NCBI RefSeq assembly: GCF_032854445.1
Contig: NC_088298.1
Coordinates: 8,915,504 to 8,979,503 of the forward strand
Origin: Liolophura sinensis
Lineage: Eukaryota > Mollusca > Polyplacophora > Chitonida > Chitonidae
Direction: 5' to 3'
DNA: 64,000 bases
Part shown: positions 1 to 64,000 of the stretch, one piece after another
Position numbering within the stretch: position 1 is the stretch's first letter
Layout of the letters: every line of letters begins with the position of its first letter
The notes under the pieces: model-generated
Databases searched by the model: none
What the model was told of the DNA's origin: nothing
What the model saw: only the letters and a program-made list of their open reading frames with translations
Position numbers and translations under genes: made by a program

Positions 1-867
1 GTAGGGGACATACATGGTGATCTAAGTTGAGGGAAAGTAATGTGAGGGGTGGTGCCTTAAAATGTACTGGTTGTACTGAGCTCAGCTGTTGCATACAAGT
101 GGAGTACGATAACACGGGGGCCGGGGCGGTGTTGGGGGGTGCATTTTAACTGCCATAAATTACAAATTCACGACTTACGTACTAACCTGAACTTTTGCTT
201 CCACATATTCCCTGAACTCTGTAAAGTGTTTATTTCACTAAAATGTTCACATGTTCAGATGATTTGGCAGTTGAAAATACAGGTGAAAATCAATAATAAT
301 ATTACAGTAATACCAGTAACTGTTAGTACAGTATATCAGAAGTTATATTAAAATTCTTCAATTTTTTTAAGAGTGACACAACTTGACAACATTACATTAC
401 ACTACTTCAAGATTGTCAGGCAATTTATTTCATTGTCTCCCAACGCCCATTAAAAAATTATTGGGTTTTTGTCCCTGTGTATGAAATTTTTATTGTGAAT
501 GTATTCAATGTGTCCAATCATTTAATCTGCAAGCGTCAATTCCATTTTCATGGTAAAGCGTCGAGTGTAGATTTTAGGAAGAGAGGGAGGGAGATATGGG
601 ATCTCATAATTAGTCTGAAATAGGTTAAGTGAAAGTTGTCTAGTTATGTGATAAGAAATATTCTGAATTATTTTAAATGTTTTTAGGAACTTTACAGGTA
701 ATAGATATCGAGGATAGTAATGCTTGTGCACAAAGAGCACTATATATCTGTGATGATCGAAGTATAAGACTGGTGTGCTTCTAAGTTTACAAAGAGAAGT
801 TTACACATGCAGTCAATTTATTGTTCTCTGAAGACAACTTGTCCTCCAGCAATAATATGGGAGTTTC

Positions 868-1189
868 AAGGACTAACTCATTCAAGTCCGGCTGTATCAT
901 GTGACCTGTCAAAAATGTTAGGCCGCTATTATTTATCTCGTTCGCTATGACATGGGCGTCTGTGAAAAGTGTCATAAAAAGTAATTTACAGGAGACAAAT
1001 GATACAGAAAATTGAGAATCTGAACATTTGTGAACTTGAGAAGTTCCTCAAGGAAAGAGGTGTCATTTGTGCCAGTGGAAAAGTGTAAGACAGGTGATCA
1101 GTAAACTAATGTCAAGAAAGCTTGCCTAACATTTTTCACATGACACAGTAAGACTGTTTTTACCTTTGACAACAAAAGAGTTCCAACTC
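868..1189. mobile_element. TIR-C fold-back element, diverged copy
   Basis: About 320 bases matching the better copy at 45863-46203 along its length: shared blocks include TCATGTGACC near one end, AGAGGTGTCAT in the middle and CAAAAGAGTT near the other. The right end is clear (GAGTTCCAACTC, 1178-1189); the left end is eroded. No coding capacity. Confidence 0.5.
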
Positions 1190-2144
1190 GACACTCCCCT
1201 ATTGGGCATGCAAATCTCTGCATAATTCTTGGGAAAGTTTGTCAGTGACTTGCCAATGGTTTAAAGGTTTTGATTGTTTAATTACCATGAATATTGGATT
1301 AAGCAGTCATTTATCCAATAATCTTTTGATGATCTCTTAATTCTTCCATCATATTTTTTTCTTTAAGTGTTTTCTTATGGAAAAGTGAAAACTCCATAAA
1401 TTCTGCTTTTTGTTTCCATTTAATTTTTAATAGGCAACTGTGTCCCCTGCCCCCCAGGTACCCATAAACCCATAGAATCATCCTACCCGTGTACACACAG
1501 GTAAGACACACACATATTTACATGTACCATTCTGCCGTCCTCTTTCAAAACAGGTTGCAAGTGACAAAGCCAAAATCCAAAAAGTCTGTGATATTTTGAG
1601 CAAAAAATAAAAACATAATGTCTTGCTGCATTCTTCCTGAACAAAAACAATACATTGTTGTTAAAGTTGTTACTGGGTTATGTACAATATACCCGGGAAA
1701 TAATGTTCATGCCATCAAGAGTGAAAAAATTCTTCTACAGTTTTTTTACCCAATTATCACTTGCTTCCTTTTATTTCATGGATTTTTTCTAATCTCCATG
1801 AACACCCAGGCAAGATTGATATATTGCAGCCCGTTAAGAAAAAAAAAACAACAAATAGGGCTGCACCTAGTTACCTCCCTTGATGCCACTCTCTCATTTT
1901 AAAGGTGTGGTTTTAAGAGTAAGCTGTGGTTAGGCGCGACCTCAGAATATTTTTAATGGCAGGTTTCGGAGGTAAGCTAGTTGATTGAGGAACAACTACC
2001 AAAGAGCAATAGAAGTCTCAATATAAAGGAAAGTGGGCAAGTCAAGGATATTTAAAATGTATCAAAATTAATTGATAAGTAAATTAATAATGTATGTCCA
2101 TTAGCATATAAATATGTAAAGCTGTTTTCTCCGGATCTTTTCAG

Positions 2145-2218
2145 GTTTCCTTACCTGACTAACAAGGCTGAGCCTAACACAAGAAGAACAAGCCAGACTG
2201 AGCCCACCACGACTCCAG
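2145..2218 (+). CDS. Gene A stalk exon
   Basis: Acceptor ATCTTTTCAG and donor CCAG/GTAAGC flank 74 bases. Read in the only open phase it gives a hydrophilic segment starting FPYLTNKAEP and ending in TEPTTTP. It enters in phase 2 and leaves in phase 1, matching the TM exon. Thr and Pro richness fits an O-glycosylated stalk close to the membrane. Confidence 0.55.
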
Positions 2219-5200
2219 GTAAGCCATTCTTCTCATATAACCACTACAAAGTCAGGAGTTCAAGCCTCTGTGTTGGTAACTGTCTGCCATTTTTTACACT
2301 TTATACATAGAGTAACATTTCCTACAAGATGAGTGGTGACACTACAACTACAGTTAAAAACTCATTGCCGTCATAAATAACTAAATTGCTTGAATTTGGC
2401 ATCAATCAAAGTTTTAAATGATTTCCAGTTATAAGTTTCCTGTACTTTTCCTTAACTTTACCAAAGGCGGCTGAACCTAGTTGAGTATAAGCAGTCGACA
2501 TTCCAGGGGTCCTTCAAGCTCATGCAGATATGGACGAGACGGTGAGGGGGCTCTCGCAAACTAACGCAGCTAAAATCGTGTTTTTATTGCCTTTTGTCCA
2601 TGCGAGAGTGCCCACCCTGTCTTATCCAAACCTGCTTGAACTTGTGAATTAAATTCCTGAGATGTCGACTCGGCTTTTTCAGGACACTAAATTTTTATCA
2701 TTGACCTTGACCTACTTTTCAAGGTCATTGGGCCTGTGCCTCTATTCAGACCATAGGAATGTGATAGACATGTACATGTAGTTCCATTAATGCTTATATA
2801 ATTATTAGCTCGCTTGTGCTTTAGCTTGTACAGTAAGTCATGTCCTGAATGTCGGCATAGGCTTCCATTAACAAGCGACCGGCCCGGATAGCACAGTTGG
2901 TAGAGCGTCCGCTTCGGGACCGGTAGATCCAGGATCAATCCTTGGTCGAGTCACACCTAAGACTTTAAAAGAGGAAGTTGTAACTTCCTTGCTTGGCGTT
3001 CAGCATGAAGGGGATAGTGCAACGACTGGTTGACCCGTATCAGTATAATGGCTCGGGCGGGGCGTCTTACTTGCCTTCGGTAAGTTGTCTCAGTGATGCA
3101 GCACTAAATAAAAGAGCGGTGGAAATCCGTCCTGCAACAAGGAGGCACATTACACGTGCATGCACCCTAATGATTCCTTCGTCGTCATATGACTGAAAAA
3201 TTGTTGAGTACGACGTTAAACCCCAAGCACTCACTCACTCACTCCATTAACAAGCGAAATAATGTTCAACAAAATGTTAATGGTTATATCTTGAAAAAGT
3301 ACTGCCTGTATTGACCTCATGTTTTGCACACATGTAGAGTGTAATAACCCAAAGGGGATGTTTTATTGTTGATGCACTGTGTTTCATATTAAATGCCATA
3401 AATTACGAAATTTAAGTAAATGTTACATGTAGGTGTGTTATCTCAAGAAGTACAGCATGTATTGAGCTGAAATTTTTTGTATTTATTTGACTGGTGTTTT
3501 GTGCAGTGCTGAAGAATGTCTCACTTATTCCAGAGGAGCCACCTGAAGTTTTACATGCATATTAACCACATGAGGGGGAAGTTCCATCGCTTGCTCTGTA
3601 TGCGTATTAATTACCACAAACTGGCAAATTCATGACTTAAGTATTTTATGTGTTGAGCTGAAGTTTTGCATTCGCTTGTCTCCAACACTCGAGCTCTTGC
3701 TTAGTCAAATCTTAAGTTTTCCATGTTGTCTTTCTTGTGTGTCGTTTGTCAGAATTTGAATTCAGACTTGTCTCTTCAAACTGATGCTGCTTACATGTCG
3801 TAGTTTTAAACTGAGTAAACAGCAATGCATAAAATGTGCTGTATCTCATATCTGTTCTATTTTCTTATATACCAATTTGCCAGATAATGAAACCATGGGT
3901 AACAATACCTGGACGTGGATACCAGGGATTATCCTTTTCCTTGTATTGGCATTAGCAGGTGAGTAGACAGTTGATTTTATTGTACCCTTGTGAATTAATG
4001 GACTAGGGGATATCTGGATTTGAACCAGCCCGCATATCTGTGCCGCTGTGTGTGTGTGTTTCTGTGCCCCTTTGTGTTCATGTGTTACTGTGTCAGTGTG
4101 CGTGTGTTTCTATGCCGCTGTGTGTGTGTTTCTTTGTCCCTGCATGCGTGTGTTTCTGTGCCGCTGTGTACGTGTTTCTGTGCCGCTGTGTGTGTGTGTT
4201 TCTGTGCCCCTGTGTGTTCATGTGTTTCTGTGTCACTGTGCGTGCGTGTTTCTGTGCAGCTGTGTATGTGTTTCTGTGCTGCTGTTTGCATGTGTTTCTG
4301 TGCCACTGTGTGTGCCTGTTTCTGTGTCTGTTCCGCTGTGTGTGTGTGTTTCTGTGCTGCTGTGTGTGTTTCTGTGCCGCTGTGTATGTGTTTCTGTGCC
4401 GCTGTGTATGTGTTTCTGTGCCGCTGTGTGCGTGTTTCTATGCCGCTGCGTACATGCGTTTCTGTGCCGCTGTGTGCATGTGTTTCTGTGCCACTGTGTG
4501 TGCCTGTTTCTGTGTCTGTTCCGCTGTGTGTGTGTGTTTCTGTGCTGCTGTGTGTGTTTCTGTGCCGCTGTGTATGTGTTTCTGTGCCGCTGTGTATGTG
4601 TTTCTGTGCCGCTGTGTGCGTGTTTCTATGCCGCTGCGTACATGCGTTTCTGTGCCGCTGTGTGCATGTGTTTCTGTGCCGCTGTGTGCATGTGTTTCTG
4701 TGCATTTGCCTGTATGCATTTCTGTGCCGCTGTGTGTATGTGTTTCTGTGCTGCTGTTTGCGTGTGTTTCTGTGCCGCTGTGTGTGTGTGTTTCTGTGCT
4801 GCTGTGTGTTTGTGTTTCTGTGCCGTTGTGTGCCTGCGTTCTGTGTCGCTCTGTGTGTTTCAGTACCGCTGAGTGCGTGTGTTTATGTGCCGCTGTGTGC
4901 ATATTTTTACGTGCTGCCCTGCGGGCATGTTTCTGTGCCAATGTGTGCGTTTTTTATGTGCCCCTGTGCGTGCATGTTTCTGTGCTGCTGTGTGCATTTT
5001 TTTATGTGCCACTGTGTGTACATGTTTATGTGCCGCTGTGTGTGCGTGTGTTTTTGTGCTGCTGTGTGCATTTTTTTATGTGCCACTGTGTGTACATGGT
5101 TCTGTGCTGCTTTGTGCAATTTTTTATGTGCCACTGTGCGTGCATGTTTCTGTGCCGATCTGTGCAGTTTTTTATGTGCCACTGTGTGTGCATGTTTCTG

Positions 5201-8200
5201 TGCCGACTGTGCGTTTTTTATGTGCCCTGTGTGTGCATGTTTCTGTGCCGCTGTGTGTGCGTGTGTATTTGTGCTGCCATGTTCAGTTTTTTATGTGCCA
5301 CTGTGCGTGCATGTTTCTGTGCCGCTGTGTGTGCGTGTGTACATGTATTTGTGCCGCCGTGTTCAGTTTTTTATGTGCCACTGTGCGTGCATGTTTCTGT
5401 GCCGATGTGTGTGTATTTTTTTTATGTGCCACAGTGTGTGCGTGTGTTTCTGTGTCTGTGCCACTGTGTGTGCGTGTGTTTCTGTGTCTGTGCCACTGTG
5501 TGTGCGTGTGTTTCTGTGTCTGTGCCACTGTGTGTGTGTGTTTCTGTGTCTGTGCCACTATGTGTGTGTGTGTTTCTGTGTCTGTGCCACTGTGTGTGCG
5601 TGTGTTTCTGTGTCTGTGCCACTGTGTGTGCGTGTGTTTCTGTGTCTGTGCCACTATGTGTGTGTGTGTTTTTGTGTCTGTGCCACTATGTGTGTGTGTG
5701 TTTCTGTGTCTGTGGCACTATGTGTAGGTGTGTTTCTGTGTCTGTGCCACTATGTGTGTGTGTGTTTCTGTGTCTGTGCCACTGTGTGTGCGTGTGTTTC
5801 TTTGTCTGTGCCACTGTGTGTGCGTGTGTTTCTGTGTCTGTGTGTGTGCGTGTGTTTTTGTGCCGCTGTGTGCAGTTTCTTGTGTGCCACTGTGCATGCA
5901 TGTTTCTGTACCGATGTGTGCATTTTTTTTATGTGCCACTATGTGTGTGTGTGTTTCTGTGTCTGTGCCACTGTGTGTGCGTGTGTTTCTGTGTCTGTGC
6001 CACTGTGTGTGCGTGTGTTTCTGTGTCTGTGCTGCTATGTGTAGGTATGTTTCTGTGCCTGTGCCACTGTGTGTGCGTGTGTTTCTGTGTCTGTGCTGCT
6101 GTGTGTGCGTGTGTTTCTGTGTCTGTGCCACTGTGTGTGCGTGTGTTTCTGTGTTTGTGCCACTGTGTGTGCGTGTGTTTCTGTGTCTGTGCTGCTATGT
6201 GTAGGTATGTTTCTGTGTCTGTGCCACTGTGTGTGCGTGTGTTTCTGTGTCTGTGCCACTGTGTGTGCATGTGTTTCTGTGTCTGTGCCACTGTGTGCAT
6301 GTGTTTCTGTGTCTGTGCCACTATGTGTGTGTGTGTTTCTGTGTCTGTGCCACTGTGTGTGCGTGTGTTTCTGTGTCTGTGCCGCTGTGTGTGCGTGTGT
6401 TTCTGTGTCTGTGCCACTGTGTGTGCGTGTGTTTCTGTGTCTGTGCCACTGTGTGTGCGTGTGTTTCTGTCTGTGCCGCTGTGTGTGCGTGTGTTTCTGT
6501 GTCTGTGCCACTGTGTGTGCGTGTGTTTCTGTGTCTGTGCCACTGTGTGTGTGTGTGTTTCTGTGTCTGTGCTGCTGTGTGTGCGTGTGTTTCTGTGTCT
6601 GTGCCACTGTGTGTGCATGTGTTTCTGTGTCTGTGCCACTGTGTGTGCATGTGTTTCTGTGTCTGTGCCACTATGTGTGTGTGTGTTTCTGTGTCTGTGC
6701 CACTGTGTGTGCATGTGTTTCTGTGTCTGTGCCACTGTGTGTGTGTGTGTTTCTGTGCCACTGTGTGTGCATGCGTTTCTGTGTCTGTGCCACTGTGTGT
6801 GCGTGTGTTTCTGTGTCTGTGCCACTGTGTGTGCATGTGTTTCTGTGTCTGTGCCACTATGTGTGTGTGTGTTTCTGTGTCTGTGCCACTGTGTGCATGT
6901 GTTTCTGTCTGTGCCACTATGTGTGCATCTGTGCCGCTGTGTGCGTGTGTTTCTGTGTCTGTGCCACTATGTGTGCATCTCTGCCGCTGTGTGCGTGTTT
7001 CTGTGTCTGTGCCACTATGTGTGCATCTGTGCCGCTGTGTGCGTGTGTTTCTGTGTCTGTGCCACTATGTGTGTGTGTGTTTCTGTGTCTGTGCCACTGT
7101 GTGTGCATGTGTTTCTGTGTCTGTGCCTCTGTGTGTGTGTGTGTGTGTTTCTGTGTCTGTGCCACTGTGTGTGCATGTTTTTCTGTGTCTGTGCCACTAT
7201 GTGTGTGTGTGTTTCTGTGTCTATGCCACTGTGTGTGCATGTGTTTCTGTGTCTGTGCCACTATGTGTGCATCTGTGCCGCTGTGTGCGTGTGTTTCTGT
7301 GTCTGTGCCACTATGTGTGCATCTGTGCCGCTGTGTGCGTGTGTTTCTGTGTCTGTGCCACTATGTGTGCATCTGTGCCACTGTGTGCATGTGTTTCTGT
7401 GTCTGTGCCACTATGTGTGCATCTGTGCCGCTGTGTGCGTGTGTTTCTGTGTCTGTGCCACTATGTGTGTGTGTGTTTCTGTGTCTGTGCCACTGTGTGT
7501 GCATGTGTTTCTGTGTCTGTGCCACTATGTGTGCATCTGTGCCGCTGTGTGCGTGTGTTTCTGTGTCTGTGCCACTGTGTGTGCATCTGTGCCGCTGTGT
7601 GCGTGTGTTTCTGTGTCTGTGCCACTATGTGTGCATCTGTGCCGCTGTGTGCGTGTGTTTCTGTGTCTGTGCCACTATGTGTGCATCTGTGCCGCTGTGT
7701 GCGTGTGTTTCTGTGTCTGTGCCACTGTGTGTGCGTGTGTTTCTGTGTCTGTGCCACTATGTGTGCATCTGTGCCGCTGTGTGCGTGTGTTTCTGTGTCT
7801 GTGCCACTGTGTGTGCGTGTGTTTCTGTGTCTGTGCCACTGTGTGTTCATGTGTTTCTGTGTCTGTGCCACTGTGTGTGCATCTGTGCCGTGGTGTGCTC
7901 ATGTTTCTGCGTGGCGTCCTCTTCCTATAAAACTGACCGCGTACATAAATGTGACGAATTCTTGCCTACAGCATCAAAAGAACAGTCGAATAAATATTAA
8001 ATAAATGTTATAAATATGAATCCCAAAATGGACAATGAAGTTCAGCGTCCTGGCCTAGTCGATGTTTAATCCTTAGCTCACAAATATCTATATATTATAT
8101 ATATATAAGGTCAAATATCTCAAGAACACATATTATATATTGGGCCCTCGATTTGGATATATATTAAGTACAAGATGGATGTTCTATCATGCATGACTAA

Positions 8201-11200
8201 GTAATTGTGCAATTCAGATTTTTGTAAAAGAACTATATATTTAAAGGCAAAGAAAACACTAAAATGAATTATATATCAGAGGAAAGACCGTTGAACACTG
8301 TCCAGAAAAATAGTTTCATTTATTGTTTTAGAAGTTTTCAATGAATAGAATGGTTTTAAAAATTCAGATTCTATGGTGGCAGCTAAAGTTGTTCAAATAT
8401 GAAACAACACATGCTTAGAATCATACATATTATCATACATGTTATACACCTGCTTAGAACTAGGCTTTCAAGGACCAGACCAGCATATCTTCTTTTCCTG
8501 AGTACTTTTTATTTATTTTTTGGATGAATAATAATCAATTTTGTACGTAGCTACTTGTAGTGTGTGTAATGTCCAGCTTTGGTTTATGAAGCTCTCACCA
8601 CCCGTCTGGTAAAATGGTTTCGTCCACAGAGTGAAATGATAAAACCCCTGACACGAGGGGTTGTCATCGAAAGTGGAAATTTGTTGACGAGTGAAAGTTT
8701 AAATTCTGTTCAAATTGATTGTCACCTTTCTCCACCTACCGGTAACTCATAAAGAGCATAATGCCTGACTGATGCCACATACAAGCACATGCTGTGTTCA
8801 TAAAGGAGTTTCATCTGCTGATTTCCCCCTTTGTCTGCTTCTGTGGTTGCCATGGTAACTAGAGTGCTATTTCCCTGATCTATTTAGTGTATAGTTAGGC
8901 ATGAATTTTGTGTCCTGGATACAACTCCAATACTTTCCGATATTTAATTTTAATTCTTGAAGGATACTTTGACATAGAGGTGATGATATGTTGTGATGTC
9001 CATTTTCAGCATTGCCATTGTAACCAGCTTACCATCATCCCTACATATACGAAATAGACGGATATGATTTTCTGTCCATGTGCAGTTTTAATCTTTTGTG
9101 GATACATGCTCATTTCTCATTTCCATGATTGCCGTGGTAACCACATATATATACCTGTCATCAACACCCTCAGAGGCTTACTCATGACAATGCTACTCTG
9201 GTATTTTTTTTATAGGAAAAAAATCTCAAAGAACTGCATTTCTTTGGGCATGTGTTGTGTTGACCTGAGTCCGGTTGTTCAAAACTGTATTAAAAGTTAA
9301 GTCAGACTTAAACCTTAGTACCTGCAGTCTTGGTCTAATACCAAACTAATACTGGCATTGACTATTTGGATAATTAAACACTTTTGAACAAACGGGCCCT
9401 GAACACTAAGTTGTTGACTACTGGTACATATTTGTGTTGGCAACTAATCAGTTTCAGCAATACACTTTTACATCTTTATCATCTGTTTTCAGCTATTAAG
9501 TTGTACAGGAGTAGAACTAGATGTCAAAAAGGTAGGTATAAAAGATTTACTGTTACAACCTGCCATGTGGTCCAAGTCTGTCGAAACCTAAAGCTCGGCT
9601 TACACTTAAACTTAAGACACAACCAGATTCAACAGAAGTTGTCGTACCAAGTTGGTCCAAGTTACTGATGTCCATACATGTGTGATTGTTAGACTGACTG
9701 GCATGTACATAAAGACCTGAGCTCAACACCATTTGAGTTGGGTGTTATTGTTAATTCCTGTGGGCAGTGTTCTGACTGGTTCAGTTTACTGAAGTGTTCT
9801 CACTGGCTCATTCTGCTGAAGTGTTCTCACTGGCCCAGTTTGCTGAAGTGTTCCCATCAGTTCATTCTGCTCAAGTGTTGTCATCAACATTGACTCAGTT
9901 TGCGGAAGTGTTCTTACTGGCTCATTCTGCTTAAGTGTTCTCACTGCCTCATTCAGTTAAAGTGTTCTCACTGGCTCATTCTACATAATTATTCTCATTG
10001 CTTCATTCTGCTCATAGGTTCTCACTGACTCATTCTGCTGTTGTGTTCACACTGGCTCATTATGCTCAGGTGTTCTCACGGGCTCATTCTGCTAAAGTGT
10101 TTTCATCGTCTCATCTTGCTGTAGTGTTCTCACTGGCTCATTCTGCTCAAGTATTCTGACTTGTTCATTTCGCTGAAGTGTTCTGACTGGTTTATTTTAC
10201 TGAAGTGTTCTCACTGACTCATTTGTAGAAGTGTTCTTACTGACTCATTCTGCTAAAGTGTTTTCACTGGCTCATTCTCCTTAAGTGTTCTCATTGGCTC
10301 ATTTTGCGGGAGTGTTCTGACTGGTTCAGTTTACTGAAGTGTTCTCACTGGCTCATTGTGCTGAAGTGATCTCACTGACTCATTCTGTTTAAGTGTTCTC
10401 ACTGGCTCATTCTGGTAATTGTTCTGACTGGCTCATTCTACATAATTGTTATCATTGCTTCATTCTGCTCATAGGTTCTCACTGGCTCATTCTGCTGTTG
10501 TGTTTTCACTGGCTCATTGTGCTCATGTGTTCTCACTGGCGTATTCTGCTGTTGTGTTTTCACTGGCTCATTCTGCTCAGGTGTTCTCGCTGGCTCATTC
10601 TGCTCAAGCGTTCTGACTCATCTTGCTGTAGTGTTCTCACTGTCCCATTCTTCTCAAGTGTTTCCACTAGCTCATCTTGCTGTAGTGTTCTCACTGGCTC
10701 ATTCAGCTCAAGTGTTCTCACTGGCTCATTCTGCTAAAGTGTTCTCATGATCTCATTTTGCTGTAGTGTTCTCACTGGCTCATTTCGCTGAAGTGTTCTC
10801 ACTGGTTTATTTTACTGATGTGTTCTCACTGACTCATTCTGTTTAAGTGTTCTCGCTGGCTCATTCTGGTAATTGTTCTCACTGGCTCAGTTTGCTTAAG
10901 TGTTTTCACTGGCTCATTCTGCTGTTGTATTCTCACTGACTCATTCTGCTTAAGAGTTCTCACTGGCTCATTCCGCTTAAGTGTTCTCACTGACTAATTT
11001 TGCTTAAGTGTTCTCACAGACTCATTCTGCTTAAGTGTTCTCTCTGGCTCGTTCTGCTTAAGTGTTCTCACTGACTCATTCTGCTCAAGTGTTCTCACTG
11101 ACTCATTCTGCTAAAGTGTTCTCACTGGCCCATTTTTGTGTGTGGAGGGGAAGTGGTAATCTTGGTGTCCAATTAAGTTTTAGCGTGACTAAAGATTTTG

Positions 11201-14200
11201 GGCTAACTTTCAAAATATTAGTTAAAAGGCTATGCAGTGTAGATGATAGCCAAATATTTTCAGTGTGGAACGGCTTAGACAAATATGCTGCTTGATTGTG
11301 CTAATGATCTGTCTTTTAATGATGTGCTCTTTATATTTTATTCGTTCATCGAAGTTACCACCATGAACAAGAATTCCCCAGGAAACAACAAAGGTGAGAG
11401 CAATTAAACCTAAAGTTTCACCTGCACTAAGTAGCACACTGCCCCTAATCTTGGTTAATAATTATATTTTATGGTATTATGGAATGTTAAGTCATTTACC
11501 TTGGTTCGATAAAAGTGCACATGGGATGTTCTACATGTAACTGACCAGAAAATGTTATTTATGTATATTTATTTCATTGGTGTTTGGGCCTCTGTGGCCG
11601 AGAGGTTGGGTGTACTAGCGCATCGCGATGACCCATGAACTTCTCACCACAGTGATCACTATTGGTGTCGATATTGGACTGTATATTGTATTTGGGAAGA
11701 ATGATGTTGTCATTCTGCTCGGGAGACCCGCTTTTTACAACTCGCGTGTACGGGAGAGCGGTTCAAGAACGCAAGATTAATTCTTATCAGGTGCAGGGTT
11801 GTTGATTCTCATTTTATAAACCTGAGGGTCAAGAATATGACTGTTCAGATTTGCCCAAACCATCAGACAAATAGAAACATCCACTTTCCTTTGCCACTGA
11901 ACTCTTAACCTTCAGGGTGTTTGCAATGTGAGAATGGTAAAGTCAAGGATATATGCAAAACATGATTATCTTGTGTTATTTTAGTTATTTTTCTTATTCC
12001 TGAACAGCAAGTTATTAAACAACACTTCTCAAGGATATAATTGACTGCATTTGTCTGGATAGGCACTCTTGACTTCTTTTACCCATAATAGAGAGAGCCA
12101 AAGTAAGGTCTAGTGGAAAAGTTATATTATTCAACAATCAAATACATAAATAAATAAAGTAAATAATACTTTTCTGTTCCAGATCCAGGTGAAAGCAATG
12201 GTCCTCTTATGACAAATCATCCACAGGCTATAGAAAGTGAGTAAAATGTCCAGGTAAATTTCACAGATCCAGTTTTTTGTCTTAATAGGTACCTGATAAG
12301 AAACTCTAAAACTAAGGCTATAGTTTTAATGAAAATGGAGAAATGTAAGCCCCAAAACTTTTCTTGAATAAATTGTGAGACACATTTTATATCTCTTAGT
12401 TACCAGTACCATCTATATTTGTTGCGTACTTTTTTTCGTGTTGATGTCATTTACCTGCCAAGAGGGCCGGAACTCTGGCTTCCTCCACTCCATTTTCAGT
12501 TCAACCGTCATATAATTGAAAGGACGATGTTAAATGTCATTCAATCAATAATTCAGTCATGAGTTGAAATTAACATATATGTTGTTAAGGCTGCTACCAT
12601 GAGGGCTAGACACATATGTGTGAAGTAGACTTGAAAGTGAGAGCTACACTAGAACAATACTGATAAGGTCACGAAAGGAGTGTAACCCGTGGCTAAGGGG
12701 CTAAGGTGCTTGCCTGTCAGCCGCTAGAACACAGGAGGAGCAAGTTTAAACCTGCTCGGCACAATGACACAGGAGCCTCTCACCAATGCAGTTGCTGTGA
12801 GTTCAATTCCAGGTCATGCTGGCTTCCTCACAAGCTATTCGTGGGAAGATTTTCATGGTTTTCCCCCAGGCTCTGCTCAGTTTCCTCCCACCATAATGCT
12901 GCCCATCATCGTATAAGTGAGATATGTTTGAGTACGGCGTAAAAACCAATTAAATAGATAAACAAATAGTGTTTGTTAAGTGAAAAAGTTCCTGATCTGT
13001 TCCTGATCCAGGTTCATAGGCTAGAGAGTGTGAATAAAATGACCGATAAATTTCGTAAAAGTTGTTTTTGACTTCAAAGGACATATGAAAAGGAACTCTG
13101 AAATTGCCGTTGTTGTAAATGTGAAATATTCGTGGGTATGGTGTAAATCAATCAAATAAATAAATAAATTCAAATGTACCCAGCCATGAAGATTGTATTT
13201 GTAGATTCAAGGTTGGTCACTCTCCATGAGGCTTTGGTAACAACAATTGCTTTACAATGTTTGTGTGGCTGTTAGCCTAGTCTAATATTGAAAGCCACTT
13301 TTGTCCTCTTCCAAAATGAATTGCCTATCTGTATTAATATTCTGGTCGCTCTGGTTTCTTCCACCTCTAGTGGCCATCGAATACCCTAGATCCTCAACGT
13401 TTTCACTTGTAAAAGAGCAACTTTCAGAGCACTTTATGCACATTTATGAGTTGATTTTTGAGACAAAAGCACAGTAGTTGGATTCACCAGGTTCAGGGCT
13501 TCACAAAAAGCGTAACTTCAACAGTCTTCTAAGAAGAATGTCTTCAGAATATGCTTGGATAAACACTTTGCAAAACATGCTAAAGGCTGAAGGATTGCAG
13601 TGAACCGAATACTCTTGAGTATGGCGTAAAATAAGATCAAATAAATAAATTCAATGACAAAATGTCATACAAAGACTGTCTTACGTCCTATCTGCCTGAC
13701 TCAACAACACATTAGGCATGTTAAGAACATGATCATGTGATATCTTGCAGAATAATCCTTAAAAGCCATCATGGCCTAAGTATGCAGACCAAATTTCAAT
13801 TTCATCCTTTAAGATTTCTGTTCAGGGGACCAAAATCAAAATAGAGTGAAAAACGCATGTTCCGGACATTTCAAAATGATGTTCTACCTTATTTTACTTG
13901 AAAAGGTGATCAATTGGTCCTCCATGTTCTCGGTAGACAGCGTGCAAACGTTTCTTCCAGGAACTAATTGCGTCCCGAATCTCCTTAAGAGTAATTTTTT
14001 CCAGTAGTCTTTGATGCATGCTTTTAGTCCATGCTCAGTGAATTTTTCCATGCGACCCTCATGACACCTGACGCGCGGAAAGTGCGTTTTTGAATCTATG
14101 TTTTCGTTTTAACTCTGTGTACAGACTACTCTAGCTATGCCATTTGAATGTCTAAAGTTTGAAAGGGTTTGAAAAAAGGATATTGGAGGAATGGAGCATC

Positions 14201-15791
14201 AAAGCCCGGCCTATTTTTTTTTTTTGCCCACCTGATATATGATCCATCTATAGTACAACACAAGCGGTTTACTTGTATTTATTTACTAGTATTTGATAGG
14301 TGTGTTACTGCGTAGTCAGGAATATTTCACTTGTACGACAGCGTCCAGTATTATGGTTGGAGGAAACTGAGCAGAACCCGTGAAAAACCCAGGATCATTT
14401 ACAGATTGCGAACAGACCTTCTCACTTACAAGCAGTTTACTAACAGTTTGACATCAAATATTCTGTATCTCAAGCAAATGTAAGTTTAGCGTTTTTCAGG
14501 TGACATATTTTGCTTTGTTCTGATGGATTAACTCAAGCCACTTGAGACTTATTTGGTGAGGTTTGATTAAATTCATTGTGAGAAAAATGTCAGTGTTAAC
14601 ATTAGACGTCTAATTTTAAGGCCTTTATGTACTTCAGAAATAGTATTTTTATACCATATTTTAGCTGAAATACAACATGTTGAAATGTTGATATTTTGTT
14701 TTTGTCCCAGGTGGAAATGGCAGGAATGGCAGTACCTCGGGAGGTGAGAATTTTAATTCCTGATTTTCCCGTCTCTTGTCCCACGTATTATTGAAAACCC
14801 CCTTTTTGTAGAATGCTGGCCACCGTCATAAGGCCTCCACATAAAAGACAGTTCAAATAAATAAATAAAGTAAATTACAAAATTGATGGCAATATGTCTT
14901 TTGTGAGTTTTAATCCATGCTGAGGGAAATTATAAAGTACAGGTATGTAATGTGTATTGAGCTGAGTTTTTGTGTTCATGTTTCTCCTACAGGTGGGTTC
15001 TTTGTTCTTGACTTTAATTTAGACTAGGCAGAGTTTCAGGGCATTTTTGCCACAAAAATAAGGACAAATTTGTTGGATTCTCGATTTCAATAATTTGGAC
15101 TGTCTTATTAAAAAATATTTAAATAAACAAAAGTAGATTTAAGGTAGTCTAAATTCATGCTACTTTTAACGACCTTATTTCAGAATGTTGCTGGCAATGA
15201 CTCTGTACCACAATCTTAATCAGTGCCATCTGACAGCATGGCAGACGAGATAGAGGACACCTGGAATGGTGGAAATGTCCCAGAGGAAAGCAATGCAACA
15301 ATACTGATGAACAGAGCACTGTTGGGGATGCCACACAAAACAGAGCTACACATCTAGATGAGGTCAAACCAAAGACTATTTGTTCATCTACAGCAGCCGA
15401 ATATGAACAAACAGAACCAAAGACTGTTTGTTCATCTACAGCTGCCGAATATGAACTAACAGAACCAAAGACTGTTTGTTCATCTACAGCTGCTGAATAT
15501 GAACAAACAGAACCAAAGACTGTTTGTTCATCTACAGCTGCCGAATATGAACAAACAGAACCAAAGATTGTTTGTTCATCTACAGCTGCCGAATATGAAC
15601 AAACAGAACCAAAGACTTTGTCTTCATCTACAGCTGCCGAATATGAACAAACAGAACCAAAGACTTTGTCTTCATCTACAGCTGCAGAATATGAACAAAC
15701 AGAACCAAAGACTGTGTATTCATCTACAGCTGCCAAATATGAACAAACAGAACCAAAGACAGTTTGTTCATACTACAGCTGGCGAATATGA
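2145..15791 (+). CDS. Gene A: 3' part of a single-pass membrane protein (stalk, TM, short tail)
   Basis: Exons 2145-2218, 3884-3958, 11355-11393, 12183-12236, 14711-14743 and a terminal exon near 15216 or 15394 join in one reading frame. Each has AG before it and GT after it, and all junctions after the first are phase 1. The product has a Thr/Pro-rich stalk, NET and NNT sequons, one hydrophobic helix (IPGIILFLVLALA), then a hydrophilic Asn/Gly/Pro-rich tail. This is the usual order of a type I receptor or adhesion protein: outside, membrane, cytosol. The ectodomain that would name the family is not visible; the first exon enters in phase 2, so at least one more 5' exon exists. The large intron 3959-11354 is mostly minisatellite. 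Function unknown. The exon chain is supported by phase; the terminal exon is uncertain. Confidence 0.6.
2879..3242 (+). mobile_element. tRNA-SINE-2, full length
   Basis: The 5' head CCGGATAGCACAGTTGGTAG plus a B-box-like GGATCAATCC resembles a tRNA-Lys type promoter. An unrelated body follows, ending in CGACGTTAAACCCCAAG and a (CACT)n tail. A perfect 15-base target-site duplication (TCCATTAACAAGCGA) lies at 2864-2878 and 3243-3257, showing insertion by retroposition. It sits in a gene A intron; the copy at 22192-22563 is the second of this family here. Confidence 0.9.
3250..3720 (+). repeat. Diverged dispersed repeat around TATTGAGCTGAA
   Basis: Several related segments of the form 'AAGTAC-GCATGTATTGAGCTGAA-TTTTG' lie here, with relatives near 150-230 and 14900-14990. 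They are old and fragmentary, with no ORF. The 14.9-kb relative contains a tempting acceptor (see rejected items). Confidence 0.4.
3884..3958 (+). CDS. Gene A transmembrane exon
   Basis: 75 bases, phase 1 to 1, acceptor TTTGCCAG and donor GCAG/GTGAGT. It encodes DNETMGNNTWTWIP followed by a run of about 13 hydrophobic residues (GIILFLVLALA), long enough with its flanks for one membrane helix. Two N-glycosylation sequons (NET, NNT) lie just before the helix, placing the N-terminal side outside the cell. It is the best-supported exon of this gene. Confidence 0.7.
4030..7915 (+). repeat. TG-rich minisatellite, 32-bp unit, about 3.9 kb
   Basis: Unit close to GTGTGTTTCTGTGTCTGTGC + CACTGTGTGTGC, homogeneous from about 5440 on and more degenerate before, with later mixed units containing GTGCATCTGTGCCGC. 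The plus strand is almost pure G/T with C only at fixed positions, and much is alternating pyrimidine-purine. All frames are largely open because the unit lacks stops, giving long spurious Cys/Val and His/Thr ORFs. It fills the intron after the gene A TM exon. Confidence 0.95.
7916..9759. other. Gene A intron sequence without recognised features
   Basis: AT-rich unique sequence with a short TA-rich tract near 8090-8165. No exon with matching phase and no clear repeat was found. Confidence 0.5.
9760..11130 (+). repeat. 27-bp minisatellite, about 50 units
   Basis: Unit GTGTTCTCACTGGCTCATTC + TGCTGAA. Units vary moderately (TGCTTAA, TGCTCAA, TTTACTGAA), so the array is older than the 50-bp array at 35.3 kb. 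It lies in the same gene A intron as the TG-rich array and ends about 225 bases before micro-exon 1. Confidence 0.9.
11355..11393 (+). CDS. Gene A cytoplasmic micro-exon 1
   Basis: 39 bases between a weak acceptor (TTCATCGAAG) and donor AAAG/GTGAGA, phase 1 to 1. It adds VTTMNKNSPGNNK directly after the TM exon. Skipping it would keep the frame. Confidence 0.45.
11586..11665 (+). mobile_element. tRNA-SINE-1 head fragment
   Basis: GGCCTCTGTGGCCGAGAGG through TGACCCATGAAC matches only the tRNA-like 5' part of family 1; the rest is not recognisable. Confidence 0.5.
12183..12236 (+). CDS. Gene A cytoplasmic micro-exon 2
   Basis: 54 bases with a good acceptor (TTTTCTGTTCCAG) and donor GAAA/GTGAGT, phase 1 to 1. 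It encodes DPGESNGPLMTNHPQAIE. No domain is recognised; the composition is that of a disordered tail. Confidence 0.55.
12683..12967 (+). mobile_element. tRNA-SINE-1 copy
   Basis: Head with CCCGTGGCTAAGGGGCTAAG, body with CTCACCAATGCAG and CACCATAATGCTG, tail ending AGTACGGCGTAAAAACC. It carries an extra segment in the tRNA part and is moderately diverged. Confidence 0.8.
13119..13172 (+). mobile_element. tRNA-SINE-1 tail fragment
   Basis: TGAAATATTCGTGGGTATGG followed by AATCAATCAAATAAATAAATA: only the 3' end of the family. A similar tail fragment lies at about 13605-13650. Confidence 0.5.
13386..13602. mobile_element. TIR-A miniature inverted-repeat element
   Basis: Starts TCCTCAACGTTTTCACTTG and ends with the inverse type CTAAAGGCTGAAGGATTGCA. 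The interior (TTCAGGGCTTCACAAAAA) is shared with copies at 27436-27641, 42781-43001 and 62514-62714. It is non-coding, in the size range of a MITE. Confidence 0.6.
14275..14433 (-). mobile_element. tRNA-SINE-1, 3' part, reverse orientation
   Basis: Reverse-complement family 1 tail and body (GTCAGGAATATTTCACTTG, CCAGTATTATGGTTGGAGG). The tRNA-like head is missing. Confidence 0.65.
14711..14743 (+). CDS. Gene A cytoplasmic micro-exon 3
   Basis: 33 bases, acceptor TTTGTCCCAG, donor GGAG/GTGAGA, phase 1 to 1. It encodes SGNGRNGSTSG. Like the two exons before it, it is symmetric and could be included or skipped without a frameshift. Confidence 0.5.
15216..15791 (+). CDS. Gene A terminal exon(s), two alternative readings
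   Basis: From the phase-1 upstream exons, an acceptor at CTTAATCAG (exon from 15216) reads VPSDSMADEIEDTWNG and on to a stop near 15354, an acidic coding-like tail. The 48-bp repeat follows. Each repeat unit also holds an acceptor-like site (TTGTTCATCTACAG). Entering there in phase 1 (first at 15394) reads 16-residue repeats EYEQTEPKTVCSSTAA through eight units to TGA at 15789-15791. The two readings are in different frames, so one may be UTR. A third acceptor at 15183 gives only ECWQ before a stop. Expression data are needed to choose. Confidence 0.35.
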
Positions 15792-15835
15792 ACTAACAGA
15801 ACCAAAGACAGTTTGTTCATCTCTCATGAGATCTG
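15370..15835 (+). repeat. 48-bp tandem repeat, about 9 units, coding-like
   Basis: Unit GAATATGAACAAACAGAACC plus AAAGACTGTTTGTTCATCTACAGCTGCC. Because 48 is a multiple of three, an open frame stays open in every unit, so openness alone is weak evidence of coding. In phase with gene A it reads EYEQTEPKTVCSSTAA. The eighth unit has one extra base and the ninth is partial. Confidence 0.85.
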
Positions 15836-17084
15836 GCCCATATTTTGTAAATCTCTGGCATTTTTAGGCCATGTATGTAACTTTACAGTATGGCGATTAT
15901 CGCCTGTGGTCTGTGTTGTACACAGAGAAGCCTCATGCCTGCAGCAGATGTACGGCCGTGATGTCACTGTGGCTTGATCGTTGCGGAATAGATTTTCTTC
16001 CACATACAAGTCACAGCAGAGTTGCTTGACCATATTTGGACATTTGCTCAAATGAAGAAAAAAAAATTGCCTTACTTTTGGAGAACTTTTCCCTTTTACA
16101 CCAAAAAAAAATATATTCTCAGGAAAAATATATTTTTTTTTCTGGTATTATGGATCTCAGATTTCCATATGTTAGAACTGATAGTGAATTAGAAGCGAAC
16201 AAGAAAGGTAAAAAAAGATATATATATATTTATGTGTATAAAGAAACTAGCGTCTCCAAACGAAATCCTTATCCATACGCCACAGGGGACGATAAACACA
16301 TATCATTGATTTCATTCATATATTTTGTATTCTTAAGATATTGTCTAAAGTATTTTTTTACATTTACAGAAAAAATCACTAAAGGATATATTTCTAAGGT
16401 TTTTTCGAACCAAATTTTCCAGAAGTATTTGTCAATATTTTAGCAACTCTTTGTTCCTGTGCACTTCTAAGAATCTTCACCCGACAGTAATTAGGGATGG
16501 CCTTCCGCTCCCTTTCCTCATTCAGTGATTTTGAACAAGTCCTGTCAAAGTTTTTTTCTCACCTTCTGTCTCATCTGATCGTCTGTCCATGTAGACGCAT
16601 GGCATTGGAAATCCATTCCAGCAATTCTCTTAAAATGTTGTGACTGTTCGTGAGGGAAATGATAAGGTCATGGGATGGACAATTTTTAGTAGGGACTACA
16701 ACGGAAAAAAAAATCTCAGAACAAATAGTTTCAAACAGAATATCTCAGGAAGCTCAATTTTTTTGTTTTGTAAAAAACTGTGATTAAAAAAAAAATAATG
16801 TGACACATATACGGATAATGACATATTCAGATAAACTGTGACAAATAACAAGTAGAGCATTTTGCACTTCTTTACAGAAGTTTATCAGCAAAAGGTATGT
16901 GAAAATCAAAGCGACGGAAACCCGCTGCAGATGGGTATACAAAAAGAAATGATACTGGGTCTCAGTGCAATACCAAAGGTTATGTGTTGTGACAAAATAT
17001 TTTAATAAAACCCTTTAAAACTAAAGTGTGAAAGGTGACAAATTATGTTACAACCTCATTCTTGTCATTTGTCTGTTCTAAATG
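15836..17084. other. Intergenic stretch, no feature recognised
   Basis: AT-rich with several A- or T-homopolymers (16060-16140, 16700-16790). No supported exon or repeat family. Confidence 0.4.
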
Positions 17085-17370
17085 TGATTAACTACTTCTG
17101 GTAATGTGATTAACTACTCCTGGTTATGTGATTAACTACTCCTGGTTATGTGATTAACTACTCCTAGTAATGTGATTAACTACTCCTAGTAATGTGATTA
17201 ACTACTCCTAGTAATGTGATTAACTACTCTTAGTAATGTGATTAACTACTCCTGGTAATGTGATTAACTACTCTTAGTTATGTGATTAACTACTTCTGGT
17301 AACGTGATTAACTACTCCTGGTTATGTGATTAACTACTCCTGGTAATCTGATTAACTACTCCTGATTTAC
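17085..17370 (+). repeat. 22-bp minisatellite, about 13 units
   Basis: Unit TGTGATTAACTACTCCTGGT + AA, with small changes (CCTAG, TTCTGG). No relation to the neighbouring 51-bp array. Confidence 0.9.
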
Positions 17371-17754
17371 ATAACCATGTGGACAGACTTACGAGCAATA
17401 AGATATATATTGTCATTTTTTGATGAGCCTAGATTGTGTTGCAGGTTGAGTTTATCAAAAAAAATATTATTTTGGAAGAAAAATTAATAAAATAGTGCCC
17501 TTGTGGGCATGAAATAGCCTTTGAACTGCTGATGTCTTGTCTGGTTTACTGATTTGAATTTGAATATTAGGAATAGAATTTACTTGCATTGACAAAAATA
17601 TTTTGTCTCTTTAAGATCAAGATTTAGAACATACAGAACAATAATTACTGAATACTGAAAACTTGACTACTATAATTAATGTTGATTGTGTGAGTTGCCA
17701 TGACACTGTTATCGTGATACTGTCATTCCGTTGTTTTGATAACAGTTGTTAATA

Positions 17755-18480
17755 TAGGATGGCAAATAATATTGGACGGCCACTATTATAGGATGGCCAC
17801 TATTATAAGATAGACAATATTATAGGATGACCATTAATATTGGATGGCCACTATTCTAGGATAGACAATATTATAGGATGACCATTTATATTGGACGGCG
17901 ACTATTATAGGATAGACAATATTGTAGGATGACCATTTATATTGGACGGCCACTATTATAGGGTAGACAATATTGTAGGATGACCATTAATATTGGATGG
18001 CCACTATTCTAGGATAGACAATATTATAGGATGACCATTTATACTGGATGGTCACTGTTATAGGATAGACAATATTGTAGGATGACCATTAATATTGGAC
18101 GGCCACTATTATAGGATAGACAATATTGTAGGATGACCATTAATATTGGATGGCCACTATTCTAGGATAGACAATATTGTAGGATGACCATTAATATTGG
18201 AGGGTCACTGTTATAGGATAGACAATATTGTAGGATGACCATTAATATTGGACAGCCACTATTATAGGATAGACAATATTGTAGGATGACCATTAATATT
18301 GGACGGCTACTAATATAGGATAGACAAAATTGTAGGATGACCATTAATATTGGACGGCTACTAATATAGGATAGACAAAATTGTAGGATGACCATTAATA
18401 TTGGACGGCCACTATTATAGGATAGACAATATTATAGGATGACCATTAATATTGGATGGCCAACATTATAGGATGCCAAG
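17755..18480 (+). repeat. 51-bp minisatellite, about 13 units
   Basis: Unit AGGATAGACAATATTGTAGG + ATGACCATTAATATTGGACGGCCACTATTAT. It has an internal substructure of related TATAGGATRGCC blocks, so the 51-mer probably arose from a shorter ancestral unit. Confidence 0.9.
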
Positions 18481-18570
18481 TTTTTTACAACAACCATTAT
18501 TTCAGAATGGCCATCAATATAGGATGACCATTGTTATAGTATGGTCATTATTTTAGAATGACCATTATTT

Positions 18571-18720
18571 AAATTTACACCGTACTCAAGAATATTTCAC
18601 TAATATGACAGCAGCCAGCATTATGGTGGGAGCAACCAGGCAGATCTCAGGGGAAACCCATGACCATCAGCAGGTTACTGGAAGACCTTCCCGTGTACAG
18701 CCAGAGAGGAAGACGTACAT
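18571..18720 (-). mobile_element. tRNA-SINE-1, 3' part, reverse orientation
   Basis: Reverse family 1 tail from CACCGTACTCAAGAATATTT to GTACAGCCAGAGAGGAAG. It ends before the tRNA head and lies 48 bases from a full-length copy in the opposite orientation. Confidence 0.75.
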
Positions 18721-18767
18721 CTGCAGATGTATGCCATTAATATAAGATTGCCACTATTTTAGGATGC

Positions 18768-19031
18768 GGGGCCTCCGTGGCTCAGTCGGTTAAAGCGCTA
18801 GCGCAGCGTAATGACCCAGTAGTCTCTCACCAATACGGTCGCTCTGAGTTCAAGTCCAGCTCATGCTGGCGGCCGTACGTGAGAAGGTCTGCCAGCCACC
18901 TGCGGATGGTCGTGGGTTTCCCCCGGGCTGTGCCCGGTTTCCACCCACCATAATGCTGGCCGCCGTCGTATAAGTGAAATATTCTTGAGTACGGCGAAAA
19001 CACCAATCAAAAAAAAAAAGAAAAAAAAAAA
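18768..19031 (+). mobile_element. tRNA-SINE-1, full length, best copy
   Basis: Head GGGGCCTCCGTGGCTCAGTC with an A box (TGGCTCAGTCGG) and B box (GAGTTCAAGTCC), body with CCCCCGGGCTGTGCCCGG, tail TGAGTACGGCGAAAACACC and poly(A). A perfect 12-base target-site duplication ATTTTAGGATGC lies at 18756-18767 and 19032-19043. This is the reference copy for the family in the window. Confidence 0.92.
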
Positions 19032-19043
19032 ATTTTAGGATGC

Positions 19044-20486
19044 AGCTGGATTTGAACTCGCGACTTCGGCAGTGAAGGACGAACTACATGACGCAGTCTT
19101 TTGGGGGGACCTATATTACCCCTTGACCAGCTAAGAGTCACATGGATGGAGACCTGAGTGATGTCAGGAAACATCTGTTCTTAAGTCTGTGGGATTTAAA
19201 CACGCGATCTCACTGCTCTATTCATAAAAGCCACACTACTCATCGTTGATGCTGTCCGTGACAGCTAAGTCAGTGGATCAAGATCAATCAGGAGCGAACA
19301 CTGCACCACAAAAGTAAAAACAAAAACTTGCAACAAATTGGATAAACTAATTATCTTTACTATATAAAACAACATAATTAAGTCAGTCAGATGGACACAT
19401 TTGCTGATCTCCCAGAGGCTCTGATATTGCAATATTGGTACGATGCTCAATAATTAATGACCAACCAACCTGCACATGCGTCGCACCCGACGTCCGCTTT
19501 TTATCACGGCCACATCTAGGCTGGCTTGACCTTTGCGACATACGTGGGCTTGTTTAGGCTTAGCCTCATCACTCATGTCCTTGCAAGGAACTATGTAATC
19601 AGCACTCGTTAGTAAAATTGTTTTAGGTGTGGGTTAGAATCAGGTTATGCAGACGTACTTCTGATGGAGAGACTGAATGGGTATAAAGTATTGTTAGAAA
19701 CAAAGATTGACAGTTTTTATATTTCGTGACATCACTTCCTGCCTCCTCACCGTGACCACAGTGACCTCAGCATTGTTCGAGATTTCTGTACAAAATTTGC
19801 TAGCGGTTGCAGTGACGCAAACCGAAAGGTATAGAGTGACGCATGCGCTGTGAAGAGTATGAGCCTAATCTTTCATCTAAACAGGTGCAGTCTTAGACGC
19901 AATTTTCATAAAATATTAGACCACTTCTGGGGCCGAAAATTGCATTTGTCCAGTGGGATATCAGTCCTACGTTCGAAGTAAACCTCAAAACACCTTTCCA
20001 AGACCAACAGAACTGTCAGAATCAGGTAAAATGTGGACCTTTACAAAGTCACATGCCAAATTGCAGGTCATTTACCATGCCTGTGTACCTGTCTATGTTT
20101 TTAATTCATATGTTCTAAGTTCTATTAAATTAAAAAAATAATAACACTGCTGAAGTTTCATTTGATATATTTTACTCCAAATTCATTTTAAAAACTGTAA
20201 AAATTGACTTGTTTAGGATTATGATTGGCTAAAACTGATTGACTGATTGAACAATTGATAGAAAGACATTTGTGGAACTGTTACTAAACAATTCAGGCTA
20301 TAAAAAAATCAGTCTTAAAATATTTACCTTTGGTGCTGCAACAAATAAGAATAATGCAGGCTCTCCGAGGCTCCTTCCAAACAAACCTCAAAACAATTAA
20401 ATGCTACGATCAATAAGCCTGTCAGAATGACTTTAAGGTAATCATGCACTAATGTGAAATTTTAGGTCATTTTGGGTCACGTTTGT
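19044..20486. other. Intergenic stretch, one possible tRNA-like remnant
   Basis: GGATTTGAACTCGCGACTTC at about 19049-19068 looks like an inverted tRNA T-arm and anticodon region, so a decayed SINE head may lie here. No gene is supported in the rest. Confidence 0.3.
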
Positions 20487-20757
20487 TTATTTTATATTTG
20501 ATTGGTGTTTTACGCTGTATTCAAGAATATCACACTTAGTATGTACGACAATAAGCATTATGTTTTATGGAAAATGGGCAGAGCCCAGAGAAACCCACAA
20601 CCATCCACGGGTTGCTGGCAGACTTTCCAACGTACAACCTGAGAGAAAACGAGCATAAGCTGGACTTGAACCCAAAGCGACCGCATTGGTGAGAGGCTCC
20701 CGAGTCATTGCAGCATGTTGGTGTGCTACCCTCCTCGGCCACAGAGGCCCCACCCCA
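20487..20757 (-). mobile_element. tRNA-SINE-1, near full length, reverse
   Basis: Runs from the tail (TATTTGATTGGTGTTTTACG) to the head (CTCGGCCACAGAGGCCCC). The body is slightly damaged (ATTATGTTTTATGG in place of ATTATGGTGGGAGG). Confidence 0.85.
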
Positions 20758-21420
20758 CCATGTTTAAAGTTTGCTACAATCAATCAGAATCTTTACTGGA
20801 CAGAACAGCAGGTGTATATAGGTCACAAGCTGATTGTTTCGCATTTGAAACGTAAAAAAAAAAAAAAAACTAAAAAAAAATCCATGTGGTGCTGCTTGAC
20901 CATTCAGTAAGCTGGGTTTGGTTGTGTGGACATTGGCTTAGCCAGTTCTAGTTCTTTTCAGCATGCTGACAGTTTGTTTACATTCCCAAGAGTTACATCC
21001 TTAAGTGTATAAGGTGACACTGAAAACTTGTGTATTAGCCAATTCAGACAGCAAAGTCTTAAAAAATACATTCACTGGCAGTCAGACAATCAGACCAGTA
21101 AATAAATATCACAGAAGAGATTCCTTGCCTATTAAGTAATAGGCTCGGAAACTAACAAAAATTAGGCTCAGTGCCCATCAATTTTCACAAAATTTTAGGT
21201 ATCTTTCAAACCACAACAAGAGTCAATTTTGCACCATTAAGAATGTATACCCTGTACATCTAAAATACACGTAGGTAATATTCTCCTTTCTTGGAATATA
21301 CACTGTGTACTATAAAAAATATAAAGTTGTGAATAAATAATATGAATAAAACATGCTCTAACAAAATAAACCCAAATGTACATGTGCTCATAAATGTCAT
21401 CATAAATGTAAGAAAATATT

Positions 21421-21540
21421 ATTTATTTATTTATTTATTTATTTGATTGGTGTTTGCCCTCAAGAATATTTCACTTATATGGCGGCATCCAGCATTATGG
21501 TGGGAAGAAACCAGATTCCTATGCACAAGTGAAGCCGGAG
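21421..21540 (-). mobile_element. tRNA-SINE-1, 3' fragment, reverse
   Basis: (ATTT)n then GATTGGTGTTTGCC and CAGCATTATGGTGGGAAG. It lies downstream of the last exon of gene B, possibly within or past its 3' UTR. Confidence 0.75.
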
Positions 21541-21809
21541 AAAATATTACAATTATTAGCTGATATATATTTATAAATAATTCTGGCTTTTCAGAGTTTA
21601 CTGTTAAGAACTTGTTGACTATAAAAATGTATAAATTAGTAGTGAGTGCTAAATGTCAATATAATATGCCATATAAATACAAAACTAAGCATTTCTCTTT
21701 TCTTCATAAATTTATGAGAATATAACAAAACTCATAGAATTGCACACCCAGGATGAGAATACACGTTTTTGTTGGGTTTTTTTTCTTTTTATCTTGTACA
21801 GTTTTGGTT

Positions 21810-21977
21810 TTACTCATAAACAATCTGAAATCCAGTAATTGTCATTTTGCACAACGGACAACAGCCTGACATCTGTAATGATCTTGCACATTCTTTGCAA
21901 TACGAGTAATGGCCACATGGCAAGAACAATGTGTTTTTTCTGTGAGCTTTACAAACAGCGCACAAGAACTTTTCCAT
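21810..21977 (-). CDS. Gene B exon 18 (aa 734-788): C-terminal RING finger and stop
   Basis: Zinc ligands C739, C742, C754, H756, C760, C763, C773, C776 (C3HC4; C-x2-C-x11-C-x-H-x3-C-x2-C-x9-C-x2-C). LPCGHYSYCKECA and a short hydrophobic tail (ITGFQIVYE) follow the IAP/XIAP RING plan, where the tail helps dimerise and activate the E2. All eight ligands are present, so ligase activity is plausible. No clear minus-strand poly(A) signal was picked out below 21810. Confidence 0.92.
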   Translation of the reverse strand: MEKFLCAVCKAHRKNTLFLPCGHYSYCKECARSLQMSGCCPLCKMTITGFQIVYE

Positions 21978-24900
21978 CTGAAACAAAGAGAAAAGTTGAG
22001 AGGTGTAGGACAAGTTGAAGAAAAGAACAGTGGAGAGATTGGAGCCATATCACCTGCTTGATGACGGCATAATATCTGAGAAAAGGTCATGCTCACATTA
22101 ATGCCGCAAATACTTAGCAAATTGGTAGCAAATCAAGCATCATGACATCCTATTTAAAGACGCTTTTTGTGAAATGTACACTCAAGAGAACTGGCCCCAG
22201 TAGCACAATTGGCAGAGTGTCCGATTCGTGAGCGGTAGATCCAGGGTCAATCCTGGGTCGAGTCACACCTAATAGGACCTTAAAAGAGGAAGTTGTAACT
22301 TCCTCGCTTGGTGTTCAGCATGAAGGGTATAGTGCAACGACTGGTTGAACCGTATCAGTATAAAGGCTCGGGCGGGGCAGCTTACTTGCCTTCAGTAAGG
22401 CATCTCAGTGAAGCAGCACTAGATAAAAGAGCGGTGGAAATCCGTCCTGCAACAAGGAAGCACATTACACGTACATGCACTCTAAGGATTCCTTCGTCGT
22501 CATATGACTGAAAAATTCTACAAAAAAAGTATGACGTTAAACCCCAAGCACTCACTCACTCACATTCAAGGGAGATAACTATACACATACAATTTACTAA
22601 ACACATCCCATCACTTTCTGAATGCATTTATATTTTTTCTCTAATTCATTGTTTTCTGGTAATTGCACTCGAAAAGCACAACATTTTGTAAAGTATGATG
22701 TGGTCAATAAATGGCCAGAGGCAAGAATTAAGACAGCGAATACAAAAATGATTGGTACAATGTTTTCAGCTCAACCATAAAAGGATCATCAGACGGCAGG
22801 GAAGCAAGTGTTAATGCAGGTCGAATTAGTGACCAGTCAGTGCAGGGAGCATCTACTAATGACTTTAATATTTATTTGATTTAATTATTTGATTGGTGTT
22901 TTATGCTGTACTCAAGAATATTTCACTTGCACAACGGCGGCCAGCATTATGGTGGGAGTAAAGCGGGCAGAGCCATGAGGAAACCCACAACCATCTGTAT
23001 GTTGCTGGCAGACCTTCCCACTTACAGCTGTTGATTTTAATAGGATTGGAAGCACGCAATACCTGTAAAGGGTCTCCTTGGCAAAGTGGGTTAACACGCC
23101 AGAACAGCGCAATGACCCAGAAGCCTCCCAGCAATGAGGCTGCTGTTAGACAAAGTCCAGCTCATGCTGGCTTCCTTTCTCGTCAACCATATGTGAGAAG
23201 GTCTGCAGCAACTGTGGATGGTTGTGGGTTTCCTCTGGCCTCTGCCGGGTTTCCTCCCACCACAATGCTGGCCACCATCGCATAAGTGAAATATTCTTGA
23301 GTTCGGCATAAAATACCAATCAAATAAAAAAATTAATAAATAAACTAAATGTAATACCTGTAAATCCTGCAGAACTATGTCACAAATCCCTGCCAGCTTA
23401 CGACAACTGTCCTTGGTCATTTGCTCACCACTACTGGAACCGTCCGTGCAGATCTGTGACAGCAACTCTGTCCTACAAAGACCAACCAGAAGACAGATGT
23501 TAAGGTCACTCAACAAACCATTGAGCAAGTCACCATGGGAAACCTTACTTCTATAATATGAGACTTTATACCGCGTAGACAGCAAAACCAGAACAGCGAT
23601 GACAGTGTGACAGTTGTTGGCAAATGGTCGCATTTTACATCAGTCAGAATCTTAAAGTAACTGTTCATGTAAATGCTTAAACTGTAGTAAAAATTACACG
23701 CCCACCATGGCTTAATTAAAATTGTATAGAATTACTCCAAACGCTGTTCTGTCCCTACTGGGACACTAAAAATAAACTAAATCAATTTTGAGTTGACCTA
23801 TATTTGTTTTATAACCTGTAAAACGAGTCATAAATCCCATTTGCTGTACCAACCATTGAGGTTATTTGATTCATTTATTTATTTGATTGGTGTTTTACGC
23901 TGTACTCAAGAATATTTCACTTATACGACAATGGCCTGCATCATGGTACGAGGAAACCGGGCAAAGCCCGGGGGAAACCCACAACCATCTGCCTGGTTGC
24001 TGGCAGACCTTCCCACATAGGCCAGAGAAGAAGCCAATATCAGCTGGACTTTAACTCACAGCAACCACATTGGTGAGAGGCTCCTGGTTCATTATGCTGT
24101 GCTAGTGCGCTAACCAACTGTTCCATGGAGGCCCCTTGAGGATATCTGTGAAACTTCACAGAATCTGACACAGTTGTTGACATGTGACACCATCCATTGT
24201 ACATGTATATAATGGAACAGCACACTGTGACGGTGACACAGCACATAAATATGGCTGACACAGCACACTATTAAAGCTGACACAGCACACTATTAAAGTT
24301 GACACAGCACACTATTAAAGTTGACACAGCACCGTATCATGATGGCGCAGGAAACTATCATAATGGCACAGCACACAATCATCATGGCGTAGCAAACTTT
24401 CATAATGGCACAGCAAAATATTAAGGTGACACAGCACAACATGATGGCACAGCACGTTAATAAGGTGGAACAGCACACTATCATGCTAGGACAGCACACT
24501 ATCATGGCTACACAGGGAACTATCATGACGGCACAGTACACTAGTAAGGTGATTTAGCACACTATCAAAATGATGGCACAGCACACTAATAAGGTGACAT
24601 ACAGCGCACTATTTTGGTGGCACAGCACATTATCACGTGAGATAGCACACTCTTAAGGTGACACAGCACACTCTTAAGGTGACACAGTACACTATCAAGA
24701 TGACACAGTACACTGTCATTTATTGGACTGTGCACTGTCATTTATTGCACTGTACACTGCCATTTATTACACTGTAAACTGCCATTTATTGCACTGTACA
24801 CTGCCATTATTACACTGTCCACTGCCATTTTTATTACACTGTACACTGCCATTTATTACAATGCACACTGTCAAGATGAGACAGTAAATGATCACAACAC

Positions 24901-27900
24901 CCTATCGTAATGACAGCACAACGTATCACAACACACCACATAAAGACCTGATAATTTCTTCCCATCATGGTGACATAATGTCCTAACCTGTCTCGCAGTT
25001 TGTCCACATAATGACGCAGTTCCTCAACCAAATTTTCTTCTTTGCGATGAAAAACTTCAGCATCGCTGCTCATCTGGAAAAGAGTAAAACAAACAGACCA
25101 TGTTCACTTGTCAGATGATTCTTCCATTGAGTGCAAACATGCAAATAGATGGACAGACAAACCAATACTGAAACTTACAACTTCTACATTTTTTTCTTTA
25201 ATGTCAGGGGTTTTAAGGCCATTAACCTGATCACGCTGACATGGTATTCTGATCACGCTGATATGGCAAGCAGACATGGTATTCTGATCATGCTGACATG
25301 GTATTCTGATCATGCTGACATGGTATTCTGATCACACGGACATGCTATTGTGATCACGATGACATGGTATTCTGATCACGATGACATGGCATTCTGATCA
25401 TGCTGACATGGCATTCTGATCACGCTGACATGGTATTCTTATAACACTGACATGGTATTCTGATCATGATGACATGGTATTCTGATCACACGGACATGGT
25501 ATTCTGATCACGATGACATGGTATTCTGATCACGATGACATGGCATTCTGATCACGCTGACATGGCATTCTGATCACGCTGATATGGCATTCTGATCATG
25601 CTGACATGGTATTCTGATCATGATGACATGGTATTCTGATCACACGGACATGCTATTGTGATCACGATGACATGGTATTCTGATCACGATGACATGGCAT
25701 TCTGATCACGCTGACATGGCATTCTGATCATGCTGACATGGTATTCTTATAACACTGACATGGTATTCTGATCATGATGACATGGTATTCTGATCACACG
25801 GACATGGTATTCTGATCACGATGACATGGTATTCTGATCACACTGACATGGTATTCTGATCACGCTGATATGGTATTCTGATCACACGGACATGCTATTG
25901 TGATCACGATGACATGGTATTCTGATCATGCTGACATGGTATTCTGATCACGCTGATATGGCATTCTGATCATGCTGACATGGTATTCTGATCATGCTGA
26001 CATGGTATTCTGATCACACTGACATGGTATTCTGATCATGCTGACATGGTATTCTGATCATGCTGACATGGTATTCTGATCACACGGACATGCTATTATG
26101 ATCACGATGACATGGTATTCTGATCACGATGACATGGCATTCTGATCACGCTGACATGGCATTCTGATCACGCTGATATGGCATTCTGATCATGCTGACA
26201 TGGTATTCTGATCATGATGACATGGTATTCTGATCACACGGACATGCTATTGTGATCACGATGACATGGTATTCTGATCACGATGACATGGTATTCTGAT
26301 CACGATGACATGGCATTCTGATCATGCTGACATGGTATTCTTATAACACTAACATGGTATTCTGATCATGATGACATGGTATTCTGATCACACGGACATG
26401 GTATTCTGATCACGATGACATGGTATTCTGATCACGATGACATGGTATTCTGATCACGATGACATGGCATTCTGATCACGCTGACATGGCATTCTGATCA
26501 CGCTGATATGGCATTCTGATCATGCTGACATGGTATTCTGATCATGATGACATGGTATTCTGATCACACGGACATGCTATTGTGATCACGATGACATGGT
26601 ATTCTGATCACGATGACATGGCATTCTGATCACGCTGACATGGCATTCTGATCATGCTGACATGGTATTCTTATAACACTGACATGGTATTCTGATCATG
26701 ATGACATGGTATTCTGTATTCTGATCACGATGACATGGTATTCTGATCACGATGACATGGCATTCTGATCACGCTGACATGGCATTCTGATCACGCTGAT
26801 ATGGCATTCTGATCATGCTGACATGGTATTCTGATCATGATGACATGGTATTCTGATCACACGGACATGGTATTCTGATCACGATGACATGGTATTCTGA
26901 TCATGCTGACATGGTATTTGAAAGTTTGATTTGAAAATGCAAATATTTTGATCTCTAACTATCATATATGTAGACACAAAAGTATATCAGAGGTATTTTA
27001 TATGCAAACAGATATTGTCATAAACTAACAGCTGTTTTACCTGTTTACGAACTTTACAAAGCTGTTCATCTTTGAACTTCAGATCACTCCGTAACTCAAC
27101 AATGTCTGCTGTCAACTTTTTCAACTCTCTCTGGAAATTTTCCCAGTTTGCCTATAAAAATATAGACATAGATACGAATCCATCAATAGCAATGACAGCT
27201 TATTCTGGCTTCCTCTCCGGTTGTCACACATGTTTAAGTGAAAGAATCTTGAGTACAGCGTAAAACACCAATGGAGTAAATAAATAACATTTGGGAGGTA
27301 CCATGTTTGGTGGAAGCTGATGTCATGGCCTCGCTAATACACGTTTCGAGGTACGATATCTTACAACAGAGTGATGTCCCTTTGCAGCGTGACGATGTTG
27401 CCTTACAATTTAGCTTTTAATATGAGGCTGGCACCCTAATTCCTCAATCTTTTCCCATATAACAGATTAACTATCAGTGTAATTTATGCCAATTTTTGAT
27501 TCGATTTTGGAGACAAAACTACACTGGTTGGATTGGCCAGTTTCAGGGCTTCACAAAAATCAGTCAACACAGAAAAATGCCTTCAGGATATGCTTGAATA
27601 AACACCTTGCAAACATACGAAAAGTTTGAAGAATTACAGTGTGGAGAATCATGTTCTTGGGAGGGTTTGGGTGTCAATTATATGATGGCAGTCAGTACTG
27701 CATGAAAATAAAGATAAAAACAAGACTGTCCTTGTGATTAATATGCATGTAGATGTTTAGATGATATAAAAAAAACTACCTACAATTGTTTCAGGGAAAC
27801 TGGTGCAATACGTTAGCAGGAGTTGCATGGCTACCATCTGTGTACACGAAAGCCCATTATACACTTTAACACCTGAATGGCAGTAATCATGACAATAATA

Positions 27901-30900
27901 ACCCGATTTTAATTTACCTTAAGCATACACAGGTTTAGACAACAGGGAAGATATACAGTAATATAGTATAATAACAAACATGTGGGGAGATGGAAGCATA
28001 TGTCAGGGCAGAAACTGCACATTTCTACAAAAACAGAGTGATGTCCCTTGGCAATGCGATGTCGCCACTTTACTCCATGGGTCACTTTGTTCATTTTAAT
28101 ACGGGTTGGTGTATAGAACACAGAAGAGTGAAAAAAAATTAGTATTCAACAATAAATACAATCTGCCTGCAAGTTTGATTTCAGCATGAATGCAACTGTA
28201 CCATGATAAAACATAAGCGAGAAACTCTACCACCTTGTACAGGGACAAGATCAGCTTGCCCTGGAATGCCCATGTCCTTAATCCTAATGCCATACTGTTC
28301 TTATTTTCAGGGCAGGTATCAGTAATCTTTTCAGCTTAAAATTACATTACACTCCCATTTTTTTTTTTTTAATGTGAAAAAAACACATCACAACCTGTAC
28401 AGGCATATATTAATCCCCCAAAGGCTAAAGGTAGAAATAAAAGAAGGTCCCAAACAGTTTCTTACATTATTTTCATCCTTTGCCTGCTGAAGCTTATTTT
28501 CGCAATGACGTCTTATTTTCTCCTCGGCATCAACCAATGAAATCTCACGATTCATCATCTCTTTCTCCACTGACTCCAGTTTTTTGTGTACCTTTGTCAA
28601 TTTCATGCTGTTTTCAGTCATTTCCTTGTTTAGTGCTTTCTGTGCAAACAGAACGTGTGAAACATGAATACATAGAATATATGAATAAATCGAATATGTG
28701 AATACAAACTACGTGATACATCATTTGACAGAAATTGTGAATACAGCATAAGTGCTATACGAATATATATGTAGAATACTTGAATACTGAATCTGTGATA
28801 TATGAACTTACAGAATGTGTGATACATGACAAGACAGAATGGGTGTTTACCCCACGGGTGTGTACAGGTGGGTCTTCACTCCATGGAAGTGTACAGCTGG
28901 GTATTCATTCCATGAGTGTGTACAGGTGGGTGTGTACTCCATGGGTGTGTACAGGTGGGTGTGTACTCCATGGGTGTGTACAGGCAGGTGTTCACTCCAT
29001 GGGTGTTCACTCCATGGGTATGTACAGCTGGGTGTTCAAAAAAACACATCACAGCCTGTTATACAGGCATATATTAATCCCCCAAAGGCTAAAGGCAGTG
29101 TACAGGTGGGTGTTCACTTCACGGGTATGTACAGGTGGGTGTTCACTCGATGGGTATGTACAGGTGGGTGTTCATATCATGGGTGTGTACAACTGGGTGT
29201 TCATATCATGGGTGTGTACAACTGGGTGTTCACCCCATGGGTGTTTACAGCTGGGTGTTCATTTCATGGGTATGTACAGCTAGGTGTTCACTCCATGGGT
29301 GTGTATACCTGGGTGTTTACCCCATGGGTGTGTCCAGCTGGGTGCTCACCCCACAGATGTGTACACCTGGGTGTTCACTCCATGGGGTTCCCTTCATGGG
29401 TGTGTCCAACTGGGTGTTCACTTCATGATGTGTACAGCTGGGTGTCCACTTCGTGGGTGTGTACAGCTGGGTGTTCACTTCATGGGTGTGTACACCTGTG
29501 TGTTCACTCCATGGGTGTGTACAGTTGTGTGTTCACTCCATTGGTGTGTACAGCTGTGTGTAAACCCGATGGATAAGTACAGCTGGGTGTTCACTTCATG
29601 GGTGTGTACAGCTGGGTGCTCACTCCATGGGTGTGTACCTCTGGGTGTTCACTCCACACGTGTGTACAGCTGGGTGTTCACTCGATGGGTGTGTACAGTT
29701 GTCTGTTCACTTCATGGCTGTGTACAGCTGGGTATTCATTTCCAGGGTGTGTACAGCTGGGTGCTCACTTCATGGGTGTGTACAGCTGGGTGTTCACTCC
29801 ACACGTGTGTACAGCTGGGTGTTCACTCCATGGGTGTGTACAGTTGTGTGTTCACTTCAAGGGTGTGTACAGCTGGCTATTCATTTCCAGGGTGTGTACA
29901 GCTGTGTGTTCACTCCATGGGTGTGTACAGTTGTGTGTTCACTTCAAGGGTGTGTACAGCTGGGTATTCGTTTCCAGGGTGTGTACAGCTGTGTTTTCAC
30001 TCCATGGGTGTGTACAGCTGGGTGCTCACTTCATGGGTGTGTACACCTGGGTGTTCACTCCATGGGTGTGTACACCTGGGTGTTCACTCCATGGGTGTGT
30101 ACACCTGGGTGTTCTCTTCACGGGTGTGTGCCACTGGGTGTTCACTCCATGGGTGTGTACAGTTGTGTGTTCACTCCATGGGTGTGTACACCTGGGTGTT
30201 CCCTCCATGGGTGTGTTCACCTGGGTGTTCTCTTCACGGGTGCACCTCCTTTAATGACAAGATAAACCACCTCTGTGCCATTTTGTTCAAATACCCCACC
30301 TAGCTGGGATTTTGTTCACATTTTCTACCTCTAATTCTCTTATTTTGTTCTTACATCTACCTAACTGGGATTTCTGTCACATATCCTACTTTAGATTTTG
30401 TTCAGATATACTATCTCTAACTCTGTAATTTTGCTCAGATATCCTACCTCTAACTTTGTGATTTTGTTCACATATCCTACCTCTAACTCTGCGATTTTGT
30501 TCAAGTATTCCTTTTCTTTGTCTCGTAGTTCCGTGACCAGAGTGTCTACGCTTATGTGATCTTTCTCAGTTGTCAGGGGCCCAAAGTGAATCAAATCTCT
30601 ACAGAACCCTTCCATGGTACGATCACAACTCTGAAAACAAACAGAAATCACAGGAGTATTTTCAATTTCACCTGTCCCACAACAGATGATACAATCCCAT
30701 GCTTTTCGTGATGCCATCATGTGAAACTGTGAGGCTCTGAGTTTTGTTTCCCTAGTTAAGAGATACTGATCTTTTGAATTCTTTCGAGTGAATCACCAAT
30801 TCAGTTGCTAAATATCCTCTGATTGCTTTTTTTTCTACTTTCAACATGTATCTATGTCTGCATTTAATGTCTACTGTAAAACTGCAGTGTTTAATGGCAT

Positions 30901-33900
30901 TTTTATTCAAAGTAAACAGAAACAATAACATAAAAAAATATGGGAAACCATATTTAGATGGAATCTGGGTCGTATGACCTTTCAGATGATGTGAACTTTA
31001 TTTAAGGCTGCCTTCTTGTCACCCGGGATGTTTTAGAATCTTCTCTAGCATTTTCGCACTTTCCTTCATGCACCCATGAACCTACTTGCAATGTGTTACA
31101 AATGAAATACACCTTAGTATAGCATGGCAGTAAACAAAATGTCATAAAAAACATGTAATGAAATTTCCTCCAATAAAATGCATTTCAGAGCGAACTATTA
31201 AAAATGTCATACAATACAACTTTGGGTGCTGAAACATATTTTTTCTATAAGACATCATCTTAAATTATCTGTACTGATATTTTAAATCCTGCATTAATTT
31301 ATACAAAACAATGTTTCACTTTTTTACCTCCATTGCAAGAAGAGCTACAATGGGTTGAATTGGACTGACATGACTGTACTTTCTGGATAACGTCAACAAT
31401 TCTGACTTTGGGGTCTTCAGTGCAAGCTTGGCCACCTTGTCTCCACGCAATTCCAAAACTGCACAACAAATCCAGGCCTCTCGGCACTGACACTGTTCAA
31501 AAGAAACAAAATAGAAATCAGAGGTTCAGCAATCCTTCAGCAGATATTGTATAACTTTCCAGTAAATTCTATAGATTACTAACATGGTCTCTAAGACCGT
31601 ATAGCCCTTGAGCAGAGAGTAAAGTCCTTCAGCCAATGCTATACAGCCTCACCACAGAGACTCCAGCCTCACTGCAGGGACTGTACAGCCTCACTGCAGG
31701 GACTGTACAGCTTCACTGCAGAGACTGTACAGCCTCACCACAGAGACTGTACAGCCTCACTGCAGACTGTACAGCCTCACTGTAGAGCCTTGCTACAGAC
31801 ATTGTAAACCCTTCAGTAAAGACTGTAGAGCCTCACTGCAAAGACTGTAGAGCCTCACTGCAAAGACTCCAGAACCTCACTGCAAATACTGTACAACCTC
31901 ACTGCACAGGCTTTACAGCCTGATTGCAGAGACTACAGTGCTCTTCAGCAGTTAATATTTATTTATTTATTTGATTGGTGTTTTACGCCGTACTCAAGAA
32001 TATTTCACTTATACAACGGCGGCCAGCATTATGGTGGGTGGAAACCGGGCACAGCCCGGGGGAAACCCACGACCATCCGCAGGTTGCTGATAGACCTTCC
32101 CACTTATGGCTGGAGAGGAAGCCAGCATGAGCTGAACTTGAACTCACAGTGACTGCATTGGTGAGAGGCTCCTGGGTCATTACGCTGCGCTAGCGCGCTA
32201 ACCGACTGAGCCACCGAGGCCCCGCTCTTCAGCAGCTAGCGTAAGGCCCTTTTAATAGAAAATGCTGTACAAGCAGGGACTGTAGAGCCCTTCAAAAGAG
32301 ATTGTAGAGAACTTCAGCAGACTGTACAGCCCATCAGCAGAAATCACAGACCCTTCATTGTACAGTGTCGAGTTCTTCAGCAGAAACTGTAGAGCCTCAG
32401 CTGAGACAGTAAAGCCTCTCAGTAAGTGTTCTGGACCCTTCATTACCTGGAGGCTGTGAGACTGATTTCAATCAATCAATCAAATAGCATCCAATGCATC
32501 GTGAAATTTAATGAATTGCTAAACATAGTATAGTTTTTGTGTACTGATTTTCTAATACACGTTTATTAAACTGAGGAAATCCAGGGCCTTGAATGTTTTC
32601 TTGATTTTCTTCCTTTAACCTTTGCACTTTCCATACCAGTTGTTACCCAATTTGGGACACCTGGTCTGCTTAATTTAGCCAAAATATAAGTCACTGTAGC
32701 AGGAATATGGAGTTTCTTTTTTCTCACATGGATAGACCATCTAATGAACAACATACTCATGTCTTTACTTTTCCAAAAGGTTGGTAAAAACATTAAATAT
32801 TCTACTTTCAATACTACTAATATCTGTCTCAAAAATTATAAGAATTAGAGTAACTGATTATTACATCTGAGCAGTTCAATTGCAACAGGGGAGTTCTGAG
32901 ATCAAACTCTTTTATCACTGAAGGTAAAAAAAGTCCTGTTGTATCATGCAGCCTGTCACAAAAGTAAGGCAATTGCCCGATTTCCTCCAACCATAATGCT
33001 GGCCGCTGTTGTATAAGTATTCTGGAGTACAACGTAAAACACCAATCAAATAAAAAAATAAGTACTGCAAATCTTCAACCTTTTCAACCATTATAGCGCT
33101 TTTCTCCAGCAGAATTTATGCATACAAAATTATTATGAAAATGTCTCTAATAATGATTTGTCTGTGTCAAAATATTTCTCTACATCCCACAGTTCTCTCA
33201 GGATGTTTCAAAATATTGGTTGCAGAGGTGATTGAAAAGGTTGAAGAATTAGTGTAAACCAAATCCTCAAACCCTGATTGGCCATCTCAGGGCAGAGCTT
33301 CACAGCTTTATGGACGACATCCAGCTCCAACATCCAATGAGGAACAACGACACTGTCACCATTAGCAACACAAGTCTGTAAACAACATGTCCTGGTGAAA
33401 CAACGTACTCCCCAACAAATGCATTTGTTTGAAATGTATAAAAGAATACCAGCAGTACTGTGGTGAGGATAACCCCTGAGGGGAATCTTCATCACAAGTG
33501 GACTAAGGTGTCCACCTCAAATCCAAATCTTATACCGAAAACAGTCGGAGTTATAGCCAGGACACGAAAATCAAATCTATTTATATATGTATATATAAGG
33601 GAAATGACTGTCTAGTTACTATGACAACTTTGAAAATGGACAAATGTGAGTCATGACACATCATCTGTGTATCTGTGTATCCACCAAAAATGAAAACTCT
33701 ACTCAGAAAACTCTTGGAGTTACAGCCCGGACACGAATATGGACTGACAGACGGACGGACGGACGGATGGATGGACGGACAGACGTACAGAATCATTATA
33801 ACATAAAACACTCCGCCTAATGCCAGGGTGCATAAAAATGTACAAATACAAATGTCAGAATCAGGATAACTAGTTCATCTGAATCAGCATGAAAACCAGG

Positions 33901-36900
33901 CAGAGCTCAAAATGCTTGGTCATTCATTGTTCTTAAGAGCTCAAAATCAAAATGATGACTAGGCCATCACAATGTTAGCCCACTGGTCATCACAATGTAA
34001 GCCCACTGGTCATCACAATGTTAGCCCACTGGTCACCACAATGTTAGCCCACTGGTCATCACAGTGTTAGCCCAATGGTCATCACAATGTTAGCCCACTG
34101 GTCATCACAATGTTAGCCCACTGGTCATCACAATGTAAGCCCACTGGTCATCACAATGTTAGCCCATTGGTCATCACAATGTAAGTGCACTGGCCATCAC
34201 AATGTTAGCCCACTGGTCATCACAATGTAAGCCCACTGATCATCACAATGTAAGCCCACTGGCCATCACAATGTTAGCCCACTGGTCATCACAATGTAAG
34301 TGCACTGGCCATCACAATGTTAGCCCACTGGTCATCACAATGTTAGCCCACTGGTCATCACAATGTAAGCCCACGGTCATAACAATGTAAGCCCACTGGT
34401 TATAACAATGTAAGCCCACTGGTCATCACAATGTAGGCCCACTGATCATCACAAAGATGACTTTCTGATGATGAAGAAATTATCCATGATATCAGAGATA
34501 TGCATGATGTCAAAAACAACAAACCACAACAGAAAAACCCACATACAAACCTCATAATCTGGTGTGTGGGCCACATCAACTGATGACAACATAAAGCTGT
34601 TATCCGTCATTTGTATCAACTTCGTTGCATGGCGCAGGACATTTTGCTTCTCTGGGCTGAGCTCGCTGTAAGGGACACGACTTCTATTGCGCGAGTGCAA
34701 ACCTGCCAGCATCTCCTCCACAGATGTGTGATTCCCTGAGTGGCTGAGAATGTTGAGGAATGTCTGATTGCACAACACCACCTGGTGATCAAAGGGAGAT
34801 AACTGTGAGTAAACCCACATGCAGGTCAGCTTATGACTTTGATTGTTTGCCTGATTAGTCAGCAGTCTTACACACCACAAGAATGATGACATGTTCAAGA
34901 ACTCAACATCAAATTAACCAGCCTTTAAAATGATACCTCAGTCCCTATTGACACTGGGTAAAAATATCAAAATGATGTGACAGAAATCCTAAGGTACACA
35001 ACTATAAACTACTAATTACCACTACTCAACCCTCAAAAGGTCCTTAAAAACCGAATTTCTGACGTGATGTGGTAATATTCCTTGTGTGACTTAGAATCAA
35101 GTGGAAAAAATATTGAGTGTGTCAACTATGTCTGGATTAACGCCAACAGGTGTTTGAAAGTATATGGATGACGCCACGTATACGTGCGTGACATCAAACC
35201 AGGTGAAATTTGAACAGGACAAACAATTTCTGTATGCCTATTCTTCCTCCGAAACATATAACAGTGGATTTTATACCTTGTGATTTAAGAAAGCACTTGT
35301 AGTTCCTGACTCACATGTACATGTAAGCCTTACATGGATAAAGCACATGTAGTTCCTGACTCACATGTACATGTAAGCCTTACATGGATAAAGCACATGT
35401 AGTTCCTGACTCACATGTACATGTAAGCCTTACATGGATAAAGCACATGTAGTTCCTGACTCACATGTACATGTAAGCCTTACATGGATAAAGCACTTGT
35501 AGTTCCTGACTCACATGTACATGTAAGCCTTACATGGATAAAGCACATGTAGTTCCTGACTCACATGTACATGTAAGCCTTACATGGATAAAGCACATGT
35601 AGTTCCTGACTCACATGTACATGTAAGCCTTACATGGATAAAGCACATGTAGTTCCTGACTCACATGTACATGTAAGCCTTACATGGATAAAGCACTTGT
35701 AGTTCCTGACTCACATGTACATGTAAGCCTTACATGGATAAAGTACATGTAGTTCCTGACTCACATGTACATGTAAGCCTTACATGGATAAAGCACTTGT
35801 AGTTCGTGACTCACATGTACATGGAAGTCTTACATGTAAAAAGCTTAAATATAAACCCAGGGGCCAATTCCAACAACAATGTTTCTGACTTAAGTCAAAA
35901 TTTAAGAACTCTTTATGTTCCTTATTTCTTGATACTGGAAACTGAAATTTGGACATGTTCGTCTTCAGATAACACTTATGAGTCAGACAAAATTTTCATT
36001 TCTAAAGCCCCAAAACAAGCTTCAAGATTGTATTTCAAATTCTGACTTTGGTCAGAAATGGTTTTATGAAATCAGCATGATTGGTCCTGAGTTTCAATAA
36101 ATTATTGAATAAAAATAATTATTCATAAATTATAAATTATTCAATAAAATTTCAGGAAATTCATAAATAACCTTTGTGGATAATTCTCGACGTATTTCTT
36201 GAAGTGTCTCCATGGAAACGCTATTCGCCACCGGAATTGCCTCCTTTCCATATTTTCTGAAACAGAAAAAAAAAAACAGAAATGAAATTGTATTCATCAG
36301 GTCAGAGTAACTACTAGAATAAAGTAAACAATGTTTGAATTACATGATACAGTAACAACTTGAGATGAAACAGCACTGATTTTAACACACCATCATATTA
36401 CACGAAACAGCACTGACTTTAACACAACATCATATTACATGAAACAGCAGTGACCTTAACACATCATGGTATTACATGAAACAGCCCTGACTTTAACACA
36501 TCATCGTATTACACAAAACAGCACTGATTTTAACACATCATCGTATTACATGAAACAACACTGACTTTAACACAACATCATATTACATGAAACAGCAGTG
36601 ACCTTAACACATCATGGTATTACATGAAACAGCAATGACTTTAACACATCATCGTATTACACAAAACAGCACTGATTTTAACACATCACTCTTCATTCAA
36701 CCCTGAAAAAAGTTTAAAAATCTGGGGGAAACAGAGTGTTAGCTGAGATGGCCATAACTTGCTTTATCTCTTTATTCACATAAAACTGCAATGAATTCTT
36801 CCAAATTATTATGTGAAGCAACAACAACAACAACTTACATCACAAATTGTTCCGAGATGAGTTGAGGTACATTTGTCCCAATCATGTATTGTCCAGCATG

Positions 36901-39900
36901 GCGAACATCACGATATTTACTGTGTGGAGAATGGAAAATACAGTAAATGTTAACACATACATGTAGCCTCAGAAATGCATTTGTTTGAAATGATGATAGA
37001 TATGTGGTTACCATGACAACAACACAAATGGACAAATGTGTCCACCACAAACTAAAACTTTATGCGGAAAACAGTTGGAGTTGTAGCCCGGGCATGAAAT
37101 CATTTCTACTTTTATAGCATATATAACAAAAAATGGCTATCTATTTACTGTGAGAACCATGAAAATAGATAAATGTGAGTTATGACACATCATCATCTGT
37201 GTATCTGTAATGGTTGAAGGATTTTACTACGTGGGTCATACCAGGATTTGAACTCAGGTCTCAGCAGCTGAAGTTCAGCGCCCTACCAACTGAGCTAAAG
37301 AGAAATTCCAACTAGCTACTGTTAGTATAAGCACTGGAAAGCTGCTCAAGTTACATATCTATGTATCCACCAAAAATTAAAACTCTGCCTGTAAAAAAGT
37401 TGGAGTTGTAGCCCAGGTATGAAATCATATCTATTTATATAGTACATATAAGGGAAATGGCTATCTGGTTACCAGTATAAAAATTAAAACAATGTACATA
37501 CTCTTCAAGCAGTAAGTCGTAATATTTGGAGATCAACATGGGTTTCTGAGTGACCGACTTGATCCATATCCCACTCACCTGTAAATCGATTGACTGACTG
37601 ATATTTACTGACGTATAAACTGATTGGGGTTAAGATCATTCAATTATGTAACGCCGGTAAGATTTGTGTGTGGAGGAAATTAGAGTGTCTGGAATAAAGC
37701 CTAGCCCATCATCAGGTACCTGACAATATTTCCTGATTTACAAACAAAGCAGCAAGAGCTGGAGTTGAACCTGTGACTTCACTGGTATCTAGCTGCTATT
37801 ATAAATGCAGCTGTTATAAATAAATCAGCCGAACTGGTGAGAGCCTTGTTTGTAAAATACTTCCTCCCAGTTTATCCATGTGCTGGCTCATACATTTTCA
37901 GAATTTTTTGAACAGGGTAAAATCTGGTTTGAAACATTGAAATCTATCGTTCCTTAACCATACAAACACCAGTGGCATTACAAGTTTTCGCTACACATAC
38001 ATGTACAGTGTGCAGATGTCTCCACTAAAAGTGCCTGCGGATACACTGTTATGTATGCACACTAAACAGATCATGAAACAAAAATATGGATATGACGTCA
38101 TCAATACCTTCTTCTTCCCAACAGATCCACATAGAATCTGATGTTCTGAACACGTTAATTAAATTAATTAAAAAATAAAATAAACTGACATATTTTCTTG
38201 GAGAAAATCTGATAGTCTTTTATCTGACAAATACATGTTGCATTTAAAAGAAGCGACAATATTGGACCAAATGTACAAATGCATCTATAAAGTGTCACTA
38301 ATAAAAACTAAAAATTATCATTTTTTAAATTTTTTCTGCATGCTGAGAAAATCAAAAGCACTGGGTTAGCACGCCAGCACAGCGCAATGGCCCAAGAGCT
38401 CCTCACCAATGCAGACGAAGTGAGTTCAAGTCCAGCTCATGCTGGCTTCCTCTTTGGTCATACATGGGAAGGTCTGACAGCAACCTGCGGATGGTCGTTA
38501 GTTTCCCCCGGGCTCTGTCCTCTTTCCTCCCACCATAATGCTGGCCACAGTCGTATAAGTGAAATATTCTCAAGTTGGCGTGAATCATCAATCAAATAAA
38601 TAAATATGTGAACATGTCTTGCCTACAACTAGACGGGTATGTGTTTTAGACAAATTTAGAATTGATCGCAAAAACTAGCCCATATGAAACATGTAAGGTG
38701 TCTCACATTTGACCTAGCAACCAATAGGCTGATCAACCAATCAATCCACTGACCAACCAACCAATCAATGACAGAGCTGCCAATCTCAGTTACAGATCTA
38801 AATTCACCTACAACCTTTACCAGATGGTCGATTTCACTTGGTCGAGGAACAGCGTTCCTGTCACGATCCACCTGTAGAGATGCAAAATCCACGCCAGCAG
38901 CCAAGTCCTCTCCACGCAGGTCACTTACCCACACCCCTTTGACGTACAACTGACCTGACAGGTGATCATCAAGTAACAGAGTTCCTGGAAAAATCAGGTA
39001 CCGTGAATCAGTGCATGTACATCTATGCATGTCTGTCTGTATGTATGTATGTCTGTTTGTATGTATGCATGTCCATCTATGTATGTATGTCTGTATGTGT
39101 GCGTGTATGTATGTGAGTATGTATGCATGTCCGTATGTATGCATGTCCGTATGTATGTATGTCTGTATGCATGTCCGTCTGTATGTTTTTATGTCTGTCT
39201 GTCTGTATGTATGTATGTATGTATGTATTCTAGGGTTTTACGTTATTAAATTAGTCATTTCATGCATGCTGAATCAGTGGAAAAGCATAAACATAGTCCC
39301 TGAAAACAGGTATGATGAATCAGTGTAAAGGCAACAGCATCCCTGGAAAAATCAGATGTAATCAATCAGTGTAAAGGCAACAGCGTCCCTGGAAAAATGT
39401 AGTGAATCAGTGTATAAAGGCAATAAAGTCAACAGCACCATGGAAAATCAGATGCAGTGAACCAGTGTAAAGGCAACAGCACCCATGGAAAATCAGATGC
39501 AGTGTATGAAGGCAACAAAGTCCATGGAAAAAATCAGATGTAGTGAATCAGTGTAAAGGCAACAGCATTCATGGAAAAATCAGACGTGCTGGATCAGTGG
39601 AAAGTCCCTGAAAACAGGTATGCTGTATCAGTGTAAAGGCAACAGAGTTCCTGGAAAAATTAAATGAATTGAATCAGTGTAAATGGAACAGCATCCATGG
39701 AAAATTCAGATGTAGTGAATCAGTGTAAAGGCAAAAGGCAACAGCATCCATGGAAAATTCAGATGTAGTGAATCAGTGTAAAGGGAACAGCATCCATGAA
39801 AAATTCAGATGTAGTGAATCAGTGTAAAGGGAACAGCATCCATGGAAAATTCAGATGTAGTGAATCAGTGTAAAGGGAACAGCATCCATGGAAAATTCAG

Positions 39901-42900
39901 ATGTAGTGAATCGGTGTAAAGGGAACAGCATCCATGGAAAATTCAGATGTAGTGAATCAGTGTAAAGGGAACAGCATCCATGGAAAAATTAGATGCAGTC
40001 AATCAGTGTAAGGATTCTTGTAAATGCTGAGATACGTTCGAATTTGATCCCAAAGGAATTAAGTTTTAGACTTAAATGCAGAGATGTGGCTTCAGGATCA
40101 CAAAGCGATCTTAGACTTAAGGCGAAATTTCAAATCACATTAAAATTGTTGCTTCGTATGTTACAAGGTCAAAATTTTGCAGATATTCTGGGAATGTTTT
40201 AGTATAACTAAGTTTCAGCTAAAATAACAAAAAGAACATAAAATTTAATGCCTGAAGTTATTACTTCAGTCTGAGATCGCTTCGTTATCTCGGGGCCCGA
40301 TGTTATTAAAATAAAAAGTATCCTAACCTAGCTCTGTCTTCACGCTATCTTTAGACGGTTGTAAAAATAAAAACCTTGGCAACTGAAACAGAAAAGAGTG
40401 CTTATTAATTAACTTATTTGATTGGGGTTAATTTTAGTTATATATAGAAGAATATTGAATGTTGGAGTGTTGAGTTTTGAAGGTCGAGGAAATGTTCTAC
40501 AGCCGTAAGTCAGAACAAACTCAATCAAAGGACGCACACACATGAAAAGCTTGGTCTTTTTCTTAATATGCAGTTTAGGATGTGGCCTCGCAATCAAAAG
40601 TACAAAACAGTCTGTCAGATTCTTCTTAAGGGCAAAAAGATGGCTTTACACTATAGCTTTTTAAAAGCCCCGGCAGTCAGCCTAGATATTACGTAGGCTG
40701 CTGTGGTGATGGTGCCATTAAGAAACATAAAATATGCCTCAAAAATGAAACAATTTTTCTCATATTTTTTTTTTATTTTCCTTTCAACCACACTTTTCAT
40801 TTTACAATACCATTTCACATACATGTGTTCTTCAAATGGATCCAAAACTTACATCCGCAGATTACCATGTACTGCGTCTCAATCTTCCATCATACATTGT
40901 TTGTCAGATATCTGGCAAAGGGCGTATTTGTCTACCTAAGGCAGTTCCGTTTCCTCCGCCCACATAGCCATGAACAACGCCCTTATCACCATCTGGCTAG
41001 TCTTACATGAAGTTCACTGGCACTAACTTTCTCCATCAGCAATATCATGTGCACATTATTCTTGCTCTATTTATTTTATGTATTTGATTAGTGCTTTATG
41101 CCACACTCAAAAATATTTGACTTTATATGACGGGGTTCAGCATGATGGTGGGAGGAAACCAGGCAGAGCCCGGGTGGGAATCCAAGACCTCCCGCAGGTT
41201 GCTGGCAGGCCTTCCCACATATGGCCGCAGAGGAAACAAGCATGAGCAGGACTTGAACTCAAAACGACCACACTGATGAGAGGCTCCTAGGCAATTGCGC
41301 CTCGCTGGAATGCTAACCACCTGGGTCACTCGGGCCCCACCATCAACTACTGTTCTTATAATTTAAATGATAAAGTTCTTGAGTGCAGTGTTAAACACCT
41401 AGCAAATGATACAGTTCTTGCGGGCAGTGTCAAACACTTAGCAAATGATACAACTGAGTGCAGTGTTAAACACTTTGCAAGTGATAAAGTTCTTGAGTGC
41501 AATGTTAAACACTTAGCAAATGATACAGTTCTTGAGTGCAATGTTAAACACTTAGCAAATGATACAGTTCTTGAGTGCAATGTTAAACACTTAGCAAATG
41601 GTACAGTTCTTGAGTGCAATGTTAAACACTTAGCAAATGATACAGTTCTTGAGTGCAATGCTGAACACTTAGCAAATACATAAACATTCAACCACTCTGA
41701 GGTATTGCTTAGAGTATAGACCAAGTTTAAATTGAATACGATGAAGAAGAAAAAGTGGACAAAACATTCATAATTTGGTCCAAAATCAAAAAGAAGGCCA
41801 TAAACCTGTATTGTGATGAGCTGACTGATGAGGTGCAAACCCACTGACTATTTTCGTAATACATAGGTTACTGCCTTTTTCAACGAACTACCTCCTTTGG
41901 CAGTAGTTATCAGTTCAACTATCCAATGCTGTTAGCATTTGGAAGTACCAGTGTGATGGAATTTAAACAGCCATTTGCTTCAGTGCATTGGGGAAATGAA
42001 GAAGTAAACAGCAATATTTCACAAAATCTTTTGTCAAGGGAGGTAATACTGCATTCGGTAGCACGCCTATGCGTCATATTTTCAAGTTCTCGATTCGCAA
42101 ATACAACAGCTAGAAAGTTATCTGAACCATCCAGTTTGTGACCTTCACCTTGGGCAGTTTAGCAGACGTCTGTAGGACAGAAGCACCTCACTGCCTGTAG
42201 GACAGAAGCAACTCACTGCCTGTAGGACAGAAGCAACTCACTGTCTGCAGGACAGAAGCAACTCACTGCCTGTAGGACAGAAGCAACTCACTGCCTGTAG
42301 GACAGAAGCAACTCACTGGCTGCAGGACAGAAGTACCAACTGCCTGCGCAATCAACATCTTATTTCGCAGGCATGACTGCTGAAACTGTCCGAATGATTC
42401 CGCCTCTTTCCTTTGACCAAATTCATGACACAAATGGTGTTCACAAGGAGTACCAGACATAGCATTATGCCTTGACAAGGGAAGTAACCTGTGTGTTATT
42501 AAAAACCTGAATGGTCAAAGACAAACATGCATATGTATTACCCATCCCCATCCTTAGTCAAAGAGGATTAATCAACCATACATCAAATATACTGCATGCT
42601 GGCTTCCTCTCCGGCCGTAAGTGGGAAGGTCTGCCAGCAGCCTGCGGATGGTCGTGGGTTTCCCCCGGGCTGTGCCCGGTTTCCACCCACCATAATGCTG
42701 GCCGCCGTCGTATAATTGAAACATTCTTGAGTACGGCGTAAAACACCAATCAAAATAAAGAAATCAAAATCAAATATACTGTAATTCTTCAACCTTTTCA
42801 CATGTTTGCAGTGTGTTTAACACATTGTTCAACACACTGTGAAGGCATTATTTTGTGTAGGGTGTTAAAATTATTCTTTTTTGTGAAGCCCTGAAATTCG

Positions 42901-45900
42901 CCATTCCAACCAATATGATTTTGTCTTTAGTGACAAATTAAAGATGTGCACAAATTGCACTGAAAGTTGCTCTTTCATATGCGAAAAAGTTGAGGAATTA
43001 ATATCAGTCTGGCTGTATGACTCACAAAAATCTTCCACTCTTCACTCGTGATATTTGTCACAGAGGTGCAGGTGTCCGTGTCCTCCAGTTTAACAGGACT
43101 GTGAAAAACGGGAAAAAATAACAGTCACATTCGGCATGACCTCTAAGCCTTGACCTTGACCTGTGTCACCTAAAGTTTGGTATGTAACACTTCCATTAGC
43201 ACAAACAGGCAAAACAAGGATGCTTTTGATGCTAACACTTATGCTTTTCTTATCAGACATTAATCAAACTTCACATACAACTCTTGCAGTGGCCCTGAAA
43301 GGTGAGTGAATCAGTGTGTGATTTTAAGAGTGTGTCATTTGGAAGACATCTGGAAAAGTTAACCCCCTTCTGAACACACCCACATAAGACAATTGTCTAC
43401 CCATTTTACAAATTGACGCCACTCAAGATTGAGCCCAGGACTGGTCAATCATGTTCAAGTCTGACACTTACCAAACCGGAAAGACATCGTTTGACAATCC
43501 AGCCGCGCTGACGGAATTACCTGACACATTTCTGTCTGCAATTTAAAAAAAGGTGTATAAAATGCTTAAACAACCAAATAAAAATAAAAAATAGAAACTT
43601 TTAAATGACATCTTTCAACAACAAGCATTAATGAATGATGTATGTTAAACGTTAGATGTATAAAGTCATTGGAATCTCAAGTCAATGACTGACTTGATTA
43701 TCATTCCATAACTGAAATATTCTCGAATACAGCCCTGTAAAACACATCTGAAGTAAATATATGACCTAAAAAATATTTAAAAAGTGTACAAGTGTTTTAA
43801 CAATGTACCTTGGCACCTCTGAACACATCTTCAGCTTGGTTCACATGTAGGTTATATGTAAAATATGTAGGTAATATGTAAAAACTCAAATTAATTATAC
43901 ATGTATATTATTTTTCTTTTGTTTTGTTTTTTTGTTTCTTTATTCAAAACATACGTGATTGTGGTCAGGATTTTGAGTAAAGAAAGTTACAGCTCTTTCT
44001 TTGAGTAAAGAAAGTTACGATGGAGCACTGGTGAAAAGTCAACCATCTGCAGCAGGACTGATGCCATGAACATTTGAACCAGTGGAGTAGCGGGCACAAA
44101 ATCTACTCACAATACATTATTCCATCTTAATAGTTTACGATAAACGCAATTTTTTGCAAGAAAAATACTTGTTCATCTCCTTTTTCATAACACAGAAATT
44201 ACAATATTACCTGAGACAATCACTGTCAATACTTTTTCTCCAAATTCTTCATTCAGCACCAAATCAAAGCGCCATCTGTCTGAACTGGTTTCCATGGTGA
44301 CAGGCCTTCCATCTCTGACCAATGACAAAGCTCCTACCTTCAGACCTTCTCCAAACTGACCAATCACCTCTCGTTTCTCAGTTTTAGCACTGTAGCCCAT
44401 CAGCAGAATTCTTTTGTGAAGTGAGGTAGATTTGTTAATGAGAGTAAGTCGGCTATTTAAATGGTCAAATATTAAAACACCAAGAATAACTTTGGACTGG
44501 TCGGCTGGATTGAGAACAAAAGCTTTAAATTCATCCTTCAGTCTCGGGTCAGACGTCTGCAACAGAAGAGCAAAGTTTACAACCATTTAATATATACCGA
44601 AAAACTCAAATAAATTCAAAATTTATTTATTTGTTTTACACTGTGCACAAGAATATTTCACTTAAACGACAGTGGTCAGCATTATGGTGGGTTGAAACCG
44701 GGCAGAGCCTGGGGAAAACCCACAACCATCCCCAGGTTGCTGGCAGACCTTTTCACTTACAGCCTTAGAGGAAATCAGCATGAGCTGGACTCAAACTGCA
44801 TTGGTGAGAGGCTCCTGGGTCATTTCAATATATACAGAAAAACTCAAATAAATGCAGAAAAGTTGGGTTACAAATATTAAAAGCCTGAAAAACAACAGAC
44901 TATCTCACAAACAGAAATGCACTTGCGCTTGTTCATCATACACACAACTGAAAACTATGCGTAAAATAACTGAATTTATTTTTTCGTAATGTTCAAAGGT
45001 ATTCAAATATTTGAATACTTTGATGGGCTTTATGAGCCATATTGACAGTATCTGGGAACTCTGACATCACACCCCTTTTTTTCCTGATCTTCACCAAAAG
45101 GAGGGAATTTTTGGAAACATTATTTCAGTAATGTTTGACTCATGGGTAAAAAGAATTATTCCAAAACTCAGTGTCATGATTAGCGTTGGAAAAACTATCT
45201 GTGATGTCCAACTTTCTACAAGTTGACAGACGATGATGCTGTTCATGAAGGAAAAGACCTCTAAATATCGAAGAAGGCATCTCTAAGTAGAACACTTATA
45301 GCTATGCATAATATACTTTCATTTAGTTTTTTCCATTTTTGTGAACAGGCACGAGTTAAAGGCGCTCAAATATTTGACTTGTAAGGTGGGCTTTATGGAC
45401 CATGCTATCAGAGGTTAGAAGCTCTGAAGTCACAGGAAGTTTATCCAACTCTAAATCACGACACTGAGTGTTGGAATAACTCTGTTTACCAATAAGTCAA
45501 AGATTACCGCTGCTATAATTTTCCCTGAAATTCCTTCCATGTGGTGAACGACAGGAAAAAAGGTGATGCGACATGAAGAGTTCCTCGATATAGTTTTCAA
45601 ATATTTTAATGCCTTTCAACACTCTCAAAAAAATCTAAAAATAAATGAAAGTATTTTTATGCATAGTTTTCAACTGTGATGAACCCTACATTATATTTTA
45701 ACTCACCGTAGAATTCAACCGTTTGAATGCCTAACTCATTTCACAATAATCTAACAAAAATAAAAATCAAATTAAAACTTTGCATACATTGCACTCAAAG
45801 TTGTTCTTTCATACACCAAAAGGTTAAGGAATTAAAGTAGTGAAAAATGGAGGGGGGTCGTTGAGTTCAAACTCTTCTATCGCTAAAGGTAAAAAAAAAT

Positions 45901-46785
45901 CCTACTGTGTCATGTGACCAGTCAAAAAAGTTCAGCAACAAATGCGGGATCACCTTTACTATGACAAGGGCTTCTGAAAAAAGTTTCTCCAAAAGTTATT
46001 TGGAGTGACAATCGATAGAGATAATGGAGGAACTTTTATGAACTAGAGAATTTTCTAAATGAAAGAGGTGTCATCTTTGTTTCTGGAACACGGTGAGACA
46101 AGTGATCAATACTTTAATGTCTACAAAGGTTGCCTGACATTTTTCACAAGTCAGTTGATAGAAGAGGACATTTTAATCTTCAATGACAAAAGAGTTCGAA
46201 CTCGAAACTCTTATGTTCTTTCCACTATTGTGCTGCACAAATCAATGTAAAAAGAACTGAAAAAATGTCATATGGTACAACTGGGCAAATAGTACATATG
46301 TAGGCCCCCTTTCTTCTTTGGGTTTTCTCATCACTCAGATGGAGGCAAATAAGGTTTTGAAGATCAATTGTCTTTATTACAAGCCTGAAAACTAGATAAG
46401 GCTACACTAGCATTTACTGTTGTTTCACTGCAGAATAAATCTTTTATCAATATCAGAGTAAGGTATAATCAATTATTTGTCAATTTATTTCATCAGAGTT
46501 TTACGCTGTACACAAGAATATTTCACATATATGCCGTAATATACATGTAAGTAAAAAAATTATTGAATATGGCCTTTAACACCAAATTAAATAAATAAAT
46601 ATTTTAAGGCAAACCTTTTCGAAGTGAACTTGCAAAGGCACTGAAGAGACAATGTCAAGACTATCAGCCATTTCATACAGCCCATCATGCCAGTTCTGTA
46701 CAAGTTCACGTATACCCTCCCAGGCGCCCCAGGTTGAGGCATACCTCGATGTCAAGGTCAATGGAATGTGTCGAATGTCAGCCAT
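21810..46785 (-). CDS. Gene B: Hsp90-like GHKL ATPase - coiled coil - RING finger protein, 18 coding exons, 788 aa
   Basis: The 18 coding exons (listed separately) total 2367 bases, every junction phase fits and the only stop is the last codon. N-terminus: RELVQNWHDGL (aa 26-36) matches the Hsp90-type N box, with E27 and N31 at the catalytic and Mg-binding places. IGQFGEGLK (122-130) is the G2/lid glycine motif. A segment LYVKGVWVSDL...DRDR (249-279) may be the transducer. The middle, to about aa 550, is unrecognised. Aa 552-695 are Glu/Lys/Leu-rich and predicted coiled coil. Aa 739-776 form a C3HC4 RING of IAP type at the extreme C-terminus. Family knowledge: GHKL domains dimerise on ATP binding and such RINGs recruit E2 enzymes. 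Inference: an ATP-switched ubiquitin ligase, probably cytosolic or nuclear (no signal peptide or TM). It might be a paralogue of uncharacterised invertebrate proteins; I cannot name it. Confidence 0.85.
22192..22563 (+). mobile_element. tRNA-SINE-2, full length, antisense in the last intron of gene B
   Basis: Matches the copy at 2879-3242 over its whole length with scattered differences (CCAGTAGCACAATTGGCAG head, CGTCGTCATATGACTG near the end, CACT tail). The flanks ACACTCAAGAGA and ACATTCAAGGGAGA look like a diverged target-site duplication. Confidence 0.88.
22862..23028 (-). mobile_element. tRNA-SINE-1, 3' half, reverse
   Basis: GATTGGTGTTTTATGCTGTAC through GACCTTCCCACTTACAGC; the head is missing. 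It lies about 40 bases from the opposite-facing copy at 23070, so the two could fold as an inverted pair in the gene B transcript. Confidence 0.8.
23070..23352 (+). mobile_element. tRNA-SINE-1, full length, inserted at the exon 17 donor of gene B
   Basis: Head GGTCTCCTTGGCAAAGTGGG to tail AAATACCAATCAAATAAA. A perfect 12-base target-site duplication AATACCTGTAAA lies at 23058-23069 and 23353-23364. The second copy contains the exon 17/intron junction at 23357/23358, so the insertion copied the splice donor. Confidence 0.9.
23358..23472 (-). CDS. Gene B exon 17 (aa 696-733): linker before the RING
   Basis: 115 bases, phase 2 to 0: TELLSQICTDGSSSGEQMTK through ICDIVLQDLQ. Its donor TTTACAG/GTATTA is duplicated on the far side of an adjacent SINE (23070-23352). 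Confidence 0.8.
23868..24136 (-). mobile_element. tRNA-SINE-1, near full length, reverse
   Basis: Tail TTGATTGGTGTTTTACGCTG to head TTCCATGGAGGCCCC. The flanks TTGAGGTTAT and TTGAGGATAT look like an imperfect target-site duplication. In the intron between exons 16 and 17 of gene B. Confidence 0.87.
24230..24870 (-). repeat. Two adjoining degenerate minisatellites, about 20-24 bp
   Basis: First block: variants of GACACAGCACACTATTAAAG. From about 24710: variants of CACTGTACACTGCCATTTAT. Both share the ACTGT/ACACT core, so the second may derive from the first. Much older than the array at 25.2 kb. Confidence 0.75.
24988..25073 (-). CDS. Gene B exon 16 (aa 667-695): end of the coiled coil
   Basis: 86 bases, phase 0 to 2: MSSDAEVFHRKEENLVEELR then HYVDKLRD. 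The split last codon is completed as Arg by exon 17. Confidence 0.8.
25230..26918 (-). repeat. 22-bp minisatellite, about 77 units, with higher-order pattern
   Basis: Unit GATGACATGGTATTCTGATC + AC. Marked variants (CTTATAACACTGACATGG; ACACGGACATGCTATTGTG) recur about every 308-330 bases, showing that blocks of 14-15 units were copied together. It fills the intron between exons 15 and 16 of gene B. Confidence 0.92.
27041..27151 (-). CDS. Gene B exon 15 (aa 630-666): coiled coil
   Basis: 111 bases, phase 0 to 0: ANWENFQRELKKLTADIVEL and on to LCKVRKQ. It continues the heptads of exon 14. Confidence 0.8.
27195..27290 (+). mobile_element. tRNA-SINE-1 fragment, internally deleted
   Basis: CTGGCTTCCTCTCCGGTTG joined directly to AAGTGAAAGAATCTTGAGTA and the AAATAAATA tail; the middle body is missing. 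Confidence 0.65.
27436..27641. mobile_element. TIR-A element
   Basis: Begins CCTAATTCCTCAATCTTTTC and ends AAAAGTTTGAAGAATTACAG. The interior matches the 13.4-kb copy (CAGGGCTTCACAAAAA, CTTGAATAAACACCTTGCAA). Between exons 14 and 15 of gene B. Confidence 0.65.
28377..28433. repeat. 57-bp segment duplicated inside the 29-bp array
   Basis: AAACACATCACAACCTGTAC through CCCAAAGGCTAAAGG recurs at 29037-29098 with two or three changes. This copy lies just past the exon 14 donor in unique sequence and is probably the source. Confidence 0.8.
28466..28639 (-). CDS. Gene B exon 14 (aa 572-629): coiled coil
   Basis: 174 bases, phase 0 to 0. KALNKEMTENSMKLTKVHKK through LQQAKDENN is highly charged with hydrophobic residues every three to four positions and no proline, typical of a long parallel coiled coil. 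Confidence 0.83.
28850..30245 (+). repeat. 29-bp minisatellite, about 46 units, interrupted once
   Basis: Unit GTGTGTACAGCTGGGTGTTC + ACTCCATGG. Since 29 is not a multiple of three and the unit lacks stops, all plus frames are open; the long Trp/Cys-rich ORFs are artefacts. Interrupted at 29037-29098 by the copied 57-bp segment. Confidence 0.93.
30299..30513 (-). repeat. Short 27-33-bp array built from the exon 13 donor junction
   Basis: On the minus strand the units read ACAAAATC-CAGAGTTAGAG/GTAGGATAT. Junction-like points lie at 30481 (the real donor), 30448, 30415, about 30388, 30361, 30329 and 30300. The first two spacings are exactly 33 bases. The 30415 copy has AT in place of GT. Confidence 0.8.
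30481..30630 (-). CDS. Gene B exon 13 (aa 522-571): start of the coiled coil
   Basis: 150 bases, phase 0 to 0, from SCDRTMEGFCRDLIHFG to EKEYLNKIAELE. Heptad-like leucine/isoleucine spacing begins near aa 552. Its donor GAG/GTAGGA is copied in tandem downstream; use of the first copy (exon end at 30448) would add 11 residues in frame. Confidence 0.82.
31328..31492 (-). CDS. Gene B exon 12 (aa 467-521)
   Basis: 165 bases, phase 0 to 0. The in-phase frame reads CQCREAWICCAVLELRGDKV and ends SPIQPIVALLAME. It has four Cys within ten residues, which might bind metal, but no His/Cys partner set is seen. A longer open frame here is out of phase with both neighbours and is not used. Confidence 0.78.
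31600..31939 (-). repeat. 22-bp minisatellite split by a SINE
   Basis: Unit GCCTCACTGCAGAGACTGTA + CA, about 15 units, degenerate at both ends. Related but poorer units continue at 32236-32450 on the far side of the SINE. Confidence 0.85.
31952..32223 (-). mobile_element. tRNA-SINE-1, full length, reverse, inside a minisatellite
   Basis: Tail (ATTT)n-GATTGGTGTTTTACGCCG to head ACTGAGCCACCGAGGCCCC. Perfect 12-base target-site duplication GCTCTTCAGCAG at 31940-31951 and 32224-32235. The array existed before the insertion. Confidence 0.93.
32891..32975. mobile_element. TIR-C end fragment
   Basis: GAGTTCTGAGATCAAACTCT through TCATGCAGCCTGTCACAAAA matches the left end of the 45.9-kb element; the rest is lost. 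Confidence 0.5.
32976..33060 (+). mobile_element. tRNA-SINE-1 3' fragment
   Basis: TTTCCTCCAACCATAATGCT to AACACCAATCAAATAAAAAA, abutting the TIR-C fragment. Confidence 0.7.
33066..33256. mobile_element. TIR-B miniature inverted-repeat element
   Basis: Left end AATCTTCAACCTTTTCAACC and right end AAAAGGTTGAAGAATTAGTG are inverted copies. The interior (CAGTTCTCTCAGGATGTTTC) is shared with 47083-47288 but not with TIR-A, although the termini of the two families agree. Confidence 0.7.
33430..33725. repeat. Dispersed repeat R1 with internally repeated unit
   Basis: Contains GACAAATGTGAGTCATGACA, CACCAAAAATGAAAACTCT and GGAGTTATAGCCAGGACACG, the last motif occurring twice. Relatives are at 36965-37490 and 51650-52350. 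Confidence 0.65.
33740..33785. repeat. GGAC microsatellite
   Basis: Short run of GGACGGACGGACGGATGGAT type tetranucleotides. Confidence 0.85.
33965..34455 (-). repeat. 23-bp minisatellite, about 21 units
   Basis: Unit AATGTTAGCCCACTGGTCAT + CAC, low divergence. It ends 96 bases from the exon 11 donor of gene B. Confidence 0.92.
34551..34781 (-). CDS. Gene B exon 11 (aa 390-466)
   Basis: 231 bases, phase 0 to 0, from VVLCNQTFLNILSHSG to VDVAHTPDYE. It contains LSPEKQNVLRHATKLIQM, predicted helical. No domain recognised; it may form the substrate- or dimer-contact middle region. Confidence 0.83.
35291..35840 (-). repeat. 50-bp minisatellite, 11 nearly identical units
   Basis: Unit AAGCACATGTAGTTCCTGAC + TCACATGTACATGTAAGCCTTACATGGATA. 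Units differ almost only at one site (CACATGT or CACTTGT), in the order T-A-A-A-T-A-A-A-T-A-T. Each has the 12-base palindrome ACATGTACATGT. Confidence 0.95.
36172..36256 (-). CDS. Gene B exon 10 (aa 362-389)
   Basis: 85 bases, phase 2 to 0: KYGKEAIPVANSVSMETLQE then IRRELSTK. Confidence 0.75.
36360..36690 (-). repeat. 39-bp minisatellite, about 8 units
   Basis: Unit CATGAAACAGCACTGACTTT + AACACATCATCGTATTACA. In the intron between exons 9 and 10 of gene B. Confidence 0.9.
36839..36919 (-). CDS. Gene B exon 9 (aa 335-361)
   Basis: 81 bases, phase 2 to 2: KYRDVRHAGQYMIGTNVPQL then ISEQFV. Donor GTGAT/GTAAGT. Confidence 0.78.
36965..37490. repeat. Dispersed repeat R1, second locus, interrupted
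   Basis: Two units (GGAGTTGTAGCCCGGGCATG and GGAGTTGTAGCCCAGGTATG) separated by a tRNA-like segment at about 37210-37350. Next to exon 8 of gene B. Confidence 0.65.
37215..37312 (-). mobile_element. tRNA-derived segment (pseudo-tRNA or SINE head)
   Basis: The minus strand has CTTTAGCTCAGTTGGTAGGG and GAGTTCAAATCCTGG, good A and B boxes. The acceptor stem cannot pair and the T-arm is imperfect, so this is not a working tRNA gene. It differs from SINE families 1 and 2. Confidence 0.55.
37502..37578 (-). CDS. Gene B exon 8 (aa 309-334)
   Basis: 77 bases, phase 0 to 2: VSGIWIKSVTQKPMLISKYY then DLLLE. Predicted helix-rich, no named domain. Confidence 0.75.
38108..38145 (-). CDS. Gene B exon 7 (aa 296-308)
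   Basis: Micro-exon of 38 bases, phase 1 to 0: EHQILCGSVGKKK. It is needed to bring exon 6 (phase 1 out) into frame with exon 8 (phase 0 in), which is the main support for it. Confidence 0.65.
38360..38608 (+). mobile_element. tRNA-SINE-1, slightly 5'-truncated
   Basis: GGGTTAGCACGCCAGCACAG to CATCAATCAAATAAATAAAT, with a body close to the consensus. Between exons 6 and 7 of gene B, antisense to it. Confidence 0.85.
38808..38984 (-). CDS. Gene B exon 6 (aa 237-295): transducer-like segment
   Basis: 177 bases, phase 1 to 1. Encodes TLLLDDHLSGQLYVKGVWVS and, later, LQVDRDRNAVPRPSEI. A beta strand then a basic DRDR loop after a GHKL core suggests the S5-fold transducer of these ATPases (inference). 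Its acceptor TTTTTCCAG is also the seed of the 46-bp array upstream of it. Confidence 0.82.
39020..39236. repeat. TATG/TCTG tetranucleotide microsatellite
   Basis: Mixed ATGTATGTATGTCTGTATGC runs. It lies between the exon 6 acceptor and the 46-bp array and appears to have expanded inside one unit of that array. Confidence 0.9.
39240..40020 (-). repeat. 46-bp minisatellite related to the exon 6 acceptor
   Basis: Unit GTGAATCAGTGTAAAGGGAA + CAGCATCCATGGAAAATTCAGATGTA, about 16 units. Early units keep TCCCTGGAAAAATCAG or AGAGTTCCTGGAAAAAT, the same bases as the exon 6 acceptor junction at 38975-39009. Confidence 0.88.
40328..40382 (-). CDS. Gene B exon 5 (aa 219-236)
   Basis: 55 bases, phase 0 to 1, acceptor TTTTCTGTTTCAG, donor GCTAG/GTTAGG. 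Encodes LPRFLFLQPSKDSVKTEL. Too short to find by ORF length; supported by phase on both sides. Confidence 0.72.
41066..41340 (-). mobile_element. tRNA-SINE-1, full length, reverse, diverged
   Basis: TGTATTTGATTAGTGCTTTA to GGGTCACTCGGGCCCC. Between exons 4 and 5 of gene B. Confidence 0.85.
41365..41685 (-). repeat. 39-bp minisatellite, about 8 units
   Basis: Unit TTCTTGAGTGCAATGTTAAA + CACTTAGCAAATGATACAG. 'TTCTTGAGTGCAGTGTTAAACACC' resembles the SINE-1 tail (TTCTTGAGTACGGCGTAAAACACC), so the array may have grown from a SINE tail. Confidence 0.88.
42150..42340 (-). repeat. 25-bp minisatellite, about 7-8 units
   Basis: Unit TGCCTGTAGGACAGAAGCAA + CTCAC. In the same intron as the 39-bp array, unrelated to it. 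Confidence 0.9.
42594..42768 (+). mobile_element. tRNA-SINE-1, 5'-truncated
   Basis: CATGCTGGCTTCCTCTCCGG to AAACACCAATCAAAATAAAG. Close to the 18.8-kb reference in the body; head absent. Confidence 0.85.
42781..43001. mobile_element. TIR-A element next to gene B exon 4
   Basis: Left GTAATTCTTCAACCTTTTCA and right CGAAAAAGTTGAGGAATTAA are inverted copies of about 22 bases. The interior matches 62514-62714 (GAAGCCCTG, GCATTATT). It ends 24 bases from the exon 4 donor. Confidence 0.75.
43026..43098 (-). CDS. Gene B exon 4 (aa 195-218)
   Basis: 73 bases, phase 2 to 0. Encodes PVKLEDTDTCTSVTNITSEE followed by WKIF. The donor ATTTTT/GTGAGT is only 24 bases from a TIR-A element at 42781-43001. 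Confidence 0.75.
43472..43535 (-). CDS. Gene B exon 3 (aa 173-194)
   Basis: 64 bases, phase 1 to 2. Encodes DRNVSGNSVSAAGLSNDVFPV, low in structure, probably a loop between the ATPase core and the next strand. Donor GTTTG/GTAAGT. Confidence 0.75.
44211..44556 (-). CDS. Gene B exon 2 (aa 58-172): nucleotide-binding core
   Basis: 346 bases, phase 0 to 1, acceptor CTTCTGTTGCAG, donor CTCAG/GTAATA. It carries LTLINKSTSLHKRILLMGYS, the place of the Hsp90 DTGIGM motif, and VIGQFGEGLKVGALSLVRDG, the lid glycines. The usual G1 Asp is Asn (N98) here. It ends in beta-strand-like sequence (RWRFDLVLNEEF). Confidence 0.88.
44621..44825 (-). mobile_element. tRNA-SINE-1, head-truncated, reverse
   Basis: ATTTATTTGTTTTACACTGTG to TGAGAGGCTCCTGGGTCATT. 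Between exons 1 and 2 of gene B. Confidence 0.82.
45863..46203. mobile_element. TIR-C fold-back element, best copy
   Basis: Left GAGTTCAAACTCTTCTATCG and right end CAATGACAAAAGAGTTCGAA + CTC are inverted copies over about 32 bases. The inverted similarity continues inward with gaps (GTGACCAGTCAAAAAAG against CTTGTGAAAAATGTC). 341 bases, no ORF of note. Confidence 0.65.
46487..46602. mobile_element. Pieces of two tRNA-SINE-1 tails, opposite orientation
   Basis: Reverse piece TTTTACGCTGTACACAAGAA and forward piece ATGGCCTTTAACACCAAATT with AAATAAATA. The second ends 12 bases before the exon 1 donor of gene B. Confidence 0.5.
46615..46785 (-). CDS. Gene B exon 1 (aa 1-57): N box of the GHKL ATPase
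   Basis: Starts MADIRHIPLTLTSRY and contains WEGIRELVQNWHDGLYEM. RELxxNxxDxL is the same spacing as Hsp90 RELISNSSDAL, so E27 would be the general base and N31 the metal ligand. Ends at GAAAAG/GTTTGC in phase 0. Confidence 0.85.
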
Positions 46786-46854
46786 GGTTGTGATGATCTG
46801 GAGTTCAAACCTGGATGATGGCTACCGTTCCATGCTTTGTGCACTATGACTTCT
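46786..46854 (-). other. Gene B 5' UTR part of the first coding exon
   Basis: Acceptor-like TTTTACCTTGCAG lies just above 46854. The stretch to the ATG has no in-frame alternative start, and the start context ACAACCATGG is favourable (purine at -3, G at +4). Confidence 0.4.
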
Positions 46855-46959
46855 CTGCAAGGTAAAATTGTTCTTATATGAAAATATCTGGTTTAGAAAT
46901 TAGACAAAATGGATGAGCCGACACCTCTGTGCAGAATTCAGTGAGCTAAATGACTTGTT

Positions 46960-47035
46960 TGATTTACTTGATTAGCAACTTTATGCATTACTCAAAAATA
47001 TTTCACTTCTATGATGGTGACAAGTATTATGGTGA
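46960..47035 (-). mobile_element. tRNA-SINE-1 tail fragment, reverse
   Basis: TGATTAGCAACTTTATGCAT and ACTCAAAAATATTTCACTTC; heavily diverged. Confidence 0.5.
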
Positions 47036-47082
47036 GATTTATTGTTGTTAAATTACTGTTGGCATACTCAAATAAGTAACCT

Positions 47083-47288
47083 GTCAAATTTTCAACCACT
47101 AAAGTACAATTTTCAGTGGAATTTATGCATACAATTATAATAAAAATGATACCAAAAATGATTTGTTTATGTCTTTAAAGATGCAAACTTACAACTGTTA
47201 AAATCATTTCTCTACACCCTACAGTTCTCTCAGAATGTTTCTAATACTGGTTACAGAAATCTTTGAAAAGATTGAAGAATTAGGGTAA
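47083..47288. mobile_element. TIR-B element, second copy
   Basis: Shares ATTTATGCATACAA, ACAGTTCTCTCAGAATGTTT and the right end AAAAGATTGAAGAATTAGGG with the 33.1-kb copy; the left end is worn. Confidence 0.6.
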
Positions 47289-48307
47289 AAAATTTACATT
47301 AGGGGTGTGGGGGAGTGTTTGTTCTCCCAACAGCTGTTACCCCCCTCTGTCCCCCGACTATGAAGGTGCAGTCAGGCTGAAGGCTAAAATATCACCAGTT
47401 CAACTGCTGCTTTCAGAATGATATGTAGTATATTTTTTGCCTAGAAGAAGGCATTTTAAATGCTCACTCCACAAAAAAAGCATTTTGGTGACTCTCACTT
47501 TTCTTTAATCCACGTTATTTTTCTCAGGATCAACAAACAATTTGTGAAACAAAAATTTAGCCCTTCAACTTAAATGTAGTTGTCTTACATCAACAGTGTA
47601 ACTAGATACAGTGCATCAGACAACAATGCAGGTGTATTCAAGCTATCACCTCTCTGACACCACCAACGGGACTAATTCTAACATCCAATGATGAAGCTTA
47701 GTCTAAATTGTTCTGACTTGAGCTTACAGCCTAACCACAGGCCCACATACCTATCCACTAGGCCCGACCACACTGACTACCATGGGTAGGCTCACTATTA
47801 GTCTATCTAGGTGGCCTCACTGTGCTACATGTGTGCTCTGTATGTACATGTACCAGTATATAGAAAGATGAATGAATGATGATCTGACCAAGAACAGGTA
47901 ATAAATTGTCAAAGTATCGCCACAATCAACATTTAATATAATTTACTTTGATATAAACTGTAAGATATTAGCCCTACAATCGTGGTAAACTGTAAGTTAC
48001 AGAATTTCAATATTGACAAATTAACTGACGAAAACTGACCTATTTCCTTTCAAGACAAATTAGGAATTGGTGTTCATGCCAAACCAAATCAAATAGTTAT
48101 CTATCTGCTTGCCCTATGAGCATTTGTCAAGTACATTATTTGGAGTCTGTTTGAACAAAGCTTGTGCTAGCCTATTACACTTTCACTTTCTCAACAACAA
48201 CAACAACACGTCACACCAATTTACATACGTGGCTTAGATTCGTTTTCTCGCTGAAATACAACAAACTGATTAAACATACTTTTGTCCTTTAACTCAAATT
48301 CCCTTAC
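47289..48307. other. Upstream region of gene B, no feature fixed
   Basis: AT-rich, no exon supported. If 48308-48450 is the first exon, this is intron 1. Confidence 0.35.
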
Positions 48308-48450
48308 GTAACTGGGACTGCTGATAGATTTACAGGGTCTGTCAACATTTAGAACATGTTTTCTCTCCGTCCCTGATACCGCCTCGAAAAAGCCATTGCG
48401 AAATCATCGGAACGCCTACCACACAGAGTTATCCCCTCTTTATTCCCCAC
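48308..48450 (-). other. Possible 5' non-coding exon of gene B
   Basis: On the minus strand CAGTCCCAGTTAC/GTAAGG is a strong donor, preceded by sequence with several CpGs (around 48380-48420). No good ATG frame links it to the coding exons. The start is not defined by sequence; the upper bound given is a guess. Confidence 0.25.
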
Positions 48451-49330
48451 AGTACAGACTAAAACTCAATGTACCAGTAAAATTTGTGAAAGAAGTAAAG
48501 ACAATTGCGAATCAAGGACTTTTACATTGATGCCAAGACACGATTTCGGCAAAACTCTTGCTGTAAATGTCAAGAATAGACAATATTCTCACACGTTGAT
48601 CGCGATGTTGCAGATCAAGGGAGATAATTCTCCTGAGGCTATTACGTCCAGACGACGCGGTGGTACCCATGGGGTAACATGGATTGGTATCAACAACCTA
48701 CATGATTTTCTGAGAGCTTCGGCTGATAATGAACAGAAATTACAGTGTGGCAGACAACAGAAAAGTCTGCACAGATTATGTAAATTAATGTTTTAAATAT
48801 GTAAATTAAATCTTTCTGATACAATGGGATACTGTAATAGCCTTTTGTTAAATCAGGCTGTTACGACGTCGGGTAAGGTAACTGTGATGGAACGTCGTGA
48901 AGTTCTGACTGAGAATATCTCGATTGTTATCATTGAACCCTGTTTTAACCCTTAGATGTGTATACAAGGTGAGTTGTAAAGAATAAAGTTACCATTACAT
49001 CACAATTATTGATGTATCCTTAGGCCAGCTATGTCAATTTGTTGAGAGAACAATATATGTGCCTATTTGTAGAAGCCAACTATGGTAGAGGACGCCTGGC
49101 AGTTTTTTTGGAAGAGCAGCATATTCCCCAATTTAGTGCCGCTATCATAGCTCTATGTACAAACTATCTATCAAGGGGTCATCTGTTTGGATTAGTTAAA
49201 GGACAATATATTTGTAGACGTTAACTATCAAAGAGGACAGCTAGGCCATTTGCTGGAAGAACAATGTATTCACTATTTAGCCCTGTACTGATTATGCTAT
49301 GTAGAAGGTAACTGTCAAAGATGCCAGTAG
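48451..49330. other. Intergenic, no supported gene
   Basis: Contains one 89-codon plus-strand frame (48527-48796) with no recognisable motif or splice context, and a loose pair of similar segments near 49040-49070 and 49200-49230 (ACAATATATNTGCCTATTTGTAGA type). Confidence 0.35.
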
Positions 49331-49339
49331 GGTTGATAC

Positions 49340-49730
49340 TGGATATTTAACAGAGGTGGTGGTGTCATACAAAAGCAAGCGGAATGACTATCTTCCCTAA
49401 TTATGGGCAAGGGTGCAGGGACTGCCCAGGCACCAGAAGCACCTCCACTTCCCCTCTCCTCCCTCCCTCCCCCCACACACAATTCCTGCCCCACTGCAGC
49501 ATTGTTTGACCTTTAAGTCAAATTGATCAGTCAGTTGAACATAAATTGTAGAATGCAGAAAATACAAAAAAGTCATAAATGAATTCAGACATTTATTGCT
49601 GCTTTCTTTACTTGACCAGGGAAGTTGTGAAGACTTGACTTGTCCTTTTGTTAATCAATGAGATCCTTCTCAGTCATTCACTTAAAATGCTACTTCTTCA
49701 CTGAATTGACGTATAAAATTCCCCTACCCT
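49340..49730. repeat. Diverged dispersed repeat R2, copy 1
   Basis: Shares GGTGGTGTCATACAAAAGCA, CATAAATTGTAGA and TTGACGT blocks in order with 50570-50885. Old and non-coding. Confidence 0.55.
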
Positions 49731-50368
49731 GTTTCTTCCATGTAGGTAGGCCGAACCAAAAACAGTCCAATGGTAATACCACAAACTGACCAAAATAAGG
49801 ACATTTTCAGGGTCTACCCTACTGAGGCTTCCATCTCAGTTTGTTTTAGTCACCTTATCAGTGTGGCCACTGAAAATGTCATTAAGGGCAATGATCCCTG
49901 CACTCAACCATATATCTGTATGTAAAGGTCATGGCCTCAAGGTCAATGTCTATGGTGTACGTTCAAAATAATGTTGTTTAGACAGCATGATGGAGACAGT
50001 CTCACTAACTGCTATGGTACAGGCTCAGAAAAAATGTAATTATTTTTCATGAAAAGAGGTGACTGCCATGCACCCTTTCAGTTCAGGGAAACTCGTAACA
50101 GGCTATACATACTTAACCAAAAGACAACACTGTTGATATTCATCTGTGCTAGGGCAGTTTTAATAGAAAAGACAACACTACACCAAATGTATTCACACAT
50201 TGATAAAGTATCCCACAGAAGTTCTTGGTTTAAGAGACATTAGGTGAGTTTAACCTAGAAAACTGATCGGTTTATGATGCTGTAAATTTTAGAATACAAA
50301 GTTATGGTACTAATAAATATGCCTCACTTGAAAATGTTAATGTACACAGTTCCGAATTCAGTCTACCA

Positions 50369-50492
50369 GGGGCCTCCGTTGCTTGGTTGGTTAGCGCGCT
50401 AGCACAGCGTAATGACCAAGGAGTCTCTCACCAATGCGGTCGCTGTGAGTTCAAGTCCAACTCATGCTGGCTTCCTCTCCGGCCGTAAGTTC
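50369..50492 (+). mobile_element. tRNA-SINE-1, 5' half only
   Basis: GGGGCCTCCGTTGCTTGGTT through TTCCTCTCCGGCCGTAAGTT. The 3' part is absent, unusual for a SINE, so a later deletion is likely. Confidence 0.8.
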
Positions 50493-50569
50493 GGACCAAA
50501 CACATGCTATGTCAGTAGTCAAATATTTACTCATACTGTACGGGGATAACGTGAACAAAGTTCATTATA

Positions 50570-50885
50570 CATCGGCCGGCAGGGTTAAGAGGTGGTGGCA
50601 TCATACAAAAGCAAGTTCCACGACTATCCCAGCACATTGCAGGTGAGGGTGCTGGGATTGACCAGTTAACGGAAGCATGTGCACGATCCCCAATCCCCAC
50701 CCCATTTCCTGCACCATCTCAGGATGTTTGCATGACATTGAAAACTGATCGCTCATTTGTGCATAAATTGTAGAGTGCAATGGTACAGAAATATATACAA
50801 GAAAGTCATCAATGTTAATTAATAAGCCCTTTGTAAATTGTTCATTTTGAAAAGCTGATTCTTTATTGAACTGACGTCACTTTAT
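50570..50885. repeat. Diverged dispersed repeat R2, copy 2
   Basis: GGTGGTGGCATCATACAAAAGC to GAACTGACGTCAC, collinear with copy 1. Confidence 0.55.
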
Positions 50886-51420
50886 CATTAAAATGATATG
50901 AAGGACACCATATTAAAAAATTTACAACGAATAACATTATTTAACCCCTACAGGTGAAGAGTGCTCAAAAACAAAAGGGAAAGCAAAATTTATAAAAGTA
51001 TACCAGCGCAGCATTGTGATGAACTGAAAAGTAGTTCATGGGTATTGATGTTAGGTTTTAGTATTAATGTGCTAAATCAGTCCTAAGAGAAGCTAGGTGG
51101 AAAATATTAAAGTGATATGAAGGACACCCTAGGGAACAGAGCTAACATTACAGGTTCAAAAAAATTTACGATGAATAACACTATTTAACCCCTACAGGTG
51201 AGGAGTCCTTAAAAACAAAAGAAATATTCTCCCGATGTGATAATATTCTTTATGTGACGCTGAATCAGGTAGATGTGACGTCGGAGTAAGGCAGTAAGCT
51301 GGAATGACATCATGTGCGTTTGAAAGTATGATGTCATTTGTCATCATACATCAGCGATGGGTGGCTCCATGCTCTTCTTATATGACGTCACACCAGGTAA
51401 AATTGGAAACGCCAGAAATC
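50885..51420. repeat. Dispersed repeat R3, with a local duplication
   Basis: ATGATATGAAGGACACC...TTTAACCCCTACAGGTGA occurs at about 50890-50960 and again at 51110-51200. The part to 51420 (TTTGAAAGTATGATGTCATT, GACGTCACACCAGGT) is related to 35035-35215. Confidence 0.5.
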
Positions 51421-51649
51421 TTTTGTTTCCATGTCATCCGTGGAAACTAATGACTGCGGTCTTAATACATTACAATTTCTGTACAATTTAGGAAAGGCAT
51501 TCAAGTCTCAGTCCTTATCATTGAACCCTGCTTTTACGACATCAAGTCTTCACACTGTAGTAGCTCTTGAAATAGTAACCTGAAAATTAAACATAAAACA
51601 TCACCACATGTTTCACACATGTATCTATGTGAAAACAAACACTGCATAT

Positions 51650-52350
51650 GGAAAATAATGCAGCGAGTGTATAAAAAATGGACAAATGTGAGGCGCGACA
51701 CATCATCACATCAGTACCCATCAATCAAACATCAAAGCTGCAAAACAATTGGAGTTGTAACCTAGACACAAAATTCATGTCAATCTTAAAATCAGATATT
51801 AGAGAACGGGTAATCAGGTTACCATGGCAATTATCTGTCGAAATGGGCCGATTTCTCGTCACGTGTTCATCTGTGTATCTGTTAAATATCCACCAAGAAC
51901 ATGGAAAATAAACTGAGCTGTAGCCCGTACAGGAAGTTCATATCTATTATGTAGTATATCAGGAAAATGACATTAAGGTTACCATTGCAATCTAGTTACC
52001 ATGGCAACCACAGAAATAGACAAATGTGAGCCGTGACACATCATCACATCTGTAGATATGTATACAATAAAAATTAAACCTGCATGTGGGAAGCAATTGG
52101 ATTAGTAGCTCAGACACAAAATCCTATTTTAATTTATGTTGTACATGAAGGAATGATGGCAAGGTGGTTACCAAGGGTGAAAATGGACAATTTTGAATCC
52201 AGACACATCATCACTTCTGCATCTAAGCATCAACCAAGAATAAAAATACCACATGGAAAACAACTGAAGTTGTAGCCATGAAGTTCATGCCTAACTGTAG
52301 AGTAGACATCAATCTAACAGCAATCTGGTTACCATGGCAAGAGCAGCAAT
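51650..52350. repeat. Dispersed repeat R1, third and longest locus
   Basis: About four units of the type GACACATCATCACATCTGTA ... GGAGTTGTAACCTAGACACA ... GGTTACCATGGCAA, roughly 160-170 bases each. Open frames in it are short and shifting. Confidence 0.65.
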
Positions 52351-52479
52351 GGACACTAGCCATCTTGCTTACACTAGAAATTTGTCTCTATTAGGGTTAT
52401 TGGGGTTATCTCCCTTTACGATGGTTAACTTTTAGGGCAGTATTTGGTGTAGTTGCAAAATGTAATTCTGAAATTGATC

Positions 52480-55400
52480 AACACAAAGTGTTGTGAGAGT
52501 GTTGTCTCAACAGTACGCCACATTAACTGCATCTTCACATGCGCATTAAATCTTCCCTAACATAAATCGATGTCAATGGAGTGGTCCCCATAATGAACTA
52601 ACCTGTTCCACACAAAGTCTTGTGAAAGTGTTGTTACAACGGTACCCCACATTAACCGCATCTTCACATGCACATTAAATCTTCCCTAACATAAATCGAT
52701 GTCAATGGAGTGGTCCCCATAATGAACTAACCTGTTCCACACAAAGTCTTGTGAAAGTGTTGTTACAACGGTACACCACATTAACCGCATCTTCACATGC
52801 GCATTAAATCTTCCCTAACATAAATCGATGTCAATGGAGTGGTCCCCATAATGAACTAACCTGTTCCACACAAAGTGTTGTAAGAGTGTTGATACAACGG
52901 TACGCCACATTAACCGCATCTTCACAGGCGCATTAAATCTTCCCTCACATAAATCGATGTCAATGGAGTGGTCCCCATAATGAACTAACCTGTTCCACAC
53001 AAAGTCTTGTGAAAGTGTTGTTACAACGGTACCCCACATTAACCGCGTCTTCACATGCGCATTAAATCTTCCCTAACATAAATCGATGTCAATGGAGTGG
53101 TCCCCATAATGAACTAACCTGTTCCACACAAAGTGTTGTGAGAGTGTTGTCTCAACGGTACACCACATTAACCGCATCTTCACATGCGCATTAAATCTTC
53201 CCTCACATAAATCGATGTCAATGGAGTGGTCCCCATAATGAACTAACCTGTTCCACACAAAGTCTTGTGAGAGTGTTGTCTCAATGGTACACCACATTAA
53301 CCGCATCTTCACATGTGCATTAAATCTTCCCCAACATAAATCGATGTCAATGGAGTGGTCCCAATAATGAACTAACCTGTTCCACACAAAGTCTTGTGAG
53401 AGTGTTGTCTCAACGGTACACCACATTAACCGCATCTTCACATGCGCATTAAATCTTCCCTAACATAAATCGGTGTCAATGGAGTGGTCCCCATAATGAA
53501 CTAACCTGTTCCACACAAAGTCTTGTGAGAGTGTTGTCTCAACGGTACACCACATTAACCGCATCTTCACATGCGCATTAAATCTTGCCCAACATAAATC
53601 GATGTCAATGGAGTGGTCCCCATAATGAACTAACCTGTTCCACACAAAGTCTTGTGAGAGTGTTGTCTCAACGGTACACCACATTAACCGCATCTTCACA
53701 TGCGCATTAAATCTTCCCTCACATAAATCGATGTCAATGGAGTGGTCCCCATAATGAACTAACCTGTTCCACACAAAGTCTTGTGAGAGTGTTGTCTCAA
53801 CGGTACACCACATTAAACGCATCTTCACATGCGCATTAAATCTTGCCCAACATAAATCGATGTCAATGGAGTGGTCCCCATAATGAACTAACCTGTTCCA
53901 CACAAAGTCTTGTGAGAGTGTTGTCTCAACGGTACACCACATTAACCGCATCTTCACATGCGCATTAAATCTTCCCTCACATAAATCGATGTCAATGGAG
54001 TGGTCCCCATAATGAACTAACCTGTTCCACACAAAGTCGTGTGAGAGTGTTGTCTCAACGGTACACCACATTAACCGCATCTTCACATGCGCATTAAATC
54101 TTCCCTAACATAAATCGATGTCAATGGAGTGGTCCCCATAATGAACTAACCTGTTCCACACAAAGTGTTGTGAGAGTGTTGTCTCAACGGTACGCCACAT
54201 TAACCGCATCTTCACATGCGCATTAAATCTTCCCTAACATAAATCGATGTCAATGGAGTGGTCCCCATAATGAACTAACCTGTTCCACACAAAGTCTTGT
54301 GAGAGTGTTGTCTCAACGGTACGCCACATTAACCGCATCTTCACATGTGCATTAAATCTTCCCTAACATAAATCGATGTCAATGGAGTGGTCCCCATAAT
54401 GAACTAACCTGTTCCACACAAAGTGTTGTGAGAGTGTTGTCTCAATGGTACGCCACATTAACCGCATCTTCACATGCGCATTAAATCTTCCCTAACATAA
54501 ATCGATGTCAATGGAGTGGTTCCCATAATGAACTAACCTGTTCCACACAAAGTCTTGTGAGAGTGTTGTCTCAACGGTACACCACATTAAACGCATCTTC
54601 ACATGCGCATTAAATCTTGCCCAACATAAATCGATGTCAATGGAGTGGTCCCCATAATGAACTAACCTGTTCCACACAAAGTCTTGTGAGAGTGTTGTCT
54701 CAACGGTACACCACATTAACCGCATCTTCACATGCGCATTAAATCTTCCCTCACATAAATCGATGTCAATGGAGTGGTCCCCATAATGAACTAACCTGTT
54801 CCACACAAAGTCGTGTGAGAGTGTTGTCTCAACGGTACACCACATTAACCGCATCTTCACATGCGCATTAAATCTTCCCTAACATAAATCGATGTCAATG
54901 GAGTGGTCCCCATAATGAACTAACCTGTTCCACACAAAGTGTTGTGAGAGTGTTGTCTCAACGGTACGCCACATTAACCGCATCTTCACATGCGCATTAA
55001 ATCTTCCCTAACATAAATCGATGTCAATGGAGTGGTCCCCATAATGAACTAACCTGTTCCACACAAAGTCTTGTGAGAGTGTTGTCTCAACGGTACACCA
55101 CATTAACCGCATCTTCACATGTGCATTAAATCTTCCCTAACATAAATCGATGTCAATGGAGTGGTCCCCATAATGAACTAACCTGTTCCACACAAAGTGT
55201 TGTGAGAGTGTTGTCTCAATGGTACGCCACATTAACCGCATCTTCACATGCGCATTAAATCTTCCCTAACATAAATCGATGTCAATGGAGTGGTTCCCAT
55301 AATGAACTAACCTGTTCCACACAAAGTCTTGTGAGAGTGTTGTCTCAACGGTACGCCACATTAACCGCATCTTCACATGCGCATTAAATCTCCCCTAACA

Positions 55401-55965
55401 TAAATCGATGTCAATGGAGTGGTCTCCATAATGAACTAACCTGTTCCACACAAAGTGTTGTGAGAGTGTTGTCTCAACGGTACGCCACATTAACCGCATC
55501 TTCACATGCGCATTAAATCTTCCCTAACATAAATCGGTGTCAATGGAGTGGTCCCCATAATGAACTAACCTGTTCCACACAAAGTCTTGTGAGAGTGTTG
55601 TCTCAACGGTACACCACATTAACCGCATCTTCACATGCGCATTAAGTCTTCCCTAACATAAATCGATGTCAATGGAGTGGTCTCCATAATGAACTAACCT
55701 GTTCCACACAAAGTGTTGTGAGAGTGTTGTCTCAACGGTACACCACATTAACCGCATCTTCACATGCGCATTAAGTCTTCCCTAACACAAATCGATGTCA
55801 ATGGAGTGGTCCCCATAATGAACTAACCTGTTCCACACAAAGTCTTGTGAGAGTGTTGTCTCAACGGTACACCACATTAACCGCATCTTCACATGCACAT
55901 TAAATCTTCCCTAACATAAATCGATGTCAATGGAGTGGTCCCCATAATGAACTAACCTGTTCCAA
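52480..55965. repeat. 129-bp satellite, about 27 units
   Basis: Unit includes CATAAATCGATGTCAATGGA, CATAATGAACTAACCTGTTC and TTAACCGCATCTTCACATGC. The period of 129 was measured at 52561, 52690 and 52819. 129 is a multiple of three, so an open minus-strand frame of 43-residue repeats exists. Private variants recur at exactly 774 bases (six units). Confidence 0.96.
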
Positions 55966-57320
55966 GTCACGCCAAACCAGAAACAATCAATGACAACCAA
56001 ACAAATTCGCACAAAAAATACATTTTCACACAACACGACTGGGTCGAGCATCATGCACATTTATAAGGGAAAGTTTAGGGCTTTTGGGGGTTAATATGGT
56101 TCAGTAAATCAAGGTAGATGATGTCAGACATTGCAAGCTTGAATAAAAACGATGATTATGATAACAGGCTTACATGATGCAATGAAGTCAAGGACGAATC
56201 AGCTTTGTTACAAGAAACTCACTAACACGATTCAAGTGCGAGTTGAGATTCCCTATGACATACTCTTGGACTTATCACAAAAAAAAACTTGGAAAGTGTC
56301 ACACAATCATTAGTTCAATGAGACTGAGGGAAGAAGTCATGATAAAATGAAACTTTCTTTATAACTGAAGTAATGCCAGTTTTAATAAAATCTTTTCCTT
56401 CTCTCTATATATTCATTCTGTGTGTTTTGATTAACAAATTTTGTTGACATAATGGCGTCACATGATTGTCACTTATTTCTACTCCTTATTGGTGTTAAAC
56501 AAGATTATGAATTTTCTGTTTGTTTGTTTTTGTTTTTTTTTTTGTTTTTTGTTTTTTTGTTTGTTTTTGGTATGTTTGCAGACATCAATGCATATAAGAT
56601 TGGCTTGTTTGATTAGGGTTTGACCTACCTATTATCATTATTTCGGTGACATCACAATGATGTCTACTTTTAGCCAGCTGAACAGAATTAATGTTTCAGC
56701 CGAATTTAGTGCTTACGTGGACAATACTTTGAAATTGCTAATTAGCAAACATATTGTGTTGTAAGGACCCTAGCAATGATAATTAGCATCTATTTCGATG
56801 ATGCCTTCAAATAACTAATTAGCAAATACATTGTGTTGTACTGATTACTTACCCTGGGCGTAAACATGCTAGCTATAGTATCTATTTACACAGTATTTTA
56901 GAAGATGAAAATAGTATTCTGGTCATGCTAGTGTACATAGGTTTAAAGTAGATTTGAAATGATAATCAGCAAATATATTGTAAAAGGAAATTCTACTGTG
57001 GAATGCTGTTTAGATGCCAACTATCTGTGGAAATGCTAAAAGCCGATAGTGCACCTTAATGTTATATTGAGGGAAGGTCAGACATTGGAATAGCGCTATA
57101 TCAAGTTATAGCTGTATTTACTATCATTACCGGTATCGTCAGAAAATAAAATTGCACCGCCTTTTGCTTATGTATCTATAGAACCTACAGAAATTACAGG
57201 CAGGTGTTGCGTATTACAAACAGAAAACTTAACCAGTAGTTGTCCTTGTCTGCTCCCGCTCATGTGTGTTGAGCCTGTGTTACATGGGTTATATTTATAG
57301 ATGGACTGTTCCCAATTCTC
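55966..57320. other. Intergenic between the satellite and gene C
   Basis: Contains a T/G-rich homopolymer tract (56516-56570). No exon or family repeat recognised. Confidence 0.4.
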
Positions 57321-57324
57321 TGCA

Positions 57325-57404
57325 TTTTCGCGGGAAAATGTGTCACTAGCCACGTGAGAGGGCTAAAGAATGCTGGCAGTAGTTCCCGCGCAAAAGGCCA
57401 CGTG
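57325..57404 (+). promoter_or_regulatory. Likely gene C promoter core: E2F-like and CACGTG sites
   Basis: TTTTCGCGGGAAAA at 57325-57338 and TTCCCGCGCAAAA at 57383-57395 fit the E2F consensus TTTSSCGC on opposite strands. CACGTG E-boxes lie at 57351-57356 and 57399-57404. They lie 170-250 bases before the gene C ATG. The transcription start is not visible. Confidence 0.55.
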
Positions 57405-57573
57405 GTACCGATGTCAACAAGAATTCCACAAGATGACTGGTTGAACCTTGTCACATGGTCTGTGACGCTTGTGTTTTCTCTCCAGTTATGACTTATGTCG
57501 ACCGCATGGCCGTAGAAAACTTTGGTGAATGGCGTGGATTTTTTCTGATCGCTGCTGATTTGATCGTTTTACA

Positions 57574-57769
57574 ATGATGCTGGGAACTAAACCTGTTGAT
57601 GCGATGACTTTGGAGTTTGCTAGTCGACCGAAACGCCTGCGACACGATTCAGGCAGCCGACACTATGATTCAAGTGGCTGTGGTTCGAAGTCTTTGGAGT
57701 TACAAGGTGTCATTAAAGTACTGAAGGAATATGACGATTACGATGGTGGCGTCAACTGCAGTATCTGTG
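57574..57769 (+). CDS. Gene C exon 1 (aa 1-65)
   Basis: MMLGTKPVDAMTLEFASRPK to GGVNCSIC. Donor TGTG/GTAAGT leaves the Gly codon split after its first base. Confidence 0.85.
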
Positions 57770-60551
57770 GTAAGTTTTGTGAACTTTCGATTATTTTTTT
57801 TTTTCTACCTCTGACTTTTGATATCTGACTTCATCCTTTCGTTCTGATGTATCTTCTGTTATTTTAAATTTATTGATATACCCAGTACTGAAAAAATTAT
57901 ACGGGAGGCTGCTTGTGTCAGTAAGGCCGGTATTTATGATGACAAGGTAAAGCAAACATCGAGGTTTAAATAGAATTATACCATAATTGTATGATATTTC
58001 ACATTAACTCATTCAATTAAATTTACGACGAAAGTCTTTGTGATGCTTGTGCAAATGACAGGTTGGATTTATTGTCGATTAAGTTCATGTGCGGTAACTG
58101 ATAATAATTTTATTTTTTAAATATGTATATGTGGATTAGTAAGTACATGTATTGATATATTTATTTTATCAAATCAAATCAGATATAGTATGTAATTAAT
58201 GTACTTTGGGGGTCGGCGTATTATGCTTTTACCAAACATATCACCATTAAGCCGTACATTAATAAATTAAAGAATGTAGAATTTCACAAATGTTTCTGAT
58301 ACGTTTCTGTCAACTTACATGCATATGCACAGCGGTGTGGGGTGGCAAATTCTTTGTGCATGGCTTGACGATCTGTTACTTTCTTCCTCAATAAACTCTA
58401 AAGATATTGTTTGACAGAATTCCCATGTAGCCTTTTATCTGCTTTGACACCGTTGGTCTCCTTTATTAGGCCAAATTTCCGGTCGTAACTCTGTAGGCCT
58501 GGCAACCTTGATAGGGGATAGCGCGGGGCACAATGCTTTTCCTTCCGCCCGGTCACAGCGCTCTCAGCCAGCAGGAAACCCGAGATCAGTTACCGCGGAC
58601 TTCTACCGGGCATTTAAATGCGTTCTCGGGTGGACTTATCGTTCCTATAAATACGTAGGCCTACATCAAGATTTCTCGTACCCGAAAACCTTTGACCAAT
58701 TGATGCTCAATTCGTACCTTTTCTTGTAAATGTGCTGAGTATTATGAAACTTTGTGGCTTGTATGGCATCTTCTCTATCCAGTGTTTGTTATTCGACCTA
58801 GTTTGTGGCCCAGTTGAGGCGGGCGAAAGCGGGTCACGTGACGGACATTAAGTAGGTCAAATCCTGTCTCCCCCATTCATAAAATTGTCTCACTGACTAG
58901 GGCTTGTGTAAACACACTTACCAGGGATAAAGTAGACATGAAAAGTTTCCACAACAGAAACCATGTGTAGGGGAAATGCTTCTGATGAAACTAACCTTCA
59001 GTAACAGCTGTTTGGATAAACTTCCCAGGGAATCAAATTCCCATCATGGCCAGATATTTTGGAGAAATTTTGACAGTTTCTGGGATTTGGTAGGCTTCAG
59101 AAAAGACATAAAGGTTAAACAAAGTAGTCAGCTTTAGACATCCAGTAGGAAACTCTTCCCATTCATGTTATTTTGACTGCATATTGCTTGTAAGCCAGAT
59201 TAGGGTGTTAAGGTTGGGGTGGCTGTGCCATCAAATTTATTTAGTCCCTGGTTAAGCAGCAATAATTTATTTAATGTGAGCCAGATACTGGAATTTAAGG
59301 TATTAAAACAGGACTTATTAACACAGGGTCCAAGATTTTCACTATGATCAGCTGAAAAGAAGAAGAAAAAAAAAAAACATTCATGCATTCAACATATACC
59401 TATACATTAAATTGGAATCAAATATTTTTGCAAGCTGTTTTAAGTAGAGAATGGAGGGTCTTTGGCGTGGAGAGTAGTACACCAGCACGTTGCAATGGCC
59501 TCCCACCAATGCAGTCATTGTGAGTTTAAGAGCAGCTCATGCTAGCTTCCTCTCCTGCCGTACGTGGGAAAATTTGTTTCCTCCCACCATAATGCTGGCT
59601 GCCATTGTATAAGTGAAATATTCTTGAGTACAACATAAAGCACCTATGATATAAATGAATAGGTAGAAAATGTGGGAAAATGGATTAAACATATATGTAT
59701 TATCCCATAGTTTATGCTGTTAAATTAACCCCATTTTACCTTTGCAACATATTTTGCGGATGGAATAAAATGGAAAATCTGGTCCTAAGTCTATAATTTG
59801 GGTGAGACATAGAAATGATAAAATACCTTGTCACATTTAATTTATTAAGTAGTTGTCACTTCTACTGCAGTGCTAAGAAAAGTCAGGTACCTGGTTTGAA
59901 CTTCAAGCCATATCTGACTTCCACCACACCTCAATATAATCCCATGTAAATAAATGACTCTCACCCAGTTACAGTATGCTGACACTGAACATTGACTCTC
60001 ACCCAGTCACAGTATGCAGACACGAGACATGACACCCCTCACAGTCATAGTTTGCAAACACTGTCATGACATCCCGACCTAGGTACAGTATACTGACCCC
60101 ACACCCAGAGAGTATATTGACACCAGCCATGACACCTTATGCACAGTATACTGACACCAGCCAACCAGTACTTGGCCTATCTCCTTCTAAATTGGCAATA
60201 TGTGTTCTATTCTAATAAAATTGATATCGTTTTATTTTTGCAGGTAAGCTGTACAAGAGTCGTGTGTGTTTCATCAAGCACATCTGGGAACACAGTGTTT
60301 ACTGGGAACAATTTGAAGGGGCCAAAAACCAAGAGCGCGTCCTCTCAATACAAGCCGCATTAATTCTGTATTCTGGTTACCATGGCGTTGCCATGGACGA
60401 TGACAACATCCTGTCACACCTGATGGTAACGGCTCCACCTGAGAAGAAAAAAGACGACAATGGAAATGACATTGAATCTCCATTAAAGCTGAAGGTAGAA
60501 AGGCGGCAGTTATCTCCCTTGAAGAGGAAAAAATCAATGGAGGAAGAATAA
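57574..60551 (+). CDS. Gene C: small nuclear C2H2 zinc-finger protein, two exons, 167 aa
   Basis: Exons 57574-57769 and 60244-60551 join in phase 1, with the splice inside the zinc finger. One C2H2 finger: C62, C65, H78, H82 (C-x2-C-x12-H-x3-H), CSICGKLYKSRVCFIKHIWEH, followed by SVYWEQF and ERVLSIQAALILYS. Basic clusters PKRLRH near the N-terminus and PLKRKK near the end suggest nuclear import, and two SPLK motifs are possible CDK sites. The acidic DDDN stretch precedes a charged C-terminal tail. A finger extended by a conserved-looking IWEHSVYWE helix suggests an old single-copy family, but I cannot give its name. The start is the first ATG; a second ATG follows at once. Confidence 0.85.
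59462..59660 (+). mobile_element. tRNA-SINE-1, internally deleted
   Basis: CAGCACGTTGCAATGG, CCTCCCACCAATGCAGTCAT, then CACCATAATGCTGGCTGCC and TTCTTGAGTACAACATAAAG. Confidence 0.75.
59940..60160. repeat. Degenerate tandem repeat, about 45 bp, 5 units
   Basis: Recurring ACAGTATGCTGACAC ... CATGACACC ... CACCCAGTTACAG. Too diverged for a sure period. Confidence 0.55.
60244..60551 (+). CDS. Gene C exon 2 (aa 66-167) and stop
   Basis: Acceptor TTATTTTTGCAG, first residues GKLYKSRVCFIKHIWEH, last KRKKSMEEE then TAA. The lineage-typical 13-mer AAGTTATCTCCCTT type sequence (CAGTTATCTCCCTTG) lies within the codons for QLSPL. Confidence 0.88.
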
Positions 60552-61724
60552 GTCGACTTCTTGATTGACATGACCGAAATGCACAAATTGTCTTGTATGA
60601 CAATCCAAGATGCCTTTGTTGGAATTGACCTTGACTGGAAAATATGCTGATGGAACTATTGTAGCACTTGGTATAAACTTTTGATGAATGATGAAGAGAA
60701 AGATGGAACTATTAAAGAAGGTGGATTTGAACTGTGCTGTTTTAGAAGTCAAAAAGCCTTGAAAGGAAAGGACGTGTCAGTGGACTTCTGGATATATCCA
60801 TGAAGGTTACAGGAGACACTTTGTTTCCATCTACTTTTCAGAACATGTGATATGCAGCATCAAGTGATGGGAAGCAATGTGAATAATTTGCTAGAAGAAA
60901 TCTCTCGTCAAAGCTTGTGCCTCTGCCTGTGATCAAACATTTTAATAGTGTATTTATAGTTTTAGTCTTTTTGCTCAGTAATAGCTGCTAATTATAGGTG
61001 CCATCTTCAAGTTACATGTTATAAGTTCATGCCACTTTAGAGAAGGGTTTGTTTTTAATTGCCTGTGATTTAAGACTGACTAACACCTTGGTCAGCTAAC
61101 TTGCAAATGCTTTCAGTATTGACATTTGTAATTTGAAGATGGCCCCTAAGAGCTGTAAAATCAGCTTGGCTTATAGTGCTGTGATTTTAGAATTGCTTTC
61201 AACATTAAATGTTACCAAATGTAGTATGTGATATCTTGTAAACTAGACACATTGTGATATGCCAGAAGTATACAGCCTGGTGCACAATATCCCTAGCTTT
61301 TCACTAACCTGTTTTCTAGAATTTCCCACCTTATTGTAACTCTTCTATGAAGGAGTTGTAAAACTGTTTGTAGGAACTGTAAATAATTGTATATTTAGTG
61401 TACAGTTTTTGCTGTGCGAACAACTGACGTGTAACAGTTGGAAATTTAAGTAAACCCAGCACATCATTTTTGTAAGGTGTGAGCCACAAAACATATTGCT
61501 TCCGACTTCCACAAATTGCCAGTAAGGGGCAGTGAAATATGTAGCAAAATTTTCTTGGCTTACCTCCCCTTGATTTTGAAATGTCTTTGTCAAACATTGA
61601 TTCTAGGAATATTTGAGACACTGGGACATTTTGATGTTAATACATACATTAATCATCCTAATTGGTCAATTTTTTATACATTTATTAACCGAAGTCCTCT
61701 GTTAGGTCAACCCCAGCTCTGGCT

Positions 61725-61815
61725 GTATGTGTTACGATCTGGCAGCAACCTGCAGATGGTCCAGGTCACTCCGAGGCTTTGCCTGATTTTGTCCCACCAT
61801 AATGCTATCCGCCAT
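61725..61815 (+). mobile_element. tRNA-SINE-1 body fragment
   Basis: TCTGGCAGCAACCTGCAGATGG and TCCCACCATAATGCTATCCG; neither end is present. Confidence 0.6.
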
Positions 61816-62513
61816 CATGCAAGAACCTAAGCATGCCAAAACATATTTATCGAACTGACCAACAAATTTTTTTGCATTGAATTTACACTTTCTGACCATG
61901 TTCTCCTTTGTGTCATGTAAAACATGTATTCATGTTGTAGGCATACAGACACTCATTTTCAAGCTGATAAATTCGGGCAGTGAATTTATATTTTTAGCAT
62001 CATGCTGTTCAGTTGCTTTGTAAAAGTTCTTTTAAGCCATCTTACGCTCAGTACCGTGTAAAAAGGTTTATCAAACTTGGACAAATCTGTTGAATTGATG
62101 CTGTAAAAAGTAGTATTGTAAGTACTCAACAGTGCTGGACTAATGGATTTTTTTTTTAACAGAAGAGTGACGAATATTCTTTTAAATCTTTCTGATTTGA
62201 AACTGAACATGTTGTTTTTAAAAATATATTCTGGAGTCAAGCTTTATGTCATTCAAAATTCTTCCTAATACTTTATATGTTTCTAAGGGTTTATAGAAAT
62301 ATTAAAAAAAAGTATGAAAAAAAAAAATACCTTTTTTCATCAGTGTCTTTTTCACGTGTGTGATACGATTTCTACAACTCCAGCAAGGTTTTTAAGTTGA
62401 TGTTACAAAACTTTGAGTCTAAAACTAAACAAAAAAAAGTCCACATATTCTTGAGTACATCATGAATTAGACTTGTAAAGAAGTGAAAGTACCAGCATCT
62501 GTACAGTTAATTA

Positions 62514-62714
62514 CTGTAATTCTTTAACCTTTTCACATGTTTGTAAGGTGTTTGTTTAAGCATATTCTGGAGGCATTATTCTCTGTAGACTGATAAAATT
62601 ATACTTGTTAGGAAGCCCTGGAATTGGCCAACCCAACTAGTGTATAAAGGTGCAAAGGTGCATAAATTGCACTAAAGTTGTTCTTTTATAAAGCGAAAAT
62701 GTTGAGGAATGAAG
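62514..62714. mobile_element. TIR-A element
   Basis: CTGTAATTCTTTAACCTTTT at the left, GCGAAAATGTTGAGGAATGA at the right, interior shared with the 42.8-kb copy. Confidence 0.7.
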
Positions 62715-63169
62715 GTAAATATAAATGACAAGGTTGCAATATCTGCAAAGAAAGTCACAACTGGAATGTGCAAGAAGTGGTAACGAATTGTTCAGCTCAT
62801 GATTTTTTCAGGAAAATTTATGAAAAGCATGTCAGCACTGGCCATAAGACAGAATTGAGGATGACCAGTTATTGTTTTAATTTGTAGGTTACAGATTCTT
62901 ATGGTTGACACTTCGTTTACCACTTTACAGGAATTGATAGACAATGCTTATCATCATGTTTGTGGATACTATGTAAGTCTTGCTGTAGAATTTATGAGAT
63001 AAGATGCAACGAAAGTGATAATTTGTTTTTCCCATTTTTCTTTTATCATTTAATTACTACGAAAAATTGTTGTTGTTTTTTTTTTAAGAAATAGGAAAAT
63101 CTGTAAAAAATCTATTGTTTGTGGAATAAAAAATGAAAAACAAAAATGGAGGAATTGCTGTATGTTTTC

Positions 63170-63175
63170 AATAAA
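63170..63175 (+). other. Poly(A) signal candidate for gene C
   Basis: AATAAA in TTTTCAATAAAGTTTT, followed within 30 bases by T/G-rich TAATGTTTGT. Confidence 0.4.
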
Positions 63176-63499
63176 GTTTTAGGTAATGTTTGTACATCAA
63201 GAAGTGAGATTTTATTTCTGTGTAACATACTTGAAGAACTGGCTCTCTAACAGTTGTTTTCGCCATTGGTCATTTCATGCCACCAAATGTTATTTCCTTT
63301 CTGTGACTTTGAAGATTTGGGTATAACACAAATAACATGCAAGGAATATTTGCTGTAGTACAAAGAACAAGAAACATCTAATAGTTCTTTTGGAAATTTA
63401 GTTTCTTGAAATGGAATTTAAGCTTCTGAAAGCTTGCAAATAAATTACAATGTTTGTGTGCAAACAAGGGATAATAAATTTTACAGCTCAACAACTCCA

Positions 63500-63960
63500 C
63501 TGTAATATTTATGTATTTATTTGACTTTTGCTCAACATGATACTCCATAATTTTTCACTTCCACATCTTGTTGGTTTTTATGGCTGGAGAAAAACATTTT
63601 GCATGGTGTAAAACCACCGAGCTTTGGCAAGCTACTCACAGACTTTCCGATGTTACATTCAGATATGCACACAATATTTGTGGAAGACAATGGGTCTCCA
63701 ATGGGCGTTACGCTGCGCAAACAGCCACTTGAGCGTTGTTGATCGCCTTTTTGTCACCACCACGACCAAGCTCACACAATCTGACAAGTGAGAAATGAGG
63801 GAATCTACAGTCTCCCTGTCCAAGATTGGGTCTGAACTCACTCCGATTTAAAGGCATGCGTCTATAACCATCAGACGTTTGCCAGCTTCCACTCCACTCC
63901 ATTCTACTCTTGGGAGTGTAGTAACATTTATTCGCGAAGGGAGCTAAGCCTAAACCAGGG
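63500..63960 (-). mobile_element. Degraded long SINE, reverse orientation
   Basis: On the minus strand a tRNA-like B box (GAGTGAGTTCAGACCCA, near 63830) is followed by an unfamiliar body and a tail like SINE-1 (CAACAAGATGTGGAAGTGAA, then AAATAAATACATAAATA). It may be a third family sharing the SINE-1 3' end. Confidence 0.45.
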
Positions 63961-64000
63961 GAAACAACAGTTGTGGTTTTGATCACTACATTATTTGAGC

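Follow-up and report, generated by a model that had tools for sequence, protein, structure and literature searches.

A chiton gene combining a phage-family GHKL clamp with an IAP-type RING finger, a candidate ubiquitin ligase

The window analyzed here, a 64,000-nt stretch of the Liolophura sinensis genome (contig NC_088298.1, positions 8,915,504 to 8,979,503), carries on its minus strand, from 46785 to 21810 in window coordinates, a gene of 18 exons, with introns that are all GT-AG and phases that are consistent throughout a model rebuilt by hand and checked by script. Translation starts with an ATG at 46785 and ends with a TAA at 21812-21810, giving a product of 787 aa, with a RING at its C-terminus and IVYE as its final residues. 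The original prediction had called 18 phase-consistent exons, which the rebuild retains, and a product of 788 aa, which it corrects to 787; the motifs that had been pointed out at the N-terminus, RELVQNWHDGL and IGQFGEGLK, are both found in the rebuilt product. The exons are as follows.

Exon 1 (aa 1-57), 46615..46785, minus strand: start codon and N-box RELVQNWHDG; raw-frame profile match, i-E 2.2e-10
Exon 2 (aa 58-172), 44211..44556, minus strand: degenerate G1 box (N98) and IGQFGEGLK lid motif; raw-frame profile match, i-E 2.7e-23
Exon 3, 43472..43535, minus strand: from the gene-model rebuild
Exon 4, 43026..43098, minus strand: from the gene-model rebuild
Exon 5, 40328..40382, minus strand: LPRFLFLQPSK; aligns with the phage family
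Exon 6 (aa 237-291), 38821..38984, minus strand: GQLYVKG and DRDR motifs, clamp past the nucleotide pocket; raw-frame i-E 2e-10
Exon 7, 37502..37578, minus strand: from the gene-model rebuild
Exon 8, 36839..36919, minus strand: from the gene-model rebuild
Exon 9, 36172..36256, minus strand: KYGKEAIPVANS, resembling the phage stretch around HGxxAVPV
Exon 10 (aa 373-449), 34551..34781, minus strand: precedes the zincin-like domain; weak raw-frame i-E 0.04; aligned to the phage family
Exon 11 (aa 450-504), 31328..31492, minus strand: zincin-like domain, with RKYSH (486-490) instead of HExxH
Exon 12, 30481..30630, minus strand: phage-like part ends and heptad region begins
Exon 13, 28466..28639, minus strand: coiled coil
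Exon 14, 27041..27151, minus strand: coiled coil
Exon 15 (48 nt), 25179..25226, minus strand: least certain of the exons, its acceptor bordering a 22-nt minisatellite
Exon 16, 24988..25073, minus strand: coiled coil
Exon 17, 23358..23472, minus strand: linker and helix preceding the RING
Exon 18 (aa 733-787 and stop), 21810..21977, minus strand: complete IAP-type C3HC4 RING in a single terminal exon

When the raw window was searched in six frames with a profile made from HExxH-group relatives alone, exons 1, 2, 6 and 10 were matched in order on the minus strand (i-E values as listed, weak for exon 10), and a second relatives-only profile matched exons 1, 2 and 6; both profiles were built without the chiton gene itself. 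The same two profiles gave no match with an i-E below 1 in the reversed window, and the ordered matches therefore argue that the gene is not a product of chance. No paralogue was found by tblastn in the 64-kb window besides the gene's own exons (one extra row, E 1.1). Minisatellites with unrelated periods of 22, 29, 23, 50, 37, 46 and 39 nt lie in the introns between 25113 and 41716, the 22-nt array abutting exon 15, and four related dispersed repeats of 166 nt, which we take to be SINE-like, are found at 22897, 23891, 31979 and 44632, with 75-83% identity to the reference copy in three cases. Elsewhere in the window, a repeat region at 3999-8004 has several open frames, in which Cys-rich stretches run for up to 1307 aa without a stop, and is probably noncoding. 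Four other ORFs of the window have no Pfam match at E <= 0.01, and an ORF at 60225-60551 on the plus strand, without a Pfam match, presumably resembles the C16orf87/UPF0547 protein.

The N-terminal half of the gene belongs, with high confidence, to a phage family. This half is matched by PHROG 6077, a family of phage proteins without assigned function, with an E of 1.8e-34, the better of two stretches spanning profile positions 43-324 of 366, and a profile comparison (hhalign, 51 relatives) aligns residues 4-491 with a probability of 100 and an E of 9.2e-49. At the level of sequence, these comparisons show residues 4-491 to be homologous to a bacterial-virus family over nearly the whole phage protein, with shared N-box, lid motif, GxLYVKG-like, RDR and AVPV-like stretches. 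By tblastn with the first 388 residues (E <= 1), 96 of 50,697 phage records and 4 of 72,556 plasmid records were matched; the best phage E was 3e-17, and in 50 of the phage records a single place covers at least 80% of the query. Degenerate-pattern scans returned 138 relatives in 229 candidate stretches of viral contigs (80 kept) and 14 relatives in 81 candidate stretches of prokaryote genome contigs, and the two scans together gave 94 relative loci, of which 51 entered structure alignment A2 and 22 alignment A3. In contrast to the chiton gene, each relative in the 80 viral loci is a single ORF of 343-508 aa, and no RING pattern was found among 101 relatives. Ten hand-picked neighbor ORFs in eight top viral loci all match PHROGs (E <= 1e-3), including a DnaB-like helicase, a primase and head proteins, so the loci look like phages; conserved gene neighbors were not found, the commonest neighbor family occurring in 8 of the 94 loci. 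One relative is adjoined by a PHROG 850 'RNA-binding protein' (L009:963-2726, minus strand), and single database records name a relative a histidine kinase-like ATPase or an RIIA lysis inhibitor. That phage or bacterial DNA contaminated the assembly, a reading that the phage-family identity of the N-terminal half would favor, is extremely improbable, since 17 introns run across the phage-like and the other parts alike, and minisatellites and dispersed repeats lie within the gene.

When the sequence of the whole protein is searched against Pfam and the PDB, the RING alone stands out as clearly significant or above cut-off and the GHKL part goes unseen, with no Pfam HATPase or HSP90 match at E <= 1; the original description of this part as Hsp90-like gives way to the phage family. 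Among six relatives scanned against Pfam, a single one, L090, which carries the pocket Asp, passes HATPase_c_3 (30.8 bits vs a cut-off of 25). The predicted structure of a phage relative has a Bergerat fold, its residues 4-246 resembling Hsp90/TRAP1, and the fold expected by the original prediction is thus present in the family, as seen on this relative's model. One might still see in the protein an Hsp90-like chaperone domain, inherited within eukaryotes, that turns the RING on through ATP binding and dimerisation, i.e. the ATP-gated E3 proposed originally. The Hsp90/TRAP1-like fold and the IAP-type RING would suit such a protein; the absence of a Pfam HATPase or HSP90 match at E <= 1, the phage family as best match (in searches covering phage, plasmid and prokaryote sequence) and the change of the pocket Asp to Asn make it unlikely.

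Judging from the model, the closest phage relatives consist of a GHKL clamp followed by a Wss1-like zinc protease domain. A first Foldseek look with the C-terminal domain of the phage model gave nothing at E <= 0.001 (best match abylysin, 0.12), and the match to Wss1 was found in a second look. For motif counts, 91 of the 101 relatives were used, leaving out L006, L007, L099, L100 and L101 together with five exact duplicates. HExxH is kept in 21 of these 91, among them those nearest the chiton protein, whereas the zincin-like domain that follows the GHKL part of the chiton protein reads RKYSH at 486-490 (R486, K487, with H490 the sole remaining His), which also sets it apart from Wss1/SprT-like zinc proteases. 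Read from these residues, the protease active-site motif is degenerate in the chiton protein; HExxH is altered too in the phage relative L025, of which L028 is a near-identical copy.

As for descent, a quick tree of 92 rows places the chiton sequence within a set of 25 (21 with HExxH, three without, and itself) at an SH-aLRT of 96; the tool flagged the long branch of the chiton sequence as meeting the one that leads to L090. A careful tree of 67 rows was made after a further 25 had been removed, namely near-copies and two long rows, L090 and L076 (L025 and L028 are also among the 25). It groups the chiton sequence with the 20 HExxH rows at 100/99 and joins 19 of these rows with it at 96/90. 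The clean HExxH split in the careful tree is partly our own choice, since L025, L028 and L076, the HExxH-less rows of the quick-tree set, had been taken out, and the exact place of the chiton sequence is unsure because its branch is long (1.76; top identity 33% over 342 columns). The grouping with HExxH rows supports descent from a phage or a prokaryote carrying the gene; such an origin appears likely, in a tree of phage, plasmid and prokaryote relatives from which we infer direction and age. Since L088 and L090, two of the 21 relatives with HExxH, are found on prokaryote genome contigs, the donor could equally well have been a bacterium or a phage; the transfer would be old, because the phage-like part now holds ten introns. 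The long branch and the loss of the zincin motif (RKYSH) might also be expected of a decaying relic of a transferred gene, a reading that we consider very unlikely given a frame open across 18 exons, with RING ligands and the invariant clamp residues retained.

At the other end of the protein, a C3HC4 RING pattern with all zinc ligands lies at residues 738-775, so the RING is complete, as had been predicted, one residue before the predicted 739-776. Pfam zf-C3HC4_3 (PF13920) matches residues 735-781 (E 1.5e-12, 47.5 bits vs a cut-off of 27) and is the sole domain above cut-off in a Pfam scan of the whole protein, and the closest solved structures in a PDB sequence search are cIAP2, cIAP1 and XIAP; the Pfam match and these solved relatives uphold the assignment to the IAP type. 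Heptad-like stretches extend over approximately residues 540-695, interrupted by Gly/Pro at 652 and 656, in agreement with the heptads first placed at about 552-695, and the predicted order of GHKL, coiled coil and IAP-type RING recurs in the rebuilt protein. ATG17_like, PDDEXK_6 and other weak Pfam matches in the heptad region fell under cut-off and were dismissed. With its C3HC4 ligands present, the protein is a RING E3 ligase candidate, predicted to bind an E2 and to transfer ubiquitin. IAP proteins (BIRC2/3, XIAP) likewise end in a RING, which in clam IAPs sits in one terminal exon, as reported in an excerpt of PMC7831173; unlike IAPs, the chiton protein has no Pfam match to a BIR domain at E <= 1. 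Gain of the terminal RING exon by shuffling would fit what the excerpt of the clam paper (PMC7831173) reports.

The phage homology stops at about residue 491, which raises the question of whether two adjacent genes were merged in the model, a phage-derived one that stops near exon 11-12 and another that encodes coiled coil and RING. An AATAAA within the last intron (22876), in addition to those 3' of the stop at 21443, 21435 and 21427, makes an early end conceivable, and exon 18 opens with an ATG directly after its acceptor. All exons nevertheless lie on one strand, with 17 phase-consistent GT-AG junctions and a frame open through exon 18, the last intron (1,380 nt) is close to the mean intron of 1,330 nt, and a RING-only gene of 55 aa would be unusual; two genes are accordingly improbable. 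Exons 11/12-18 very likely lie on the same transcript as the clamp exons, the join of exons 12-18 being read from splice sites and phases.

GHKL domains dimerise upon nucleotide, and IAP-type RINGs act as dimers. All 91 counted relatives share the N-box residues E27, N31 and D34 as well as the Gly and Glu residues of GxxGEG, and the chiton protein has them too; RDR is likewise found in 91/91, and the Phe and Lys beside GxxGEG in 88. At the position of the G1 Asp, the counted relatives have N in 62 cases, S in 25, T in three and D in one, and the chiton protein has N98, in a G1 box (NKSTS, 98-102) that departs from DxGxG, with the glycines replaced by Ser. The five relatives that were left out of the count by name, L006, L007, L099, L100 and L101, have Asp in G1; L006 and L007, plasmid proteins from Alkaliphilus and Aneurinibacillus, contain related GHKL modules in tandem whose G1 boxes have the Asp, and towards the C-terminus an HExxH-type motif. 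In yeast Hsp90, D79N is a classic binding-defective mutant, in which nucleotide binding is blocked and cells that depend on it are inviable, according to an excerpt of PMC10148809. Since the change that abolishes nucleotide binding there is the one seen here (PMC10148809, same excerpt), an ATP gate is unproven. The Asn for Asp and the Ser for Gly in G1 argue against ordinary ATP binding, and an ATP-gated E3, though possible, is not what the motifs point to. The original prediction overlooked this Asp-to-Asn change, as it did the phage-family identity and the zincin-like second domain.

A serious rival to an ATP gate is a clamp that is dead or works as a nucleotide-independent scaffold, as a constitutive dimer or none, with the coiled coil alone pairing the RINGs. 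It is favored by N98 at the adenine-reading Asp, by the Ser in place of the G1 glycines, by the rarity of Asp among the 91 relatives and by the yeast D79N phenotype (PMC10148809). A dead pocket should drift, however, and the hydrolysis-type Glu, the metal-type Asn, the N-box Asp and the GxxGEG lid are invariant in 91/91 relatives and kept in the chiton; we regard such a scaffold as possible, if rather doubtful. A nucleotide-gated ligase is a somewhat better prospect that still falls short of even odds.

Our main reading, to which we assign a probability of roughly 0.6, is that of a captured phage-family protein joined to a ubiquitin-ligase tip; it comprises anatomy, origin and ligase work, with or without a gate, and thus overlaps the scaffold. 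In such a history, the gene would have been acquired from a phage or a phage-carrying prokaryote, introns would then have accumulated in it, and the terminal RING exon would have been added through exon shuffling. Clamp and coiled coil would form a dimer, a client would be bound by the dead protease domain and by the clamp, which would shut on it when nucleotide binds, and closure would pair two RINGs into an active E3, so that the client would be ubiquitylated and not cut. The most economical story is that phage relatives pass clients to their protease and the chiton protein would pass them to the ubiquitin system. More tentatively, a phage clamp-protease may have been captured, lost its protease site and gained a RING, switching from proteolysis to ubiquitin tagging (perhaps as an immune or quality-control sensor), in a family whose Asn/Ser pocket may use a nucleotide other than ATP.

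Several known systems share part of this architecture. An excerpt of PMC7824862 describes phage T4 rIIA, with an N-terminal GHKL and a variable C-terminal part, among poorly understood counter-defence; the chiton protein is alike in its N-terminal GHKL and differing C-terminal part, and unlike in that the G1 box of rIIA has Asp where the chiton has N98. Direct kinship with T4 rIIA was rejected, the alignment to the family being weak (probability 29, 77 columns); no RIIA PHROG is among the 13 PHROGs listed for the chiton protein at E <= 10, and T4 rIIA itself matches PHROG 612 and others. MORC ATPases likewise combine GHKL and coiled coil (PMC8627505, in excerpt), and the phage model retrieves MORC4 in Foldseek (7.5e-6), whereas their CW zinc finger has no match in the chiton protein (Pfam, E <= 1). 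Sacsin carries Hsp90-like modules in a large animal protein (PMC3710099, in excerpt); a scan of residues 1-291 gave a hint of a sacsin N-terminal domain (NCBIfam E 0.015, 15.7 bits vs a cut-off of 50), and unlike sacsin the chiton protein has no ubiquitin-like, DnaJ or HEPN domain in Pfam.

No GHKL-RING fusion or phage GHKL gene in an animal is named in the titles and abstract openings retrieved from one open-licence library, and the statement that no named family has this domain order is supported to that extent; a database entry for the gene may exist already, as an uncharacterised invertebrate protein. The finding connects animal biology with PHROG 6077, a phage family not yet characterised, for whose proteins it suggests a role, as a clamp delivering clients to a Wss1-like protease. 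It also raises the question of which nucleotide, if any, fits an Asp-less GHKL pocket. If true, it would provide a direct example of an animal that domesticated a phage-type machine and linked it to the ubiquitin system.
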